Assembly (NCBI GenBank): GCA_947184155.2
Contig: CAMXCT020000898.1
Span: 62,001 to 126,000 of the forward strand
Length of the DNA: 64,000 bases
From: Cladocopium goreaui
Lineage: Eukaryota; Sar; Dinophyceae; Suessiales; Symbiodiniaceae
Direction of reading: 5' to 3'
Positions 1-64,000 of the stretch are shown one piece after another; within the stretch, counting starts at the first letter, position 1; the number at the start of each line of letters is the position of its first letter. Under the pieces are notes generated by a model. It made no database searches and was not told where the DNA came from. It saw only the letters and a list, made by a program, of their open reading frames with translations. The position numbers and the translations under genes are program-made.

Positions 1-149
1 GCGGCCCAGGGTTGAGCGCACGCGTCAAAGCTGATTTCGCTGTCTGCACAGCTTTGGGCATAACCTTGGGACCGGTGGAGATTTTGGGATGACCAGTTCA
101 GTAGATGGGCTGGAGAAACCACAAAAAAACAAGCAAGTTACTGTTTTAT

Positions 150-560
150 GTATATAATATTATATATATATACATATATACATATATACATATATATATA
201 TACACATATGTATATACATATGTACATACATATATATATATATGTACATACATACATAACATAACATAACATAACATAACATAACATTCCATAACATAAC
301 ATTCCATTCCATTCCATTTCATTCATTCATTCATTCATTCATTCATTTCATTCATTCACTCATTCATTCATGCATTCATTCATTCATTCATACAGACATA
401 CATACATACATACATACATATATACACGTGTATATATATATATACGTGTATGTATATATATATACGCATATATATATATGTGTATATGTATATGTATATG
501 ATGTATAATATGAATATATATGAATATATGTATGAGTTTATGTGTGTATATATATATACA
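150..560. repeat. TA/TACA/ATTC microsatellite cluster
   Basis: Successive tracts of TATATACA, CATAA, CATTC and TACA repeats. Open frames here are low-complexity artefacts. Confidence 0.9.
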
Positions 561-1228
561 ATGGAATATCCCTTGAACTATGAAAATTACCACGTTGGAT
601 GTAATTGGGATCATGTTGGACTGGAGTGTTACAAGTTACCACTAAGCACCATGGGTCTGGGCATGCCTCGAATACATCGACAGCCTGAGTTTTCAGCTCG
701 TTGAAAGTGCCCAGCGAGCAGCCTGCGGAGATTCGAACACATTTCAAGAGGCTAAACTCTAAGAATTGGATGCCAACGGACCTAAAAAAATTGGATTTCG
801 TCAAAGGTAGAAAAGAAAAAAACAACACCTACTGTCCCGAAAAAAAAAGGCGGATATCCGGTTGCAAAGATAAAACTCACCTCAGCAAACCCAGGTCTGA
901 CCCGGATGGTTGGAAAATGTCCAATAAGTTATCTAATAAAATGCCGGTCATTTGGCAGTTTGCTATGGAAAATTGCCCATTTAGTCTGATGATTTAGCTA
1001 TAAAAAGTAGTGATTTTCCAGTTCACAAACTACTCTGGGACGTGAAAGTCAGTGCATGTGTGAAACCGTTCAAATTTTGCACAGCAGAGCCGGCCACAAA
1101 TGCCTACCCGGAGCTACATCACCACAGCCTGCCTAACTCTCCAAGGACCACGGGATACCATTCAGTGATATAAAAATTTTCAATATTACAAAAATAGGGG
1201 AAGCTAAAACGCCCGAAACACAAGGGAA

Positions 1229-1332
1229 TACCCGCTGGTAATTTAACATAGCTATTGAAAATGGCCATTTATAGTGGATTTTCCCATTAAAAATTGTGAT
1301 TTTTGATAGCTACGTTAAATTACCAGAGGGTA
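1229..1332. mobile_element. MITE family 1 (TA-CCCTCTGG), copy
   Basis: 104 bp; terminal inverted repeats near CCCTCTGGTAATTTAACATA, with CCCGCTGG at the left, flanked by TA. The TA duplication and short length fit Tc1/mariner-type MITEs. Confidence 0.75.
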
Positions 1333-1527
1333 GCTACAACCATCTGCATGGTACCCATGAAAAACTCACGATTTTTGCCATCCATTGGAGAAACTGAGAA
1401 ACATGATTTCAACACCACCTGGACGCAACATCGCGTGGCGACTTCCCAAAAAAATCTCCACCGGCCGGACGCACATTTCAATCATTTCATTGAAACGTAT
1501 TGACATCCAGAACTCAGAGTCTTAAAT

Positions 1528-1652
1528 TACCCTCTGGTTTCTACGTTTACATAACGAACTGGAAAGATCCACCATGCTATGAAAATGGATAAATCCACTA
1601 TTTCGACTGGGCCATGGCTTCAATAGCAAACTGTTGACATAACCAGAGGGTA
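1528..1652. mobile_element. MITE family 1, copy with the alternative interior
   Basis: Same CCCTCTGG/CCAGAGGG ends and TA flanks, but the inside carries ATAACGAACTGGAAAGATCC instead of the AACATAGCTATTGAAAA type. Confidence 0.7.
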
Positions 1653-2593
1653 CCATTTAACCGCCATCCATCTCTGTGGATTTTGCCAAGATGCCTCTAG
1701 GAGGGGAACCTCCACGGAGTCCACGACTTGGAAGCAATGGAACCATGGCAGGCAGAGAATCCAGCGTGACGCCAGGATCATGTGACGTTTTTCAAGCGGG
1801 ACCCGAAAAAAGATTCAATGAGTGATTTTTATAGACCATGTATAGCTGGGGTATATCCCACACATAGATACAGATATAGGAATAACTGGGCTACAATTCT
1901 GGTTATCGCAGACTGACTGGAATGCTGACTGGAACGCACGTCCACGTACCCCACTTTACATATTTAAGATGTGTTTTGCGCAGACGCAGTTCGAATGACT
2001 TGCGGACATTCCTTAAAATGGCACCCCTTTGTGATCTTGTTGTATGAGTTGGGGCCGGGCAAAACAAACATCAAACGATTCCGGAGTTGACTTTTGACAT
2101 TGTCATGTCATTGTCGTATGCCGAACGCGCCCCGAAAAATGGACGTGCACTTTTGCAAACATGGAAATGCGCAGCAGATTCGATCGCCAAATTTCACACT
2201 TTTCGGCAGCAGACTATGATATATAGTTAGAAGTCAACAACAGAAGATAGTAATTAGAAGTAATGATACAGTAATAAAAGTTTGATGCATTCATAAAAGT
2301 CACCAATGATACTTTGAACAAGGGAACCAAAAATTGTGGAATCAAATTTCGAGTCACTGATCTCCATGAGAAAGCCCGCCACAATCTAGCAAGATACTTC
2401 GAGAATCGATGTAAAACATTGTAAAACATTGTAAAAGCATGCACTATCAACTTCAAAAAGTATGTCCATGCGTGGTGTCCAAACTCTTCAATTCCATTCA
2501 TCTCCAAAGCCTGTTGGGTCGTTGGAATCCAAACATTGGAATTTTCGTGGTAAAATCAAACCACCTTAGAAATTGTTCATGGTTTCTGTGAAA

Positions 2594-2731
2594 TACCATC
2601 TGGTTATGACTAACAGTTTGCCATGGAAGAAAATCACCATGCTATTAACTTCGGTAAACCCCAGTAAACCATCTATTTCTATGGGCCATGGCTTAACCAT
2701 GGCGAACTGTGAATGTCATAACCAGAGGGTA
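2594..2731. mobile_element. MITE family 1, copy
   Basis: TACCATCTGGTTATGAC at the left, GTCATAACCAGAGGGTA at the right. 138 bp. A partial relative lacking the left end lies at about 2774-2870. Confidence 0.7.
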
Positions 2732-3044
2732 AACCATCCCTGAAGTACGGTGTCTGAGGGATGAAACCACAAAAAACGAACTGGAAAGATCCACCATGTT
2801 TAATGGGAAACCTCACTATTTCGACTGGGCCATGTTCAATGGAAGCAACTGTTAGTCATTGCCAGAGGGTTTCACCATTTTGGGGCTGTTTAGTACTAGG
2901 GGGTCCAACCGTCCAGGTGTGGAAAATTTGGAGGGATGGGTGCAAGGTGGGGCCCCCGTTCGATAGGTCAGTTGGTGCCAATAACTCCAATAACGATGGC
3001 CTATTGGGAGATATAACTATAGTTGATGGGTTTTAAAAACAACT

Positions 3045-3159
3045 TACCATCTGGTTATTTAACATAGCCATGGAAAATCACCATTTTAAATAGGTAAACC
3101 CAGGTAAACCATCTATAAATGGGCCATTTTCCATGGCTATGTTAAATAACCAGAGGGTA
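3045..3159. mobile_element. MITE family 1, copy
   Basis: TACCATCTGGTTATTTAACA ... TGTTAAATAACCAGAGGGTA, 115 bp, long near-perfect inverted repeat. Confidence 0.75.
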
Positions 3160-5795
3160 GAATTGGAGGGGCACCACCTTGCATCTTCTTGTGCGCTGAA
3201 ATTCAAGATGCTATGGACTTTTAGGTCCTGTCACGCATCTATCTTTCTGGTTGGATGGGAAATTGAACCAAAGGATTCTGACCACCCGTTCCGCGCTAAA
3301 TTTCGAAATCTACAGCCTCCTATTTCGTAACCAAATTACAGCAAATTAAAGAAAATATAGAAAATAGTACTGTAGTTCATTCAAACGTAATTTCCAATAT
3401 GTGTTTAAGAAAATAGAATATGGTTTCGATTGTTTAGATTGTTTCAAAATATGAAGATCCAAATATCACAATCAAATTAAGATAGTGTCCCTGTATAGTT
3501 CCCCATCTTATCCTCCATATTTTCAGATTTATATCGGTCTTTCTGCTCTTTTCGTAAATAAGATCAAATCGATAAATATAATATAAAGATATACCGTAGT
3601 GTGCATATATATATATATATATTCCTAAATTTGTTTGTGTATATATATATATGTATATATTCCTAAATACATATCTTCTACATATATATATATATACATA
3701 TGATCATATGTCACATAATGATTATATCTACAATATATATATATATGCACATCATGATTGACATTTTCATTCAATTTTGAAGGATTCGGGGTGAAACCGG
3801 TGTGCAGTGTGCTGAGACAAACACTTTCCATATGTTTCCATAGAATTCTTGTCGTTGAATTGCAAAACATAAATTCAAAGAGATGGCACAATGCATGGCC
3901 TGCGGATGCTTCAGGATATTTTCCGACGGCTCATTCGCCACCAACCTGTGGTTGAATAAGCAAAGCAGCAGATTCTTCCAGGGGTTGGTAAATGTCCTAT
4001 TTTTTTACATCACCTCAATATCGGGGACATAATCTTCAACAGATACCTGTTTATACCTGTTTTAGTGACGTTTTCAACAAATCCTGTCTTCACTTGCCAC
4101 TTGCGTCGTACGAGTCCTCCAGGCATCGTGGGGCACCTCCTTCTTCAATTGATCCAAACGCTTCTGGATCCGAGCTTGGCGAGTATCCTGGCAGCACTGA
4201 GATTCCTGCCACTGCCACTGCACCATGCTGCACGCGAAGAAAAACAGACCGCGCCTTGCCACTCAAGCCTTTCCGCAGTTGCTTCCGGACGCTGACCTTT
4301 TGCCAATTTTATCACAACTCCTCACCCACTCTGTGCTACTTGGTGCGACTTGGTGCTAGAGTTCCATTCATATCATCCATTTTTGCGCACAGAAATTCAC
4401 AGCTGAAAACATCCAGGATCCACCTGCCAATTCCTGGGCACGCCATGGGGTGTTATGGCCTCGTCAAAGCAGCTCCGAAATTTGACGACATTTCCCTCTG
4501 ACATCGTCCCCAGATTCCCCAGGCCTCGTCAGCTTTCTTACTGTCCGCTGTTTTCAGGGTGGCCGACCTGACACGTTCGTCCAAGCAGAACACGAACTGC
4601 AAGTGATGTGTTGCAAAAAATTGCAGGACACAGTCCACAACATGTCACAACTTGTCACAGCTTCCAAAACTCATTGTTCGGCCTTGCAAAGCCACCCGAG
4701 CCAAATGAGGAGGCCTAAAAAAAAGACAGGGCCCAAAATGACCACAGATTTTCCACAGTGACTGTGGCTGGATCTTCATCCCCACAGAGATCGGCCTTCT
4801 TTGCGCCTCCAACGGCTTCTTGTTGTGCTGCTTGCGCTGCAGCAAACCTGCCATGAACATGATGTAAATCAAGGGGTTGATATAGTGTTCAATCATCCAA
4901 AATAGATGGCTGAAGTTATTGCACGACGTTCGTGAATACTTTGGTTTTTGAGATAATTAAACCATCGAATTATACGTGGTTGCTCTGACACAGTCTGGTC
5001 ACATAGCTGCAAGCTGCACTGAGACACTTAGGAAGAGACTTCCGCAGGTTTTCTGCAGTCAGCTTGGCAATCATGATGTTCGATGTCTGCAGAAAAGGCA
5101 TGACAAACGAAGAAACGACTACATGTGGAGGTGTCCTAAAATTTAAAGTGGGGGTACCCCTAGTTATCATCCATTTATATCCATTTATAATAGGACTTTC
5201 CATTCTAAACCATCCAGCTATTGGGTACACCCATTTATGGAAACCCCCATGTTGACACCTCAACGAAAAGGATCAAGCGCCTGGGAATGGGTCGTCAAAT
5301 CACGACTGAGGGCCCCACATCCAGCTTTCCGCTGCGACCCCTGCTGGTCAGTCGTGTCCTTGCACGGATCTCAAACTTACCATAGCCTTAGAGTAGGTGT
5401 TCTCAAGGGGAAATTCCCGCAATTGTCAAGATCTTCCAAATATTCGACAATACTAAGCATACTCCGTTGATACAACTTTTTTCCAGTCCTGTCTTTTGCC
5501 TTGGCCGTTTGCAAGGCACGAGTTGGATCTTCTGGAGGCCTAGAGCGGAATTCGAACATCAAGGAACGTCAGGACTTTGCTCATTTGGAAAATTCAAAAT
5601 TTCAAATTTCGATAGATTTCAACAGATTTCAACAGAGGATTTCAACAGATTTCAATGAGGACACCATCTTAGGGCCCAGCTTCTTCTTGCTCAATGCAAC
5701 AGCCTTCTCCATGGTGGATGGCACACCCTGCCGTGGACAGCTCAGAATTTCACTCGGTGAACGTCAGGAATGGATGGGAATGATCATAACATAAC

Positions 5796-5926
5796 TACTG
5801 TGGATGGCTGCGAAATCCTGCGCCAGTTGATAGATGGTAAACATCCCATTTATCCGCTTATCCCATGATTTGTAGGCGTTCAACCGTGCAAGATGGTGGT
5901 GCAGGATTTCGCAACCATCCACAGTA
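5796..5926. mobile_element. MITE family 2 (TA-CTGTGGATGG), copy
   Basis: TACTGTGGATGGCTGCGAAA at the left and TTTCGCAACCATCCACAGTA at the right, so the ends are inverted repeats with TA flanks. 131 bp. Confidence 0.75.
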
Positions 5927-6021
5927 GAACTAACTATTCAAAAATTTACATTCCCCCATTTATACGTTAACAGTGGATCAACCATTATATGATTTATCAC
6001 CGGATCTACCTTATTCTCAGA
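5924..6021. repeat. 98-bp direct repeat, copy 1
   Basis: Nearly identical to 6768-6865 (GTAGAACTAACTATTCAAAA ... CTACCTTATTCTCAGA). In copy 1 it abuts the right end of a family-2 MITE. Confidence 0.85.
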
Positions 6022-6231
6022 CCTTGCAAAACCCCTTTCCCCATTGGAAACGCTAGTTTTAACAAGCCTTGACCAAACTATCATGGTTCTATTCTTTTTG
6101 ATCGAATCCCATCGGAACGCCGGTTTCCAACGGGCCTTTTTTCGTGGGCACTGTTGACGCCCACAAACAAAAACGCGAAGCAGGCCCTTTTCCTAGTTTG
6201 TATACTGCAGGATGGGTTCTGATAAAGGAAA

Positions 6232-6272
6232 AACGAGGTCCAAAACGAGGTCCAAAACGAGGTCAAAACGAG
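6232..6272. repeat. Short tandem repeat AAAACGAGGTCC
   Basis: About four copies of a 9-12 bp unit built on AAAACGAGGT. Confidence 0.8.
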
Positions 6273-6767
6273 GTACGGAAAAAGCCCCGCATCTACACAC
6301 ATGGACTTTGGCCCGCAAGCCGCAAACCTGCCCTTCCTTGGATCACTGGTAGCGAAACAATGACAATTTGCAGAATTCCAGCACACCGCCATGGCAGTGT
6401 AGAGATGATAATCCCAGCGTTGTGTAGAAGTACCCGGAAACAGCAACAGCAGCAGCCGTCGAACCAGCAGCCGCACCCCAGTAGCTGCAGAACCCAACAG
6501 CAACCATCCCAAACACAATGAGAACGCAACTAGCAAGATTAAAGCACTATGCTAATAGTAAAACAACGCCCTACCCCAAACACAACCTAAACGCCGCTTC
6601 GCCACTTTAGGTCTACATGAGATAGTAAAACAGCAACCTACCCTAAACACAAGCTAAACGCCGCATCGCCACGACTTCCACAAAAGCCTTCCCCCAAGCT
6701 AATTTCAAGATTTTTGGGATTTCGCCACGACTTGGGTAGTTGGGAGTAGGCGTTCAACCGTCCAAGA

Positions 6768-6865
6768 GTAGAACTAACTATTCAAAAATGTCCATTCCCC
6801 CATTTATACGTTAACAGTGGATCAACCATTATATGATTTATCACCGGATCTACCTTATTCTCAGA
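6768..6865. repeat. 98-bp direct repeat, copy 2
   Basis: See 5924-6021. The bases before it (GGCGTTCAACCGTCCAAGA) also match the DNA inside the MITE next to copy 1, so part of that MITE's interior predates the duplication. Confidence 0.85.
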
Positions 6866-8520
6866 TGACTCAGATATCTCAGCAATAGGTTTATCATGGT
6901 TTATCTGAAAAGGTCTCCCATTCCATCCACTGCTTAATCATCATCATTCCGAAAAAAGTCCCGATGAAACTGGCCACAAAAAAGGGGGGTGAGTCACTCC
7001 ATTTTCAGACACACAAAAAATGTGAAAAACCGTGACGTCCTCATGAAAAAATTCGTGACTCCAACTTTCCTGCAAATCACCAACCTGCGGCTGCAACTTC
7101 GAGAGTTCTTCCTCAGCCAATTCATGATGTCTGGCCAAGATTGTTCCTCTGATGTCATCTGAGCCAAGGGCTTTGGACAAAGCCTCAAACGCCTTTGTCA
7201 GATCCCCCTGCGCAGATTCGCAAAATTTCTCAGATCCGTTTTCGAAAAGTGAAGCTTTGGTTCTGCGCCTTTGGTGCCAGTGTTGGGAAGAGCTTCTTGA
7301 GCACAGAAACTGGCACATGTTGAACCATGGTTGCTGGTTGCTGCATGTTGTTACCATGTTACCAGTAAAAACAGGAGTGGTTCCTTGGAAAAAATGTCCC
7401 TACAACAAATGCTCGCCTTGGTCAAAGAAGACAAGCCACGATCGGTCCTGTTCTTGGGCTCCCGCATCACCTGAAGAATCGACAGACCGAATGTGGAAAG
7501 GCTATGCTTCGCCAAAAAAAAAAACAAAGGGCTTCTAAGTAGAACTACCACAAAGTTGGCCCTTTGACCTTCGATTCCCCAATGTTTTTGGTGCCACATC
7601 TGACACATGTTCTCACAACTGTGGAAGCCTTGTGAATTTTGCTCTCATCATACGTGGGTGGGGTATGGTGGGGTGGGATGTCAAAGTTGGACGCTACCGC
7701 TCACACCGCAACTTTCAACGCTTGGGAAGACGTCGTTGGTCCACTCAAGGAGTGAATGGACTCGGAAGGTGCGAGGAATTGATCGCTGTTGGAACCAAGT
7801 TAATGATGGTTAATCATGGTTAATGTTGGATTCAGAAGAACCGCACCTGACCGACCCTGAATGGTAGATTCTGGGACAGAATCTACCGATCTTCAGACAC
7901 AATTTGGTAGACAACTGAGCGGCAACATGATATGAGATGAAAAAGGCGGCTGAAACTGTTCGTCGTCCAGTGATCCAAACACGTTCATTCAAGAAGTGGC
8001 AAAATGTGAAGCGTTTACGTACATTGACGTCAAAAAACACACGGTTGCGACGGTCCATGGCCTTCTTCTCCACCAGGAGAAGCCTGAAACAAAGCATTGC
8101 AGCTCAGGATAAATCCAATATGAAAAAACTGGAGATGAACGGATATCAATGGCAATTTCTTGAAATGGGGAGTCCCATTTCGTCGTCACCATGGGCTTCA
8201 ATACCAGTCGTCATGCTCATGACGACTGGATGGTCGACCGGGGTACCCCCATGACTTAGGAAACCCCCAAATGGAATCAAATGGATATAATTATCCCACA
8301 TCCACTTTGTAAAAGGATATAACAATGTATGTAAATTGGATTTAGAATGGATATGATTCGTTTTTTTTTGCACATGGATATAAATTTCTGAGGATTTTCA
8401 CAGAAACAGCCACGAAGACCCAAAAAAGTCCATGTCCCACCTCCGCTCCATCGGCGCCATCCTCTGGGGTTTCAGGATCGCCCTCAATCGCTGGATCTTC
8501 GGCTCCCATGGACCTGCGGA

Positions 8521-9905
8521 TGTTTAGTATGACAAAGTGGGGAAATTTGGGATTTTCTCGGATATTCCATGGAAAAATCAGGGTTACCATTGGGTTTTGG
8601 AATATCTTGTGGACGTTGCTGCAACGAAAATATCAAATATGCCGTGAAACCTAAACCTCTGGATCACCAAACAAGCCACAGTGTGAATTGTCAAAGTGAA
8701 CCAAATGTTAATCTCTGCAATGCTTGTGTGCCGGGATGGATTGAGGGACAAGCAACAAATACATGGGGCAGAACCTAACCTAGGATGATGATTTTCGTCG
8801 TCATGGTTCTGTTCATGTATGTTCATGTCAGATGTTGAAGACTGACAGTAACAAAAGTAATGAAGGCAATGTTGATGGTGATCATCAGTGCAATCACTCT
8901 CTTCGTCGTCTCACAAAGCTGATCCCGTCACTTTCTGTTCTTTTGAAGGACCAAAACAACGAAAACACGGAACAAGCTATTTCAGAAATGCACACACAAC
9001 AAGAACAGAAGTTTTTTCGGAATTTCTATTTTAAAAAAATCTCAGCATGTTAGAACCATTATGTTAGAACCATTATGTTAGAACCATTCCGATCCCATTC
9101 CATCCCATTCCCTAAGGGACTGACATGCAAATCGCACAAAAGGACGAGGCAGTGGACAGGAGAAGCTTGGGTGTCTCATCCTGCGATCTGCGATCTGCGA
9201 CCCCCGGTAGTTTTGTGCGCCGGTGTCATGTTGGGGTTTCCTACGAAATCATCCAACATCTGTGCGAAATGAGTGATGTTTGGTGGGTTTCACATATTTT
9301 TATTCTCTAAACCCGAAACTCTGGGCAGCGTTCAAAATGTTCAAAACCCGCAATGTCGTTTCATGAAATACTGCTTGGTCAATAAGGACTCCACTGGGCA
9401 ATAATCCTCAATATGGCTAGTAGAATCTCCTGGAACTATATAATCATCAACCAGTTAATGGTGAATACTGGTTAACAATGGTTAATAACTAGTCATATTA
9501 ACATCGATTCAACATGGTTTTGATGCAGCTGTCCTGCTCCAATTTGATCACCGGCTTCGGCGTGGTTCCCTCACCATCCTGCGACCAGAACAGTCTGGGG
9601 CAAAGCGACGACTCGGCAAGTCCAAACACCGGTGCTTGAGCCAAGCAATTGAAGAATATGAAAGTCAATCATGCAAAACGACATATACAATCAATATATA
9701 TATATATATATGCTATCCCCCCCCAAGATCTACCATGTTTTGGGTTTTCTAGCTGTGTTGACAGTTTGCGCACGGTTTCAGCCAGAAGAAAACATAGGTG
9801 TTGTCACTACTTGTCCCTGGTAAATATTCAGAATCTCAGACAGACAGAAACATTTGCCTTGTGAAAGAGAAGTGAAGCAGAGCATTTTTCCCCAGACGCA
9901 GATGA
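8521..9905. other. Host DNA without recognisable genes
   Basis: Contains a triple ATGTTAGAACCATT repeat near 9047-9087 and a short TA tract near 9695. No convincing exon. Confidence 0.45.
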
Positions 9906-10154
9906 TTAGGCGATGATGTCGCGCATGTAAGCAGACACCAGCTGCCCTGTGCAGGCCCATAGATCGCGGTTGCGGTTCCAGTACTCATACTGAGCAGACC
10001 GGATCTGGGCATAAAGTAAGGAGCTGCCCACCTTTGTGAGTTGATTTAAGCGCAAGCGATCCTTAATGAACCTCCACGTTCGATCAATGATCTGGGTTCC
10101 TGCCTTGACATGAAGCTTCTTACCACACGGAAGTTTGTGTGTAGTCAGCTTCAC
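9906..10154 (-). pseudogene. Transposase-like fragment (ISXO2/IS1595-type C-terminus)
   Basis: 82 codons ending at 9906. The segment KVKAGTQIIDRTWRFIKDR followed by SAQYEYWNRNRDLW is a pattern I associate with ISXO2-like DDE transposase copies that are abundant in dinoflagellate genomes. The catalytic D, D and N/E region would lie upstream and is not visible, so this is only a C-terminal part. Could also be an exon of a domesticated gene. Confidence 0.45.
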
Positions 10155-10435
10155 AATGTGTTGAAGAGTGTTGTAGAGAATGCTGGATTGATATCTTGGC
10201 AGCCTTTGGGTCCATCGATTGCAAACGTTTGCAAGCGGTGTCTGTGATGCATGTTGATCTAAGGACTAGGTACTTAGAGCAGCTTTGTCGCCACAAGCGT
10301 TAGCAAACGTTTGCAAACGAGACTGGGCTGGATTCAAGATTCAAGATTCAAGATATATGGTATAGATATATGTTTTATAGTTATGTCCACCCCCTCTCAA
10401 ATCTACCTTAAAAAAGGTAGATCTTTGGGGGGGGT

Positions 10436-10530
10436 ACCATATAATTATATATGTACTATATATATAATTATATATATATATATGTATACATATAGTATAG
10501 ATAGATACATGTGTATATATATATATAATG
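10436..10530. repeat. TA microsatellite
   Basis: Irregular TATATA/TATAATTA tract; similar tracts at 10765-10845, 12935-13095 and 13565-13660. Confidence 0.85.
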
Positions 10531-11876
10531 CATGATTCACGCAAAATACGGCTCTTCACAATGCTGAACATATAGGAAAAAACTTGAAACCAACAAACTG
10601 TTCATGAATTGCCCCCATCCTTGTCTTCCGCTGTCTCCGTGGTTTTGGGTTCTTGCGGCGAGCCTTGCCACTGCGATGGAATCTGCGGAAAATGAGGCTG
10701 GATAAACTCATGGGATGGAATGGGGTGACAATGTTGACACCTGGAAGAAAGACAACTAGACATAATATATATATATATAATAAATATATAATATAATATT
10801 ATATATATATATGGTGTATATATATATAGTACATATCTATAGTATAACCAACATCTCCCGAAATGTTTCCTGAAATGTCTGAGTCTCGAGCTCTCGCAGG
10901 TCATTCTGGCTATCTGGCAGATCAGAGTTCAGCCCTGCTCCCATGGCCCGAAAATTTCTGGCACCTTGCAGCCCCTCTTGATGTCCCAGAGCCGAAGGCT
11001 GCCTGCCGCGCCCGGCCAACGTGACGGTGTGGTCGCTCAATTTCACAGATTTCACAGATGGACTCCGAAAAAATCATCCATGTTTTCACAGGTTTTTCGA
11101 TGAAATCAACATAAATCAACCATCCAGCGAGCTTGGGGGATCCACCATTTATGGTTCAACCCAAATTTTTTTGGGATTAAATTTCACTGGTTGCTCCACA
11201 AATATTCACAAATGGGATGATCCGAATAATTCGGGGGTGAGAGGACTTGCTTTCCACTCTGATGTGCTTCTCCGAACACTTTCTGACAGGACCCCAGAAA
11301 CCGTGCCTTCTGAATCGAGCGTCATAGCAAGTGACATGGCTTGACATGCAGAAGCACCCAAAACCTGAGCGACATTGCGAAGTTCTCATGTTTCACCACT
11401 GCATTGCTGCTTCCTTTTCCCGTCTTTTCACTTTTCACATTTATTTTACTAATCCCATCGCCCTAATACCCCCCAAAAAAAATCCCGAAACCATGGTCTA
11501 GTAGGGCATTTACACATATATAGAACATTAGGGGGATGGGACTAGGTCTGCATACTCATTGACAAGAAGTTCAGGGCTCAAACGACCACCGGCTCTGGTG
11601 GGGGTGAAGACAAATGTCGCGCCAGCAACTGGCAGTGATGGCTTGGGCATGGCCCAGTGAAAGATGCACGGTTAAAAGCATGCAAGGAAAACGGTGTCTG
11701 TTTGCATGCAGTACTGGTGGACAAAACCTGAGGCTGCAACTTGAGACATCCAGCAGAATTGAACACTGAAAACCAGAACGGGGGACCCGAGGATGCAATG
11801 ATGGGAAAGTGCCATTAATCTCTGCACCCTCCATTATATAGATCAGTATATGTCAATGTGAATTATACATGAAGTA

Positions 11877-12000
11877 TACCCTCTGGTAATGACTAACATA
11901 ACGAACTGGAAAATCACCACCATTTTTCATGGGAAATTAAAGGAACTCAATGGTGGGTGGATCTTTTCCATCGGTTTTTGTTAGTCATTACCAGAGGGTA
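11877..12000. mobile_element. MITE family 1, copy
   Basis: TACCCTCTGGTAATGACTAA ... TTAGTCATTACCAGAGGGTA, perfect 20-bp ends, TA flanks. Confidence 0.85.
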
Positions 12001-12183
12001 TATGTATTTCATCATCGTTCAGGCCCCCTCTTTACCCTACCGGCTTCCTAGCCGCCTAGCCGTCTGAGCTGATTCCAAAAAATGATTCGGCGGAGACTTT
12101 CGGCGTCTCAGAATGCGACAGTCTGCACCCACAGAGACCAGGATCTTATCCTGAAGGATCAACGTCTTTGTTGATGCCTTCCA

Positions 12184-12297
12184 TACTGTGGATGGGCCAG
12201 CGAAATCCGAATCACCAGTTGATAGGTGGTAAACATCCCATTATTTACAGGGTTTTACCATTCAAGGTGGTGCAGGATTTTGCAACCATCCTCCGTA
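12184..12297. mobile_element. MITE family 2, copy
   Basis: TACTGTGGATGGGCCAGCGA ... TTTTGCAACCATCCTCCGTA. Shares the interior GATAGGTGGTAAACATCCCA with the copy at 5.8 kb. A third, truncated copy starts at 19937. Confidence 0.7.
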
Positions 12298-13136
12298 TGT
12301 TTACTTGATTCACATGCCACAAAAAAATGATGTGGCGAAATTGGGGACAGCCGATTTGGGATTTTCTCAGATAGTGAACCATAGTGGTGAATAGTGGTTA
12401 ATCCACCCAAATAGTAGTGTCACCTTAATACTAATAATATTGGTAAAACTGTAAAACAGAAATAAACCATCCCCCAAATCACCATAAATAGGTGGTATGG
12501 TTACCATTCCCAATGGGTGGTAAAAATGACATTGTTTTACCCCACATTGATTTCTGAAAAGTTCACCCCTGCGGCCCAGTTTTGAATGTTTTTGAGCTGC
12601 CCGGCTCGATGGAAGGTCAACGCATTGATGGCTCCGTAGTGCCCTGGCAGCATCGTTCGTAGGCTCGGCCCTGCAGCCGTGTTCACCTTGTGAGAACAGC
12701 TGGGATGAAAAACCCTGGGAATGTCCAGAATTTGTGGGTCTATACCAATGATTATATATATATACATATGTATAATTAGTCCAAAAAATTCGAGCTATCA
12801 ATGTAAGACATAAACTACAAGAAATTGCGGTGTGCCACTGTCCCTGCGAGAAATGTAGAACCCACAGTGGAAAATGGCAGCAAACCTACTCCACTCGCCT
12901 AAAAAAGGAATTGTTCATATGTATAATTATGTGTTTATCTATATATATATATATATATAGATATGAATACATAATCTATGCAAATATGTTGTAATGATGA
13001 CAAAAATACATCCTCCAAAAAATCGTGGATATGTATATATATATATATATATGATACGTGTATGCATGTGTGTATATATATATATATTATGTGTGTGTGT
13101 GCTCACCAGGGCCTCTATATGGATAAGAGATGATCA

Positions 13137-13250
13137 TACCCTCTGGTAATTTAATATAGCTATTGAAAATGACCATAGAAATAGTTGATTTACCCAGCTA
13201 TAACATGGTGGATCTTTCCAGTTCGATATGTACACGTTTACCAGAGGGTA
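13137..13250. mobile_element. MITE family 1, copy
   Basis: TACCCTCTGGTAATTTAATA ... ACGTTTACCAGAGGGTA. Left interior is of the GCTATTGAAAATG type and right interior of the GGATCTTTCCAGTTCG type, so it is a chimera of the two subtypes. Confidence 0.8.
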
Positions 13251-13335
13251 AATCACCATTAATCACCATTAATCACCATTAGTCACCATTAATCACCATT
13301 AATTATCATTATCAACCACTATTAATCACTATTCA
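13249..13335. repeat. AATCACCATT decamer tandem repeat
   Basis: About eight units of AATCACCATT and variants directly abutting the right end of a family-1 MITE. Confidence 0.85.
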
Positions 13336-14209
13336 TCACTATTACAAGAGGGTAAACCTCCATTTTCCCATGGTGTTCCTATGGTTTTCCCATGAAAACC
13401 TCCATTTTCCCATGGTTTTCCTATGGTGGATTTGATGACCACGGCAGGATCCTTAAAAAAAATCACCCGCCGGGTGGCCAAAGCGAGCGATCCCTGGCAT
13501 CCTCCGACAGCCTTGGCGAAGTTGCTGCCAAGAACTCCAAGAACTGTGCTTTGTAGATGTAGAATGAAATATAATGATATATACAAGTATATAATGATAT
13601 ATATAATGATATATAATGATATATATAATGATATATAATGATATATAATGATATATACACTCAACTATGGTTTACAAAATGTTTACAAATGTTTATACAT
13701 GTAAAGGTAGCAAAGGATGTATAGTTCACATAACCTGGCTGAGTTGACGGCGAAGATCCCGCCATTTGGAGCCACAGCCACTGCACTCGTCTGAAGCGGT
13801 GGCTTGCGTCGACTTCTGGGAGTTGCCATGGGGCCATGGGGATTCCCCAATAGCTGGATGGTTAAGGGAAAATCCAGCTACATAGTGGTGCCCCATAGAT
13901 AGCTAAGTTGGTTTATATCTCCAAAAACTAGGACTTATGGTAGATATATCTATAATTGATGGGGTTATAAACAAACTTATAAAATGGATGATGACTAGGG
14001 GTACCAAATTGAAATCTCATGATGCAATCAATCCTAAAAACTTCCAGCTGCAGCATCTGAAGATATTTTTTGTGTGCCTTCGCTGGCATGCTCCATCTTC
14101 TCCTGGTGGCGACGAAACACGCCAATTGTTCTTTCGAGTTGGGCATCTGTCTGAAACACCAAAGGCCATTAAATCAATGGAGATTCGTTTTACGCGATGA
14201 TACATATGT

Positions 14210-14480
14210 ATATATGACATATATATATATGATATATACAGTAATATATATACAATATACAATATACAATATACAATATACAAGATATGATATGATATGA
14301 TAATAATATAATATTATATATTATACAATACAATATAATATAATATAATAAAATGATATAATATAATATAATAGAGTATAATATAATAATATAATATTAT
14401 ATAATAATAAAATATAATAATATAGTATTATATAATATAATATAATATAATATTATAAATATTATATTATATTATATACA
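14210..14480. repeat. AT-only microsatellite block
   Basis: TATAATATAATA-type tract about 270 bp long, nearly free of G and C. Confidence 0.9.
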
Positions 14481-16299
14481 ACAGAAACCAATGGATCTGC
14501 AGGGTTGACAGCAGATACTGCTTCTCCTTGGCTGAAGCTGCTTGGTCTCAGGATCAGGGAGAAGGCCATGCGGGGGGATTTCCTTCGAAAGCCGTGTGCG
14601 AAAGCCGTGGAATCGCTGCGATTCATATCATGAAATATCACTGGAGTGCTGGGAAAACTTGACAGCCCTGTAGGTGTTCTGTTCCCTTAACCAGCTCTAA
14701 GAAAATGTGAAGCAAAGAAAGTGTAATTAGCCACTGCAATTTTCAGCAACCTGACCTTCATCAGAAGCTCATCCAGCTCCAAACCTAGCAGATGATCTTG
14801 AAATCGGCTCGTTAAGAAAAGCCTCCCACGTTTCTCGAAAGCTTCATCTCAGCACCATGCCAGTCGGAGCCACCAGAGGGGCTGGTGATGGGATGCTGAG
14901 CGGCAAAGCGCAACACATGCGCACTGTCATGAAAAGTTAACATCAACAAAAGCAATACCTGCGCTGTGGGAACACCGAGCTAGGTTCAAGACAAGTGCGC
15001 GAGAATTGCGTTCGATTCTACAGAAGAGGCAAAACACAAAGTCGGCACCTGCAACAGTGGATCACAGATCCGAAGAAACCTTCCAATGACGTCAACGAGG
15101 GCAATGTCCCAGGCTTTCAACAAAAATATGGCTGTGGCGGCCATTTTTGTAGGGCACCATCCAATCGTCCCACACTTGAACGGTATTGATATCATTTTTT
15201 GATATGTCTTGGATATCTTGGATCTGAAACCATCCAGAAATCTGGGGGAACATCGTTTTGGGCACCTGCCCAGCCGAAACTCCCATGCCATATGCACCAT
15301 CGCGCGGTCGAGGCGAGAAGACCTAGCACAAATGCCAGAAAGCTTCAATATACTGTCCATGTGTACATATATTACTATAGTGCACATAGTGCATACACAT
15401 TTTTTATACACACTATATTATATATATATATATATTACATATATATATATATATTATATATATATATGTAATATGTAAATATATATATATATAATATGTA
15501 TACATATACATTTATATATATTATTTATATATATATAATATGTATATATATATATATTATCATATTATATACATACATCATAGACAGCTAGTGTAGTTAT
15601 CTTTTCACCAGGCCGTCAAGGTGATCGTGTCGAGCTCTGGCATTGGCAAGTGCCGCATGGGAGCCTCAACGGGAGGCTAAAATCTCTGGGAAAATCCATG
15701 GAAGTCTATGGATTCAGCTGGTAAAATCCATGAAAAATCTGGAAAAAAATCTGGAAAAAATCTGGAAAATTGGGGGTAGCATTTTTTGGAGAATCATTGG
15801 AAAATCCTTGGAAAATCGATGGATTCTGTGTCATTCCCAGTTTATGGATGCTGATTTTTGCCCAAGTGGTGTATAACCTCGAACTAATCAATCAGCACTG
15901 AGGAGATCACCAACTGAGTCAGCGAGAAGCTATACATCTGGCAGGATTTCGGCTCTGATTTTTTCTCCCAAATCATGTGATTTTGCTGTGGGCACCAGGA
16001 TCACTTGGACATTGGCTTCTGGATCACTTGAACATGGGGGATCACTTAGACCACTTAGAGCTTTTTTGCTTCACTTGAACATGGGATTCCGGATCACTTG
16101 AACATTACTTGGACACCCCTCACACCTTTAGGGTTTGATACTTAGGGGAAAGGGGGGCGGGGACATGGGGGCATTGGGCATGGGGACATGGGGACATTGG
16201 GGAAGGGGGGTAAGACAACAGCAACATGTTCCGTGGACCCTGTCTCAAAGTCGTCACAAACGTTATTAGCCCCCCCTCTGTTGAGCATAAGCGAGCATG
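14481..16299. other. Host DNA with uncertain exon fragments
   Basis: Some minus-strand pieces look coding (for example 15110-14990, KAWDIALVDVIGRFLRICDP, and 15660-15605, SHAALANARARHDHLDGLVK), but splice edges are not clear. TA microsatellites at 15410-15570; GGATCACTTGAACAT repeats at 15990-16115. Confidence 0.3.
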
Positions 16300-18918
16300 T
16301 GCAACATGTCAAGAACGGCAGATGAGCGAAAATGGCCCACGTTCAAGCGATCCAAAATCCCACGCACAAGCGAGAAAAACTCCAATGTTCAAGCGAACCC
16401 CCGCCCTGAATGTGTTTCCACTGACCCAAACGAAGCTTGCCAGCAGTACTGCTGTATTCACTTGCAAAGCATTGGCAAATTCCTGCAGCTCAAGGATCTC
16501 GAAGCATAGGTTCAAGAGTGGGAGCTTTTCAGAAGGTCAAAACAGGCACCCCCTGGTTTTAATGGGAAAATCATGGACCCAAATGGGGGATTCTCAAATT
16601 GCAATGATTTCCAGAGGGTAGAATTATTTGAAGCTGGAAAGCGAAGAGTTTCCTCGAGGCCTCTGCCAAACTCAATAGGCTTCCAGCGAAGGAAGGGCAG
16701 GAAGGGTCTGTCCTCAGCCGGCCCTCCATCTTCGTCTTCACCCTCAGCAACGAATGTAGCAAGATATTGTCGTGTCAGATTTCGTAGCTGCGTCCAGTAG
16801 AATCAGCATTTTCTATTGGCAATCTTCACCCAAACTTGAGTCTCAAAGGTTGATCGACAGCAGTAAGGTAAACATAGAAAGCCACAGAAATTTCACGGCG
16901 GAGAAAGTTGAGTCAGAGGGAACCCCTCACCTGTCTGACAGGGGGAAATCGAGCCCAGGGACCCACAGCACGGAGGCACCGGAGGCACGGGGGGCCCACC
17001 AAGCCTCCTCATCATCTTCGTCACCTTCTGCAATGGGCGTGTCCAGCACCACATTCGCCTCCAAAAAAAACGGCTGATCACTGACTATGTCATAGTATTA
17101 AATGAATCGAAAGCCATCAATATCCTGGTTCTCCCATCGAAATGATGCAGAAAGTAGCTGGTTGCCAGTTGTTTTTTCATGGATACTCATCCTCCATATC
17201 CTCATGGCCCCATCTCGGATCCTCCTCATCCAGGTCGGGTTCCCCCAGTGGAGTCAGGTAGACACCTCGGGGGTCGTCGGACTTCGTCGGTTTCTTGGGG
17301 AATCGGTCCACAGAGGGGGATCCTTGGGCCCTTGCGCACGGTCTTGTCGGGCAAGAGCGCAAGAACCTGAGCCAATGTCTTTCAGTCATGTGAGGTTCGA
17401 GTCGATTAGATCCCATCCCCTAGAAATCTCAAAGCCACCCTAAATTGTCCCATTAAATCTATATATTATCATTATTATTATCATTATTATTATCATCAAT
17501 TATTATAAGTATGATTATTGCTACAGTATCATTGTTATTGTTATTAATATTATCATTATTATCATCATTGCTATTATAGATTCACATATACATGAATTCC
17601 CTCCTAAGCCATGGCTTCTGGGAGGTATTTAAGATTACGGGAGGATTAATTACATCGGTTGCTAAGACCTCGCCAGAAGTCTGCCAGCGTCAAAAGTGAA
17701 GAAATTTGAACATAGGTGTAAGGAGTGACTCATTGAAGTGTGGTGTGCCAGCACATGTCATTGTTTTTCTCAAGAACATTGCAGGCTTTTTGTACTTGGA
17801 TTTGCTTGAGGAACCCCCGAAAAGATCAAAATCTGCCATAGATTCCCCAAATATTGGATTTCCCCGTGGGAAACATAAAAAAAAAAAACATCTTCAGCAA
17901 ATCCAAGTATACAAAGCTGTTTGGCTTTGTAAACCAAGAGTGCTGGACAGCCACATATTGGCGGAATCTCTGCGTGGCCAGGGACCAAACCCAAACGCCA
18001 CCAATGACACCCCTGGCGCAGGAAAATCATACGAGACTTTTCCAGAATGTCGCGTTGCGATGCATAGTAATGTGGTAAACCCAATAATAAACAATCCCCA
18101 ACATTACCATAAAAGCGTGGTATATGTGGTATAAACCATCGCCAAATTGTAGGAATATCATTGGGTTTACATGGGTTTACCACATTCCAGATGCTTCAGA
18201 GTTGCTGAGATCGAAAGTCGTAACGATGGGGCCTGGTGTGGAGTTGCTCTATCACAGGACGCTCAGTCTCTTCCGCCTCCAGAACACCGGGTCCATATAT
18301 GCATGTATATATCCACAGGTGTGTATGTATCAACTTTTTCGATTATGATCCATAATAATTAGAATATCATAGATGCATACACACCTGTAATTATGATTAG
18401 CACATGAAATGTATCATGATCTATCCCAGTCTTGACCCTGGCAGGTGAGTGTTTTGCCCATGCCTCTGGCAAATGGATAGCACCTCGCCGAGGCATCACG
18501 AAAAACCTAACCGCTGGCCCTTCAATCAAAGTCTCGCCCGGCTGAGGGCAGAGCAGGCGGGTTTCAAGACAACACCAAAGCTTTCCCTGGGCTTGCGGAG
18601 GTGAGAAAGGTCATGGGAACTTAACTTGGGATGGTTATATCATATATATATATTATATATATATACATGCATACTATATAATCACATGAAAATCATGTGT
18701 TTTTGCTACACTGGCTAAATATACACTAGGAAGACAAGGAAGATAAGGGCACTTCTTCCTGATCCTTCAAGATCAGTCAAAACAGGTGAAAGTGTCCCTG
18801 ATTCCACGTAGAATCGCCGGGGCAGCCACTTTTGAATGTTGTAGACCAGAATCTTTGGAGTGGTCACTCCGCCAGCCTCGCAGTTCTCCCAATAAAAACA
18901 TCCATTAACTATGTACAA
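16300..18918 (-). other. Probable host exons, acidic protein
   Basis: Candidate minus-strand exons: 18900-18740 (NGCFYWENCEAGGVTTPKIL ... IQKWLPRRFYVES); 17370-17180 (FPKKPTKSDDPRGVYLTPLG, then acidic EPDLDEEDPRWGHEDMEDE); 17060-16935 (PIAEGDEDDEEAWWAPRASG); 16760-16630 (VAEGEDEDGGPAEDRPFLPF, then LRWKPIEFGRGLEE); and 16515-16400. The repeated A-E-G-(D/E)-E-D start of two exons suggests an internal repeat. Family not recognised. Confidence 0.3.
17460..17575. repeat. ATT/ATC trinucleotide microsatellite
   Basis: Mixed TTA, ATC and ATT triplets. Confidence 0.9.
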
Positions 18919-19240
18919 ATGCTTGGTAAACAGCTATCCCTTGAAGTATGGCCTAGAAATGTTCCCGAATCAACTACGTAGGTCGTAGGTTGATACCTTA
19001 TCCCCATCCTATTCACCTATTCCCAACCAGGTTTTTTTCGGAACGCTCATCTCAACCGAGCTTTGGCTCAGCATCCGACGAAGAGCTTCATTTGTGGCAC
19101 TGGCAAAGCTGGAGGGTCGATGCCTCACGGGAAGTCAGGGGGGGTAGCTGGTGCTCCACACCAAATACCTAGCCCAACTGACCATTTTAGTAGGGAAAAA
19201 TGTCTGATAAAAACACATAAAAAGAATGGGGTATAGACAC

Positions 19241-19344
19241 TACCCTCTGGTAAACTAACATAACTATGGAAAATCACCATGTTTAATGGGAAAATCCACT
19301 ATAAATAGCGATTTTCAATAGCTATGTTAAATTACCAGAGGGTA
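19241..19344. mobile_element. MITE family 1, copy
   Basis: TACCCTCTGGTAAACTAACA ... AAATTACCAGAGGGTA, 104 bp. Confidence 0.8.
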
Positions 19345-19810
19345 GGTTCAAGACCACAGGAAACATTCAGACAGATCCGTCCGCACTGCCTGGTCCGGCA
19401 AAAACATCCTGAGAGTTTCTCAGGGCTTGGCTGCGGAATTTTTGTGTGGTTGATGGCTCTGTCTCAAAATGAGGATACCGGGATACCCCTAAATAAGCAT
19501 GTTCATGGGAAAATATAGGGAAATGTTTGGGGAAAATGATGGTTCGCCATTTTTGTTCCCCAAATTTCAACGCCATTTTTGGCCCAACTCCAACTGCTGC
19601 TCTCCATGTCATGTGAACTCTGGCTGCCGGCTCTCCTGGTAGGCTGTTTCCGAGCAAATGGACACGCAGGTCACTGGCTCAAGTTGCGGAAAGGGATGGG
19701 CGTGGGCCACCACCTGGCCGTGCAGGCGAAACGTGGCGAAACATGGCGATGGTCACAACACTGGGCGGATTGGGTCATTATGGTCATCCAACCTTGGGAA
19801 TTGCTGATCA

Positions 19811-19917
19811 TACCCTCTGGTTATGTCAAAATAGCTATTGAAAATGGCCATTGATAGTGAGTTTTCCCATTAAAAATGGTGATTTTCCATAGCTATGTAA
19901 ACGTTTACCAGAGGGTA
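19811..19917. mobile_element. MITE family 1, copy
   Basis: TACCCTCTGGTTATGTC ... AAACGTTTACCAGAGGGTA, 107 bp, AATAGCTATTGAAAATGG interior. Confidence 0.8.
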
Positions 19918-21957
19918 ATTCACGTACTGACAGTGATACTGTGGATGCTGGCGAAATCCTGCCGATAGATGGTCAACATCCCATTATCGAAGGTGGTGAC
20001 GCGGCATCAGTCCCAGCCTCCCCCTTCCGGCTGTCGACCAGAAGCGCTTCCCCTTCGCTGGTGCCTAAGGCCATCCTGTGCCATGCGAGAACAGCATGAT
20101 GAAATGCTGGGAATATAGCCATGTTATCCCATGTTTTCACCCATGTTTCAGGGAATATCCCCACAAAATATGGCCTGAAATATGGTACTAACGTACCTCC
20201 ATAAATTGGATCCTGGAGATCTCCCATTGATTTTCACATCATTTCACATCACAAAGTGAGTCCAGAATCATCAGCATTCATCAGCCTTTACAGGTGATAT
20301 TCCCAGCTATAAACACCTCCATTGATGGCCGGGTCACCGGCAAGTTACCCGTCCCCCAGTTTGATGACACACCTGGCAGTCCCTCGGGGTTCCACAAAGG
20401 CACATGCTATCCGTCCAGGCACCTCAGTGGAGGTGTAAAAATGCATCATGACTTTGACATACTGTGGGACCTTGACGAATCTTTGACCAAAAAAAGTGTC
20501 AAGAAAATGCTTGCTATGGAGAGTTTGTGATATATGATATATCTAATATATTCTAATATTGTGGGACTATATAGTAATATAGTATTATATTGTGTCAAAA
20601 AATTGTTTGCTATGGATGGCTTGTGATATGATATATCTAATACAAGTATTCTACAGTACAATGTGTTGTACCAAGAACAAACAGTTTCTGTCGGTGACGG
20701 GAGTCATTTTGAGCCACCAAGTTTAAGCAGAATCTGCATCTGCCAGGCCTGCACGAAAAAGGATGCACGTGCCTGGCCAAAAGGCCAAAATTGGAGCGAT
20801 GTCTGTATTGATGTCCTGGATGAACAAAATTGAATAAACCTCCGAGTTGTTTTTCTAGAAATTTGCAGGATATTTTCAGACATTTTCAGTCCTTCAAGTG
20901 GTCCATTTTCAACAAACAAATGACTTTAGAATAGGCCCCGAATCAACCAGGAATCAACCAGGATCACCTCTGGCAACGCGAACTCGTATTCCGGACACCT
21001 GACCGGTTGACGCCACGTGTTCACCACCATGAAAAAACACCACTGGGTCGCCACGTGAACTCTACCACCATGTTGCTGGTTGTGTCCTCCATGTTGAGGA
21101 AGTGTAAAAAAAAAATGCAAAATGTGTGACACCATCTTGGTTGTTTGTATCCAATGCATTGTAAGATGTAAGGTGTCGTAAAATGGTGTGCTTTACAGAT
21201 CTTTACAGTGCTCCTTTTTTGCTGACCTCCATGTTCTGATCTATAAGGTTTGGAAGGCTAGTATATCCGGCCCAAATATCATCATCATATATACCGGGAA
21301 AAAAACACGGTTCTTGCAAGTGTTGTCTGTTGGTTATAATTTTACCCCATTGATTTGACTAGCCACTTTTTTTGATGTATAGGTTTGTCTGAACGGGGTA
21401 TACCGGTATACCCCTCAAATGCCCAAAATTGTTAGGTACTAATTTAATAATATCTAATAAGTAATCAGTGGATGGAACACGGTTTTCCCCTGTGTTCCCA
21501 GGATGTTACCAAGCCCATATCTTGCCGATGCAAAAAGGAAACACCGAGGGCCCCGAGGGGGCCTTTTCTTCTTTTCAATGAGGTCGACCTGGTCGCCCAC
21601 CGCTTCTAAGATCTCCTCTATCACCTTTCAACAGGACACCCTGCGATTGACACCTCAAAATGCTTGGGTCCTGGATTTAATCGGAAATAGGGGCCGTAAT
21701 GGGGCTATTTCTATGGCTAATCCATGGTAATGTCATATCCGTAAGTTGCGGTGCCGGGTACCCGGAGAATTGTGGCCAATTGTGGCCACACTATTTTGGA
21801 CCATCTGATGGATCTATTGCATCAGATTTTTCGCAACCGCTTGGTATCCTATGGTATCCTGGTGCCGGTGCCTCATCGATAATGGAAAAGGGCAGTGGAA
21901 GAGGATCCACCGCATTGTCTGGATTCACCTGCCGCGGAGAGAAAACCAGGCTTTTTC

Positions 21958-23617
21958 GAGAGTTCTCCATAAATGGGTGAGATGGTTCACCCCTACAAAA
22001 AACCATATTTAACCATGATAAAGTGATGTTCAGCCGAAAATCCCCCAAACTCCGTAACTCCGCTGCCTTCTCCCAGTTGACCATCCCTGGCAGGATCGGC
22101 TCGAAGGCATTCCAGGGGTATTGATGATGGATGAACCAAAAAATGGAGCTGGATAAACCCACCCGTTTCTGGCAAGCGATTTACTGGTGGCTTATTGGGT
22201 TTTCCACATTTCAGTCACGGCTGTATTCACGGCTGTTTCCACAAGAACTTGGCTTGGAATCGCCCAGGGCTGCCACCTCTCTTGGGCCTGCCTTTTGGCA
22301 GGCCACACACCCAACATCTGGGCCAAATGGCAGCGAAAAAACAACTTCCAACAGCGTCGCGGCTGCTTGGCGACTGCAGCTGTTCTGACTGCCTCACTCA
22401 TCACACGTTGCTGAACGAGATTGCCTTCTTTGAAAACACGTCGATCGTCTTCATGCCAAGAGCAACTTTGGCTCTCAACTCATTCTACGAAGCAGGACTG
22501 AATATGTTGGATGGAAGTAGAGATAGTCACCTGAAAAGCTCCGCCCACCACTCTGAGTCTCAATGGCACAACCAGTCTGCCAGTCTGCCATATCTTGGGA
22601 AATCCGAATCCTTGCCTGGTTTTGGACCAATTTCAAATAAGTTTCTTCTGAAGAGAGCTGCGTCCTAGGTGGCCCATCATTCGGATGTTCCAGTTGCATG
22701 CAGATTTAGCTGGCTGGGTGGAGAGATCTACTGCATGGCTTCAATGATTTGCCTTGTAAAGAGAGGTCGATTATCCACTGCCAGGGTCAAAAAAACCACT
22801 TGGAGGATCATCCAACTTGATAACTGGATAGTAATGGATAGTAAGTGTGGTTATAAAAGTTATAACCATCTATATACAGGACAACTAGGACAACCCCACT
22901 CAGGGGACTTACTAACAGAGTTATTTTTCGGCTCATTTTTTATCAGTTACGATTCGTGGGATGATCCTCAAAGCAGAGGCTTTCCAATTGCCCAGCGTCT
23001 GCCATGAAGTCCAACGACACGGGTATGCCACCGACCTCGGGATGGCTGCCACCCAAATTCCATGGGTGAAACACGGTGGTTTCACCATCCAAAAAACGGC
23101 GCTAATTGCGGATGTAGAATGATGATGAATGATGCCTAAAATTTCAGGACATGCAGTAAAAAAAGTCCGTTTTTAGTCGTTCGGATTCCAAGTGCCTCAC
23201 TTGAGCCAAGGAGATTAAACACCGCTTCCAGTCTCTTCTCCTAAAAAATCTGGGGCTCACAATTTTTGTTGCACATGCTTCAATCAATGGATTGGTTTAA
23301 GGGAAAATCTACAGGAAACCATGGTTTTTACCATTAAATATGGGGGGTTCCTGTAAATTTTCCCAAAAACCAATCCATTGGTTCAAGCCGAAAATCCTGG
23401 AGCTTAACCTGATGGATCCAGTGTCCTGAAGGGTTCGTTGCCGATGTTAATCGCGCTGCTTGGCACGTTCCCGCCAAACCAGGCCCGTCCACCGGGTCGC
23501 AATTTTCGAACCAGCTGCCGGATCAGGTGACCTGCAAAAAGGACATTAGGACTCGATGTTGGGGGAAAAAAAAAACGTGCTGTGCTGCTGACAGGAGTTT
23601 ATCTATATATATATAAT
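21958..23617. repeat. Left copy of 1.66-kb direct repeat bracketing the viral block
   Basis: Nearly identical, in the same orientation, to 46367-48039. Starts at GAGAGTTCTCCATAAATGGG and ends in a TA microsatellite after ACAGGAGTTTATCTATAT. Differences are scattered substitutions, short indels and a few clustered changes. Host-like sequence, no transposon ends and no reverse transcriptase. It contains open frames of up to 157 codons (for example 22195-22668) of no recognised family, conserved in the other copy because the DNA is. Confidence 0.93.
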
Positions 23618-23728
23618 ATTATATAATATATTAGATTATATATATATATATTAGATTATATATATATATATTAGATTTTATATATATATACATTAGATTA
23701 TATATATTAGATTATATATAGTTAGACT
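23600..23728. repeat. TA-rich microsatellite with TTAGATTATATA units
   Basis: Irregular tandem units of TTAGATTATATATATATA. Marks the left end of the viral block where the direct repeat stops. Confidence 0.9.
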
Positions 23729-23814
23729 GTTGCTCCCCCGTCTTTCTCATCTAACCGCCCACATTATTATACAAGCAAATTCTATGGGGTTAATACCAAA
23801 GACAGGGGAGCAAC
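23729..23814. repeat. Inverted repeat, 17-bp arms, near the left edge of the viral block
   Basis: GTTGCTCCCCCGTCTTT (23729-23745) pairs with AAAGACAGGGGAGCAAC (23798-23814) with one mismatch. Could be a remnant viral terminus, a small transposon end or a hairpin. No second copy is seen at the right edge. Confidence 0.6.
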
Positions 23815-24130
23815 ACCTTATAGAAAACAATAACATAAATCAGAACAACAAACAACAAAAAGAAAAAACAAAACAACATAAGCAATACAATAGATTATAA
23901 AATAGATTATACCAAAAACCATAACAACAAACCAAAACAAAAGACAATTTCACGTTTTAAAACGAAATTTAACTATCATTCTTCTTCAAATTCTCCTCAT
24001 GCTTCAAAGCGTTTGTGTGCCTCTTGTAATTTTGAGTTTGAATTTCATAATCATCACTTCAAATTTATGGGGATAACCAACATAATTTTCATAATCATTT
24101 ACTATGAAGATTATGGGATTAATTACCACA
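23815..24130. other. AT-rich virus-like remnant
   Basis: Base composition matches the viral block. On the minus strand, 24041-23970 has a short open end reading NYKRHTNALKHEENLKKNDS, similar in style to the His-rich tails of the GIY-YIG proteins. No full gene. Separated from the integrase by about 1.15 kb of host-like DNA. Confidence 0.4.
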
Positions 24131-25294
24131 GTCTGCCCCTACAGGGGAACCCTCAACCCCCAGCCAATATACTATCCCACCCCCCAGCATACATACCAGC
24201 ATACATACAAACTAGCATATCACAACAGCATCACATCTTTCTCAACCCCAAATCTCTCTTAATCCGCAATTGCCATGCCCAAACCACCCTTCATGAACTT
24301 GTTGATGACCATGTCTTCTTAACCTCAGCGCGATGTAAATGGCACAGCAATCCAAACTTTGGGGCGAAATGGAGTGAAAAGGATTATGTGTGTCCATACT
24401 TGTTGGAGCCAGTCTTCAAGTATCTGGGTGTTCGCCTTTTTATCAGGCATGAATGCCCTGGATGTCAAGTTTGTGAAGGGTCACTGGCATGCATGCTCTA
24501 AAAGAAACATGCAGACCTCTTCAATCGTAAAAAGATCTCTTCAAAGCCCGGTTTTGCGAGTCGCGCTGGTGGCGAAGCACTGTTTTCTCACCCACTTTCT
24601 TCGTCACCAAAATTGACGAGCGAAAAAATGGGGTGAAAAAGGAGGGATGCCTATCTGTCACAACATCCGAGTGATGCCTAACGGCGGCAACACTGAGCAC
24701 AAGTCGTAGGACAACCTGTACAACAATCAGGGCGCCGCAGATTCTCCGTCTGGTTCATGCCTGATATGCCTTTGCTCTTGCCCATTTTTTGCAAGGCATC
24801 TGCAAGGCCTGTGCTGTTGTTGTCTACAGCTCCAGCGCTCAATGCAAATATGATGAGGCAAGCGTACAAACGGATTTGCGCCATGAACATGCCGACACCA
24901 AGCTAAAAAGCGCACCCGAGTGGTTTGAGCAAAAGATGCTGAAAAATGACACAAAATTCCAAGCTCAAACTGAAAGAGCTAATTTCTGTAGCTTTCCAAT
25001 TGAGAATGTCAAAAATGCTCAAAATGAAACAACTTCCAAGGTCAAGCTCTCCAAGAACATGTGGCTTCAAACCTCGGACTGGCATATTCCCAACAGCTGA
25101 GCGCCCCGACAACAGGATGCAGAAGAGATTGATGACAAAGCCAAGGCGAGGAAGGGCAAAGGAACATGGAGCAATCCCAGCCAATGACCCAGTCACAAAT
25201 TCATGGGGAAAACAAATGAAGGGCAAAACACAAAACCACGAAACCAAAGAGCACATCAAATCAACCATATCATGGTTGCATCATGGCTTTCTAA
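24131..25294. other. Host-like segment between viral remnant and integrase
   Basis: Higher GC than the DNA on either side. Contains one plausible small gene (24678-24884, minus). Either an insertion into the viral end or the true left flank, with the remnant at 23.8-24.1 kb being something else. Confidence 0.4.
24678..24884 (-). CDS. Possible small secreted Cys-rich protein
   Basis: 68 residues from the ATG at 24884. Residues 1-19 look like a signal peptide (MAQIRLYACLIIFALSAGA). The C-terminus is Cys-rich (CCTGCPTTCAQCC). No family recognised. Could be an exon of a longer gene; no splice evidence. Confidence 0.35.
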   Translation of the reverse strand: MAQIRLYACLIIFALSAGAVDNNSTGLADALQKMGKSKGISGMNQTENLRRPDCCTGCPTTCAQCCRR

Positions 25295-25299
25295 AAACA

Positions 25300-26226
25300 C
25301 TAAATCTTTAAAAGTTCATGCCTCATCACCAATCTTGGGTAATCAGTTAATTTGTAATATTGTTGGTTCAACTTTTCTGCAATCTCTTGCACAACATAAT
25401 AACCATTCAGCCAGTGGGAAGTTCTTTCTTTCTCTGTAATTGCTTTCTTTCTCATTATCTTTACTTTGTCTCCCACCTCTAATGTTGGGTATATTCTTTC
25501 TTTCTTTGCCTTTGATGCTACATTAATCATTGCCCTATATTCATGTTTCTCTTTCCTTGCTTGATTAGGTGTCATACCTGTAGCGGAGTGCTTCATCTTA
25601 TCATTGTATGTCAGCATAATTTCTAAATTGTAATCAACCCATTGTATGTTTGCCTTACCCTTTTTTTCATCAGCCTCTACTCTTTTAAAAAGCATATCTT
25701 TGTATGTGCGTATAAATCTTTCAGCAAATGCTGGGTGTCCTCTAGTCCTATGTAAGGTTATACCTTCACCTTCCACATCATCCTTAAAGTCTTCACCTGC
25801 TATTGCTCTCTCATCATCTGTATAAATCATTTTAGGCTTCTTACCCATTTTCCCTAATGCCTCTTTAGTTGCTTCAAGGACATCCTCCCCATTTTTAGTT
25901 TTGATTTGAACAACAACGGCATACTTGCTCAAAACATCAATACACACTAACGCTCCTCTGAACTTTTGTTCCTCATCAAAATCATAATACCCCATAAAGA
26001 ACAAATCTATCTGATAAGTATGATTATTTTTTGGTGCTGTGAAGGAATTATACCCTCTTTGCTTTGCTTTTATTTCAACATTTTTTCTAAAGAATTGCCT
26101 TACATCATCCATAGTAATGCTACTATCTTTCTTCTTGCTGTCTTCAAGGGTTGTTTTTAAAGAACCAAACCCAGCCTTATCAAAATATATATCATTGATT
26201 ATTTTTTGCTTCTTACTATCAGTCAT
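25300..26226 (-). CDS. rve-family DDE integrase (Polinton/retroviral-type)
   Basis: Predicted to join viral DNA to the host chromosome. The 308-residue product starts at the ATG at 26226; an upstream in-frame extension to 26325 overlaps the GIY-YIG gene and is less likely. The catalytic triad is visible: Asp74 in TYQIDLFF, Asp137 in IYTDDERA, and Glu169 in AFAERFIRT, giving the D,D,~35E spacing of the rve family. The C-terminal part (EVGDKVKIMRKK, then HWLNGYYVVQEI) resembles the small SH3/chromo-like barrel of Polinton and Ty3-type integrases. No N-terminal HHCC zinc finger is evident. The reading frame is intact, unusual in this element. It lies 38 bp downstream of the GIY-YIG gene on the same strand and is the last viral gene before host-like DNA. 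Confidence 0.9.
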   Translation of the reverse strand: MTDSKKQKIINDIYFDKAGFGSLKTTLEDSKKKDSSITMDDVRQFFRKNVEIKAKQRGYNSFTAPKNNHTYQIDLFFMGYYDFDEEQKFRGALVCIDVLSKYAVVVQIKTKNGEDVLEATKEALGKMGKKPKMIYTDDERAIAGEDFKDDVEGEGITLHRTRGHPAFAERFIRTYKDMLFKRVEADEKKGKANIQWVDYNLEIMLTYNDKMKHSATGMTPNQARKEKHEYRAMINVASKAKKERIYPTLEVGDKVKIMRKKAITEKERTSHWLNGYYVVQEIAEKLNQQYYKLTDYPRLVMRHELLKI

Positions 26227-26264
26227 TATAGAATAGATGATATAATAAGTAAATATCATATCAT

Positions 26265-26818
26265 TTATTCTTCTTTTTGTTGCTTCAGCCCGTCTTGGTG
26301 CTTTTTTGTCTTGATGTGGTGCCACCTATTTTGAAGTTGAAAAGAACTACCGCAATCACAATCAACTATTGACATCAACTTGTCTCTGTTTTTATGATAG
26401 TTGTTTCTTCCTCTTTCATTGGCATTGTCTTTATTTTTGATATGCCATTCTTTGTTCCACTTGGCGCACTTTTCTTTGTTGTCTTTGTAATATTCTTGCA
26501 GTGTTCTTCCTGCCACTTCTTTATTGACACAAGCATTGTTTTTGATGTAATAGCCTTCTCTTTGTAATAGTTCAATCTTGGATTGGGTCGGGAACAGTTC
26601 TACCAGTTCTATTTTACAGTTTTCTACTCCGAATTCATCAAATAACTGACAAATTGAATGTTTATATGAACACTTGCCGTCTAAAAAGGTTTTATAGACA
26701 CCTTTATGTCTCCAAAATATTTTGCTCAATTCTTCACAAGTGCTTCCGTAGTAGCACTTTGTGTAAGCAACATCTGTAATTAAATATATTTTCCTTTTTC
26801 ATACTTATTGTTCTCCAT
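26265..26818 (-). pseudogene. GIY-YIG endonuclease with C-terminal zinc finger, frameshifted
   Basis: A GIY-YIG family nuclease. An ATG at 26818 opens a short frame that runs into a stop after about 11 codons. In the next frame the family pattern continues (IYLITD, then KCYYGST), followed by the usual R/E helix region and a C-terminal C-x-C ... H-x5-H segment (CDCGSSFQL ... HHIKTKKH). The open part without the start is 26265-26729. One missing A in a run of A at 26789-26792 accounts for the break. A TTAAAGAGAT promoter-like motif lies 13-30 bp upstream of the ATG. In PLVs such genes act in homing or replication; here the function is inferred from the family only. Confidence 0.78.
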
Positions 26819-26830
26819 ATATCCTAAACA

Positions 26831-26848
26831 TACCATCTCTTTAAAACC
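26831..26848 (-). promoter_or_regulatory. Putative viral promoter motif TTAAAGAGAT
   Basis: Read on the minus strand, GGTTTTAAAGAGATGGTA lies just upstream of the GIY-YIG ATG at 26818. The same TTAAAGAGAT core with AT-rich flanks occurs upstream of the genes starting at 34605 and 34950. Three occurrences at matching distances suggest a shared, probably early, viral promoter element. Confidence 0.5.
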
Positions 26849-26851
26849 ATT

Positions 26852-27727
26852 TTACATTGATATTTTATTTGAAAAAGCGCAATTACATTGAACACACAGT
26901 GGAATACAGTTGCTTTTATAATGTGCCAGTTCATTATTTAATCTTTGGCAACTAATATTTGATGAAACCTTGCCATCTTCAAAATCAATAACCAATGGTT
27001 CATTACAATTTTCACACTGGGTATTCATCATATCCATCAGGAAATCCACATCAACATACTCATCATCATCTATGGGTCTGTTGCTTTTCTTATCTTGCTC
27101 AATATAGTTCAATACTTTATTTTTGAAATATGTTTCTACTCTTAATCTGCTCATATCATTTTCATCCACATCATATTTATGAAACTTAACTCTATTCAAA
27201 TCTCTTGCCCTGCTGACCGAAGTCCAATACCAGTTCTTGCTACAATACCATTTGCTCCAGTCATATATCACAATGTCATCATCTACACTACAACCTTGTT
27301 TTGAATGTGGCGTGTAGCAGTAAGCATATATGAAATGCTTTCTCAACACTTTCATTTCTATATTTTGCTTCACATCAGTTGCCACATTTTCTAAAACAAC
27401 AATATCGCCAACGATATTTGAAATCCTAAATTTGAAATTCACATTAAATTGTGTGCCTTTAGTTTTAATATACTTCCGGCATATTACATATTCACCAATC
27501 ACATATTCATCTTCTATGCCTTTCATCTTTCTCATTTTGCTACTCACCTCCCTCCAAGTCTTGTTTGTATAAGCAATGTTGTTTTCACATATCTCATTGC
27601 CATCACTCCATCCAAAGTATTTTTCAATGACATTAAGGACTGGCTCATTGTTAAAAATCAATCTCTTAATATCATAAAGTTTCTTTCTGTCTTCTTCAGT
27701 CTTCAACTTCTTACATTCATAAAGCAT
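26852..27727 (-). pseudogene. Replication gene, segment 4: SF1 helicase C-terminal motifs plus HNH-like zinc domain
   Basis: C-terminal part of the large replication protein. It is in the same frame as the segment ending at 27746 and is separated from it only by a TAG codon at 27746-27748, so it was once continuous. Late SF1 motifs are visible: IAYTNKTWR (motif IV region), YTPHSKQGCSVDD (motif V, H-S-x-Q-G) and YWTSVSRARDLNRV (motif VI, SRAR). The end (CENCNEPL, SCQRLNNELAHYKSN, LCVQCN) matches the layout of HNH / endonuclease-VII-like domains: two Cys pairs around an H-x3-N core. The usual N-terminal partner is upstream at 27746-28147. Whether the TAG is read through is unknown; a nonsense mutation is simpler. 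Confidence 0.75.
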
Positions 27728-27745
27728 AATATTATTTTCAAAAAT

Positions 27746-28147
27746 CTAGTCTATACAACGGTCGGCATACTTCCCAAAAGAAACAACATTGCTTACCCTC
27801 TCTGGGTTTTTTAATTGTTTTGTGTCCCCTGTTGCTAATATAATCTTATCAGGATTGGTTTTACAAAAGTTCCAGATGAGAGCCCACTTGCTTACATTGT
27901 GAAAGTATATCTCATCAAACACTATGACATCAACATCAGAATAATCAAACTTCTCAAGCCTCTCATCACCATAAGATATTCCAAAAAACTTGTTTATTGC
28001 CATTGCTTCTGCTCCACACTCTTGTTTCAAATTATTAGTAGGCACAACAAACAAGACTTTATAATTTCTCACCTGTAAATGCTGACATATAAAACTCTTA
28101 CCTGTTCCCGGCACATCACCTCTAATCATCAACCTCCTATTAGTCAT
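27746..28147 (-). pseudogene. Replication gene, segment 3: SF1 helicase ATPase core
   Basis: 133-residue open segment carrying the first helicase motifs: Walker A GDVPGTGKS at residues 10-18, motif Ia VVPTNNL, Walker B VIVFDE with the DE pair at 78-79, and motif III ATGDTKQL at 105-112. The GD-x2-QL form of motif III indicates superfamily 1 (RecD/Pif1-like). It begins exactly at the second copy of a 14-bp tandem duplication (28134-28161) that shifts the frame relative to the polymerase-like segment upstream, and it ends at an in-frame TAG. Its apparent ATG is therefore a by-product of the duplication, not a true start. Confidence 0.8.
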
Positions 28148-28161
28148 CTCCTATTAGTCAT
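28134..28161. repeat. 14-bp perfect tandem duplication that breaks the replication gene
   Basis: CTCCTATTAGTCAT occurs twice back to back (28134-28147 and 28148-28161, plus strand). Because 14 is not a multiple of three, the frame of the upstream polymerase-like segment stops inside the second unit, while the helicase frame restarts with the same five residues (MTNRR). Counting the unit once makes the two frames continuous. This is a clear insertion-type lesion. Confidence 0.9.
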
Positions 28162-30210
28162 AATATGCTCATCTATGATTTCATCAGTGTTCCATTCATC
28201 CTTGACTTTACCGGTGTCATTTTCATACTCAGTAATGTTACATAATACACTGGGTTGTTTGCTAAATGCCTTGCTGGGAAAATTGAATTTATCAGACCAC
28301 CTCCAATAACCAATCTCACTGCCAAACTTCAACACCTCCCTTGCTTTTGCTAAATTACATTTATCTATAACAAAGGCACCAGTTTTTACTGAATACACCA
28401 TTACATCATCCCTCATAAGTGTTTCATAAGCCTCATTCATATCAAAATTATGATGTTGTAAAATCAGTTCTTTGATAAACCTATATCCATTCATCAAAGT
28501 TTTTGTATCGGAAATGTTTAAAACATAATGCTTACATTCATCAACAATTACAGGAATATCTTTCTCATTAATCATAGGTTCAATGACATTACCTTTATCA
28601 TCAAATTCAAGCAAACAATCATCATCATTATCATTCACTTCACCATCCCATTTAGTTTCAGTAATAATACTTATATCACCACCGTATTTTTCCTGATAAT
28701 AAAAGGCATCAACCATTTTTGAAAACACCACCGATTTTTTAGCAGTGTTAGTTTGCTTTTCTAATAAGCCGATGTTGATACAAGCAATCATTTTCTTTTT
28801 CAATTTATCTTTCTCCTCATCCTCATCCAGTTTTAATTCCCACAGTTCATTAATCAGTTTTTTGTAATTAACTTTGTATGTGTTAGATGGAATTTTGTAA
28901 TAGATAATTTCAACATTTTCAGCATATGTTTTCAAAAACTTACCGTAAATCAAGTTATAAGTCCTACTGAAAAATAGGTGTCTCACTTTGCTTTTAACAA
29001 GATATAATGTTAAAGCATTCATCTTGTTAAAATCATTCTTTGAATAATCATACTTCAACCAGATGTCAAATTCAGAAAAGACAGGCACTGTAAAAATATC
29101 CATTGTAGATTTAGTGTAGGCTTTCCTCCTATCTAATTCAATGTGTGTATTCTTTCCTTCAATGATGCTTTCAAAATATCCACTGGGAGCAATGCTATGT
29201 GCCATTGAAAATATTTTCAAATCATCATTATGATAGTATGACTTGTGATTAGGATTGAACATACCCTTATTGAAATTAAAATATGCCTCATTTACTTTAT
29301 TAAACATATCAGCATTCCTACTATCAATACAAGTATCAACAGCACAGTCTATCAAACTCTGGCTTCTGATATTCAAAATTAATCCATTAAATTTTACCTT
29401 GAGTGATGCTACATTGCCACCTGCTCCCATTATGATTTTAGGTTCATACTTTGCCCTCTTGAACTCACAAAAAACTGTATTCAAGTTTTTGCCACTAACT
29501 AAATTTACTTTTTCTTCATCTTCATTCTCTTCAACTATACCCATTATGTCATCAATGCCATTGAAAACAACATATTTAACTGGTTTGTCTTTGCTGTTCA
29601 GGCGAAAGTCGGTAGAAGCACATATTTTCATACTTTCCTCTAATTCTTTTTGTGCTACGCTCTTGATGTTGTCATTCATTGTGTAAATGTGGTTGCCTTT
29701 AATCATCCCAAACAATACGGTTATGTTTTTGTTCTTATTCAAAGGGTCATAGGTATAAACCTTTTGACCAATACAGTTATATAATCTGACAGTCAGTTTA
29801 AATTCTTCAAACACCGGTTCCATATCTTCAACTGATGCCCCATTATCTTTAAATTCTTCTTCATTTAAATTCATTAGTTTCAAAATTTTATCCCTTGTCA
29901 TCCTTTTGCTCTCCCACTTTTTAGTATTCATCAGTGTCTCTTCATAATGGTCTATCAGTGTGTTAATCCAGCACTCACCGTCGGTGTGTTTCTTATTTAT
30001 GATGGCATCAACCAAATTATCACTAGCAACATCCATTTCGGTATTGATGGTGTAGTGATACATTCCAATCTCATTGCCATCCTTCAGTCTCTTCTTTGTT
30101 TCATCATCTCCACCTCCTGTGTTTGATACATCGCTTATGTCTAAGATCTTGATGGCACTTGTGTAGTCTTCAAGGTTGGTATTATTCTTCAGGTCTGGGT
30201 GTTTTTCAAC
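28144..30210 (-). pseudogene. Replication gene, segment 2: divergent family-B DNA polymerase-like region
   Basis: The longest open segment of the element; the first ATG is at 30063 but the frame is open up to the insertion at 30210. Three patterns match polymerase B in order (numbering from 30063): D311-R-R-K-A-Y-T like motif A, K-x3-N-x-GLLEK around residues 424-436 like motif B, and YSVKTGAF around 557-564 at the place of motif C, where related divergent polymerases carry K-T-D. If homologues have that Asp, the Gly here would be a loss of a catalytic residue. The segment leads directly into the SF1 helicase (after the 14-bp duplication). It would copy viral DNA. The polymerase call comes from motif order and is less certain than the helicase call. 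Confidence 0.6.
30201..30210. repeat. Left copy of 10-bp target-site duplication
   Basis: GTTTTTCAAC, identical to 33897-33906, immediately left of the insertion. It lies in codons for V-E-K of the replication gene. Confidence 0.8.
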
Positions 30211-30453
30211 GAGACGAGTGTGTTACCACGTTATAAACGTCAATTTCTCAACCATTTTTTCAAAAGTTGTAACCATTTTATAAAAACATTGCTTACCATT
30301 TTAAAAAAAAATGAATTTATAATATATATTTTAAGTTTTCCTGACTGCAATTGGTTCACAGTCAATTCCTGATAGTACACTTGGGCAAGTTGGAGCCGCC
30401 TTGGTCCATCAAATCCAGCCGCTCGATGAAAAATATCGGATTTCATTGTTACT

Positions 30454-32127
30454 CAAAACCAGGTTCTCCGGCAAAATCCAATATCAAAACCAGGTTCTCC
30501 GGCAAAATCTAATATCAAAACCAGGTTCTCCGGCAAAATCTAATATCAAAACCAGGTTCTCCGGCAAAATCTAATATCAAAACCAGGTTCTCCGGCAAAA
30601 TCTAATATCAAAACCAGGTTCTCCGGCAAAATCTAATATCAAAACCAGGTTCTCCGGCAAAATCTAATATCAAAACCAGGTTCTCCGGCAAAATCTAATA
30701 TCAAAACCAGGTTCTCCGGCAAAATCTAATATCAAAACCAGGTTCTCCGGCAAAATCTAATATCAAAAGCAGGTTCTCCGGCAAAATCTAATATCAAAAC
30801 CAGGTTCTCCGGCAAAATCTAATATCAAAACCAGGTTCTCCGGCAAAATCTAATATCAAAACCAGGTTCTCCGGCAAAATCTAATATCAAAACCAGGTTC
30901 TCCGGCAAAATCTAATATCAAAACCAGCTTCTCCGGCAAAATCTAATATCGAAACAAGATTCTCCGGCAAAATCTAATATCAAAACCAGGTTCTCCGGCA
31001 AAATCCAATATCAAACCAGGTTCTCCGGCAAAATCTAATATCAAAACCAGGTTCTCCGGCAAAATCTAATATCAAAACTAGGTTCTCCGGCAAAATCTAA
31101 TATCAAAACCAGATTCTCCGGCAAAATCTAATATCAAAAGCAGGTTCTCCGGCAAAATCTAATATCGAAACAAGATTCTCCGGCAAAATCTAATATCAAA
31201 ACCAGGTTCTCCGGCAAAATCTAATATCAAAACCAGGTTCTCCGGCAAAATCTAATATCAAAACCAGGTTCTCCGGCAAAATCTAATATCAAAACCAGGT
31301 TCTCCGGCAAAATCTAATATCAAAACCAGGTTCTCCGGCAAAATCTAATATCAAAACCAGGTTCTCCGGCAAAATCTAATATCAAAACCAGGTTCTCCGG
31401 CAAAATCTAATATCAAAACCAGGTTCTCCGGCAAAATCTAATATCAAAACCAGGTTCTCCGGCAAAATCTAATATCAAAACCAGATTCTCCGGCAAAATC
31501 TAATATCAAAAGCAGGTTCTCCGGCAAAATCTAATATCAAAACCAGGTTCTCCGGCAAAATCTAATATCAAAACCAGGTTCTCCGGCAAAATCTAATATC
31601 AAAACCAGGTTCTCCGGCAAAATCTAATATCAAAACAGATTCTCCGGCAAAATCTAATATCAAAGGTCTATGTCTCCGGCAAAATCTAATATCAAAACCA
31701 GGTTCTCCGGCAAAATCTAATATCAAAACCAGGTTCTCCGGCAAAATCTAATATCAAAACCAGGTTCTCCGGCAAAATCTAATATCAAAGGTCTTGTCTC
31801 CGGAAAAATCTAATATCAAAACCAGATTCTCCGGCAAAATCTAATATCGAAACAAGATTCTCCGGCAAAATCTAATATCAAAACCAGATTCTCCGGCAAA
31901 ATCTAATATCAAAACCAGATTCTCTGGCAAAATCTAATATCAAAAACAGATTCTCCGGCAAAATCTAATATCAAAGGTCTTGTCTCCGGCAAAATCTAAT
32001 ATCAAAACCAGATTCTCCGGCAAAATCTAATATCGAAACAAGATTCTCCGGCAAATCTAATATCGAAACAAGATTCTCCGGCAAAATCTAATATCAAAAC
32101 CAGATTCTCCGGCAAAATCTAATATCA
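30454..32127. repeat. 31-bp satellite array, about 54 copies
   Basis: Head-to-tail copies of a 31-bp unit containing CAGGTTCTCCGGCAAAATC and TAATATCAAAAC. Most copies are identical or differ by one base. Variant types recur in the right half (CAGATTCTCC, GAAACAAGATTCTCC, GGTCTTGTCTCC), so blocks of units appear to have been copied together. It lies inside the 3.7-kb inserted element and codes for nothing. Confidence 0.97.
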
Positions 32128-32867
32128 AATGGCTTCATAAATGGAGACGCCGCCCAATCCACGATTGATTGTTACTTTCCAATCCTCGACCAAAATCTCT
32201 TTTCCCAATCGTTGACAAAAATAAAAAAACATTGATAAAAAAAAAACTTCCCCAATTCATGGCTAATTTTGATTTTCCAATCTTCGACAAAAAATTCTGT
32301 GCCCGCGTCGATAAAAAAGATAAAAATCTAATTCGCCGACCCTTGCTGACAAGGGAAAAACCGTTAGAGAAAAATGGAGAAAGGTGTAGAGGTTGCGGCA
32401 AAATACATACAAAAAATGCATTCTGATAGATTCTCCATGATTTTTCCAGGTTTCTGAAAGATTCTGAATGGATTTGGTGGAGGCGAAGGAGGAGGACGAG
32501 GAGGAGGAGAAGAAGGAGAAGGAGAAGGAGAAGGAGGACAACAAAATTGGAGTTGCGGAAAAAAGTTTCCACTATTGCCATGCCTGGTGCAGGTTTGTTA
32601 TTGCTATTCTGGGGCTTGCAAAGGGGGTACCCTTTGTGGACCTGTTGTTTTGCTTTTTTTAATAAAGGGGTTATAAGGAAATCAGCTGTTTGGTAATTGG
32701 ATCAGATTTCTGAAATCGTAGCTTTTGCTAATGAAAAGTGAAGGCTGCTTTGAAAAGGATTTGCTTTACTTGCCTTTTTTGGCAATACTAAAAGTAAATA
32801 GATACAATGGATTGTCGTGATCGTTTTTATTTTTTAACGTGGATTGGATTATATATTTATGGTCACC
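32128..32867. other. Non-coding part of the insertion, right of the satellite
   Basis: Mixed sequence with a GGA/GAG-rich purine tract (32480-32535) and AT-rich stretches. No protein domain or RNA gene is recognisable. Confidence 0.5.
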
Positions 32868-33133
32868 GACAGAATTATGGAAAAAAAAAAAAAACGTTCA
32901 ACTTAGACAGGCGGCGCCTGCGTCCGATTTTTCCATAATTAGGTTTTTCCCCATAAGGGTTCAAAATATCCCGGAAGTGATCCGAACCTTTTTTTTTCCA
33001 TAATTCTTGGAGGTGGCCATTATTTCCATAATTGTTTTTTCCTGTAAAATCAGGGGGCTAGGGCAGATTGACCGGTTTTTCCATAATTATTTTTTTCCAT
33101 AATTATTTTTTCCATATTTTTTTTTCCATAATT
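32868..33133. mobile_element. Small inverted-repeat element, GACAGAATTATGGA family, copy 1
   Basis: Starts with GACAGAATTATGGAAAAA, ends with a run of TTTTCCATAATTA motifs, and holds the palindrome CAGGCGGCGCCTG. It shares these with copy 2 at 33447-33572. Longer and more degenerate than copy 2. Confidence 0.5.
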
Positions 33134-33446
33134 AATGTTTGGGGCTCCACCTGTTGGACATGTCATGGATCCACAATTCAAACCCCTTTTTTGGGGGGGT
33201 TATGGAAATATGTATGCAAATGCAAGTATGTAGTATCAACCCAATTGGTGGCTTGGCAAAAGGATACATCCCGCATATGTATGTACGTACAACAATGAGT
33301 TTTGGTGGTGCAATTGTTTTTCCTTTGTTGGTACCACTATGGAAGACTTAGGGGCATATACCAGATCTTTAGACACATATTTTCTATAATTCAATATTCC
33401 CCCTTAAAATGCATTCAAATTGCGAATCGATGGACATACAGTCACA

Positions 33447-33572
33447 GACAGAATTATGGAAAAAAAATAATTATGGAAAAAATAATTATGGAAAAAAAAA
33501 GGTTCGTAACTTTTCTATCATAGACAGGCGGCGCCTGTAAATTGAAACGTTTTTTTTTTCCATAATTCTGTC
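33447..33572. mobile_element. Small inverted-repeat element (MITE-like), GACAGAATTATGGA family, copy 2
   Basis: 126 bp with terminal inverted repeats GACAGAATTATGGAAAAA / TTTTTCCATAATTCTGTC and a central palindrome AGGCGGCGCCT. Nested inside the insertion that disrupts the viral gene. No coding capacity. Confidence 0.65.
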
Positions 33573-33816
33573 GGTTCCTGTATATTGAGGTTTGGACATT
33601 GTATTTTAATTCTGGATTGTAGAAAAATATTATGGATTGTAAAAAACAGTTATGGATTGAACACCCCTTGACATAAATGGCCTTAGCAATTGAGAATTGC
33701 CATCAATTGAGGGTTTGAGCCAATATATAGGAATAATATGTAAATGTCAACATGCAGTATAAAATATATTACTATATATTCAAAAAGCTGTTGAGATTTA
33801 CATATATAACGTGGTA

Positions 33817-34605
33817 CTACAAATAAGATATATAACGTAGTAATATAACCACAAGAAATAGTATACTATGTCTAAACGTGGTTACACCACCACCTGGTTT
33901 TTCAACTAATCTCTTGAATAACTTATCAAACAAAACTGTATCGTGTATCACTTCAAACTCTTTGTATCTACCTTTAGTATTTGTACTTCTGGGCCGTGTA
34001 GCATCTATTCCTGTCTCCTTTATCCAAGCCTCTCTGGTGTTCAGTTCATCAAAGTGTTTTCTTGTAATTTTGTTAGGGTTGTCCTTCTTCAGTCTTAACC
34101 TATCGTTCAGTCTTTCCATCCATAAATCAAACTTATCTCTGACCACATACTTATCCACCAGTGTTTCATTCAGTTTATCCTCATCTCTTACATTCTTCAA
34201 GTTCATCTGTATAGGTTGCTCCATACGAAGTAAATTGTGCCAGTCTCCTTGGTTGTCTTTAAAGCCTCTCTGTCCTCCTGCTTTGTGCCCATTATCAAAA
34301 CCGTAAAGTTGAAATCTTACAACATAGTCCTTCTTGTTTCTGTTTGTTGCCATTCTCTCATTCAGTGGTGCTCTGCCTTCAATCTGTTCAAACTTTTTAT
34401 CAAATCTTTTTTTAGCAAAAGTTGCTGTTCTCTTGTTGTCGCTCATCAGGCTGTTAATCAGTTTCTGGGCAGTTTCTCTTTGTGAAATCTTCCTGTCTTC
34501 ATAAAATTCTACCACCTTATCCACTCTGTATTTAACATCTTCTTTAGCACCTCTGGCTAGACCCTTCAACACTTCTACATTTCTCTTTATATTTTTTGAT
34601 GGCAT
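33817..34605 (-). pseudogene. Replication gene, segment 1: N-terminal part, cut by the insertion
   Basis: 262 codons are open, but only 34605-33897 (about 236 codons) is viral. The last ~26 codons read into the inserted element. The product is highly charged (MPSKNIKRNVEVLKGL start, many K/R/D/E) and I recognise no catalytic motif in it. At the break it reads LFKRLVEK; on the other side of the 3.7-kb insertion, at 30210 and in the same frame, the sequence resumes with LVEKHPDLK. The shared codons lie in the 10-bp target duplication. It is therefore the N-terminus of the polymerase-helicase gene, which would span 34605 to 26852 and encode roughly 1,350 residues. A TTAAAGAGAT promoter-like motif lies upstream. 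Confidence 0.75.
33897..33906. repeat. Right copy of 10-bp target-site duplication
   Basis: GTTTTTCAAC, identical to 30201-30210, immediately right of the insertion. Counting it once restores the open reading frame across the site. Confidence 0.8.
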
Positions 34606-34633
34606 TATAATATATTTATATTATATTATAATA

Positions 34634-34659
34634 ACATCTCTTTAATTAGTTTAAGACAT
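34634..34659 (-). promoter_or_regulatory. Putative viral promoter upstream of the replication gene
   Basis: On the minus strand TGTCTTAA, six bases, then TTAAAGAGATGTT, followed by a TATAATATAA-rich stretch up to the ATG at 34605. The same two-part motif is upstream of the gene starting at 34950. Confidence 0.55.
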
Positions 34660-34677
34660 TTTATGTTTTTACCTTAT

Positions 34678-34950
34678 TTATTCTGATGTATCTTCAGTGT
34701 CTCCATTATTATAACTTGCTCTCAATCTGATACACTTGCTTGATTGCTGGTGTCTCTTGAACTTTTCTTTTGTGATGCTACACCCGCATAAAGGACATTC
34801 AACTTTGACACTCAAAAACTTCTTGTAGTATTCCCTGTGGTAATACATGTTGTATTTTTTCAAGTCCGCTTTTTTATCAATATCCACCTGTATTAATGGC
34901 TCAATGATTACATATCCGTTTTCATCAATTTCTCTGTTTTTGACACTCAT
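34678..34950 (-). CDS. Small zinc-finger protein
   Basis: 90 residues. The only motif is a C2H2-type finger near the C-terminus: CPLCG, then K-x2-H-x6-C. The middle is rich in Tyr and Lys (YYHREYYKK). Similar tails occur on the GIY-YIG proteins of this element, so this could be a free-standing relative of that C-terminal domain. It lies between the PLV structural-type genes and the replication gene, with a TTAAAGAGAT motif on each side, suggesting early expression. The reading frame is intact. Function unknown; nucleic-acid binding is likely. Confidence 0.65.
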   Translation of the reverse strand: MSVKNREIDENGYVIIEPLIQVDIDKKADLKKYNMYYHREYYKKFLSVKVECPLCGCSITKEKFKRHQQSSKCIRLRASYNNGDTEDTSE

Positions 34951-34970
34951 TACTATGATTTATATAAGAA

Positions 34971-34995
34971 TATCTCTTTAAGTAAATTAAGACAC
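34971..34995 (-). promoter_or_regulatory. Putative viral promoter upstream of the small zinc-finger gene
   Basis: On the minus strand TGTCTTAA, six bases, then TTAAAGAGATATT, followed by TTATATAAATCATAG and the ATG at 34950. Matches the motif at 34634-34659. Confidence 0.55.
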
Positions 34996-34997
34996 TA

Positions 34998-36224
34998 TTA
35001 TTGTGCTTTATACATATCCTTCAACTTCTGCCACAGGCGTAGTTTATAAACCTCCCTCATTTGTTTCAGCATTTGCTTTTTCTTACTATCATTACCTTTT
35101 GAAGCAAACCAAGTTTTATAAGCACTATCAAACTGTTCATACTGTTCTTTTGTAATCATATCTTTGTTTTTAGCATTTACGAACTCTTCTCTTAATCTTT
35201 GAACACCTATTGTGGATGCCCCTACCGGTTTTTGTATTGTCTTTCTCTTGCCACTATCTTTAGGTTCATCAATTTCATCATCTGCCTCCGCTCCTCCTAC
35301 TTCTAACTCTGTTTTGTTTTTGTTCCTTTTCTTTCTCATTTTAGGTTCTTCTTCTGGACTGCTCCCATCTCTTTTTTCAGCATTCATTCTTTCAGTTCCT
35401 TCTCTGAAATGTTTGGGTCGCGAAGCTCTCGCGCCGCTGGTTGCGGGTCGCCCTGCTTTGCCTCTTGGTTCTATTGTTGTTTAAGGAGATGCTCTTTTAG
35501 ATGAACTACTTACATCCATAACCTCTACAACGGGTAAGGCTTGAGAACTGCTTGAAGATGCTGATGCCACTGCTTTAGGCTTGGCTTTGGGTTTTGCCTT
35601 GGCTTGAAGCATAACTTCATCATCAGTTGCCATACTATACATTTCAGGTTTTATAGGAGCAAAAGTTCTTGGTGGGTTGATGTGGTGTATCTGTTCAGGT
35701 ATTGTGGGTTTGCTCTGTTTGAAGACTTCCCCTCTGTGGTTCATTGCTGTTTCTTCTCTTCTTTTGGTTGCTGTATTTGCTCTTTGTGTCAGTTCAGCAT
35801 TCAATTGAGATGCTTGTTGGGTGCTTGAAATTGGTATTGTCGGTGTGGCCTGTTGTGTTAATTCTTCATCTACATTCATAGGCTGTGTTGGTTGTGCTAT
35901 TACCGGTGATGTTGTGGGTAGTTGCTGTAGTCTTTCAGTGTGATATGTTCTACCTGCTGTTCTTACATTTTGCCTTAATAGTAGTTCCGACATTTGTCTC
36001 AATAATAGTTTTCCCTGCTCTTCTTTCAGTTGTTCCATAGCATCGGCACCATCAAATATACTGCCTTCAGGTGAATTTCTGAAAAAAGTTGCGTCTCTAT
36101 TTGGCAATGCGCCAGTCAGTTTTTCATTTTCTGATATTAAATTGGTGATTTCTTCATAAGTTGGTCTTCTGCGTAATCCATATTTGGACATTTTATTTAC
36201 ATTCTCTATCACTGCTGTTGCCAT
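34998..36224 (-). pseudogene. PLV-conserved hypothetical protein split by an in-frame TAA
   Basis: The first part (36224-35481, 247 codons) begins with an R-R-R-P-T-Y-E-E-I motif followed by LPNRDATFFRNSP, a pattern I associate with a protein found next to capsid genes in PLVs. It continues with Gln/Thr/Pro-rich low-complexity sequence. A TAA at 35481-35483 ends it, but the same frame stays open for about 160 more codons to 34998. That second part (first ATG at 35387) ends with a basic helical domain (GASTIGVQRLREEF ... YKLRLWQKLKDMYKAQ). I read the two as one ~408-codon gene broken by a nonsense codon. Separate genes are possible but the same frame and zero spacing argue against it. Probably virion-associated. 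Confidence 0.65.
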
Positions 36225-36261
36225 TATAATATAAAATTGTGTAGAAATAATTTTATATTAT

Positions 36262-36588
36262 CTATGTAAAATTCAGACTTCTAAATTGATTTATTTGATG
36301 CTGTAAATGTTCTAAACTATTGTGGTTAAGATTGTCTCTTTGTATTTCATTATTAATTCTGTCTAATTGATTTCTATAATTCACTCTGTTATTTGCTTCA
36401 ACTATATCATTTCTTATTGATATTAATTTATCTCTTGTCTCTTTTTCATCTAATTGTTTCTTCAACCACGCCATATACCTTGTGTCATAATGTTTAAACA
36501 TACCACTGCCAGTTGCTTTACCTGCTGGGGCATTCATCTTCTTTCTAAAATTTGTTGTAGTGTGTTTTCTCTTATATGCCTGAAACAT
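36262..36588 (-). CDS. Small hypothetical viral protein, coiled-coil
   Basis: 108 residues, intact. Basic N-terminus (FQAYKRKHTTTNFRKK), then a long charged helical stretch with repeated Asn/Arg/Leu heptad-like spacing (RNDIVEANNRVNYRNQLDR). No known motif. Lies between the MCP gene and the 36224 gene on the same strand, so probably expressed with the structural genes. Confidence 0.6.
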   Translation of the reverse strand: MFQAYKRKHTTTNFRKKMNAPAGKATGSGMFKHYDTRYMAWLKKQLDEKETRDKLISIRNDIVEANNRVNYRNQLDRINNEIQRDNLNHNSLEHLQHQINQFRSLNFT

Positions 36589-36632
36589 CTATCTATATTT
36601 GTTCGTGAGAAAAAATATTGATAGATATTAGA

Positions 36633-36662
36633 AATTTAAAAACCCTGACAGGTTTTTAAATT
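36633..36662. terminator. Perfect 12-bp hairpin downstream of the MCP gene
   Basis: AATTTAAAAACC (36633-36644), six-base loop CTGACA, then GGTTTTTAAATT (36651-36662). Sits 38 bp past the MCP stop codon, in the gap before the next gene. Similar AT hairpins at 41666-41691 and 44546-44578 also follow gene ends, as in mimivirus-type transcript 3' ends. Confidence 0.6.
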
Positions 36663-36699
36663 AAAAATATTTAACTATATTTTTTGTTAGAAAATATTT

Positions 36700-38267
36700 T
36701 TAGTCATAGACAATGCTTCCGTCAGAGCGAAGCTCAAGCACTGTCTCTGAAACAAGGGTAGTGAATATTTCTTCAATCTGTTCTGTTTCCGCCAGTGTTC
36801 CTTCTGTTCCTTTGATTTTGAAAGTGATTAAGCTTCCCATCTTTGTATTAACGCCACTAAAGGCTAAGTCTGACATGTTCTCCATTGAGAAGCCAATGAC
36901 AAATTTATTAGAACGATACTGCTTATAACTGATATTCAGTGAGTTTTGTTCCGGATTTAAGTAGTGTAATGTCCGCCTCAAAAAATAGAATGCTTCGGAA
37001 AGTGATTGAACTTCGAACTCAGGAAATTTCTTATTAGAGATTTGAAGTTGGTAAGTAAGTGCCCTACTGTTGTCAGCAAACCCTTTTCCTTGTTGTAATG
37101 GCAATGTATCTGCTAAAGGACCGTCAGTAATCTCTCCATTAATCATAGGATTGTAAAAATAGTTCCATCTCTTATAAATATAATTATCTGGCATATAGTA
37201 TCCATAGCGACTTCCACCCCTTGGACTTCTATAAAGGGTGATGAAAGCATTAGTCAGTTTAGAAGCGGATTTAACAATATTCATATTGATTTCACCTCCA
37301 CCAGTGTTGAATGTTTGTGTAATAGTGTGGTATTGTGGGATGATAAGTTTAATGATTGTCCTTCCAATAAGTGTTTTGTAATGTTATTATCAACAGTGTT
37401 GTCAAGTGTGATTACTTCTGCTCTAATGATTACATTGTTAATTTTCCAACTTACAGATGTATTGCCTCCTTGAAAGTAATAACCTTGCTTGTCAGTTTCA
37501 GTATTGGGGTTTGTTTGGGCGTCTCCTTGGGGGACTACAATAGGTTCATTACCATCTGATACAATAGTAAATTCTAATTCTAATGGTGCTACTCTCAATG
37601 GTAAGTAGTAGTTGCTTTCAAGTAATCCACAGCAGGGTTTGTGAGAAAGTCGGGCTTTTCCATTAGCACCGGGGATGCCTGATAAACTATGTCTGGTAGG
37701 TCTAAAATCAATTCTCCCATATTCATTGTGGTCTGCGGTTGTATCAACAGTTGCTACACCACCAGCATTAGTTGCTCCTGATGTTGTATAATCAATAAAG
37801 TTATTTAAACCATTGGCATACAAGTGGTAGTCATCATCATAAGATGGGTTTGCTGAACTTTCTATGTCATCCATTTCATTAACATCTTTTGACTTGAATG
37901 ATTTAAATAACTCACAATGGCGGTTATATTCAATAATGTCTTGAACCATCTGACCTCCTACAGTTGCCCTATATCGGTTAAAGAATGAATGAAGACCACC
38001 TAAAGGTCTTAAAAACTTTTCTCTTGTCCCATCAGTGTTTTGAAGTGTGGCAAATAGACGAACACTGCTTAAATCCAGATATTGGTTTGCCTCTCCGCTG
38101 ATGTAAAATCTTATGTTCTTGTTTCCTTGATTACTGGCATAGATGTTAGACCCTGATGGAAAATAATTTACAAACCGGCGGTCTGTGATATATTGTGCCG
38201 TTTCTGGGATGCCGAAGTTAAGATTATTAATCATAACATTGGAACTTTCGCTAATAATATTCTCCAT
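36700..38267 (-). pseudogene. Major capsid protein (double jelly-roll type), split by a -1 frameshift
   Basis: Forms the viral shell. Two overlapping frames, 38267-37281 and 37284-36700, together read as one ~520-residue capsid protein. The N-terminal half has the PLV-type start (IPETAQYITDRRFVNYFPSG) and strand-rich sequence. The C-terminal half ends in LVSETVLELRSDGSIVYD, the usual tail of PLV capsid proteins. The frames cross near 37345-37356, where the second frame is already open and reads LIIPQYHTITQTFNTGGGE before its apparent ATG. The crossing bases on the minus strand are A TTA AAC, close to a -1 slippery heptamer; loss of one T from TTTAAAC would also explain it. Neighbour genes carry similar one-base losses, so mutation is favoured. 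Confidence 0.82.
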
Positions 38268-38341
38268 AACTTATATATTTAAATTTAGATATTTTATATT
38301 CTATATCATTTCTTTTTATGTGGGATTAACTTAACATTTTT

Positions 38342-38518
38342 TTAATTGAATATCATTGTTTTTTCTATATTATTTTCATTGTTTTCTACTAAACTTTTTA
38401 TAGCATTATAATCACTGGGTGGTTTATTCATCATCTTCTCTAATTTCTTATATGTTGATTGTCCTTTTGATAGTTGTATTGGTTTTTGTTGATGTTTATA
38501 ATCTATTCTTTTTAACAT
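38342..38518 (-). CDS. Small hypothetical viral protein
   Basis: 58 residues from the ATG at 38518 (LKRIDYKHQQKPIQLSKG); an in-frame ATG at 38536 would add six hydrophobic residues. Lys/Gln/Asn-rich, no recognised domain. Located directly upstream of the MCP gene on the same strand, 74 bp apart. Confidence 0.5.
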   Translation of the reverse strand: MLKRIDYKHQQKPIQLSKGQSTYKKLEKMMNKPPSDYNAIKSLVENNENNIEKTMIFN

Positions 38519-38543
38519 TATTAATATTATATACAAAATAATA

Positions 38544-39113
38544 TTAAGAATGTATCGCCTTTATATGTTTCCTCATATAGTCTCTTGAAAGTTCTTTTCT
38601 GCAGATTTCACATTCAATTATTTCTTTGTTTTTAGCAAGCATTTTTTCCTTTCGTTTTTCATAAGATTTTCTCTTTTGTTTCTTGTATTCTTCTGGGTTA
38701 TTCTCCCTGTATTCTTTTTGCCTTTCCAGCACTTTCGGTTTATTATTCTGGTAGTTAATTTTGTTTTGTTCTGATTTTCTTTCTTTGTGTTCCTTATGCC
38801 ATTCTTCTCTTGTTCTACCTGCTATTTGTGAATTTAATGTGCCATATTTTCTTATATATATATTCTCCTTCTATTGCTCTCAACTGTTCTTTATTTTCAC
38901 AGGGTGTTTCCTTGATGAGTTCTATATAAAAATGTTCCACTCCTAATTCATTTATTTTTTGTAGAATTTGTAGTTTTTATATTGTGTTCCCGTTCTTGCT
39001 TTTCTATGTCCTACCATTCGCATATTTAATGACTGACAAGTAGAACCGATATAAACATCATCATCTACATCATTCAAAACTTGATAAATCTTTGCCTTGG
39101 AATAATCCACCAT
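38544..39113 (-). pseudogene. Second GIY-YIG endonuclease with C2H2 finger, two frameshifts
   Basis: An ATG at 39113 opens a frame with the GIY-YIG core: KIYQVLND, then VYIGSTCQSLNMRM and an R/H-rich helix. It stops after 53 codons; a second frame continues the fold (LGVEHFYIELIKETP ... EGEY), and a third frame reads through REEWHKEHKERKSEQNK to a final C2H2 finger (CEICRKELSRDYMRKHIKAIH). The last frame alone is open from 38732. At least two indels, near 38950 and 38865. Distinct in sequence from the GIY-YIG gene at 26.3-26.8 kb, so two separate acquisitions or an old duplication. Confidence 0.72.
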
Positions 39114-39154
39114 TATATGTTAATATATGTTTTTATCTGTTTAAATGTATATTT

Positions 39155-40020
39155 CTATATTTTAACCGGATGATTTGGATTGATGCCATTACTAATTTTT
39201 GTTGTAGGGTGTAAATGCCACTTGCCTTGATGGGCAAAATTTATATAACTATGTGCTAATAAAGGGTTTAGTTCTTTCCAGTTTGAAGTTTCAGCATAAC
39301 CATCTAACAAACTCACTACATCATTGGGATTACGCAGGTCAATTCTTCTTGGGTCTTGTTTCCCTTTTCTTCTTGATTTTATGGTTGGTGTGGCAAAAGT
39401 GGTAGTAGCAAATCTGTTAGGCATATCATTGTTTATTTGATTGACCACTGCTGACGCTAAACTGTGTGATACAAGACGCTTAACATCAGGGTTTTCTTTC
39501 AAATACTTCACTACATCTTGGTATTTTTCACTTGCTTTTATGTTTCTGGTTGGGACTAATAATAAGTCATCCATAATATCTCTTGTCAATGAACCATCCT
39601 TGCCACCAGTCCCAGCAATATATAGTGTAGAACCAGTTTTATATAACCCATCAGGACTGTCATAAGCATTCCATAATCCTCTCCTATCTTCAATCTTGTT
39701 TTTGTTTTGGATGTTTCTTCTTTGTAGAGGGTTGTATTCTTTCTGAGTTCATCATCTAAATTTCTTGTAAAGTCGTTCATTCTTGCGTTCCAGTCTGCGT
39801 TCTTTTTATTGTAATATTCCATTATGGCATCTTTGCCCTGTTTCATTAACTCATTGAATGCTACTCTACCTAATTTCTTTGCTAATTCTTTCATTTGGTC
39901 TCTTGATAATACATTTTCTATTGCTTCAACTGCCACTATTCTTTCCATTGCTTCTCTACCAAACTGTCTTGCTACTTGTGCTAATGCTGTTCTTGCTACT
40001 CCACCAATAAATCCTATCAT
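39155..40020 (-). pseudogene. Lipase-like (alpha/beta hydrolase) viral protein, frameshifted
   Basis: The first frame (40020-39586) opens with a Gly/Ala-rich, possibly membrane-active N-terminus (MIGFIGGVARTALAQV) and a helical region up to NLDDEL. Near 39740 the coding frame shifts; the new frame runs NPLQRRNI ... LWNAYDSPDGLYKTGSTLY, IAGTGGKDGS, then DIMDDLLLVP and VSHSLASAVV, to the stop at 39155. The order (GT loop, helix, H-S-L motif, later D and H) fits the class-3 lipase-like proteins of PLVs. Around the presumed nucleophile Ser the usual G-x-S-x-G reads S-H-S-L-A, so both Gly residues are missing and activity is doubtful. Divergently transcribed from the penton gene. A role in membrane handling during entry or exit is an inference. 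Confidence 0.62.
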
Positions 40021-40068
40021 TTATATTAATGTTTATAAATTATAATCTAAAATAATAATATACTAGCA
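40021..40068. promoter_or_regulatory. Divergent promoter region between lipase-like and penton genes
   Basis: 48 bp, almost pure AT (TATTAATGTTTATAAATTATAA), separating two outward-facing starts. Must hold both promoters. No TTAAAGAGAT motif is present, which fits late expression. Confidence 0.45.
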
Positions 40069-40930
40069 ATGATGAGTAATAAACTAACTTACAAGAAAAT
40101 ATTTATAGATAGCACCTACCGGTTGCCATCATCAAGGTCAAGTGCCGACTTCTCCATTGAGTTAAATGAAATTTAGAAACACCAGAGAGAACAAAAATGT
40201 ATATAACTGATGTATCTATTCCAGCAGTCTGGAAATCCACCGAAATAAATTTCTATGAGTATCTCTATGTAATGATTTATGATGATAGCAATGTTTTTGT
40301 AAAGAATTTCAGAGTATATTTAGGTAATAAAATATATTTCGCAAGTCAGTTATGTTTTGATATTTCAGAAGGATTAAACAGCAACACAACGGATTTATCA
40401 GCAGGTGGGATATTTGTTTATTCTTATGATGAAGCAACAAGAACCGTAGAATTTAAAATTAAGGAAGGATTAAATTATAAAGTTAAAATACCAACAGATA
40501 CTGAATTAGCAACTTATGTTGGTGGAAGTTGGGATACTGGGACTGTCTCATATAATAGTAGCAATCCAGTTTCCATAAATTATTTGTTGAGTAATTTTGT
40601 TCCATCATCTCCATTAACAACTTGGACAAGTTCATATCTCAATCTTATACCGTTTAGATATTTATTCATTACTTCTAATGCTCTTACAGATTATCACTAT
40701 TCTGCTGCAAATTCATATTCATCAGCAATCATAAGGAAGGTGCTTTGCACTGAACAATTGGGTGGAGTGATTAACGATAATTCACCACCCCATCAAGAGG
40801 ACTACATTGATATTGGGGGAAGAATTTAAGAAAATTAGATTTTAAAATAACTGACGCAAAGGGTAATGTTATGAATTTATATGACATCCCAGTTCAGTCT
40901 GCTTTACTAATCACTTCGTCCAGTTATTAA
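40069..40930 (+). pseudogene. Penton / minor capsid protein, two frameshifts
   Basis: Single jelly-roll type vertex protein of PLVs. ATG at 40069 (or 40072) begins KKIFIDSTYRLPSS and SADFSIELNE, the typical start. One A is missing near 40170, so the frame hits TAG at 40174; the next frame continues TPERTKMYITDVSIP and forms the main open segment 40197-40829. At 40826 another shift occurs; the third frame gives RKLDFKITDAKGNVMNLYDIPVQ and stops at 40930, matching the usual end L-D-F-x-D-x-x-G-N. About 285 residues in all. First gene of the plus-strand late-like cluster. Confidence 0.75.
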
Positions 40931-41039
40931 AATCAAAGCAACTCCCAAGAAAAATAATAAAAACTAAATCATCATTCCATATATTTTCCGTCAAACTAAA
41001 TATATAGAATATTGAAAGAATTTCTATAGAACATTATAT

Positions 41040-41663
41040 ATGAGTATAAAGGTGGTTGATTTACAAAATGAAGCAGTAAAAGAAGAAGCGCCAACACTTG
41101 AACCAATTGAAGAAGCAAAAGAAGAAGAACAACCTGAACTGGTTAATGAAGTAGATGAAGAACCAATTGAACAACCAAAAGAAGAAGTAAAAGAACAACT
41201 GAAAGAAGAAGTAAAAGAAGAAACAAAACCAAAAAGACAAACACAGAAGGATAGAATACAGTGTCCTAAATGTCTCAAAGAAGTCTCATTGAAGACATAC
41301 AGGTATTCACGCGAAAAAAACTGCGGTGGCCAACTATCAGAAAAACCAGTCAAACCACACGCAAAACCCAAAGCAAAACAAACAGCAAAACCTAAACCTA
41401 AACCACCTCCTGATAGAGCCGTAGGCTCTATGAGCTGGGGCAACAAAGCCCCACCTGAAATATATTATAGCGATGAAGAAGAAGAAGTGCCAACCCAACC
41501 TTTAATAAAGAAAAAGCAACCAGTTCCAGTTCAACCCATCAACCCAGTTGATGCTATGGCTCAACACTATTTGGTATTACAACAACAATTCATAAAACAA
41601 AAGCAAGAAAAATACAACAATTTATGTATGAATATGTTTTCTTCAAAAACTAAGAGAAGATAA
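41040..41663 (+). CDS. Acidic/basic protein with C-x2-C zinc motif
   Basis: 207 residues, intact. Residues 10-70 are Glu/Lys repeats (coiled-coil or disordered). Then a conserved core CPKCLKEVSLKTYRYSREKNC, a treble-Cys zinc-binding pattern, followed by a Lys/Pro-rich linker (KPKAKQTAKPKPKPP) and a helical end. The same core occurs in PLV and virophage-like proteins of unknown function. Lies between penton and fibre on the plus strand; preceded by TATAGAATATTG, similar to TATAGAATATAA upstream of the MCP gene. Possibly a DNA-binding or packaging accessory protein; this is inference. Confidence 0.65.
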   Translation: MSIKVVDLQNEAVKEEAPTLEPIEEAKEEEQPELVNEVDEEPIEQPKEEVKEQLKEEVKEETKPKRQTQKDRIQCPKCLKEVSLKTYRYSREKNCGGQLSEKPVKPHAKPKAKQTAKPKPKPPPDRAVGSMSWGNKAPPEIYYSDEEEEVPTQPLIKKKQPVPVQPINPVDAMAQHYLVLQQQFIKQKQEKYNNLCMNMFSSKTKRR

Positions 41664-41665
41664 AT

Positions 41666-41691
41666 ATAAAATAATATCTCAATTATTTTAT
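41666..41691. terminator. 10-bp hairpin between the acidic protein and fibre genes
   Basis: ATAAAATAAT, six-base loop, ATTATTTTAT. Begins just past the TAA of the upstream gene and 7 bp before the fibre ATG. Candidate transcript-end hairpin. Confidence 0.5.
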
Positions 41692-41697
41692 TATTTA

Positions 41698-44321
41698 ATG
41701 GTTCAATTGGACGGTGGCAATACTATCATAGGAACAGAATTTATCAAACTTTTAGACGGGTTCATCAAATTTAGCAACAGAGCAGTATGTAAATACAGCA
41801 GTTGCTAATGGTGGAGTTGGTGGAGGAACAGGCACGACTGACTTAACAAATTATTATAATAAAACTGAGACAGATGCTTTATTAAATAATAAATATAATA
41901 AAACTGAGGCTGACACATTGTTAGATACAAAACTGAATGTAAATAATCCTCAAAATATGGAAGGAACATTGAATATAGGAAGTGTAGGTGGAACATCAAA
42001 GATTATTATAAATGCGGTTTCATCGTCAAATGATTTTTATGTTAATGGCGATGCACAAGTATTAGGTAATCACTTAGTAGCATCATTAGATAGTAGCGGT
42101 TATATCAAAGGTTCAAATATTCAGTCCAATACATTTAATGCTCTAAATTTAAATGATATACTTTTTCAAAGCAACAATGATACTTATATACAATATGATG
42201 TTTCTGAAACTAAAATTGTAGCAAGCAAATTAATCCAATGTGGAGGCAATCTTAAAACACAGGAGATATACACCATAGCACCATTAGATTTAGTGATTAA
42301 GAGAGGAGGTGTTGATTACATAACCTTAGCAGATGGTCAAATACAATTTAACCAACCTACAAATTTATCTATAACTCCTGACCTTTCCGACTGTGTAAAA
42401 TTAACTGGTGAAGCATCCCAAACAATAGCAGGTAATGTTGTTGTAGGTGGCACTCTTAATACAAATACACTAAACAGCAATGGCAACAGTGATATAGTTT
42501 TACAAAGAAACGGAGTTGAATATATGAAATTAGAAGGGACACTACAAGCAGTAGAGATGACAAGAGGTGTTAAATCAAACACTTATGATAGTATAGGTAA
42601 TGCCGATGTTAATTTTAGAAGAAACACTACTGATTTCTTTTATTTAAGAAATAACACATTAGATTTAAATAGTGGTATATCATTATCAGCAGATGGAGCG
42701 AGTATAAATGAAATATCATCAAAACCAGCATCAAATTTAGTAATTCAAAGAGCAGGAATTGATTATATAACACTGACTGATGGACAAATTCAATTTAATC
42801 AACCTACTAATTTAGCAACAGGGGCGATACATCAAACTGTGTTAAATATACTGGTGAAACATTACAGACAATAGAAGGTGATGTAGTCATAGGCGGTGGG
42901 GCCGGTGGGGCTCAATTTGGTAGTTTTGATTTAACTGTTAATGGAACTTCTTATTTTCTTTCAGGCATAGAGTTAGTCCTTGGGGGGACAGTTGTTTTAG
43001 GAACTGGTAAAGGTTATATCCGTTCTATTAATATAGGAGGTGGTAATACTGCTTATGATTATTGTATTTTTGCTTCTGGTGGCGTCCATCGGTTTTATAT
43101 TGGTGGTAGTCCATTCCCTCAACACTTAAAATTTCAATTGTCATTAACACAGGCATATTTCAATGTAGATGTTGTATGCCATACTGAATTACAAACTGAT
43201 GTCATCAATACAAAAAATGCTACTAATGTTGATTTGGTGTTTAAAAGAAACGATGTTAATATCTTTAAACTGAATACAAGTAATCAAATACAATTGCTAG
43301 GTGGTAATGAAACATCCTTTGTGTATGAAGAGGCATATTTTGATTTGGTTAATTACAATGTATTAAGAATTACAAACACTGAAAATGTTGATAATGGTAT
43401 TATTGCGTTTGGTGTTGGTGATGTGTTGGATGTGTTCCAGATTTTTAAGACAGGTATAACATCAACAGTTGAATTATCATTACCTCAGGTTTTATGTAAT
43501 AGTTTTGATAGTTTTGCTGGTGATAATGATGTAGTTTTCAATAGAAACGGGGTTGAATTCTTTAGATTAGGAACTGGTTATTCTACTTCAAATGGAGCAC
43601 CAACCAACTTATTAAATGTTGATAGTAGCACTGGTGTTTCTTCGGGCTGGATGTTTGCTAATGCTTTTGCTAATAGAAGCGACAATACAAATACTGAATT
43701 TAGAGGTGCTATTAGTGGTGGTAGTGGTTGGGGTAAAATTTATATGTTGTATGAGCACGTTGATGAAAATTTACATTTCTATACCGATGTTGAAGTAGAT
43801 GAAGGTAAGAAGTTATAGGTCAAAATCGCATATACTGTGGTGGTAATTTAGTGATTGATATGTCAGGCACTGTTTTGAACTCAAGACAAAATACAACAGT
43901 TGTAGCAGGTGTGTCTTTATCTGGTGAGTTAGTCGATACAAGTGATAAAACTAAAAAATATGATATTAAAAGTGTTGAGCACAATTTTACAGATATAGTA
44001 AAACAGATTGAACCTAAAACTTTCAAAATGAAAGATGAAAAGGAAATAGGCATAAGTAAAAATCATATTGGTTTTGTTGCTGATGAAATTGAAGAAGTTA
44101 TACCAAAGGATTTTGAGAATATTGTTATGTAAAATGATGAAGGTATTAAACAGTTAAATTATGTGAAATTATCTTCTGTTTTATGGGGTGCTGTAAGAGA
44201 GCAACAATCAAAAATAGAGCATTTAGAAGCAACAATGTTTGAGATGATGGAGGAGATAAAAGAATTGAAAGGTAAAGGTAAAGCAAAAGCAAAAGCAAAA
44301 TCAAAACCTAAAGATAATTAA
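41698..44321 (+). pseudogene. Fibre-like protein with C-terminal S74 intramolecular chaperone, four lesions
   Basis: About 870 codons in several frames. An ATG at 41698 is followed by an extra G near 41760. The main frame then has phage-fibre style repeats (YYNKTETDALLNNKYNKTEA) and at least five degenerate repeats of the form D-x-V-x-x-R-N-G-V-E-Y-x-x-L. Further shifts lie near 42827 and 43815. Open segments are 41918-42874, 43138-43818 and 43851-44132. The last parts carry the S74 pattern: SDKTKKYDIKSV, IGFVADEIEEVIP, then after an in-frame TAA (44130-44132) NYVKLSSVLWGAVREQQ and a Lys/Ala tail to 44321. S74 domains help trimer fibres fold and then cut themselves off. A surface attachment role is inferred. 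Confidence 0.7.
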
Positions 44322-44337
44322 ATTATAAACCTATAAT

Positions 44338-44550
44338 ATGGGCAATAAACCAAGTTCAGTTGAAAACGGTTGTATTCAAGAATTGAGTAAAATTAATGAA
44401 GAAGAGTTGGACATCAGTAGAATAGATTAATTACAAATAAAAGCCTTAAAAGAAATCAATAGCAAAATTGAAAAATTGAACAAGGAAAAATCTGATAAGA
44501 TTATGTATAAACTACCTGCTATTCAACCTTGTAGTTGGAGTTTGATTTAA
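44338..44550 (+). pseudogene. Small hypothetical viral protein with in-frame TAA
   Basis: Begins MGNKPSSVENGCIQEL; the start M-G-N-x2-S could be a myristoylation signal. A TAA at 44428-44430 divides it, after which the same frame continues with a short coiled-coil (IKALKEINSKIEKLNKEK) to the stop at 44550. 70 codons in total. No family recognised. The stop codon lies inside the hairpin at 44546-44578. Confidence 0.45.
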
Positions 44551-44578
44551 TAATATTAAAGACATTAATATTATTAAA
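44546..44578. terminator. Perfect 14-bp hairpin between converging genes
   Basis: TTTAATAATATTAA, five-base loop AGACA, TTAATATTATTAAA. Lies between the plus-strand fibre/small gene cluster and the minus-strand packaging ATPase, so it could end transcripts from both sides. Confidence 0.65.
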
Positions 44579-44622
44579 CTAATGATTGTAAATATTCTTG
44601 GTATTTGTTGCTTCTTTATTCT

Positions 44623-45437
44623 TTATATATCTTTTGTATCATCTACTAATATCCTTTTGTCATATCTAATCATAAAAACCCTATTAATATCACTCTCCAT
44701 CAAATTTACAAATAAAAAACAAAACCTATCTTCAGTTGCCAGTTCATAAATTTCTAGTAATGTCTTTTTAGCACTGTTGATATTTTTATCGTCCATCCAC
44801 AAGTTTTTCTTTATCAATAGCGCTGACAATTCTTCAATCATTGTCTGTATCTCCTTATAGTTTCTCATTTTGAAAAAGTATAGTTGCCTACTATTTACCC
44901 TAATAATAGTGCTCAATCCATTGAACTTTTGTGTGGAACTCACCACATTGACCCCAAAATGTCTTCCTCTGATGTAAAGAGCATTGAGCATACTGTTGTG
45001 TTTTGAAAATGAAACCGCATCAACAAAATCATCAACAACAATCAATGTAGCAAACAGTTTTTTCAATTTATTTTTCTTTTGATATTCACTTAATTTGTAT
45101 TCTTGTTCAAGTATCTCTTCCAAATCTTCTTTATGGAACTCATCAAAATAAACCTTCTCTTTCTTCGGATTTACTTTTAGTGTTTTTTCAATGTATTCTT
45201 TCACTGGGTGCCAGACACTATCAACGTGGATACTAGCAGAAAATATAAACACCCTCTCAAAACAATTTCTGTAATATCTAATATCATATTCTGTAGTAAG
45301 ATAGATTTACCAGAGCCAGACGGTCCCACTACAATTTGTGAAAATGGTATTCTAGGGGCTACATCATATTTTGATTGTTTAAACTCATACTCTGCTGATT
45401 TATGTGGTTTAATAATTGGAACATCAAGTTTTTTCAT
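44623..45437 (-). pseudogene. A32/FtsK-type DNA packaging ATPase, one frameshift
   Basis: Pumps viral DNA into the capsid. The frame from 45437 holds Walker A VVGPSGSGKS at residues 36-45. Near 45273 one T is missing, so this frame ends at 45201 while the other continues YRNCFERVFIFSASIHVD and runs to 44623. The second part has the Walker B TLIVVDDFVDA, then R-G-R-H-x-G and V-S-S-T-Q-K, which matches the arginine/sensor region of PLV, virophage and NCLDV packaging ATPases. About 271 residues if joined, a normal length. Starts within 380 bp of a divergent gene and converges with the fibre cluster. Confidence 0.83.
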
Positions 45438-45809
45438 ATAAATTATTTAAAATTAATTTCTAATATTTATTGTAAATGGCATATCTTATTTTACCTGAAT
45501 AGGGGTCGGTAGAATATGGAACAGACTGCCATTATTACCCATCATAAGAATGTTAATTAGAAAAATAAAAAAAATCCACCCCTTGGGCTCTTGCTTCTTT
45601 TTCACTCCCGACACGGTCTCTTTTTGCTATGACAACAAGCAGTAGAAGATTTGAAGCCTTTTTGCTCTTGAATTTGTTTGATGCTATGTTTCAATCAGCA
45701 CAGTTCATTTTCTTTGACATTTACCTACCGCCCCTTATGGATTTGTGTTTGCGCCTAAAAATCCATATATAATTAGATAGTAGTAAAATATATCATCTAA
45801 TTATATAGG
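45438..45809. other. Intergenic region between ATPase and right-end genes
   Basis: AT-rich near both starts; the centre (45540-45750) is less AT-rich and has no clear gene. A very short plus-strand reading frame at 45478 (MAYLILPE, TAG, GSVEYGTDCHYYPS) might be a tiny decayed gene. Holds the promoters of the two divergent neighbours. Confidence 0.4.
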
Positions 45810-46004
45810 ATGAGCAGTTGTGAAGTTTTTGATAGTTATATCAATACAATAGATGTGATTGAAGATAGTGTCATTGATGATACTAAATTTCCAATTGTAA
45901 GAGATAATAAAATAAAGCAGATATTCAGGGTAATGCTGGAGTTTCTGAAGGTAATTATAAATTATCTTAAGTATTATATAAATGCCACTAAAGAAAAGCA
46001 GTAA
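45810..46004 (+). CDS. Small hypothetical viral protein
   Basis: 64 residues, acidic N-terminus (MSSCEVFDSYINTIDVIEDS), more hydrophobic C-terminal half (FLKVIINYLKYYIN), which could be a short membrane-associated helix. Overlaps the start of the next gene by 23 bp. No family recognised. Confidence 0.45.
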   Translation: MSSCEVFDSYINTIDVIEDSVIDDTKFPIVRDNKIKQIFRVMLEFLKVIINYLKYYINATKEKQ

Positions 46005-46350
46005 AAGCAAAATACCAAAAAAGCCAATCCCTGAAGATTTTGAACTATCAGATGAAGAACCCGCTGTTGTCAATCTGAATGAGGAACAAAAACTGACATC
46101 TAAAAACATTGTATTTGAATGTCCCTTGTGTAATGGCAAACTACAGATGAGAAATGAAATTGAAATCAACCCCAAGGGCATCAAATGTACTGTAAATGCT
46201 CCCCCTGTAGTTTCAAAATCAGCAAGAATGATAAAACAATGAATGTAAAAAAGGATGATGACGGTGAAATTGTTTTAGAAAGTGAAGACCATAGCATCAG
46301 TTTCAGTTTTAACCGTCAGATTACACCAGAGGACAAAAATATGGCGAGGT
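45982..46350 (+). pseudogene. Zinc-binding viral protein, frameshifted and truncated at the host junction
   Basis: Begins MPLKKSSKSKIPKKPIPED, acidic middle, then CPLCNGKLQM. Near 46183 one A is missing; the next frame continues YCKCSPCSFKISKND, which completes a four-Cys zinc ribbon, and reaches QITPEDKN before the sequence passes into host DNA at about 46343-46352. No natural C-terminus is left, so the viral element is cut here. The fold resembles small viral transcription-factor or zinc-ribbon proteins; function unknown. Confidence 0.55.
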
Positions 46351-46394
46351 TCGGAACTGGGCTTGAGAGAGTTCTCCATAAATGGGCGAGGTTC
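46343..46394. repeat. 10-bp direct repeat at the right viral junction
   Basis: GGCGAGGTTC occurs at 46343-46352 and again at 46385-46394. The second position in the left repeat copy reads GGTGAGATGGTTC instead. The first copy lies exactly where viral coding sequence stops, suggesting a templated patch made during joining. Confidence 0.5.
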
Positions 46395-48039
46395 ACCCCT
46401 ACTTAACCATATTTAACCATGATAAAGTGATGTTCAGCCGAAAATCCCCAAACTCCGTAACTCCGCTGCCTTCTCCCAGTTGACCATCCCTGGCAGGATC
46501 GGCTCGAAATCAGGCATTCCAGGGGTAGGGATTGATGATGGATGAACCAAAAAATGGAGCTGGATAAACCCACCCGTTTCTGGCAAGCGATTTACTGGTG
46601 GCTTATTGGGTTTTCCACATTTCAGTCACGGCTGTATTCACGGCTGTTTCCACAAGAACTTGGCTTGGAATCGCCCAGGGCTGCCACCTCTCTTGGGCCT
46701 GCCTTTTGGCAGGCCACACACCCAACATCTGGGCCAAATGGCAGCGAAAAAACAACTTCCAACAGCGTCGCGGCTGCTTGGCGACTGCAGCTGTTCTGAC
46801 TGCCTCACTCATCACACGTTGCTGAACGAGATTGCCTTCTTTGAAAACACGTCGATCGTCTTCATGCCAAGAGCAACTTTGGCTCTCAACTCATTCTACG
46901 AAGCAGGACTGAATATGTTGGATGGAAGTAGAGATAGTCACCTGAAAAGCTCCGCCCACCACTCTGAGTCTCAATGGCACAACCAGTCTGCCAGTCTGCC
47001 ATATCTTGGGAAATCCGAGTCCTTGCCTGGTTTTGGACCAATTTCAAATAAGTTTCTTCTGAAGAGAGCTGCGTCCTAGGTGGCCCATCATTCGGATGTT
47101 CCAGTTGCATGCAGATTTAGCTGGCTGGGTGGAGAGATCTACTGCATGGCTTCAATGATTTGCCTTTTTTCAAGAGAGGTCGAAAAAATCCACTGCCAGG
47201 GTCAATTACCACTTGGAGGATCATCCAACTTGATAAGTGGATAGTAATGGATAGTAAGTGTGGTTATAAAAGTTATAACCATCTATATATATATATATAC
47301 AGGACAACTAGGACAACCCCACTCAGGGGACTTACTAACAGAGTTATTTTTCGGCTCATTTTTTATCAGTTACGATTCGTGGGATGATCCTCAAAGCAGA
47401 GGCTTTCCAATTGCCCAGCGTCTGCCATGAAGTCCAACGACACGGGTATGCCACCGACCTCGGGATGGCTGCCACCCAAATTCCATGGGTGAAACACGGT
47501 GGTTTTACCATCCAAAAAACGGCGCTAATTGCGGATGTAGAATGATGATGAATGATGCCTAAAATTTCAGGACATGCAGTAAAAAAAGTCCGTTTTTTAG
47601 TGGTTCGGATTCCAAGTGCCTCACTTGAGCCAAGGAGATTAAACACCGCTTCCAGTCTCTTCTCCTCGAATCTGGGGCTCACATATTTTTGTTGCACATG
47701 CTTCAATCAATGGATTGATTTAAGGGAAAATCTACAGGAAACCATGGTTTTTACCATTAAATATGGGGGTTTCCTGTAAATTTCCCTTAAACCAATCCAT
47801 TGATTCAAGCCGAAGTCATCCTGCACCAAACCTGATGGATCCAGTGTCCTGAAGGGTTCGTTGCCGATGTTAATCGCGCTGCTTGGCACGTTCCCGCCAA
47901 ACCAGGCCCGTCCACCGGGTCGCAATTTTCGAACCAGCTGCCGGATCAGGTGACCTGCAAAAAGGACATTAGGACTCCATGTTGGGAAAAAAAAACGTGC
48001 TGCGCTTCTGACAGGAGTTTATCTATATATATATATAAT
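46367..48039. repeat. Right copy of 1.66-kb direct repeat bracketing the viral block
   Basis: See 21958-23617. Differs for example by a longer TA microsatellite near 47284-47301 and by changed bases near 47165-47215 and 47810-47830. The viral sequence ends about 20 bp before this copy begins. After it, unique host sequence follows, so host order is flank A, repeat, virus, repeat, flank C. Confidence 0.93.
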
Positions 48040-49740
48040 GTATATACCACCATTATCGGTGTACAATCCATTCTATATACAGCAACGTTTCCGGACAAGT
48101 TAATATGCATTTATATACAAAAATATAGTTTCATAGTTGTATAATGTTATATATATATACATGTCTTATACACACTCACATACACCCCATATAAATCGGC
48201 AAAACACAGGGAACCGCTGCTTCAAGGGCCGGGCATTGAGTACTTACATTGTGGTGATAGAGAGCCTCGTGAGTTTGAGTTCGGCACTACAGTTGGAGGC
48301 ACTGGAGCTGCTGAGCTCGAAACCCAGTAAGATATCACAGCGTCAAATGACGCATCCGGGACCCAACCTGTGCCGAACAAACAAATTCACTGGAGCACAA
48401 AAAAAAGGAGCACGGCCAGCAAAACATCGACTCGAGCCTAGGTCAAAGTCGCCGTACAAGCAGTATTTGCCTCCATGTGTCTGAAAATGGGGCATTTAAG
48501 TGGCACTTCTTATGTGGAAAATGATGATGAACCAGCACAAGCTAATAACTTCCAGGAACGGCACGGCACCTTGTGAGAAGCGATTTGCCCAGGCAACGTT
48601 CTGTGCTGTCGCCTGCAGCTTTTCGGAGCCCTGCCACCGATTCTTATGATATTCTGGAATGAGCAGTGTGAAATAAACCCCTCTGTCATTCCATGAAATA
48701 CTGGTTGGTTTTGTTCGGGACTAATAGGGATTCCCCTATTGGCTTATTATTACTACTATTACTATTATTATTACTATTACTATTATGATTATTACTATTA
48801 CTATTATTATTACTATTTTATTATTAGTATTATTGTGTAATATATATATATTATTATTATTATTATCATTATTATTATGTTTATTATTACTATTATCATA
48901 AATTATAATCCCCAATGTTTTTTGGGTAGTTTTTTTATCCCCAAACGAATCATCAACAGATACTTTTCGGGCTGCCTCAATGCCGAAGCCTCGGATTCCA
49001 TAGAGTGTTGACCTCAACGATTCCATGTGGCCAGTGCCGGAGATTAAAGGTCCCAACCCGGGGCAAGGCGCTCCAGGTCTCTCCAAAAATGGGGAAAAAA
49101 AAACGATGAAATTGATGAAATGTGCCATTTTTCGATTTGGCAGCTTCAAATTCACATAAATTCACCATCAAGAAATATGACCAACAACAAATCTGACCAC
49201 ATCTGGACCCCCAAACAACCAGAAATATCCAGAAATACATGCAGCCACATGTCATGGCAACGAAGATTAACAAATAGATATTACTTACTGCTTTGGCCTC
49301 TTTCTGTGTTAGGGGCCATAGCTACCCAGGATCTATTTGTAGAATCCTAGGAACTATTTACAGAATCCCAGAAACTATTTTTAGAATCCCAGCAGTTATT
49401 TACTGCATTATACTGATACTGGCGTTTTTCTGTTTCCAAACTCCTGGGCCTATTTTTAAAAAAGAAACACATAGTGAGGCCAAAGCAGTCACCAAACCAT
49501 CTGTCTACAATAATAGTACGCTTATGGATTTTGGGCCAGTGTTTTAAGCTACCCCGACTTTTGGTGGTTTATTATTGAATATATGATTCCAATACTCTAA
49601 GTTTAAGACCACCAGAAACAATGGTTAGTTCATTTTAGTTTTGCACATATTTTGAAGATATAGTTGAAAATGTAGCTATGGCTAATGACCAAGTAACTTC
49701 GGGAAGTTCAGAAGTAGAACATACATACTTGATAACTATG
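48040..49740. other. Host DNA right of the direct repeat
   Basis: Contains a long ATT/ATC triplet tract (48745-48905) and, at 49335-49400, inverted copies of the ATAGTTCCTGG motif seen again at 51.1 and 53.0 kb. No supported exon. Confidence 0.45.
48745..48905. repeat. ATT/ACT trinucleotide microsatellite
   Basis: TTATTACTATTACTATTATT-type tract, about 160 bp. Confidence 0.9.
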
Positions 49741-50600
49741 TGGATCAGGATGGTTTGGAACGGTTTCCGTCTATCTCTAAAATCCTGTATGTAGTTACAC
49801 ATCCAAGTTGGTCAATATATCAGAACGTCTTGGAACGGTTGTGATTTATTTATCCATCCAAGTTTATATAGATCAGAACGGTTTGGAACGGTTCCGATCT
49901 ATCTATAAATTCTTTATGTAGACAGTCTTGCGGATAGATCAGAACGGTTGGGAACGGTTCCGATCTATTTATACATCCGTTTTTATAAATAGATCGGAAC
50001 GGTTCGGAACGGTTCCGAACTATTTATAACCGCTTCTGTTTATAAATAGATCAGAACGGTTCGGAACGGTTCCGAACTATTTATGCATTCGTTTTTATAA
50101 ATAGATCAGAACGGTTCGGAGCGGTTCCGAACTATTTATACATTCGTTTTTATAAATAGATCAGAACGGTTCGGAACGGTTCCGAACTATTTTTACATCC
50201 GTTTTTATAAATAGATCAGAACGGTTCGGAACGGTTCCGAACTATTTATAAACTCGGAACTATTTGGAACTATTTGGAACTAATTGGATCTGTTTTGTTT
50301 TTTTCGTATAAATAGATCAGAACGGTTCGGAACGGTTCCGAACTATTTTTAAACCCTGTACGTATAAATAGATCAGAACGGTTCGGAACGGTTCCGAACT
50401 ATTTATAAACCCTGTACGTAGAAATATAGATCAGAACGGTTCGGAACGGTTCCGATCTATTTATAAAACCCGTAAACTACACAGAGATATAATGGATCAG
50501 AACGGTTCGGAACGGTTCCGATCTATTTATTAACCCTGTAAAGTACAAAGAATAAACAGCTCAGAACGGTTTGGAACGGTGTCGATCTATTGTTAATCTT
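49741..50600. repeat. Tandem array of palindromic ~55-bp units
   Basis: About 14 units. Each holds AGATCAGAACGGTTCGGAAC followed by GGTTCCGAACTATTTATA and a short AT spacer. The core GGAACGGTTCC with its flanks reads as a palindrome around one central base, so every unit can form a hairpin. Units at the edges are more degenerate. No coding potential. Confidence 0.9.
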
Positions 50601-53600
50601 TGCTGCCTTCCCAACTGTTTCTAAATCCAAAATCAGAAATCAAAACCAAGAACTAGCCCAGCTTAGCCCAGAAAAAGCGAGATCCAGGATATGATATGCG
50701 GACCTATTACTCATTTACAATTTTTGCTGAACCTGCGTGTGAACTGAACACAAATCAAAAAATGATCTTCAAACCCAATCGGCCTTCTGTCAGGTTTGTC
50801 TGTTGGTCAGTGATCAGTCTACCTTTTTTTGGGTATTTTTAGTAGATTATGCAATCAATATCTGCTGAGAAACGACCAAAGAATGTCCAAAATCCCTCAG
50901 TCTGCAAAAGGTTCATGATTTCCGGTTCGGTGTCCGAAAGTTGGGTTTTCTAGTCAAACGGTCGACCCGAACTTGTCCCGGCAGTACTTGACAAAGTGCT
51001 TGCTCTAGCAGCGACGGTGGAATGTTTGCAGATATCCTTTCTTGGGCTGGGGTCCGCTAAGATGATCTACAAATAGTTCCTGAGATTTTACAAATAGCTC
51101 CTGGAATTTTATAAATAGTTCCTGGAATTTTATAAATAGTTCCTGGAACTTATAAATAGTTCCTGGAATTTTGCCATCCATAGCGAATAGAAACTCCAAA
51201 AAACCTGTCGCCGAAAGGGCGACGACACCCTTCCCGGCAATCCGAAACCTCAAAGTCCGGAAAACCTGTCACCGAGAAAGTTCTGGCGGCCATGGTCCGA
51301 CGAGGTACCAGATACCGAAGTCTTAGGTTGCAAAAACGAAATTTTCGATTTCAGGGGCTGCCTCGAACTTACAGCATCTTACAGCCAGAATCGGGTGATG
51401 GTTGTGGCCTCTCTATACCTGGAATCTCACAAGCTACAAGATATGGTGTCCTTGTCAGGAAAGGCCTGCGAAAAAAAAAAACTCGTCCAACAGACAATCG
51501 CATCCAGGTGATGATGCGTAGTCACAGTCAGGTCCTTGCAAACTATCAGCAGGTATGCCGCGCTTTGGTTTTGAGACCTTGTATGCTCCGCCACAGTTAA
51601 ATCATTGCGTGTCTTGGGAAGGTCGCCAGTTTGTCGCTCATTTTGCTAACCAGAGAAACAGTGGAGTCTTGACCATTCTGATTTCTGCTTTTCCTTTTTA
51701 CAATACGACATGGTCACTCACGCTGACCCTGATGCTACTGTTCACATGTTGGACTCACGCGAAAATTTTAATTCAATGTTGGCTCATTTTTTGCGATGTG
51801 TGAACCCTTGGCATCTCAACTATGGAACCTCTGATCATGTAAACTATATTGAGTACTGACATTTACTGAGTTCAGCATAGTTCAACTTCGCGCCGCGGAG
51901 TTGCATTTAAACAGAGGCAAACAGACAGTAAACTGTCAAAAGTCTCACGGACATGACGAATGACGCAATTTGTGATACGAGAGTGGCTGCAGGACATATT
52001 AGGTTCCTTTGCCAGCACCACCACAGCCTTCAATCAAGTTCACCATTTGCATGGCCGCCCTTTTGGTACGCTGCTGCCTAGGATTGTGAGATAGGATACG
52101 ATAGGGTATCATAATCTTTGGAACTTGAATTGACTTGATTCATGACAAGGCTCATGACATAAAACTGAAAACAAATTATACACAGTATTTTACAGTACAT
52201 TCAGTTGCAGTCGACATACCGTAAAACTAGCTACATTCCCCAGGACACGGAACGCTGTTTGTTTTGGGTCTCAGATTGGGGTTTGCTTGGCTTTTTGGCA
52301 CGGGTGGTGGTTTTTTGCGCTTGGGCCTACACTTTGGGGCGTGCTTTCATTTCTGGAACTGCTGGTGGTGGTGGTGCTGGTGGTGCTGGTGGTGCTGGTG
52401 GTGCTGGTGCTGGTGAAGTTTGTCCAACGCGTTAGCTTGGGCTGGGTGCGCTGTTGCTTTTGCTCCCGCGAACTTTGATTCACCGCATTTTCTTCTGGGC
52501 GGCCCGGGGGTGAATTGTTTTTTCTTTTTTGGCCTGATTGGTTTCCATGGCTCAGTAAGGCTGGAAATGATTTTATTGCATTTTGCATCTTTTCCGCTGA
52601 ATGATACACCAAAACCGGCTGGTACTGTTTTTTCTTCGTTGGCTCATTGAACCATATTTTTTTGGTTCTGGTATATTTGACATGGCTCTTGATATGATTG
52701 GCCGATTGATTTATCAAATCAAAGAGGTATTTTTATGCCCGAGGCGCTTGTTTCCACACACGAGATTCCCAAGTTTAGCAAGGCAACATGTTGGCATGTT
52801 ATGGATGCACATATCCCATACCATAACTCATGAGTACTGTCATTTCCATATACCCACAATAGGGACGCACTGGTAAGCTGAAATCAGTTAGACTCAGCAC
52901 TTAAGGGCATTTTAGTGTTGTGTTGCTGTTTTCCCTTTGGCTAGCCTGTGCTAACTCATCATCATATTCCCCTCGCTAACTCCCCTCAATATAACGCATG
53001 TTTTTTAAATAGTTCCTGGAACTTTGCAAATAGTTCCTGGGAATCTGCAAATAGTTCCTGGGTCCAAACACCAGAAAACAGAAAGGCCCAAATAAAGAGG
53101 CCAACGCCGATAGTAAAATAGATACAAATAGGTTTTTCTTGGGGGGGAAAAAAAGACACCATCCATTTCATCTATACTACGTGAAACGCTTCAGGGCATC
53201 CCGGCATCCAGGTCAAGGCCCATCCGCAGCCACTCCCCCAGTCCAGAACTGATTGGCCAGGCCTGTTGGAAGGCATCCCCGATCACTGAACCAATACGAG
53301 TCGTCGTGGTCAGATGATGAAAAAGGGGTACCATGACAAAACGGACAACCTCCATTTCTAGGTATCCCAAGAAAAAATTGGATTGAGTCATGTAGAAATA
53401 TCGAGAGATGTCTAGATTTGGTGTCAAGATACAGTAGATATGTCAAGATATCAAGATAGATGTCTAGCTATCCCACATTTGATGTCTTTGACCATCCGGA
53501 AATGAGGTTGTCAGTGATTTGGAATTCGACATTTTGCATGACCAACCGACTTCTTTGGAGACGGTGACCAAATGACCAAATGACCAAATGACCAACCGCA

Positions 53601-53730
53601 GATTTCAAGAAATCCCTGATGCCTGATGTATATTGTTGCATCCCATCTCTAGAATATCTCCGCGGAGCATTTCTTTGAATCATATTGGAGGTGTCCTCTT
53701 TCATGGTGGATCCGGGTTCGTCGTCACCAT
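50601..53730. other. Host DNA with short repeats, no firm genes
   Basis: Contains ATAGTTCCTGG repeats (51066-51174 and 53006-53062), a GGTGGTGCT tract (52366-52412) and a GACCAAAT tract (53565-53593). A plus-strand reading frame with Gly/Ala repeats at 52287-52478 is low-complexity and not trusted. Confidence 0.4.
51066..51174. repeat. ATAGTTCCTGGAATTTTA tandem repeat
   Basis: Five copies of a ~21-bp unit. Related short arrays occur at 53006-53062 and, inverted, at 49335-49400, so the unit is dispersed locally. Confidence 0.85.
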
Positions 53731-54091
53731 GTGTTCACTGAAATTCAAAGCTGGATGATTTGGGGCTCCGTTGAAGTCGCTCCAGCCTCAACTGAAGAGT
53801 TTCTGCCACCTGTACCTCGGGTAGGTGGGAAATTGAGACTCCAAATCCCATGCTCTGTTTTAGAGGAGAAAAAAACCATGGGAGTAATCGCAAATCTAGG
53901 ACACGTCCATGTAAGTAACTGGCTGCCACGCACTTCAATTGAGACTCAATTCGCATGCCTCGCAGCTCAAGAACGTGGACACTGGAGGAAATCATCAGCA
54001 AAGGTGGTTTGCTCATGTTTGCTTTACCGTTGGAAACTACGGCAGTGCCCACCAGTGCCCACCAGTGCCATGGCGCTTTTCTCTTCTGCCC

Positions 54092-55618
54092 TTACCATTG
54101 CTCACCCACGGGCACAGCGCCCATCTTCCTCCCCCGCATGGCCGCAGCGCTGCCCGAGCGCGCGAAACGCGCGGGGGAAAAGTGCCGCAGGTCCACGCAG
54201 CTTGCGGCTCCATCGAGGATCAATTCTGACATGGCCAAACCACTCACTGGAGCCCATAAGATTCCCCAGCAGTTGTGGCCTGCAGAAATGTATGCCCCGC
54301 GGACATGAGGGACTTTGCCCATGATGGGCAAAGCATCTGGAGGGCAAGGTCTCATACACGCTTGCACCACATCTGGCTCTCCTCCCAGTTTATGGCTCAT
54401 CTCCGAAAAGCACGCCGTGGCTGCCTTCACCCTCGCCGGGTCTGGCTTCACATCTGAGGGTGGCAGTTCCCCGCGACGCAACTGGGTCCCGTCCACATAT
54501 TCCGAACCACCAATACCACAAATGTAAACTTCCCCGGAGTTGCGCGGATAAATTTCCAAGTGGGTTCCATATCTGGGATCCTCCCCGCAAAAGACGGCAA
54601 AGGGTTTCACTGGTTCAGCGCTCTTGTAGACAATGCTGCTGCTCTTTACCCCAGTCATCGGCACGGGCATGTTGAACCAGTCCTGGGCGAGTGCAGCCCA
54701 TGGACCAAGACAAACGCAAACCTTCTCAGCCGGCACAACTTTACCATCAACGACCACACCTGTGCAGGGGAAATTGGGAAGTGATGGGATCAACAGACAC
54801 AGGTGGCACGGAATTTCGCTAATTCATGTATAATTCTATTCGACAGCCAAAACAGAAGCGATGCACGAACACGGCAGGATGCATGACATCAGCAAACGTC
54901 TTGTTAAAGCCGCCTGTCACACGCTCGATGTCACCATCTGCTTCGGTTTCTACACCTTCCGCCGCTCCGATTAGAAGCTCTGCACCTTCTGCCACTGCGG
55001 CATCAATGAGTTTGGTACATAGCTCCAGAGGCGCCACCTGCGCGCCATTGGGATCCATCATCCGAATGTCCTCAATATCTCCATCCAGCCATTCGCAGAG
55101 ATCCGGCACGCGACTGCTGCGCTTTCCAGGGGACACGGAAAGGACCGGCAATTTCCGGTAGGACTCGATCTTCAGCTTCTCAGCCAGTTCCTCATGCAAC
55201 TGGAAGCTCACCTGATGTTTTTTGGAAGGTCGGATGGGCGACACTGGAGACACCCATTTTTGGGGATCTAATTTTGAATATGTATAGTGAAGGGGAAATA
55301 AAGTGGTGGCAACATCAAATGCTTTTGGAAATGTAGAGAGTTTGGCTTCAGCGAAGATCACCGACTCAAGATCTTCAACCGAGTCGCTGTATGGAGCTTC
55401 CTGGTAATGCTGTCTCCCCAGTCACGTGCTAAAAATCCTCCTCCTTTGCCACTTGCAGCTGCAGCGACCTTCTCCCTTTCAACGATCAATGGCTTCACCC
55501 CCCGACGGGTCAAATAATAGGCCAAGGCCGCACCTTGCAATCCAGCTCCCAGGATCACCACTTTTCCTGGCGCGCCGTCAACGCTTGAAATCGGCATTCG
55601 ACCCGTTCGACCCATCAA
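54092..55618 (-). CDS. FAD-dependent oxidoreductase (DAO fold, yeast Tda3-like), three exons
   Basis: Exons 55618-55388, 55211-54914 and 54759-54092 sum to 1,197 nt and give 398 residues plus a stop. Both introns (176 and 154 bp) are GC-AG. The first joins ...KLHT to VSFQLHEEL; the second splits a Gly codon. Residues 20-50 hold the Rossmann dinucleotide site VVILGAGLQGAALAYYL and IVEREKVAAAASGKGGG. Near the C-terminus CMRPCPPDALPIMGKVP and GAYISAGHNCWGILWAPVSG form the second FAD contact typical of DAO proteins. The family oxidises amine-type substrates; Tda3 itself has an endosomal trafficking role in yeast. Substrate here unknown. The frame is intact and it is the best-supported host gene in the window. 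Confidence 0.85.
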
Positions 55619-55731
55619 AAAAAGCTTGCCTGTGGCTTAAGATTCTCCAAACTTAGGGGCAAATAAATCTGAACCACAGCCTTAAACGATCTTAAATACT
55701 TTAAGAACCTTATTTGTATATGTATATAATA

Positions 55732-55752
55732 TGTATATATATATATATAATT
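55732..55752. repeat. Short TA microsatellite upstream of the oxidoreductase gene
   Basis: ATATATATATATATA tract 115 bp from the ATG of the oxidoreductase. Probably incidental. Confidence 0.7.
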
Positions 55753-56059
55753 AGCTTTAATTCATCACTATAATGGGAGATCCACTACAATGAAGAGTGG
55801 TAAATCATGATAAAACCATGCAAGATTTCTGGTTTCTGTAACCCCCACCAAGGCGCCTTCTGATCCTTCACCTGCAGCCTCTGCAGCCTCTGCAGCCCGT
55901 GCAACGTCGCTGACGTCGCTTCGGCTTCGCTTTGCTTCGGGTCCGCGGACTGCACCTGCAGCGTCCCAGCTATTCAGTTGAATCTATAACGGTCACATGG
56001 ATGGTACATTCATTAAGGTCTACCAAATCCAAAACATGGAAAGTAAACCATGTCAACCT

Positions 56060-56748
56060 GTAGACATTGCAAAGTGGACAGGTCGCCTTTCATCTCCATT
56101 CCAACAAAAGCTTGGGGGCCAGCCGATGCAATGGCCGCAGCAATGAGGAGCTTGGCGCACTTGCTGCAACGAGAAGGCAGCATGTGCTGCAAATCTTGGA
56201 ACTAAAAGGGGGCACCAAAAAGCCTGTGGGATTGCAGTTGTTTGGAAAAAAAGGTGTTCCTCCAGTGTTTTTTTTGTCATTCAGTGGGGGATTTTTCTCG
56301 GTAAATCTCGGTATACCCCCCATTTCTGGACAAACCCATGTGTTTTTTGGTTCAACATGTTATGTTCAAAATGTGGTGCTGAGACGTTTTGAATGTGCTC
56401 GGAATGGAAGAAATCAACCACAAGAGCTCCAAGCTTGAGCCCAGGAAGTCAACCAGATTGCTTCTTGCAGAAATGGGTTGATGGTTGGAGCATTCTCAGC
56501 CAGTCTGCGAGCCCGGCCCCATGACCCAAATCCGGAGGCGCAGCTTCGATTGGCCAAAAAAGAGTACCTTGTACGACACTTCGATCCATCCGAGTGAGAT
56601 CTTCATATATATCTGGGTAAATTATAATATTTCACTCATCTGAATAAAGGCCATTTGGGGACGACTTCCCTTATTAACCATGATTCCAGTGAGGTCGCAG
56701 TGAGGTCGCAGTGAGGTCGCAGTGAGGTCGTTATAATTCACCCAGATA

Positions 56749-56780
<32 letters not shown>

Positions 56781-57340
56781 CATATATATATACACACACA
56801 CATGCGGATGTAGAAAAACAAGATAAACATTCTGTTTGAAATCCTTTGAGCAAACGATGAACATCTTGCTGCAAACCTGTGTGATGATGGCAATACTTCA
56901 CCTTTCTCTGTGTGAAAGTTTGGAGGTGGCTGGGCACTTGTTCCATACACCAACCGAGGCGTATGCTGGGCAGCGCCATTGAAAAGCCTTGCGTGTGCGC
57001 CGTTGATGCTATTTATGCTGTTGATGTGCCGTTAGGCTACAGGAAGTTGATAGCTCACTCAGATTTGCAAACTTATCTTGCCAGAATCATGCACAAACAA
57101 TCCTAAACATCAGTCAGCACAGTCAACAGTTGATTCGAAAACGACAGGAAGAGCTACATTCTGAGTCCTGAACATTCTCTTCCTTGAGCCCTGCTGAAGG
57201 TGATAGGAGAAAGGAGTCAAACCTGCCAAGAACTCATCTGGCCCGGAAATGAGAAATACCAAATGCGATTTCGGTAATGTTTGATGAATTGTCATTTCTT
57301 GTTTGATGATTTCTGGATGATTTCTGAATGTTTCTTGATG
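56060..57340 (-). other. Probable exons of a host gene
   Basis: Candidate minus-strand exons: 57260-57125 (SHLVFLISGPDEFLAGLTPF ... ALPVVFEST); 56925-56810 (VKYCHHHTGLQQDVHRLLKG); and 56205-56063 (DLQHMLPSRCSKCAKLLIAA ... AFVGMEMKGDLSTLQCLQ, followed by GTTGAC). Two of the three contain paired Cys or His residues. Family not recognised; linkage is an inference from strand and order. Confidence 0.3.
56684..56730. repeat. 11-bp tandem repeat AGTGAGGTCGC
   Basis: Four head-to-tail copies next to a TA microsatellite (56741-56800). Confidence 0.9.
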
Positions 57341-59590
57341 GTGCTCCACGTGGTGTATGCCGCTATGCCCTTAACCAAAAACCATCTTCCGGCCTCCTGC
57401 TCCGGCACCGCAGAGCCTGTGAACTTGGAAGCCGCCAAGACCAATTCTAATGAATATCTCGAATTCTATGAATGACTGGTTGGTGGTTGACTACCCCTCT
57501 GAAAAATATGAGTTCGTCAGTTGGGATGACTATTCCCAATATATGGAAAGATAAAATTCATGTTCCAAACCACCAACCAGATCAAAAAATGGGGGATGGA
57601 AGATAGAATTCGAGAACAACACTTCCTACAAGCTGGCGATGTGTCGCATCAGTTTGCAATGACAATCAGGCGAAAACCAGCGATGAGGCTTGAACCAGTG
57701 TCCGATCATCCGCTTCAGAAATGCATCCTACCTAGCGATCAGGGACCAAATACGTCATCCCAGAAGCAGGTTTGAAGGTGTGAAAAGTCACCAAAACATG
57801 CAGCTTTCATGTCATCCCCCTTGTTGATAGGGGTCCCCATATTGGACTACTCGGAGTAGTTCGTTTCAACCAGTTACCATAATATCCAACGATTCCGCGT
57901 CGATTCGATTCCCATTGATAAACAAGGCCGCATTTTTCACCCAATGTCTGGTCTTTATGTCACCACTTTCTATGGATAATATCACGAAGTTAGACTTGGT
58001 TCGTGTAAAAAAATATATCTAAAATTCTAAAATCATCAACACATTATTAATTTATTGAGTGGATTATACTGTAAATCCCCATTCGGTTAATTCCATGTTG
58101 GATGGTTTTATCTCCATGTTTTTTTGTTTAAAGAACCATAATGACTGTAACCGCAATGGTCACCCGGCTGCAAATTGTAAACGTCAAAATTCGCAACAAC
58201 GGTCGGTTCGGAAATTCCCACCTTCCATAATTGGTAAATTCCATGAACATCTCCATCAATATCCCTGCATTATAGCCACCATATCCATGCATATCTCCAT
58301 TAATGCCATCAACTCAAGTATAAACCATGCCCAATGACCAAGTATGGATTTGCCCAAATCATCCCAAAAAAAAATGGGAGATAGTGGGATTGCCACCGTA
58401 AATCGCGCCCCAAAAAATCAGATACAGCCTTAGAAACCTTGGTTTAGCATCCGATGTCTTGATTTCCCTGTCCCTGATTCTTGGCGAAGTTGTGGCGTCC
58501 CCGTAGTATTGAACACCCCTTACGTGGTCTCGAATGCTTGAAAATCCCTGGGTAAACGATGGGGGATATTCAATCCAAGCCTTAGGAGGGGGGAAGGATT
58601 AGGATGGGATGAAGTGTCCAATGTTTTCGGATGTGCATCTCACTTGCTGTGGTTCATAATCCATTAATATTCTAACCCCAATTTTTTTTTCAAGCGGCGA
58701 TATTCCACTCATCTAATTGGGGGTATAGTCCATTTACCCTCCAGTAAAAACTAACATGGTTATTTTCCAAATCACAATTTCTTCATAGGTATATTATGGT
58801 ATATTAACCATAAATGACCATTTTCAATACTATGTTAAAGTACCAAAGGGTACTGTACTAAGTGGGGCCCGCCCCCAAGTTGCTCCACAGTCACTCGCCT
58901 TGCTGAGCTGGGCTCGCGATGGCCTTGTGCGGAGAAGGTTGGAGCGTGGAAGTACTCAAAATGCTGGCTAAACACCAGGGGTTCATGTGTATATATATAT
59001 ATATATAATGATATATATATATATACAATATATGTATATACCAGGATTTCACTATATACATATATACTCATATATAATTTATATAATCATATATACCATA
59101 AATTTGGATTGATTGATTTGTTTGCGTATACATCGTGTACATACTCATCTGACACCAAAATGTGACAAGGATCTCAATGCAGCCTTTAGTCAAAGAGGAA
59201 AGTTCACCGAGAGAGCAGTTTAAACAAAGGGCCAGGCAGCAACGTCGTGCCTCACTCTTGAAGTTTTGAGCAATTTTCGGAAAGGATTCAACTCACGGAT
59301 GAGATGAAATACCACTTGGTGTCCAACTCTTGAACCCGGGTTCCTGGCAAAATTCTCCAAAACATCTCCTCTGATCCAGTGCTGCAAACACCTCCCTCAG
59401 TAGTAGATATATCTCACGCCTATGCGGCCTATGCGGATGTGGGGTGTGTGTGTGTGTGTGAGCCAGTGTATGTAGGAGGCAGAGGAGGCTCGCATTGAAA
59501 TGGGGTGGTACGAGCGTGCAGTAATGTGAAGATCGCTGGCAGCAGTATTTCGTTAAGTTAGCTGCGTCACGCCACAATGGCGTGTGACGA
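57341..59590. other. Host DNA without recognisable genes
   Basis: One degenerate MITE (58735-58852), TA microsatellites at 58990-59060 and a TG tract at 59440-59460. Nothing else identified. Confidence 0.45.
58735..58852. mobile_element. MITE family 1, degenerate copy
   Basis: TACCCTCCAGTAAAAACTAA ... TGTTAAAGTACCAAAGGGTA; ends diverged. The only copy seen right of the viral block. Confidence 0.6.
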
Positions 59591-59872
59591 CATCGCAACT
59601 TCCAAAAGTGGTCCGAGAATGGTGTGATTTGTACATTTTGACTTCGAAATGTGCTTCGCGCCACAATGCCGTGCACTTATTCGACATCGCAACCTCCAAA
59701 AGTGCTCCGACGTTGGTGTGCTTTGTACGTTTTGACTTCGAAGTGTGCTTCGTGCCACAACGGCGTGCACTTTTTCCACATCTCAACCTCCAAACGTGGT
59801 CCGAACATGGTGTGCTTTGTACATTTTGACTTCGAAATGTGCTTCGTGCCACAATGGCGTGCCACTTTTCAT
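59591..59872. repeat. 94-bp tandem repeat, three units
   Basis: Units begin at 59591, 59685 and 59779 (CATCGCAACTTCCAAAAGTG and variants) and share GTGCTTCG and GCCACAATGGCGTGC. 94 is not a multiple of three, so the similar peptides read in shifting frames are shadows. Confidence 0.9.
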
Positions 59873-60960
59873 CTCTCATCTGGCCAGATGGCTCCGCACC
59901 CGCCGCTTTAGCGAGCCTACTTTTCAACCCGCCGGAGCCACAAATCATTGGAAAAACACAGTGTTTTGCGACTTTCACTTTTCGCGCACCTGCATCTTCT
60001 TTCTTCTGACTCTTTCTCTTCTCTGATCTTCTCTCTTCTTCTCTTCTCTTCTCTGACTCTTCCCACCTCTGCTTTTCCACCTGTCCATATGGTCGGAAGT
60101 TTGGCTTCTACACTTCCTTCGATCATGTGATCATATATATATATATATATGTTGAGTTGTGAGATGTGTGTCGGGGGGGTGTTTGTGGGTTTGTGTGAAG
60201 TGCATAAATTTGCACAAACATGCGCTGGCTACGAGGAGGAAACTGGACCAGTTTGAACATAGCAAGTCCATGAAGCCATCCCAGCGGCACTTGGAGCATT
60301 TCAAGTCAAGTCTGCAACTGTTTCACTAGATATCCACTAGATATCCATTGGATATTCTGGATAGTTTGGCCTGGGAGCAGTTTCTCGCCCAGGAACCTTC
60401 AGTGTAGCCATCCTCAGAGATGCTAGGAGGTGGATAATCGGAAGGAAATCAGGAGAAGAAAGTTAATAAATCAGTAACTTATATTTATCACATCATTTGT
60501 ATACATATATATATATAGAATTATATATACATGATATATATATATATATATGTATATTAATCAGACCAAGTATCATATCAAATTGTAGCATTTGAAGTTA
60601 CAAAAAGTGGACGTCCAAAGTGTTTCAAAGGTTCCTCAGTTTGGCACGGCGGCTCGGCTGCATGCCACTCGAAAGACTTCAACCTGAAAGGTGGGGGTCT
60701 CCACCTTGGAAGTTCACCCCATGTGTCCATTAGTTGCATGAGAAGTCTTATAGCCCATAGCTTTTCTGGGGTTTGTACAACCCTATAAAAATCGCAGATC
60801 CGCTGAAGTGTATATAATATACATATATGCATATATATATATATATACATGCACTCCACAACAAAACATTTATACTACCCCCCCAAAAGAAAAATTGCAT
60901 TCCTTCTAGAACAGTGGTAAATCACTTCATCACTGTTCTGGTTTTTTAAGCGTACTATAC
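59873..60960. other. Host DNA without recognisable genes
   Basis: Pyrimidine-rich CTTCTCT tract at 60000-60060 and TA microsatellites at 60134-60150, 60500-60555 and 60820-60850. No supported gene. Confidence 0.45.
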
Positions 60961-61368
60961 ATACATATCATGCATGCATGTGTATTTGTGTGGTGTGTGT
61001 GTGTGTATTTGTATGTGTACATATATATATATATATACATATGTACATGTGTATATGTATATATGTATATATATATATATGTATGTAAATATGTAAATAT
61101 GTATATATGTGTATGTAAAAGATTTGTATATATATATATATATACACGCATATATGTATGCATATATAAACATGTGTATGTATATATATATATATATTTA
61201 TGTGTATATGTATATGTATATATATATATATGTGTGTAAATATGTGTGTGTATATATGTTTATGTGTATATATATATGTATATATATATATACATATGTG
61301 TGTGTGTATGTATAAATATATATATATACATACATATATATATACATGTATGTATATATATATGATAT

Positions 61369-61402
<34 letters not shown>

Positions 61403-61680
61403 TGTATGTATGTATGTATGTATGTATGTATGTATGTATGTATGTATGTATGTATGTATGTATGTATGTATGTATGTATGTATGTATGTATGTATGTATG
61501 TATGTATGTATGTATGTATGTATGTATGTATGTATGTATGTATGTATGTATGTATGTATGTATGTATGTATGTATGTATGTATGTATGTATGTATGTATG
61601 TATGTGTAGTATTTATGTATAGTGCATGTGTATATATATATATATACATGTTTATTTGTATATATATATATATATACAGA
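60961..61680. repeat. Long microsatellite: TA/TG tracts and (TATG)n
   Basis: About 58 uninterrupted TATG units at 61375-61605, between mixed TATATG and TGTGTA tracts. Open on both strands as Met-Tyr-Val-Cys or Thr-Tyr-Ile-His repeats; not coding. Confidence 0.97.
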
Positions 61681-61764
61681 GGAATTATAGAGGTGTGTCT
61701 GAAAATATGGTACCCCCAATCTAATGAAATATCATCATGTTCGTCATTTTCCCTATAAAAATGG

Positions 61765-63943
61765 CTAGTGGTTGGTATCCCCTATTTTCAAACAAACCCA
61801 TAGCCCCTTTTCAAAAGGATCAGAGCCCATCTGCAGAAGCTGTGGTGGATCCATAGAGTGTTCCTCGGACGCCCCGCACCACCGAAGCTGTCCGTTTGCT
61901 GGCAGCTCGGCAGCATTGACAGCGGTACCTGGCCCAGAAATCAAGAAAGTGCTCATTTTTGTTGATAAAATTGGGAACTTTATGGGGTTAACGGCCCTGG
62001 TTTTTTTTTTGAACTAAGGGGATTTAATGAGGATATCATTGGGATTTCATGGGATTTCATATGACTTTAGATCTTTTTAGTGGGATTCAAGTGGGACTCA
62101 CATGCCATGGGGATTTAGTGGGATTTAATATGGATTTTTTTTGGGATGCGTAAACCCGCAGGACCGGAACCCGTGCTCATAAAAGCGCGGCTTTGTTGAA
62201 AATGAGGTTGGCACCGTAGCGAAACGCGCTCTTTTCAAAACCACACAAAAACGGAGTCCAAATTTTGGTCGTTTTCGCGGTGTACCACAGTGCCAGCCCA
62301 TTTTCATCGGCTTCTTCAGCTGCACTGCTAACGCAATTTTTCCCAGAAGATGCGTTTCAAGGTGTCTACTGTCTTCTTTAGCAAGCTGGCATGGAGGTTG
62401 GCGTACCTCCACTGCCAAGATTTGTAGAAGAAGACAAATGCTGGGAATGCAATTGTTCAATGCAGACAATGCAGCATCGATTGTACCCATTGGAAAGTGT
62501 TCGGGCCAGGAATGTTAATAGCACACCCCACCCCATCCCACCCCGCGAAAAACGCTGATCTTAAAAGCACGGAAAACGGTCTGATCGCATAAACAAGCAA
62601 TGTGATATGAGTTTGTCTGAAAATGGGAGATTGTTAGTTGTTAGCAAAACAATTTCAATAGGGAGACGATGATTAACAATCAATATGTTGCTGTAACATT
62701 ACCCAATTTTTCAGAGAAACCCAGATGTGAAAACACCAACAACACAAATACTCCAAAGGGCCAGTCTTTTGGGGAAGTATGAAACATCACAAGGCGCACA
62801 AAGTTCTGGTACAGGACCAAGAACTCCGCTGCAAAGGGAAACGGATATAGCTGCGGTAGATTTCCAGCACCAGTTTTCGGCGACTCAGGACAGAAGCAAA
62901 TAAATTGCGTGCAGGGAAAATTCAGACGAACTGACAAGAAGGGCCCCTCCCAGTTGTAAGTTGCTGTATAACGCCATCTAACTATAGATAAATCATTATA
63001 TATATATATACATACATATATATATTTATTTATTTATTTATTTGTGTTTATATGTACATATATATATATATATCTACACACTATATATATATATATATAC
63101 GTATACATATCATGATGTATCCTCTGTAAATTCCAGTTACCCTCCTTCCTGTCTTTATTTCCGATCCAAGGGCCAAACCCAGGTGAGATCAGTCTTCAGG
63201 TACGTTTGCAAGAACTCCACGCCTAGCAACACACATACACACACACACACTTACACTTCCATTGGCCTAGGCTGCCTGGACGATCCTGGACACCTGGATG
63301 CCTGGTCTGTCTCGATTTCAAAAGCAGCGGGGCTCTGAAGCAAAACGACCTCAACTTGCGGCCAAAATCATCCAAAATCCACAATTGTCCCACTCATGGC
63401 ACCAATTATTCTGCCCAACCTCAACCAGCTTCCCACACCAGGAACGACCATGAAACAGTCCATTCCATGGTCCCCTTTTGATTTTGAACAGTCTTAAACT
63501 GAACGCTCTGGGAACGCCGGCGCTAACCTTATGGGCATCCATAGTCAAAAAGTAAATGGTGTGACTGCATTTGGTAAGCCTGGAAATGTGGCTTGAAAGC
63601 ATTGGGGAAATTCGTTCAAGCATGCAGTTTGTTTATAAAAATGGGGTACAGCACCCCAAAATTCCCATGGTGTACTATCATATGTTTCTTGCTTAAGATA
63701 TATGAAAGATATTGAAAGATCAATATTTTTTTCTTACTTAAGATATAGGAAAATGACAGAAATTATACTAAATGGAGGGGATACCTGGATGCTCATTTGT
63801 GGACAAACGTCCAAGGAGCAGCTGCTGCTAGCATCGCAGACCTCGACATCGTGGCTGAACTGCGGTGATTTGACTTTGGGATTCACATCAGATGCCATCA
63901 TACTTGTCATATATGTCATACTTGCCATGCATGTCATAGTCAT
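61765..63943 (-). other. Probable exons of a host membrane protein gene
   Basis: Candidate minus-strand exons: 63880-63790; 63620-63370; 62930-62720 (CFCPESPKTGAGNLPQLYPF, then a hydrophobic helix WPFGVFVLLVFSHLG); 62490-62400 (GTIDAALSALNNCIPSICLL); and 61945-61790 (AELPANGQLRWCGASEEHSM). The hydrophobic stretches suggest transmembrane segments. No family recognised and splice sites were not resolved. Confidence 0.25.
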
Positions 63944-64000
63944 ATATTTCTGTCAATCATGATCTACATATACATATATATATATATATTTGTATATATA

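What the first reader, a model, noticed from the sequence alone, without database searches (positions are those of the whole stretch)
25295..46350. Endogenous Polinton-like virus in a dinoflagellate-like genome
One 21-kb AT-rich block holds integrase, MCP, penton, packaging ATPase and a polymerase-helicase gene, plus GIY-YIG nucleases, a lipase-like protein and an S74-tipped fibre. This is the core set of PLVs, Polintons and virophages. The surrounding DNA has dinoflagellate features. If it is not already described, it documents a dsDNA virus lineage that infected or integrated into this host.
Basis: partly seen in the sequence, partly recalled or inferred. Interest (0 to 1): 0.92.

Follow-up and report, generated by a model that had tools for sequence, protein, structure and literature searches.

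The report
Decayed polinton-like provirus in a dinoflagellate
A damaged 22-kb DNA virus sits in the genome of what is probably a coral-symbiont-type dinoflagellate; it is one of at least dozens of relatives in that genome, of a kind already described, and the capsid genes of those relatives show signs of having been kept functional as the family spread.

The parts
21958..23625 (+). Repeat R, first copy (1.67 kb), ending 94 bp left of the provirus
   Evidence: blastn self-comparison: 95.8% identical to 46367-48046; four full-length matches, all in C898 and C1794, among the 40 of 2189 candidates scored
23720..25299 (.). Left terminus (starts AGTTAGACT) with inverted-repeat sequence and terminal non-coding region
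   Evidence: Stretches shared by other copies and found inverted at opposite ends
25300..26325 (-). rve-type integrase, one open frame of 341 codons including upstream codons
   Evidence: PF00665 3.1e-7; NCBIfam IS481 5.7e-11; 40% identical to a relative on IMG/VR contig L001
26265..26798 (-). GIY-YIG endonuclease with C-terminal zinc-finger-like motif
   Evidence: PF01541 1.5e-3, under the Pfam cut-off; zinc motif by eye
26852..28150 (-). Helicase part of the replication protein; in-frame stop between ORFs 26852-27745 and 27746-28150
   Evidence: PHROG Dda-like helicase 4.4e-10; tblastn with P0121 98.4% over 28147-26855; Pif1 folds
28144..30222 (-). vOTU plus pPolB palm part of the replication protein; out of frame with the helicase at a 14-bp duplication (28134-28161); motif-C acidic residue replaced in this copy
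   Evidence: phi29 polymerase fold of relative P0121
30211..33896 (.). Insertion of about 3.7 kb in the replication gene, flanked by a 10-bp direct repeat, with inverted 11-bp motifs (one mismatch) near its ends
   Evidence: both edges also present in C1794
30453..32129 (+). Tandem array of a 31-bp unit, 54 copies, inside the insertion
33898..34620 (-). N-terminal part of the replication protein
   Evidence: tblastn with P0122 91%
34678..36588 (-). Four small ORFs (34678-34959, 34998-35480, 35481-36257, 36262-36588), unassigned; the first has a zinc-finger-like motif
   Evidence: no Pfam match
36700..38270 (-). Major capsid protein (double jelly roll), one frame change near 37344-37377
   Evidence: P0001 tblastn 96% and 95% in two frames; fold; 399 homologues
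38544..39160 (-). Second GIY-YIG-like gene, fragmented, pieces in two frames
   Evidence: by eye
39155..40020 (-).
40069..40927 (+). Conserved protein of about 285 aa, putative penton, in three frames here
   Evidence: 532 homologues; tblastn with P0225
41016..41663 (+). Lys/Glu-rich ORF with a CxxC motif
41756..44318 (+). Fibre protein ending in an S74 domain and a coiled-coil-like tail, in three frames plus an in-frame stop at 44130-44132
   Evidence: PF13884 4.2e-13; last piece placed
44623..45446 (-). FtsK/A32-like packaging ATPase, in two frames
   Evidence: phrog_2666 1.4e-9 and 0.036 for the two pieces; P-loop matches
45982..46366 (+). Last viral ORFs; provirus cut off here (shared with other copies up to 46344)
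46367..48046 (+). Repeat R, second copy, abutting the truncated viral end

Best explanation
This is an inactivated, right-truncated provirus of a polinton-like virus family with many copies in this genome. Inferred life cycle. The linear virus DNA with inverted repeats is copied by protein-primed synthesis: vOTU would cut off a priming domain, the palm would polymerise and the fused helicase would unwind. The DNA is packed by the ATPase into a double-jelly-roll capsid with S74-tipped fibres. It is inserted into TA-rich host DNA by the rve integrase, which makes a 5-bp target duplication. This copy was then damaged: insertion in the replication gene, frame changes, stops, a catalytic substitution and loss of the right end. 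Shown here: gene set, folds of relatives, inverted repeats and target duplications in relatives, lesions, a second copy of the locus, low dN/dS of MCP between copies. Inferred: the enzymatic steps and virion formation.

For: Mobility: C67 copy of 21,990 bp with 686-column inverted repeats (92.6%) and ATAAG on both sides. Of five copies with both ends examined, four have the same 5 bp on both sides and one does not.

Decay and host residence: lesions; C1794 shares the flanks, the right truncation, both insertion edges, the 14-bp duplication, the stop region and the truncated MCP frame.

Selection: 48 MCP loci, 1128 pairs; median dN/dS 0.08 (33 pairs, dS 0.1-0.3), 0.09 (81 pairs, dS 0.3-0.6), 0.12 (71 pairs, dS 0.6-1.0), 0.10 (855 pairs, dS 1 or more, near saturation).
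Confidence: 0.93

Rival explanations
1. The family spreads only as a transposon within the host; capsid genes are passengers and no virions are made.
For: Many copies, inverted repeats, target duplications and an integrase; very close pairs at different loci (for example C983 and C3968, dS 0.005); higher dN/dS among the closest pairs.
Against: Capsid dN/dS about 0.1 over synonymous distances of 0.1-1, which passengers would not keep; 55 of 122 MCP match rows lie in frames of 514 aa or more without a listed stop (my count of the table; one of them is an odd 4046-aa frame).
Confidence: 0.15
2. The frame changes are sequencing or assembly errors and this copy is really intact.
For: Frame changes outnumber stops; the penton interval and one fibre interval contain short homopolymers.
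Against: A second contig shares the MCP truncation, the 14-bp duplication, the stop region and both insertion edges; of the six frame-change intervals examined four have no homopolymer (a seventh interval examined there proved to be a stop); right truncation and insertion are structural.
Confidence: 0.03
3. Free-virus or metagenomic contamination, or misassembly, rather than integration.
For: GC step at the block.
Against: The locus is on two contigs with shared flanks, and other copies lie between other flanks; MCP matches are on contigs of up to 2 Mb.
Confidence: 0.01
4. The 3.7-kb insertion is a splice-competent, introner-like element, so that the replication gene is not broken there.
For: GT and AG dinucleotides lie near the two edges by eye; a five-residue stretch is encoded on both sides with partly different codons beyond the 10-bp repeat (by eye).
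Against: The 10-bp direct repeat, inverted edge motifs and 54-copy array look like a DNA transposon; the gene is broken elsewhere anyway; no transcript was available.
Confidence: 0.04

Closest known systems
'Dino' group endogenous PLVs of Bellas et al. 2023 (PMC10120064)
   Same: Dinoflagellate genomes with many MCP copies, 15-30 kb insertions sometimes of different GC, often inverted repeats, YR or rve integrase; [quoted passage not shown] one section)
   Different: For this family the domain fused to the helicase is assigned here to vOTU plus pPolB palm; direct MCP comparison with their clusters was not possible
pPolB-S1H fusions ('Tlr1-like helicases') of PLVs and transpovirons (PMC11071308)
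   Same: vOTU followed by palm with a changed first motif-C Asp, then SF1 helicase (passages)
   Different: The fold alignment to phi29 polymerase begins at its residue 6, so a remnant of the exonuclease fold may persist between vOTU and palm; those authors report the exonuclease domain as lacking. Not confirmed by profile comparison
OmPLV of Oxyrrhis marina (PMC12721341)
   Same: Dinoflagellate endogenous PLV of about 25 kb, low GC, broken genes, helicase-polymerase fusion, GIY-YIG (Results and Discussion sections)
   Different: OmPLV has helicase before an exonuclease-containing pPolB, a tyrosine recombinase, inverted repeats of about 230-860 bp and no target duplication; here helicase follows the palm, the integrase is rve and 5-bp duplications occur. 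That paper also shows a dinoflagellate polinton from S. kawagutii of 21.2 kb, which may be the nearest published element

Membership tests
Polinton-like viruses (PLV, Aquintoviricetes) | Double-jelly-roll MCP | tested here: met
   Fold of 96%-identical relative P0001: (low mean pLDDT, second roll weaker)
Polinton-like viruses (PLV, Aquintoviricetes) | FtsK/A32-type packaging ATPase | tested here: met
   phrog_2666 1.4e-9; weak P-loop matches including Pox_A32 0.021
Polinton-like viruses (PLV, Aquintoviricetes) | Minor capsid/penton single jelly roll | tested here: inconclusive
   Conserved family but no PDB profile match and only two stray weak Pfam matches in 20 members; not folded
Polinton-like viruses (PLV, Aquintoviricetes) | Linear element of about 15-40 kb with terminal inverted repeats | tested here: met
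   Relatives C67, C983, C975, C5815, C3968 of 21-26 kb between terminus words, with inverted matches of 64-686 columns; in the window only the left one was found
pPolB-S1H fusion (Tlr1-like helicase) | vOTU with catalytic Cys and His, then pPolB palm, then SF1 helicase | tested here: met
   Cys in 17 of 17 and His in 18 of 19 rows with letters; fold matches to phi29 polymerase and Pif1; vOTU by motif only
pPolB-S1H fusion (Tlr1-like helicase) | N-terminal terminal-protein-like domain | not tested
   The N-terminal part (33898-34620 here; P0122) was not modelled
pPolB-S1H fusion (Tlr1-like helicase) | No exonuclease domain | tested here: inconclusive
   Fold alignment spans phi29 residues 6-500; sequence profiles show nothing
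Canonical polintons/Mavericks | pPolB recognisable as PF03175 with exonuclease | tested here: not met
   No Pfam match in the 692-aa piece at E<=0.1. The same genome holds 6 PF03175 matches elsewhere
Canonical polintons/Mavericks | rve integrase with short target duplication | tested here: met
   5-bp duplication in 4 of 5 relatives; not testable in the window's own copy
Dino group (Bellas 2023) | MCP in the Dino sequence cluster | not testable with these tools
   Cluster sequences not held; only Skav-named relatives of the replication protein

The most novel reading that the evidence does not exclude
Two readings are not excluded. First, the many copies record repeated colonisation of one dinoflagellate lineage by capsid-forming viruses that were still functional between integrations, so the genome is an archive of a living virus family whose capsid is under strong selection. 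Second, its replication enzyme keeps a degenerate exonuclease fold between vOTU and palm, making it an intermediate between polinton polymerases (with exonuclease) and the helicase-fused polymerases of PLVs and transpovirons.
Probability: 0.35. Interest if true: 0.65.

Novelty: new member of a known kind. Interest (0 to 1): 0.42.

Why it matters
Bellas et al. (2023) left open how many protist elements without a detectable polymerase replicate, noting helicases fused to an unknown domain. For this family the domain looks like a vOTU plus protein-primed polymerase palm with conserved motifs A, B and C. The termini (AGTTAG, TA-rich target, 5-bp duplication) give a means to bound and date copies. 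The capsid dN/dS pattern makes 'virus or transposon?' testable in one genome.

Tried and rejected
LED NOWHERE. Scans of IMG/VR with the MCP piece and MCP profile and the ATPase piece, and of GTDB contigs with the MCP profile, found no relative; the replication profile found one (L001, 34% identity, with an rve integrase and weak ATPase-like P-loop matches, E 0.002-0.003, on the same locus). tblastn of the MCP piece against phages: none. MCP and penton profiles against PDB sequences: none; integrase: none; ATPase piece: nothing credible. Repeat R against plasmids: none. Rfam: none. The window's own second inverted repeat: none above shuffles between 24300-25900 and 45700-47400 (best 25, shuffles up to 29), and between 23500-25400 and 45900-51000 only repeat R and weak matches in AT-rich repeats. 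Profile comparison of the replication alignment with phi29-type polymerases: nothing.

REJECTED. The left boundary at 25,295. R copies as the provirus's own long terminal repeats: R begins at the truncated right end but lies 94 bp outside the left terminus, and no full-length R outside C898 and C1794 was among the 40 of 2189 candidates scored. Homopolymer sequencing error as the general cause of the frame changes.

ROWS DROPPED. For dN/dS, 48 of the 122 rows were used, chosen for near-complete coverage and not obviously repeated; 74 rows were left out. Two of the 48 had internal stops, and those codons were skipped. The first dN/dS run had three of eight loci in the wrong orientation and only its correctly oriented pairs are meaningful. 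TSD: 5 copies with both ends examined; C3890 and C3004 had one end only.

NOT ANSWERED. The copy number of the 3.7-kb insertion, the copy number of the replication gene and the right-end search in the own genome: the machine was busy at every try.

The fibre has three frames and an in-frame stop, and the second GIY-YIG has pieces in two frames; the best PBCV-1 chain is a capsid chain, not named as VP54; relatives measure 21-26 kb.
Full report
WHAT IS THERE. The block is real: coding parts at 33% GC between flanks at 43%, with 17 stop-to-stop ORFs of 150 aa or more (insertion left out) against a shuffle mean of 0.09. Pfam, PHROGs and NCBIfam point to an rve/IS481-type integrase, a GIY-YIG nuclease, an SF1 helicase, a viral packaging ATPase and an S74 domain; several matches are below the curated cut-offs. 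The MCP pieces have no Pfam or PHROG match and no meaningful PDB-sequence match, but the N-terminal piece has 399 homologues in the protein database (best 120 listed, 67-96% identical, most of 513-539 aa).

TRUE ENDS. The own genome (G000, 1.166 Gb, 6202 contigs; window = C898:62001-126000) let the ends be compared. Other copies share stretches of window 23,713-25,283 beyond the integrase and carry part of it inverted at the far end. Termini begin AGTTAG, mostly preceded by TA-rich DNA. Copy C67 runs from 40,859 to 62,848 with inverted repeats of 686 columns at 92.6% and ATAAG on both sides. C983 (ATAAT, allowing a 4-bp terminal repeat), C975 and C5815 also have the same 5 bp on both sides, the last two in TA microsatellites and so weak; C3968 does not. 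Thus the window's left end is 23,720. Its right end is missing: viral similarity stops at 46,344 and repeat R begins at 46,367, whereas copies C983 and C3968 continue about 2.3 kb to a terminus.

DAMAGE. The MCP is in two frames, the putative penton in three, the ATPase in two, the fibre in three plus an in-frame stop, the second GIY-YIG in pieces of two frames, the so-called lipase in two, and the replication gene carries a 14-bp duplication with a frame change, a stop, the motif-C replacement and the 3.7-kb insertion. The insertion is flanked by a 10-bp direct repeat, has inverted 11-bp motifs near its edges and holds 54 copies of a 31-bp unit; database relative P0122 is continuous across the site. 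Integrase and first GIY-YIG are in single frames. Contig C1794 carries the same locus: 99.95% over the 8 kb of window 19,672-27,671, 99.5% over 45,486-48,906, then 91-95% further right with a part missing, the same truncated MCP frame, the 14-bp duplication, the stop region and both insertion edges; the distance from MCP to integrase is about 0.7 kb longer, presumably in the tandem array (coordinates). It is a segmental duplication or second haplotype; either way those lesions predate it and are not random read errors. Penton, fibre and second GIY-YIG lesions were not compared.

FAMILY HISTORY. The MCP query gave 122 scored match rows (244 candidates; some loci in two pieces) in this genome, 55 of them in frames of 514 aa or more without a listed stop by my count; the integrase end gave 40 scored of 252 candidates. 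For 48 MCP loci median dN/dS was 0.08-0.12 for dS between 0.1 and 1; most pairs (855 at dS of 1 or more, 51 undefined) are near saturation; the closest pairs are higher (0.29 in 28 pairs, 0.20 in 8), and the window and C1794 differ by 1 synonymous and 4 non-synonymous changes. The sample favours well-preserved copies (48 of 122 rows) and pairs are not independent. The simplest reading is that capsid function was maintained between integrations and lost afterwards in this copy. Whether selection acted in free virions or in a capsid-dependent mobile state cannot be separated here.

HOST. Not named. Two relatives of the replication protein, P0140 and P0169, are Skav gene models; Haro et al. show a 21.2-kb polinton from S. 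kawagutii. Spliced-leader relics were not found in the window. A dinoflagellate, probably Symbiodiniaceae, is inferred.

RELATION TO WHAT IS KNOWN. Bellas et al. [quoted passage not shown] Haro et al. 2025 (Results and Discussion read) described OmPLV, which differs in domain order and integrase. A 2024 study of Breviolum minutum (PMC11071213, passages) found Maverick/Polinton repeats enriched at chromatin domain boundaries. The element is a new member of a known kind; the additions are its domain assignment, its termini and target duplication, and the capsid selection result.

Noticed in passing
window 21958-23625 and 46367-48046: A 1.68-kb repeat R (95.8% identical) lies on both sides of the provirus; the full-length copies among the candidates scored are only in C898 and C1794, while a piece of about 100 bp of it is dispersed over many contigs (2189 candidates, 40 scored).
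   Followed up: partly
window 30201-30210, 33897-33906 and beside them: Next to the 10-bp direct repeat, the same two residues are encoded on both sides of the insertion with different codons; chance or a trace of how the insertion arose is unexplained.
   Followed up: no
window 54092-55421 (-): Two flank ORFs (243 and 200 aa) match FAD-dependent oxidoreductase (PF01266 1.6e-17 and 4.5e-4): probably exons of a host gene.
   Followed up: partly
G000:C5989 (15561, 63377, 106774, 110787): Four MCP matches with the same identity and frame length lie on one contig, suggesting tandem or segmental multiplication of a provirus.
   Followed up: no
G000:C3931:17021-17923: One MCP match is listed inside an open frame of 4046 aa; possibly masked N read as open frame.
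   Followed up: no
G000:C1122, C218, C85, C1871, C5992, C871: Six matches to the canonical pPolB family PF03175: a second kind of polinton may live in the same genome at lower copy number.
   Followed up: no
L001 (IMG/VR 3300049043_000066): A 66-kb environmental contig carries a replication-protein relative (34%), an rve integrase (40%) and weak ATPase-like P-loop matches: a distant member of the family outside this assembly.
   Followed up: partly
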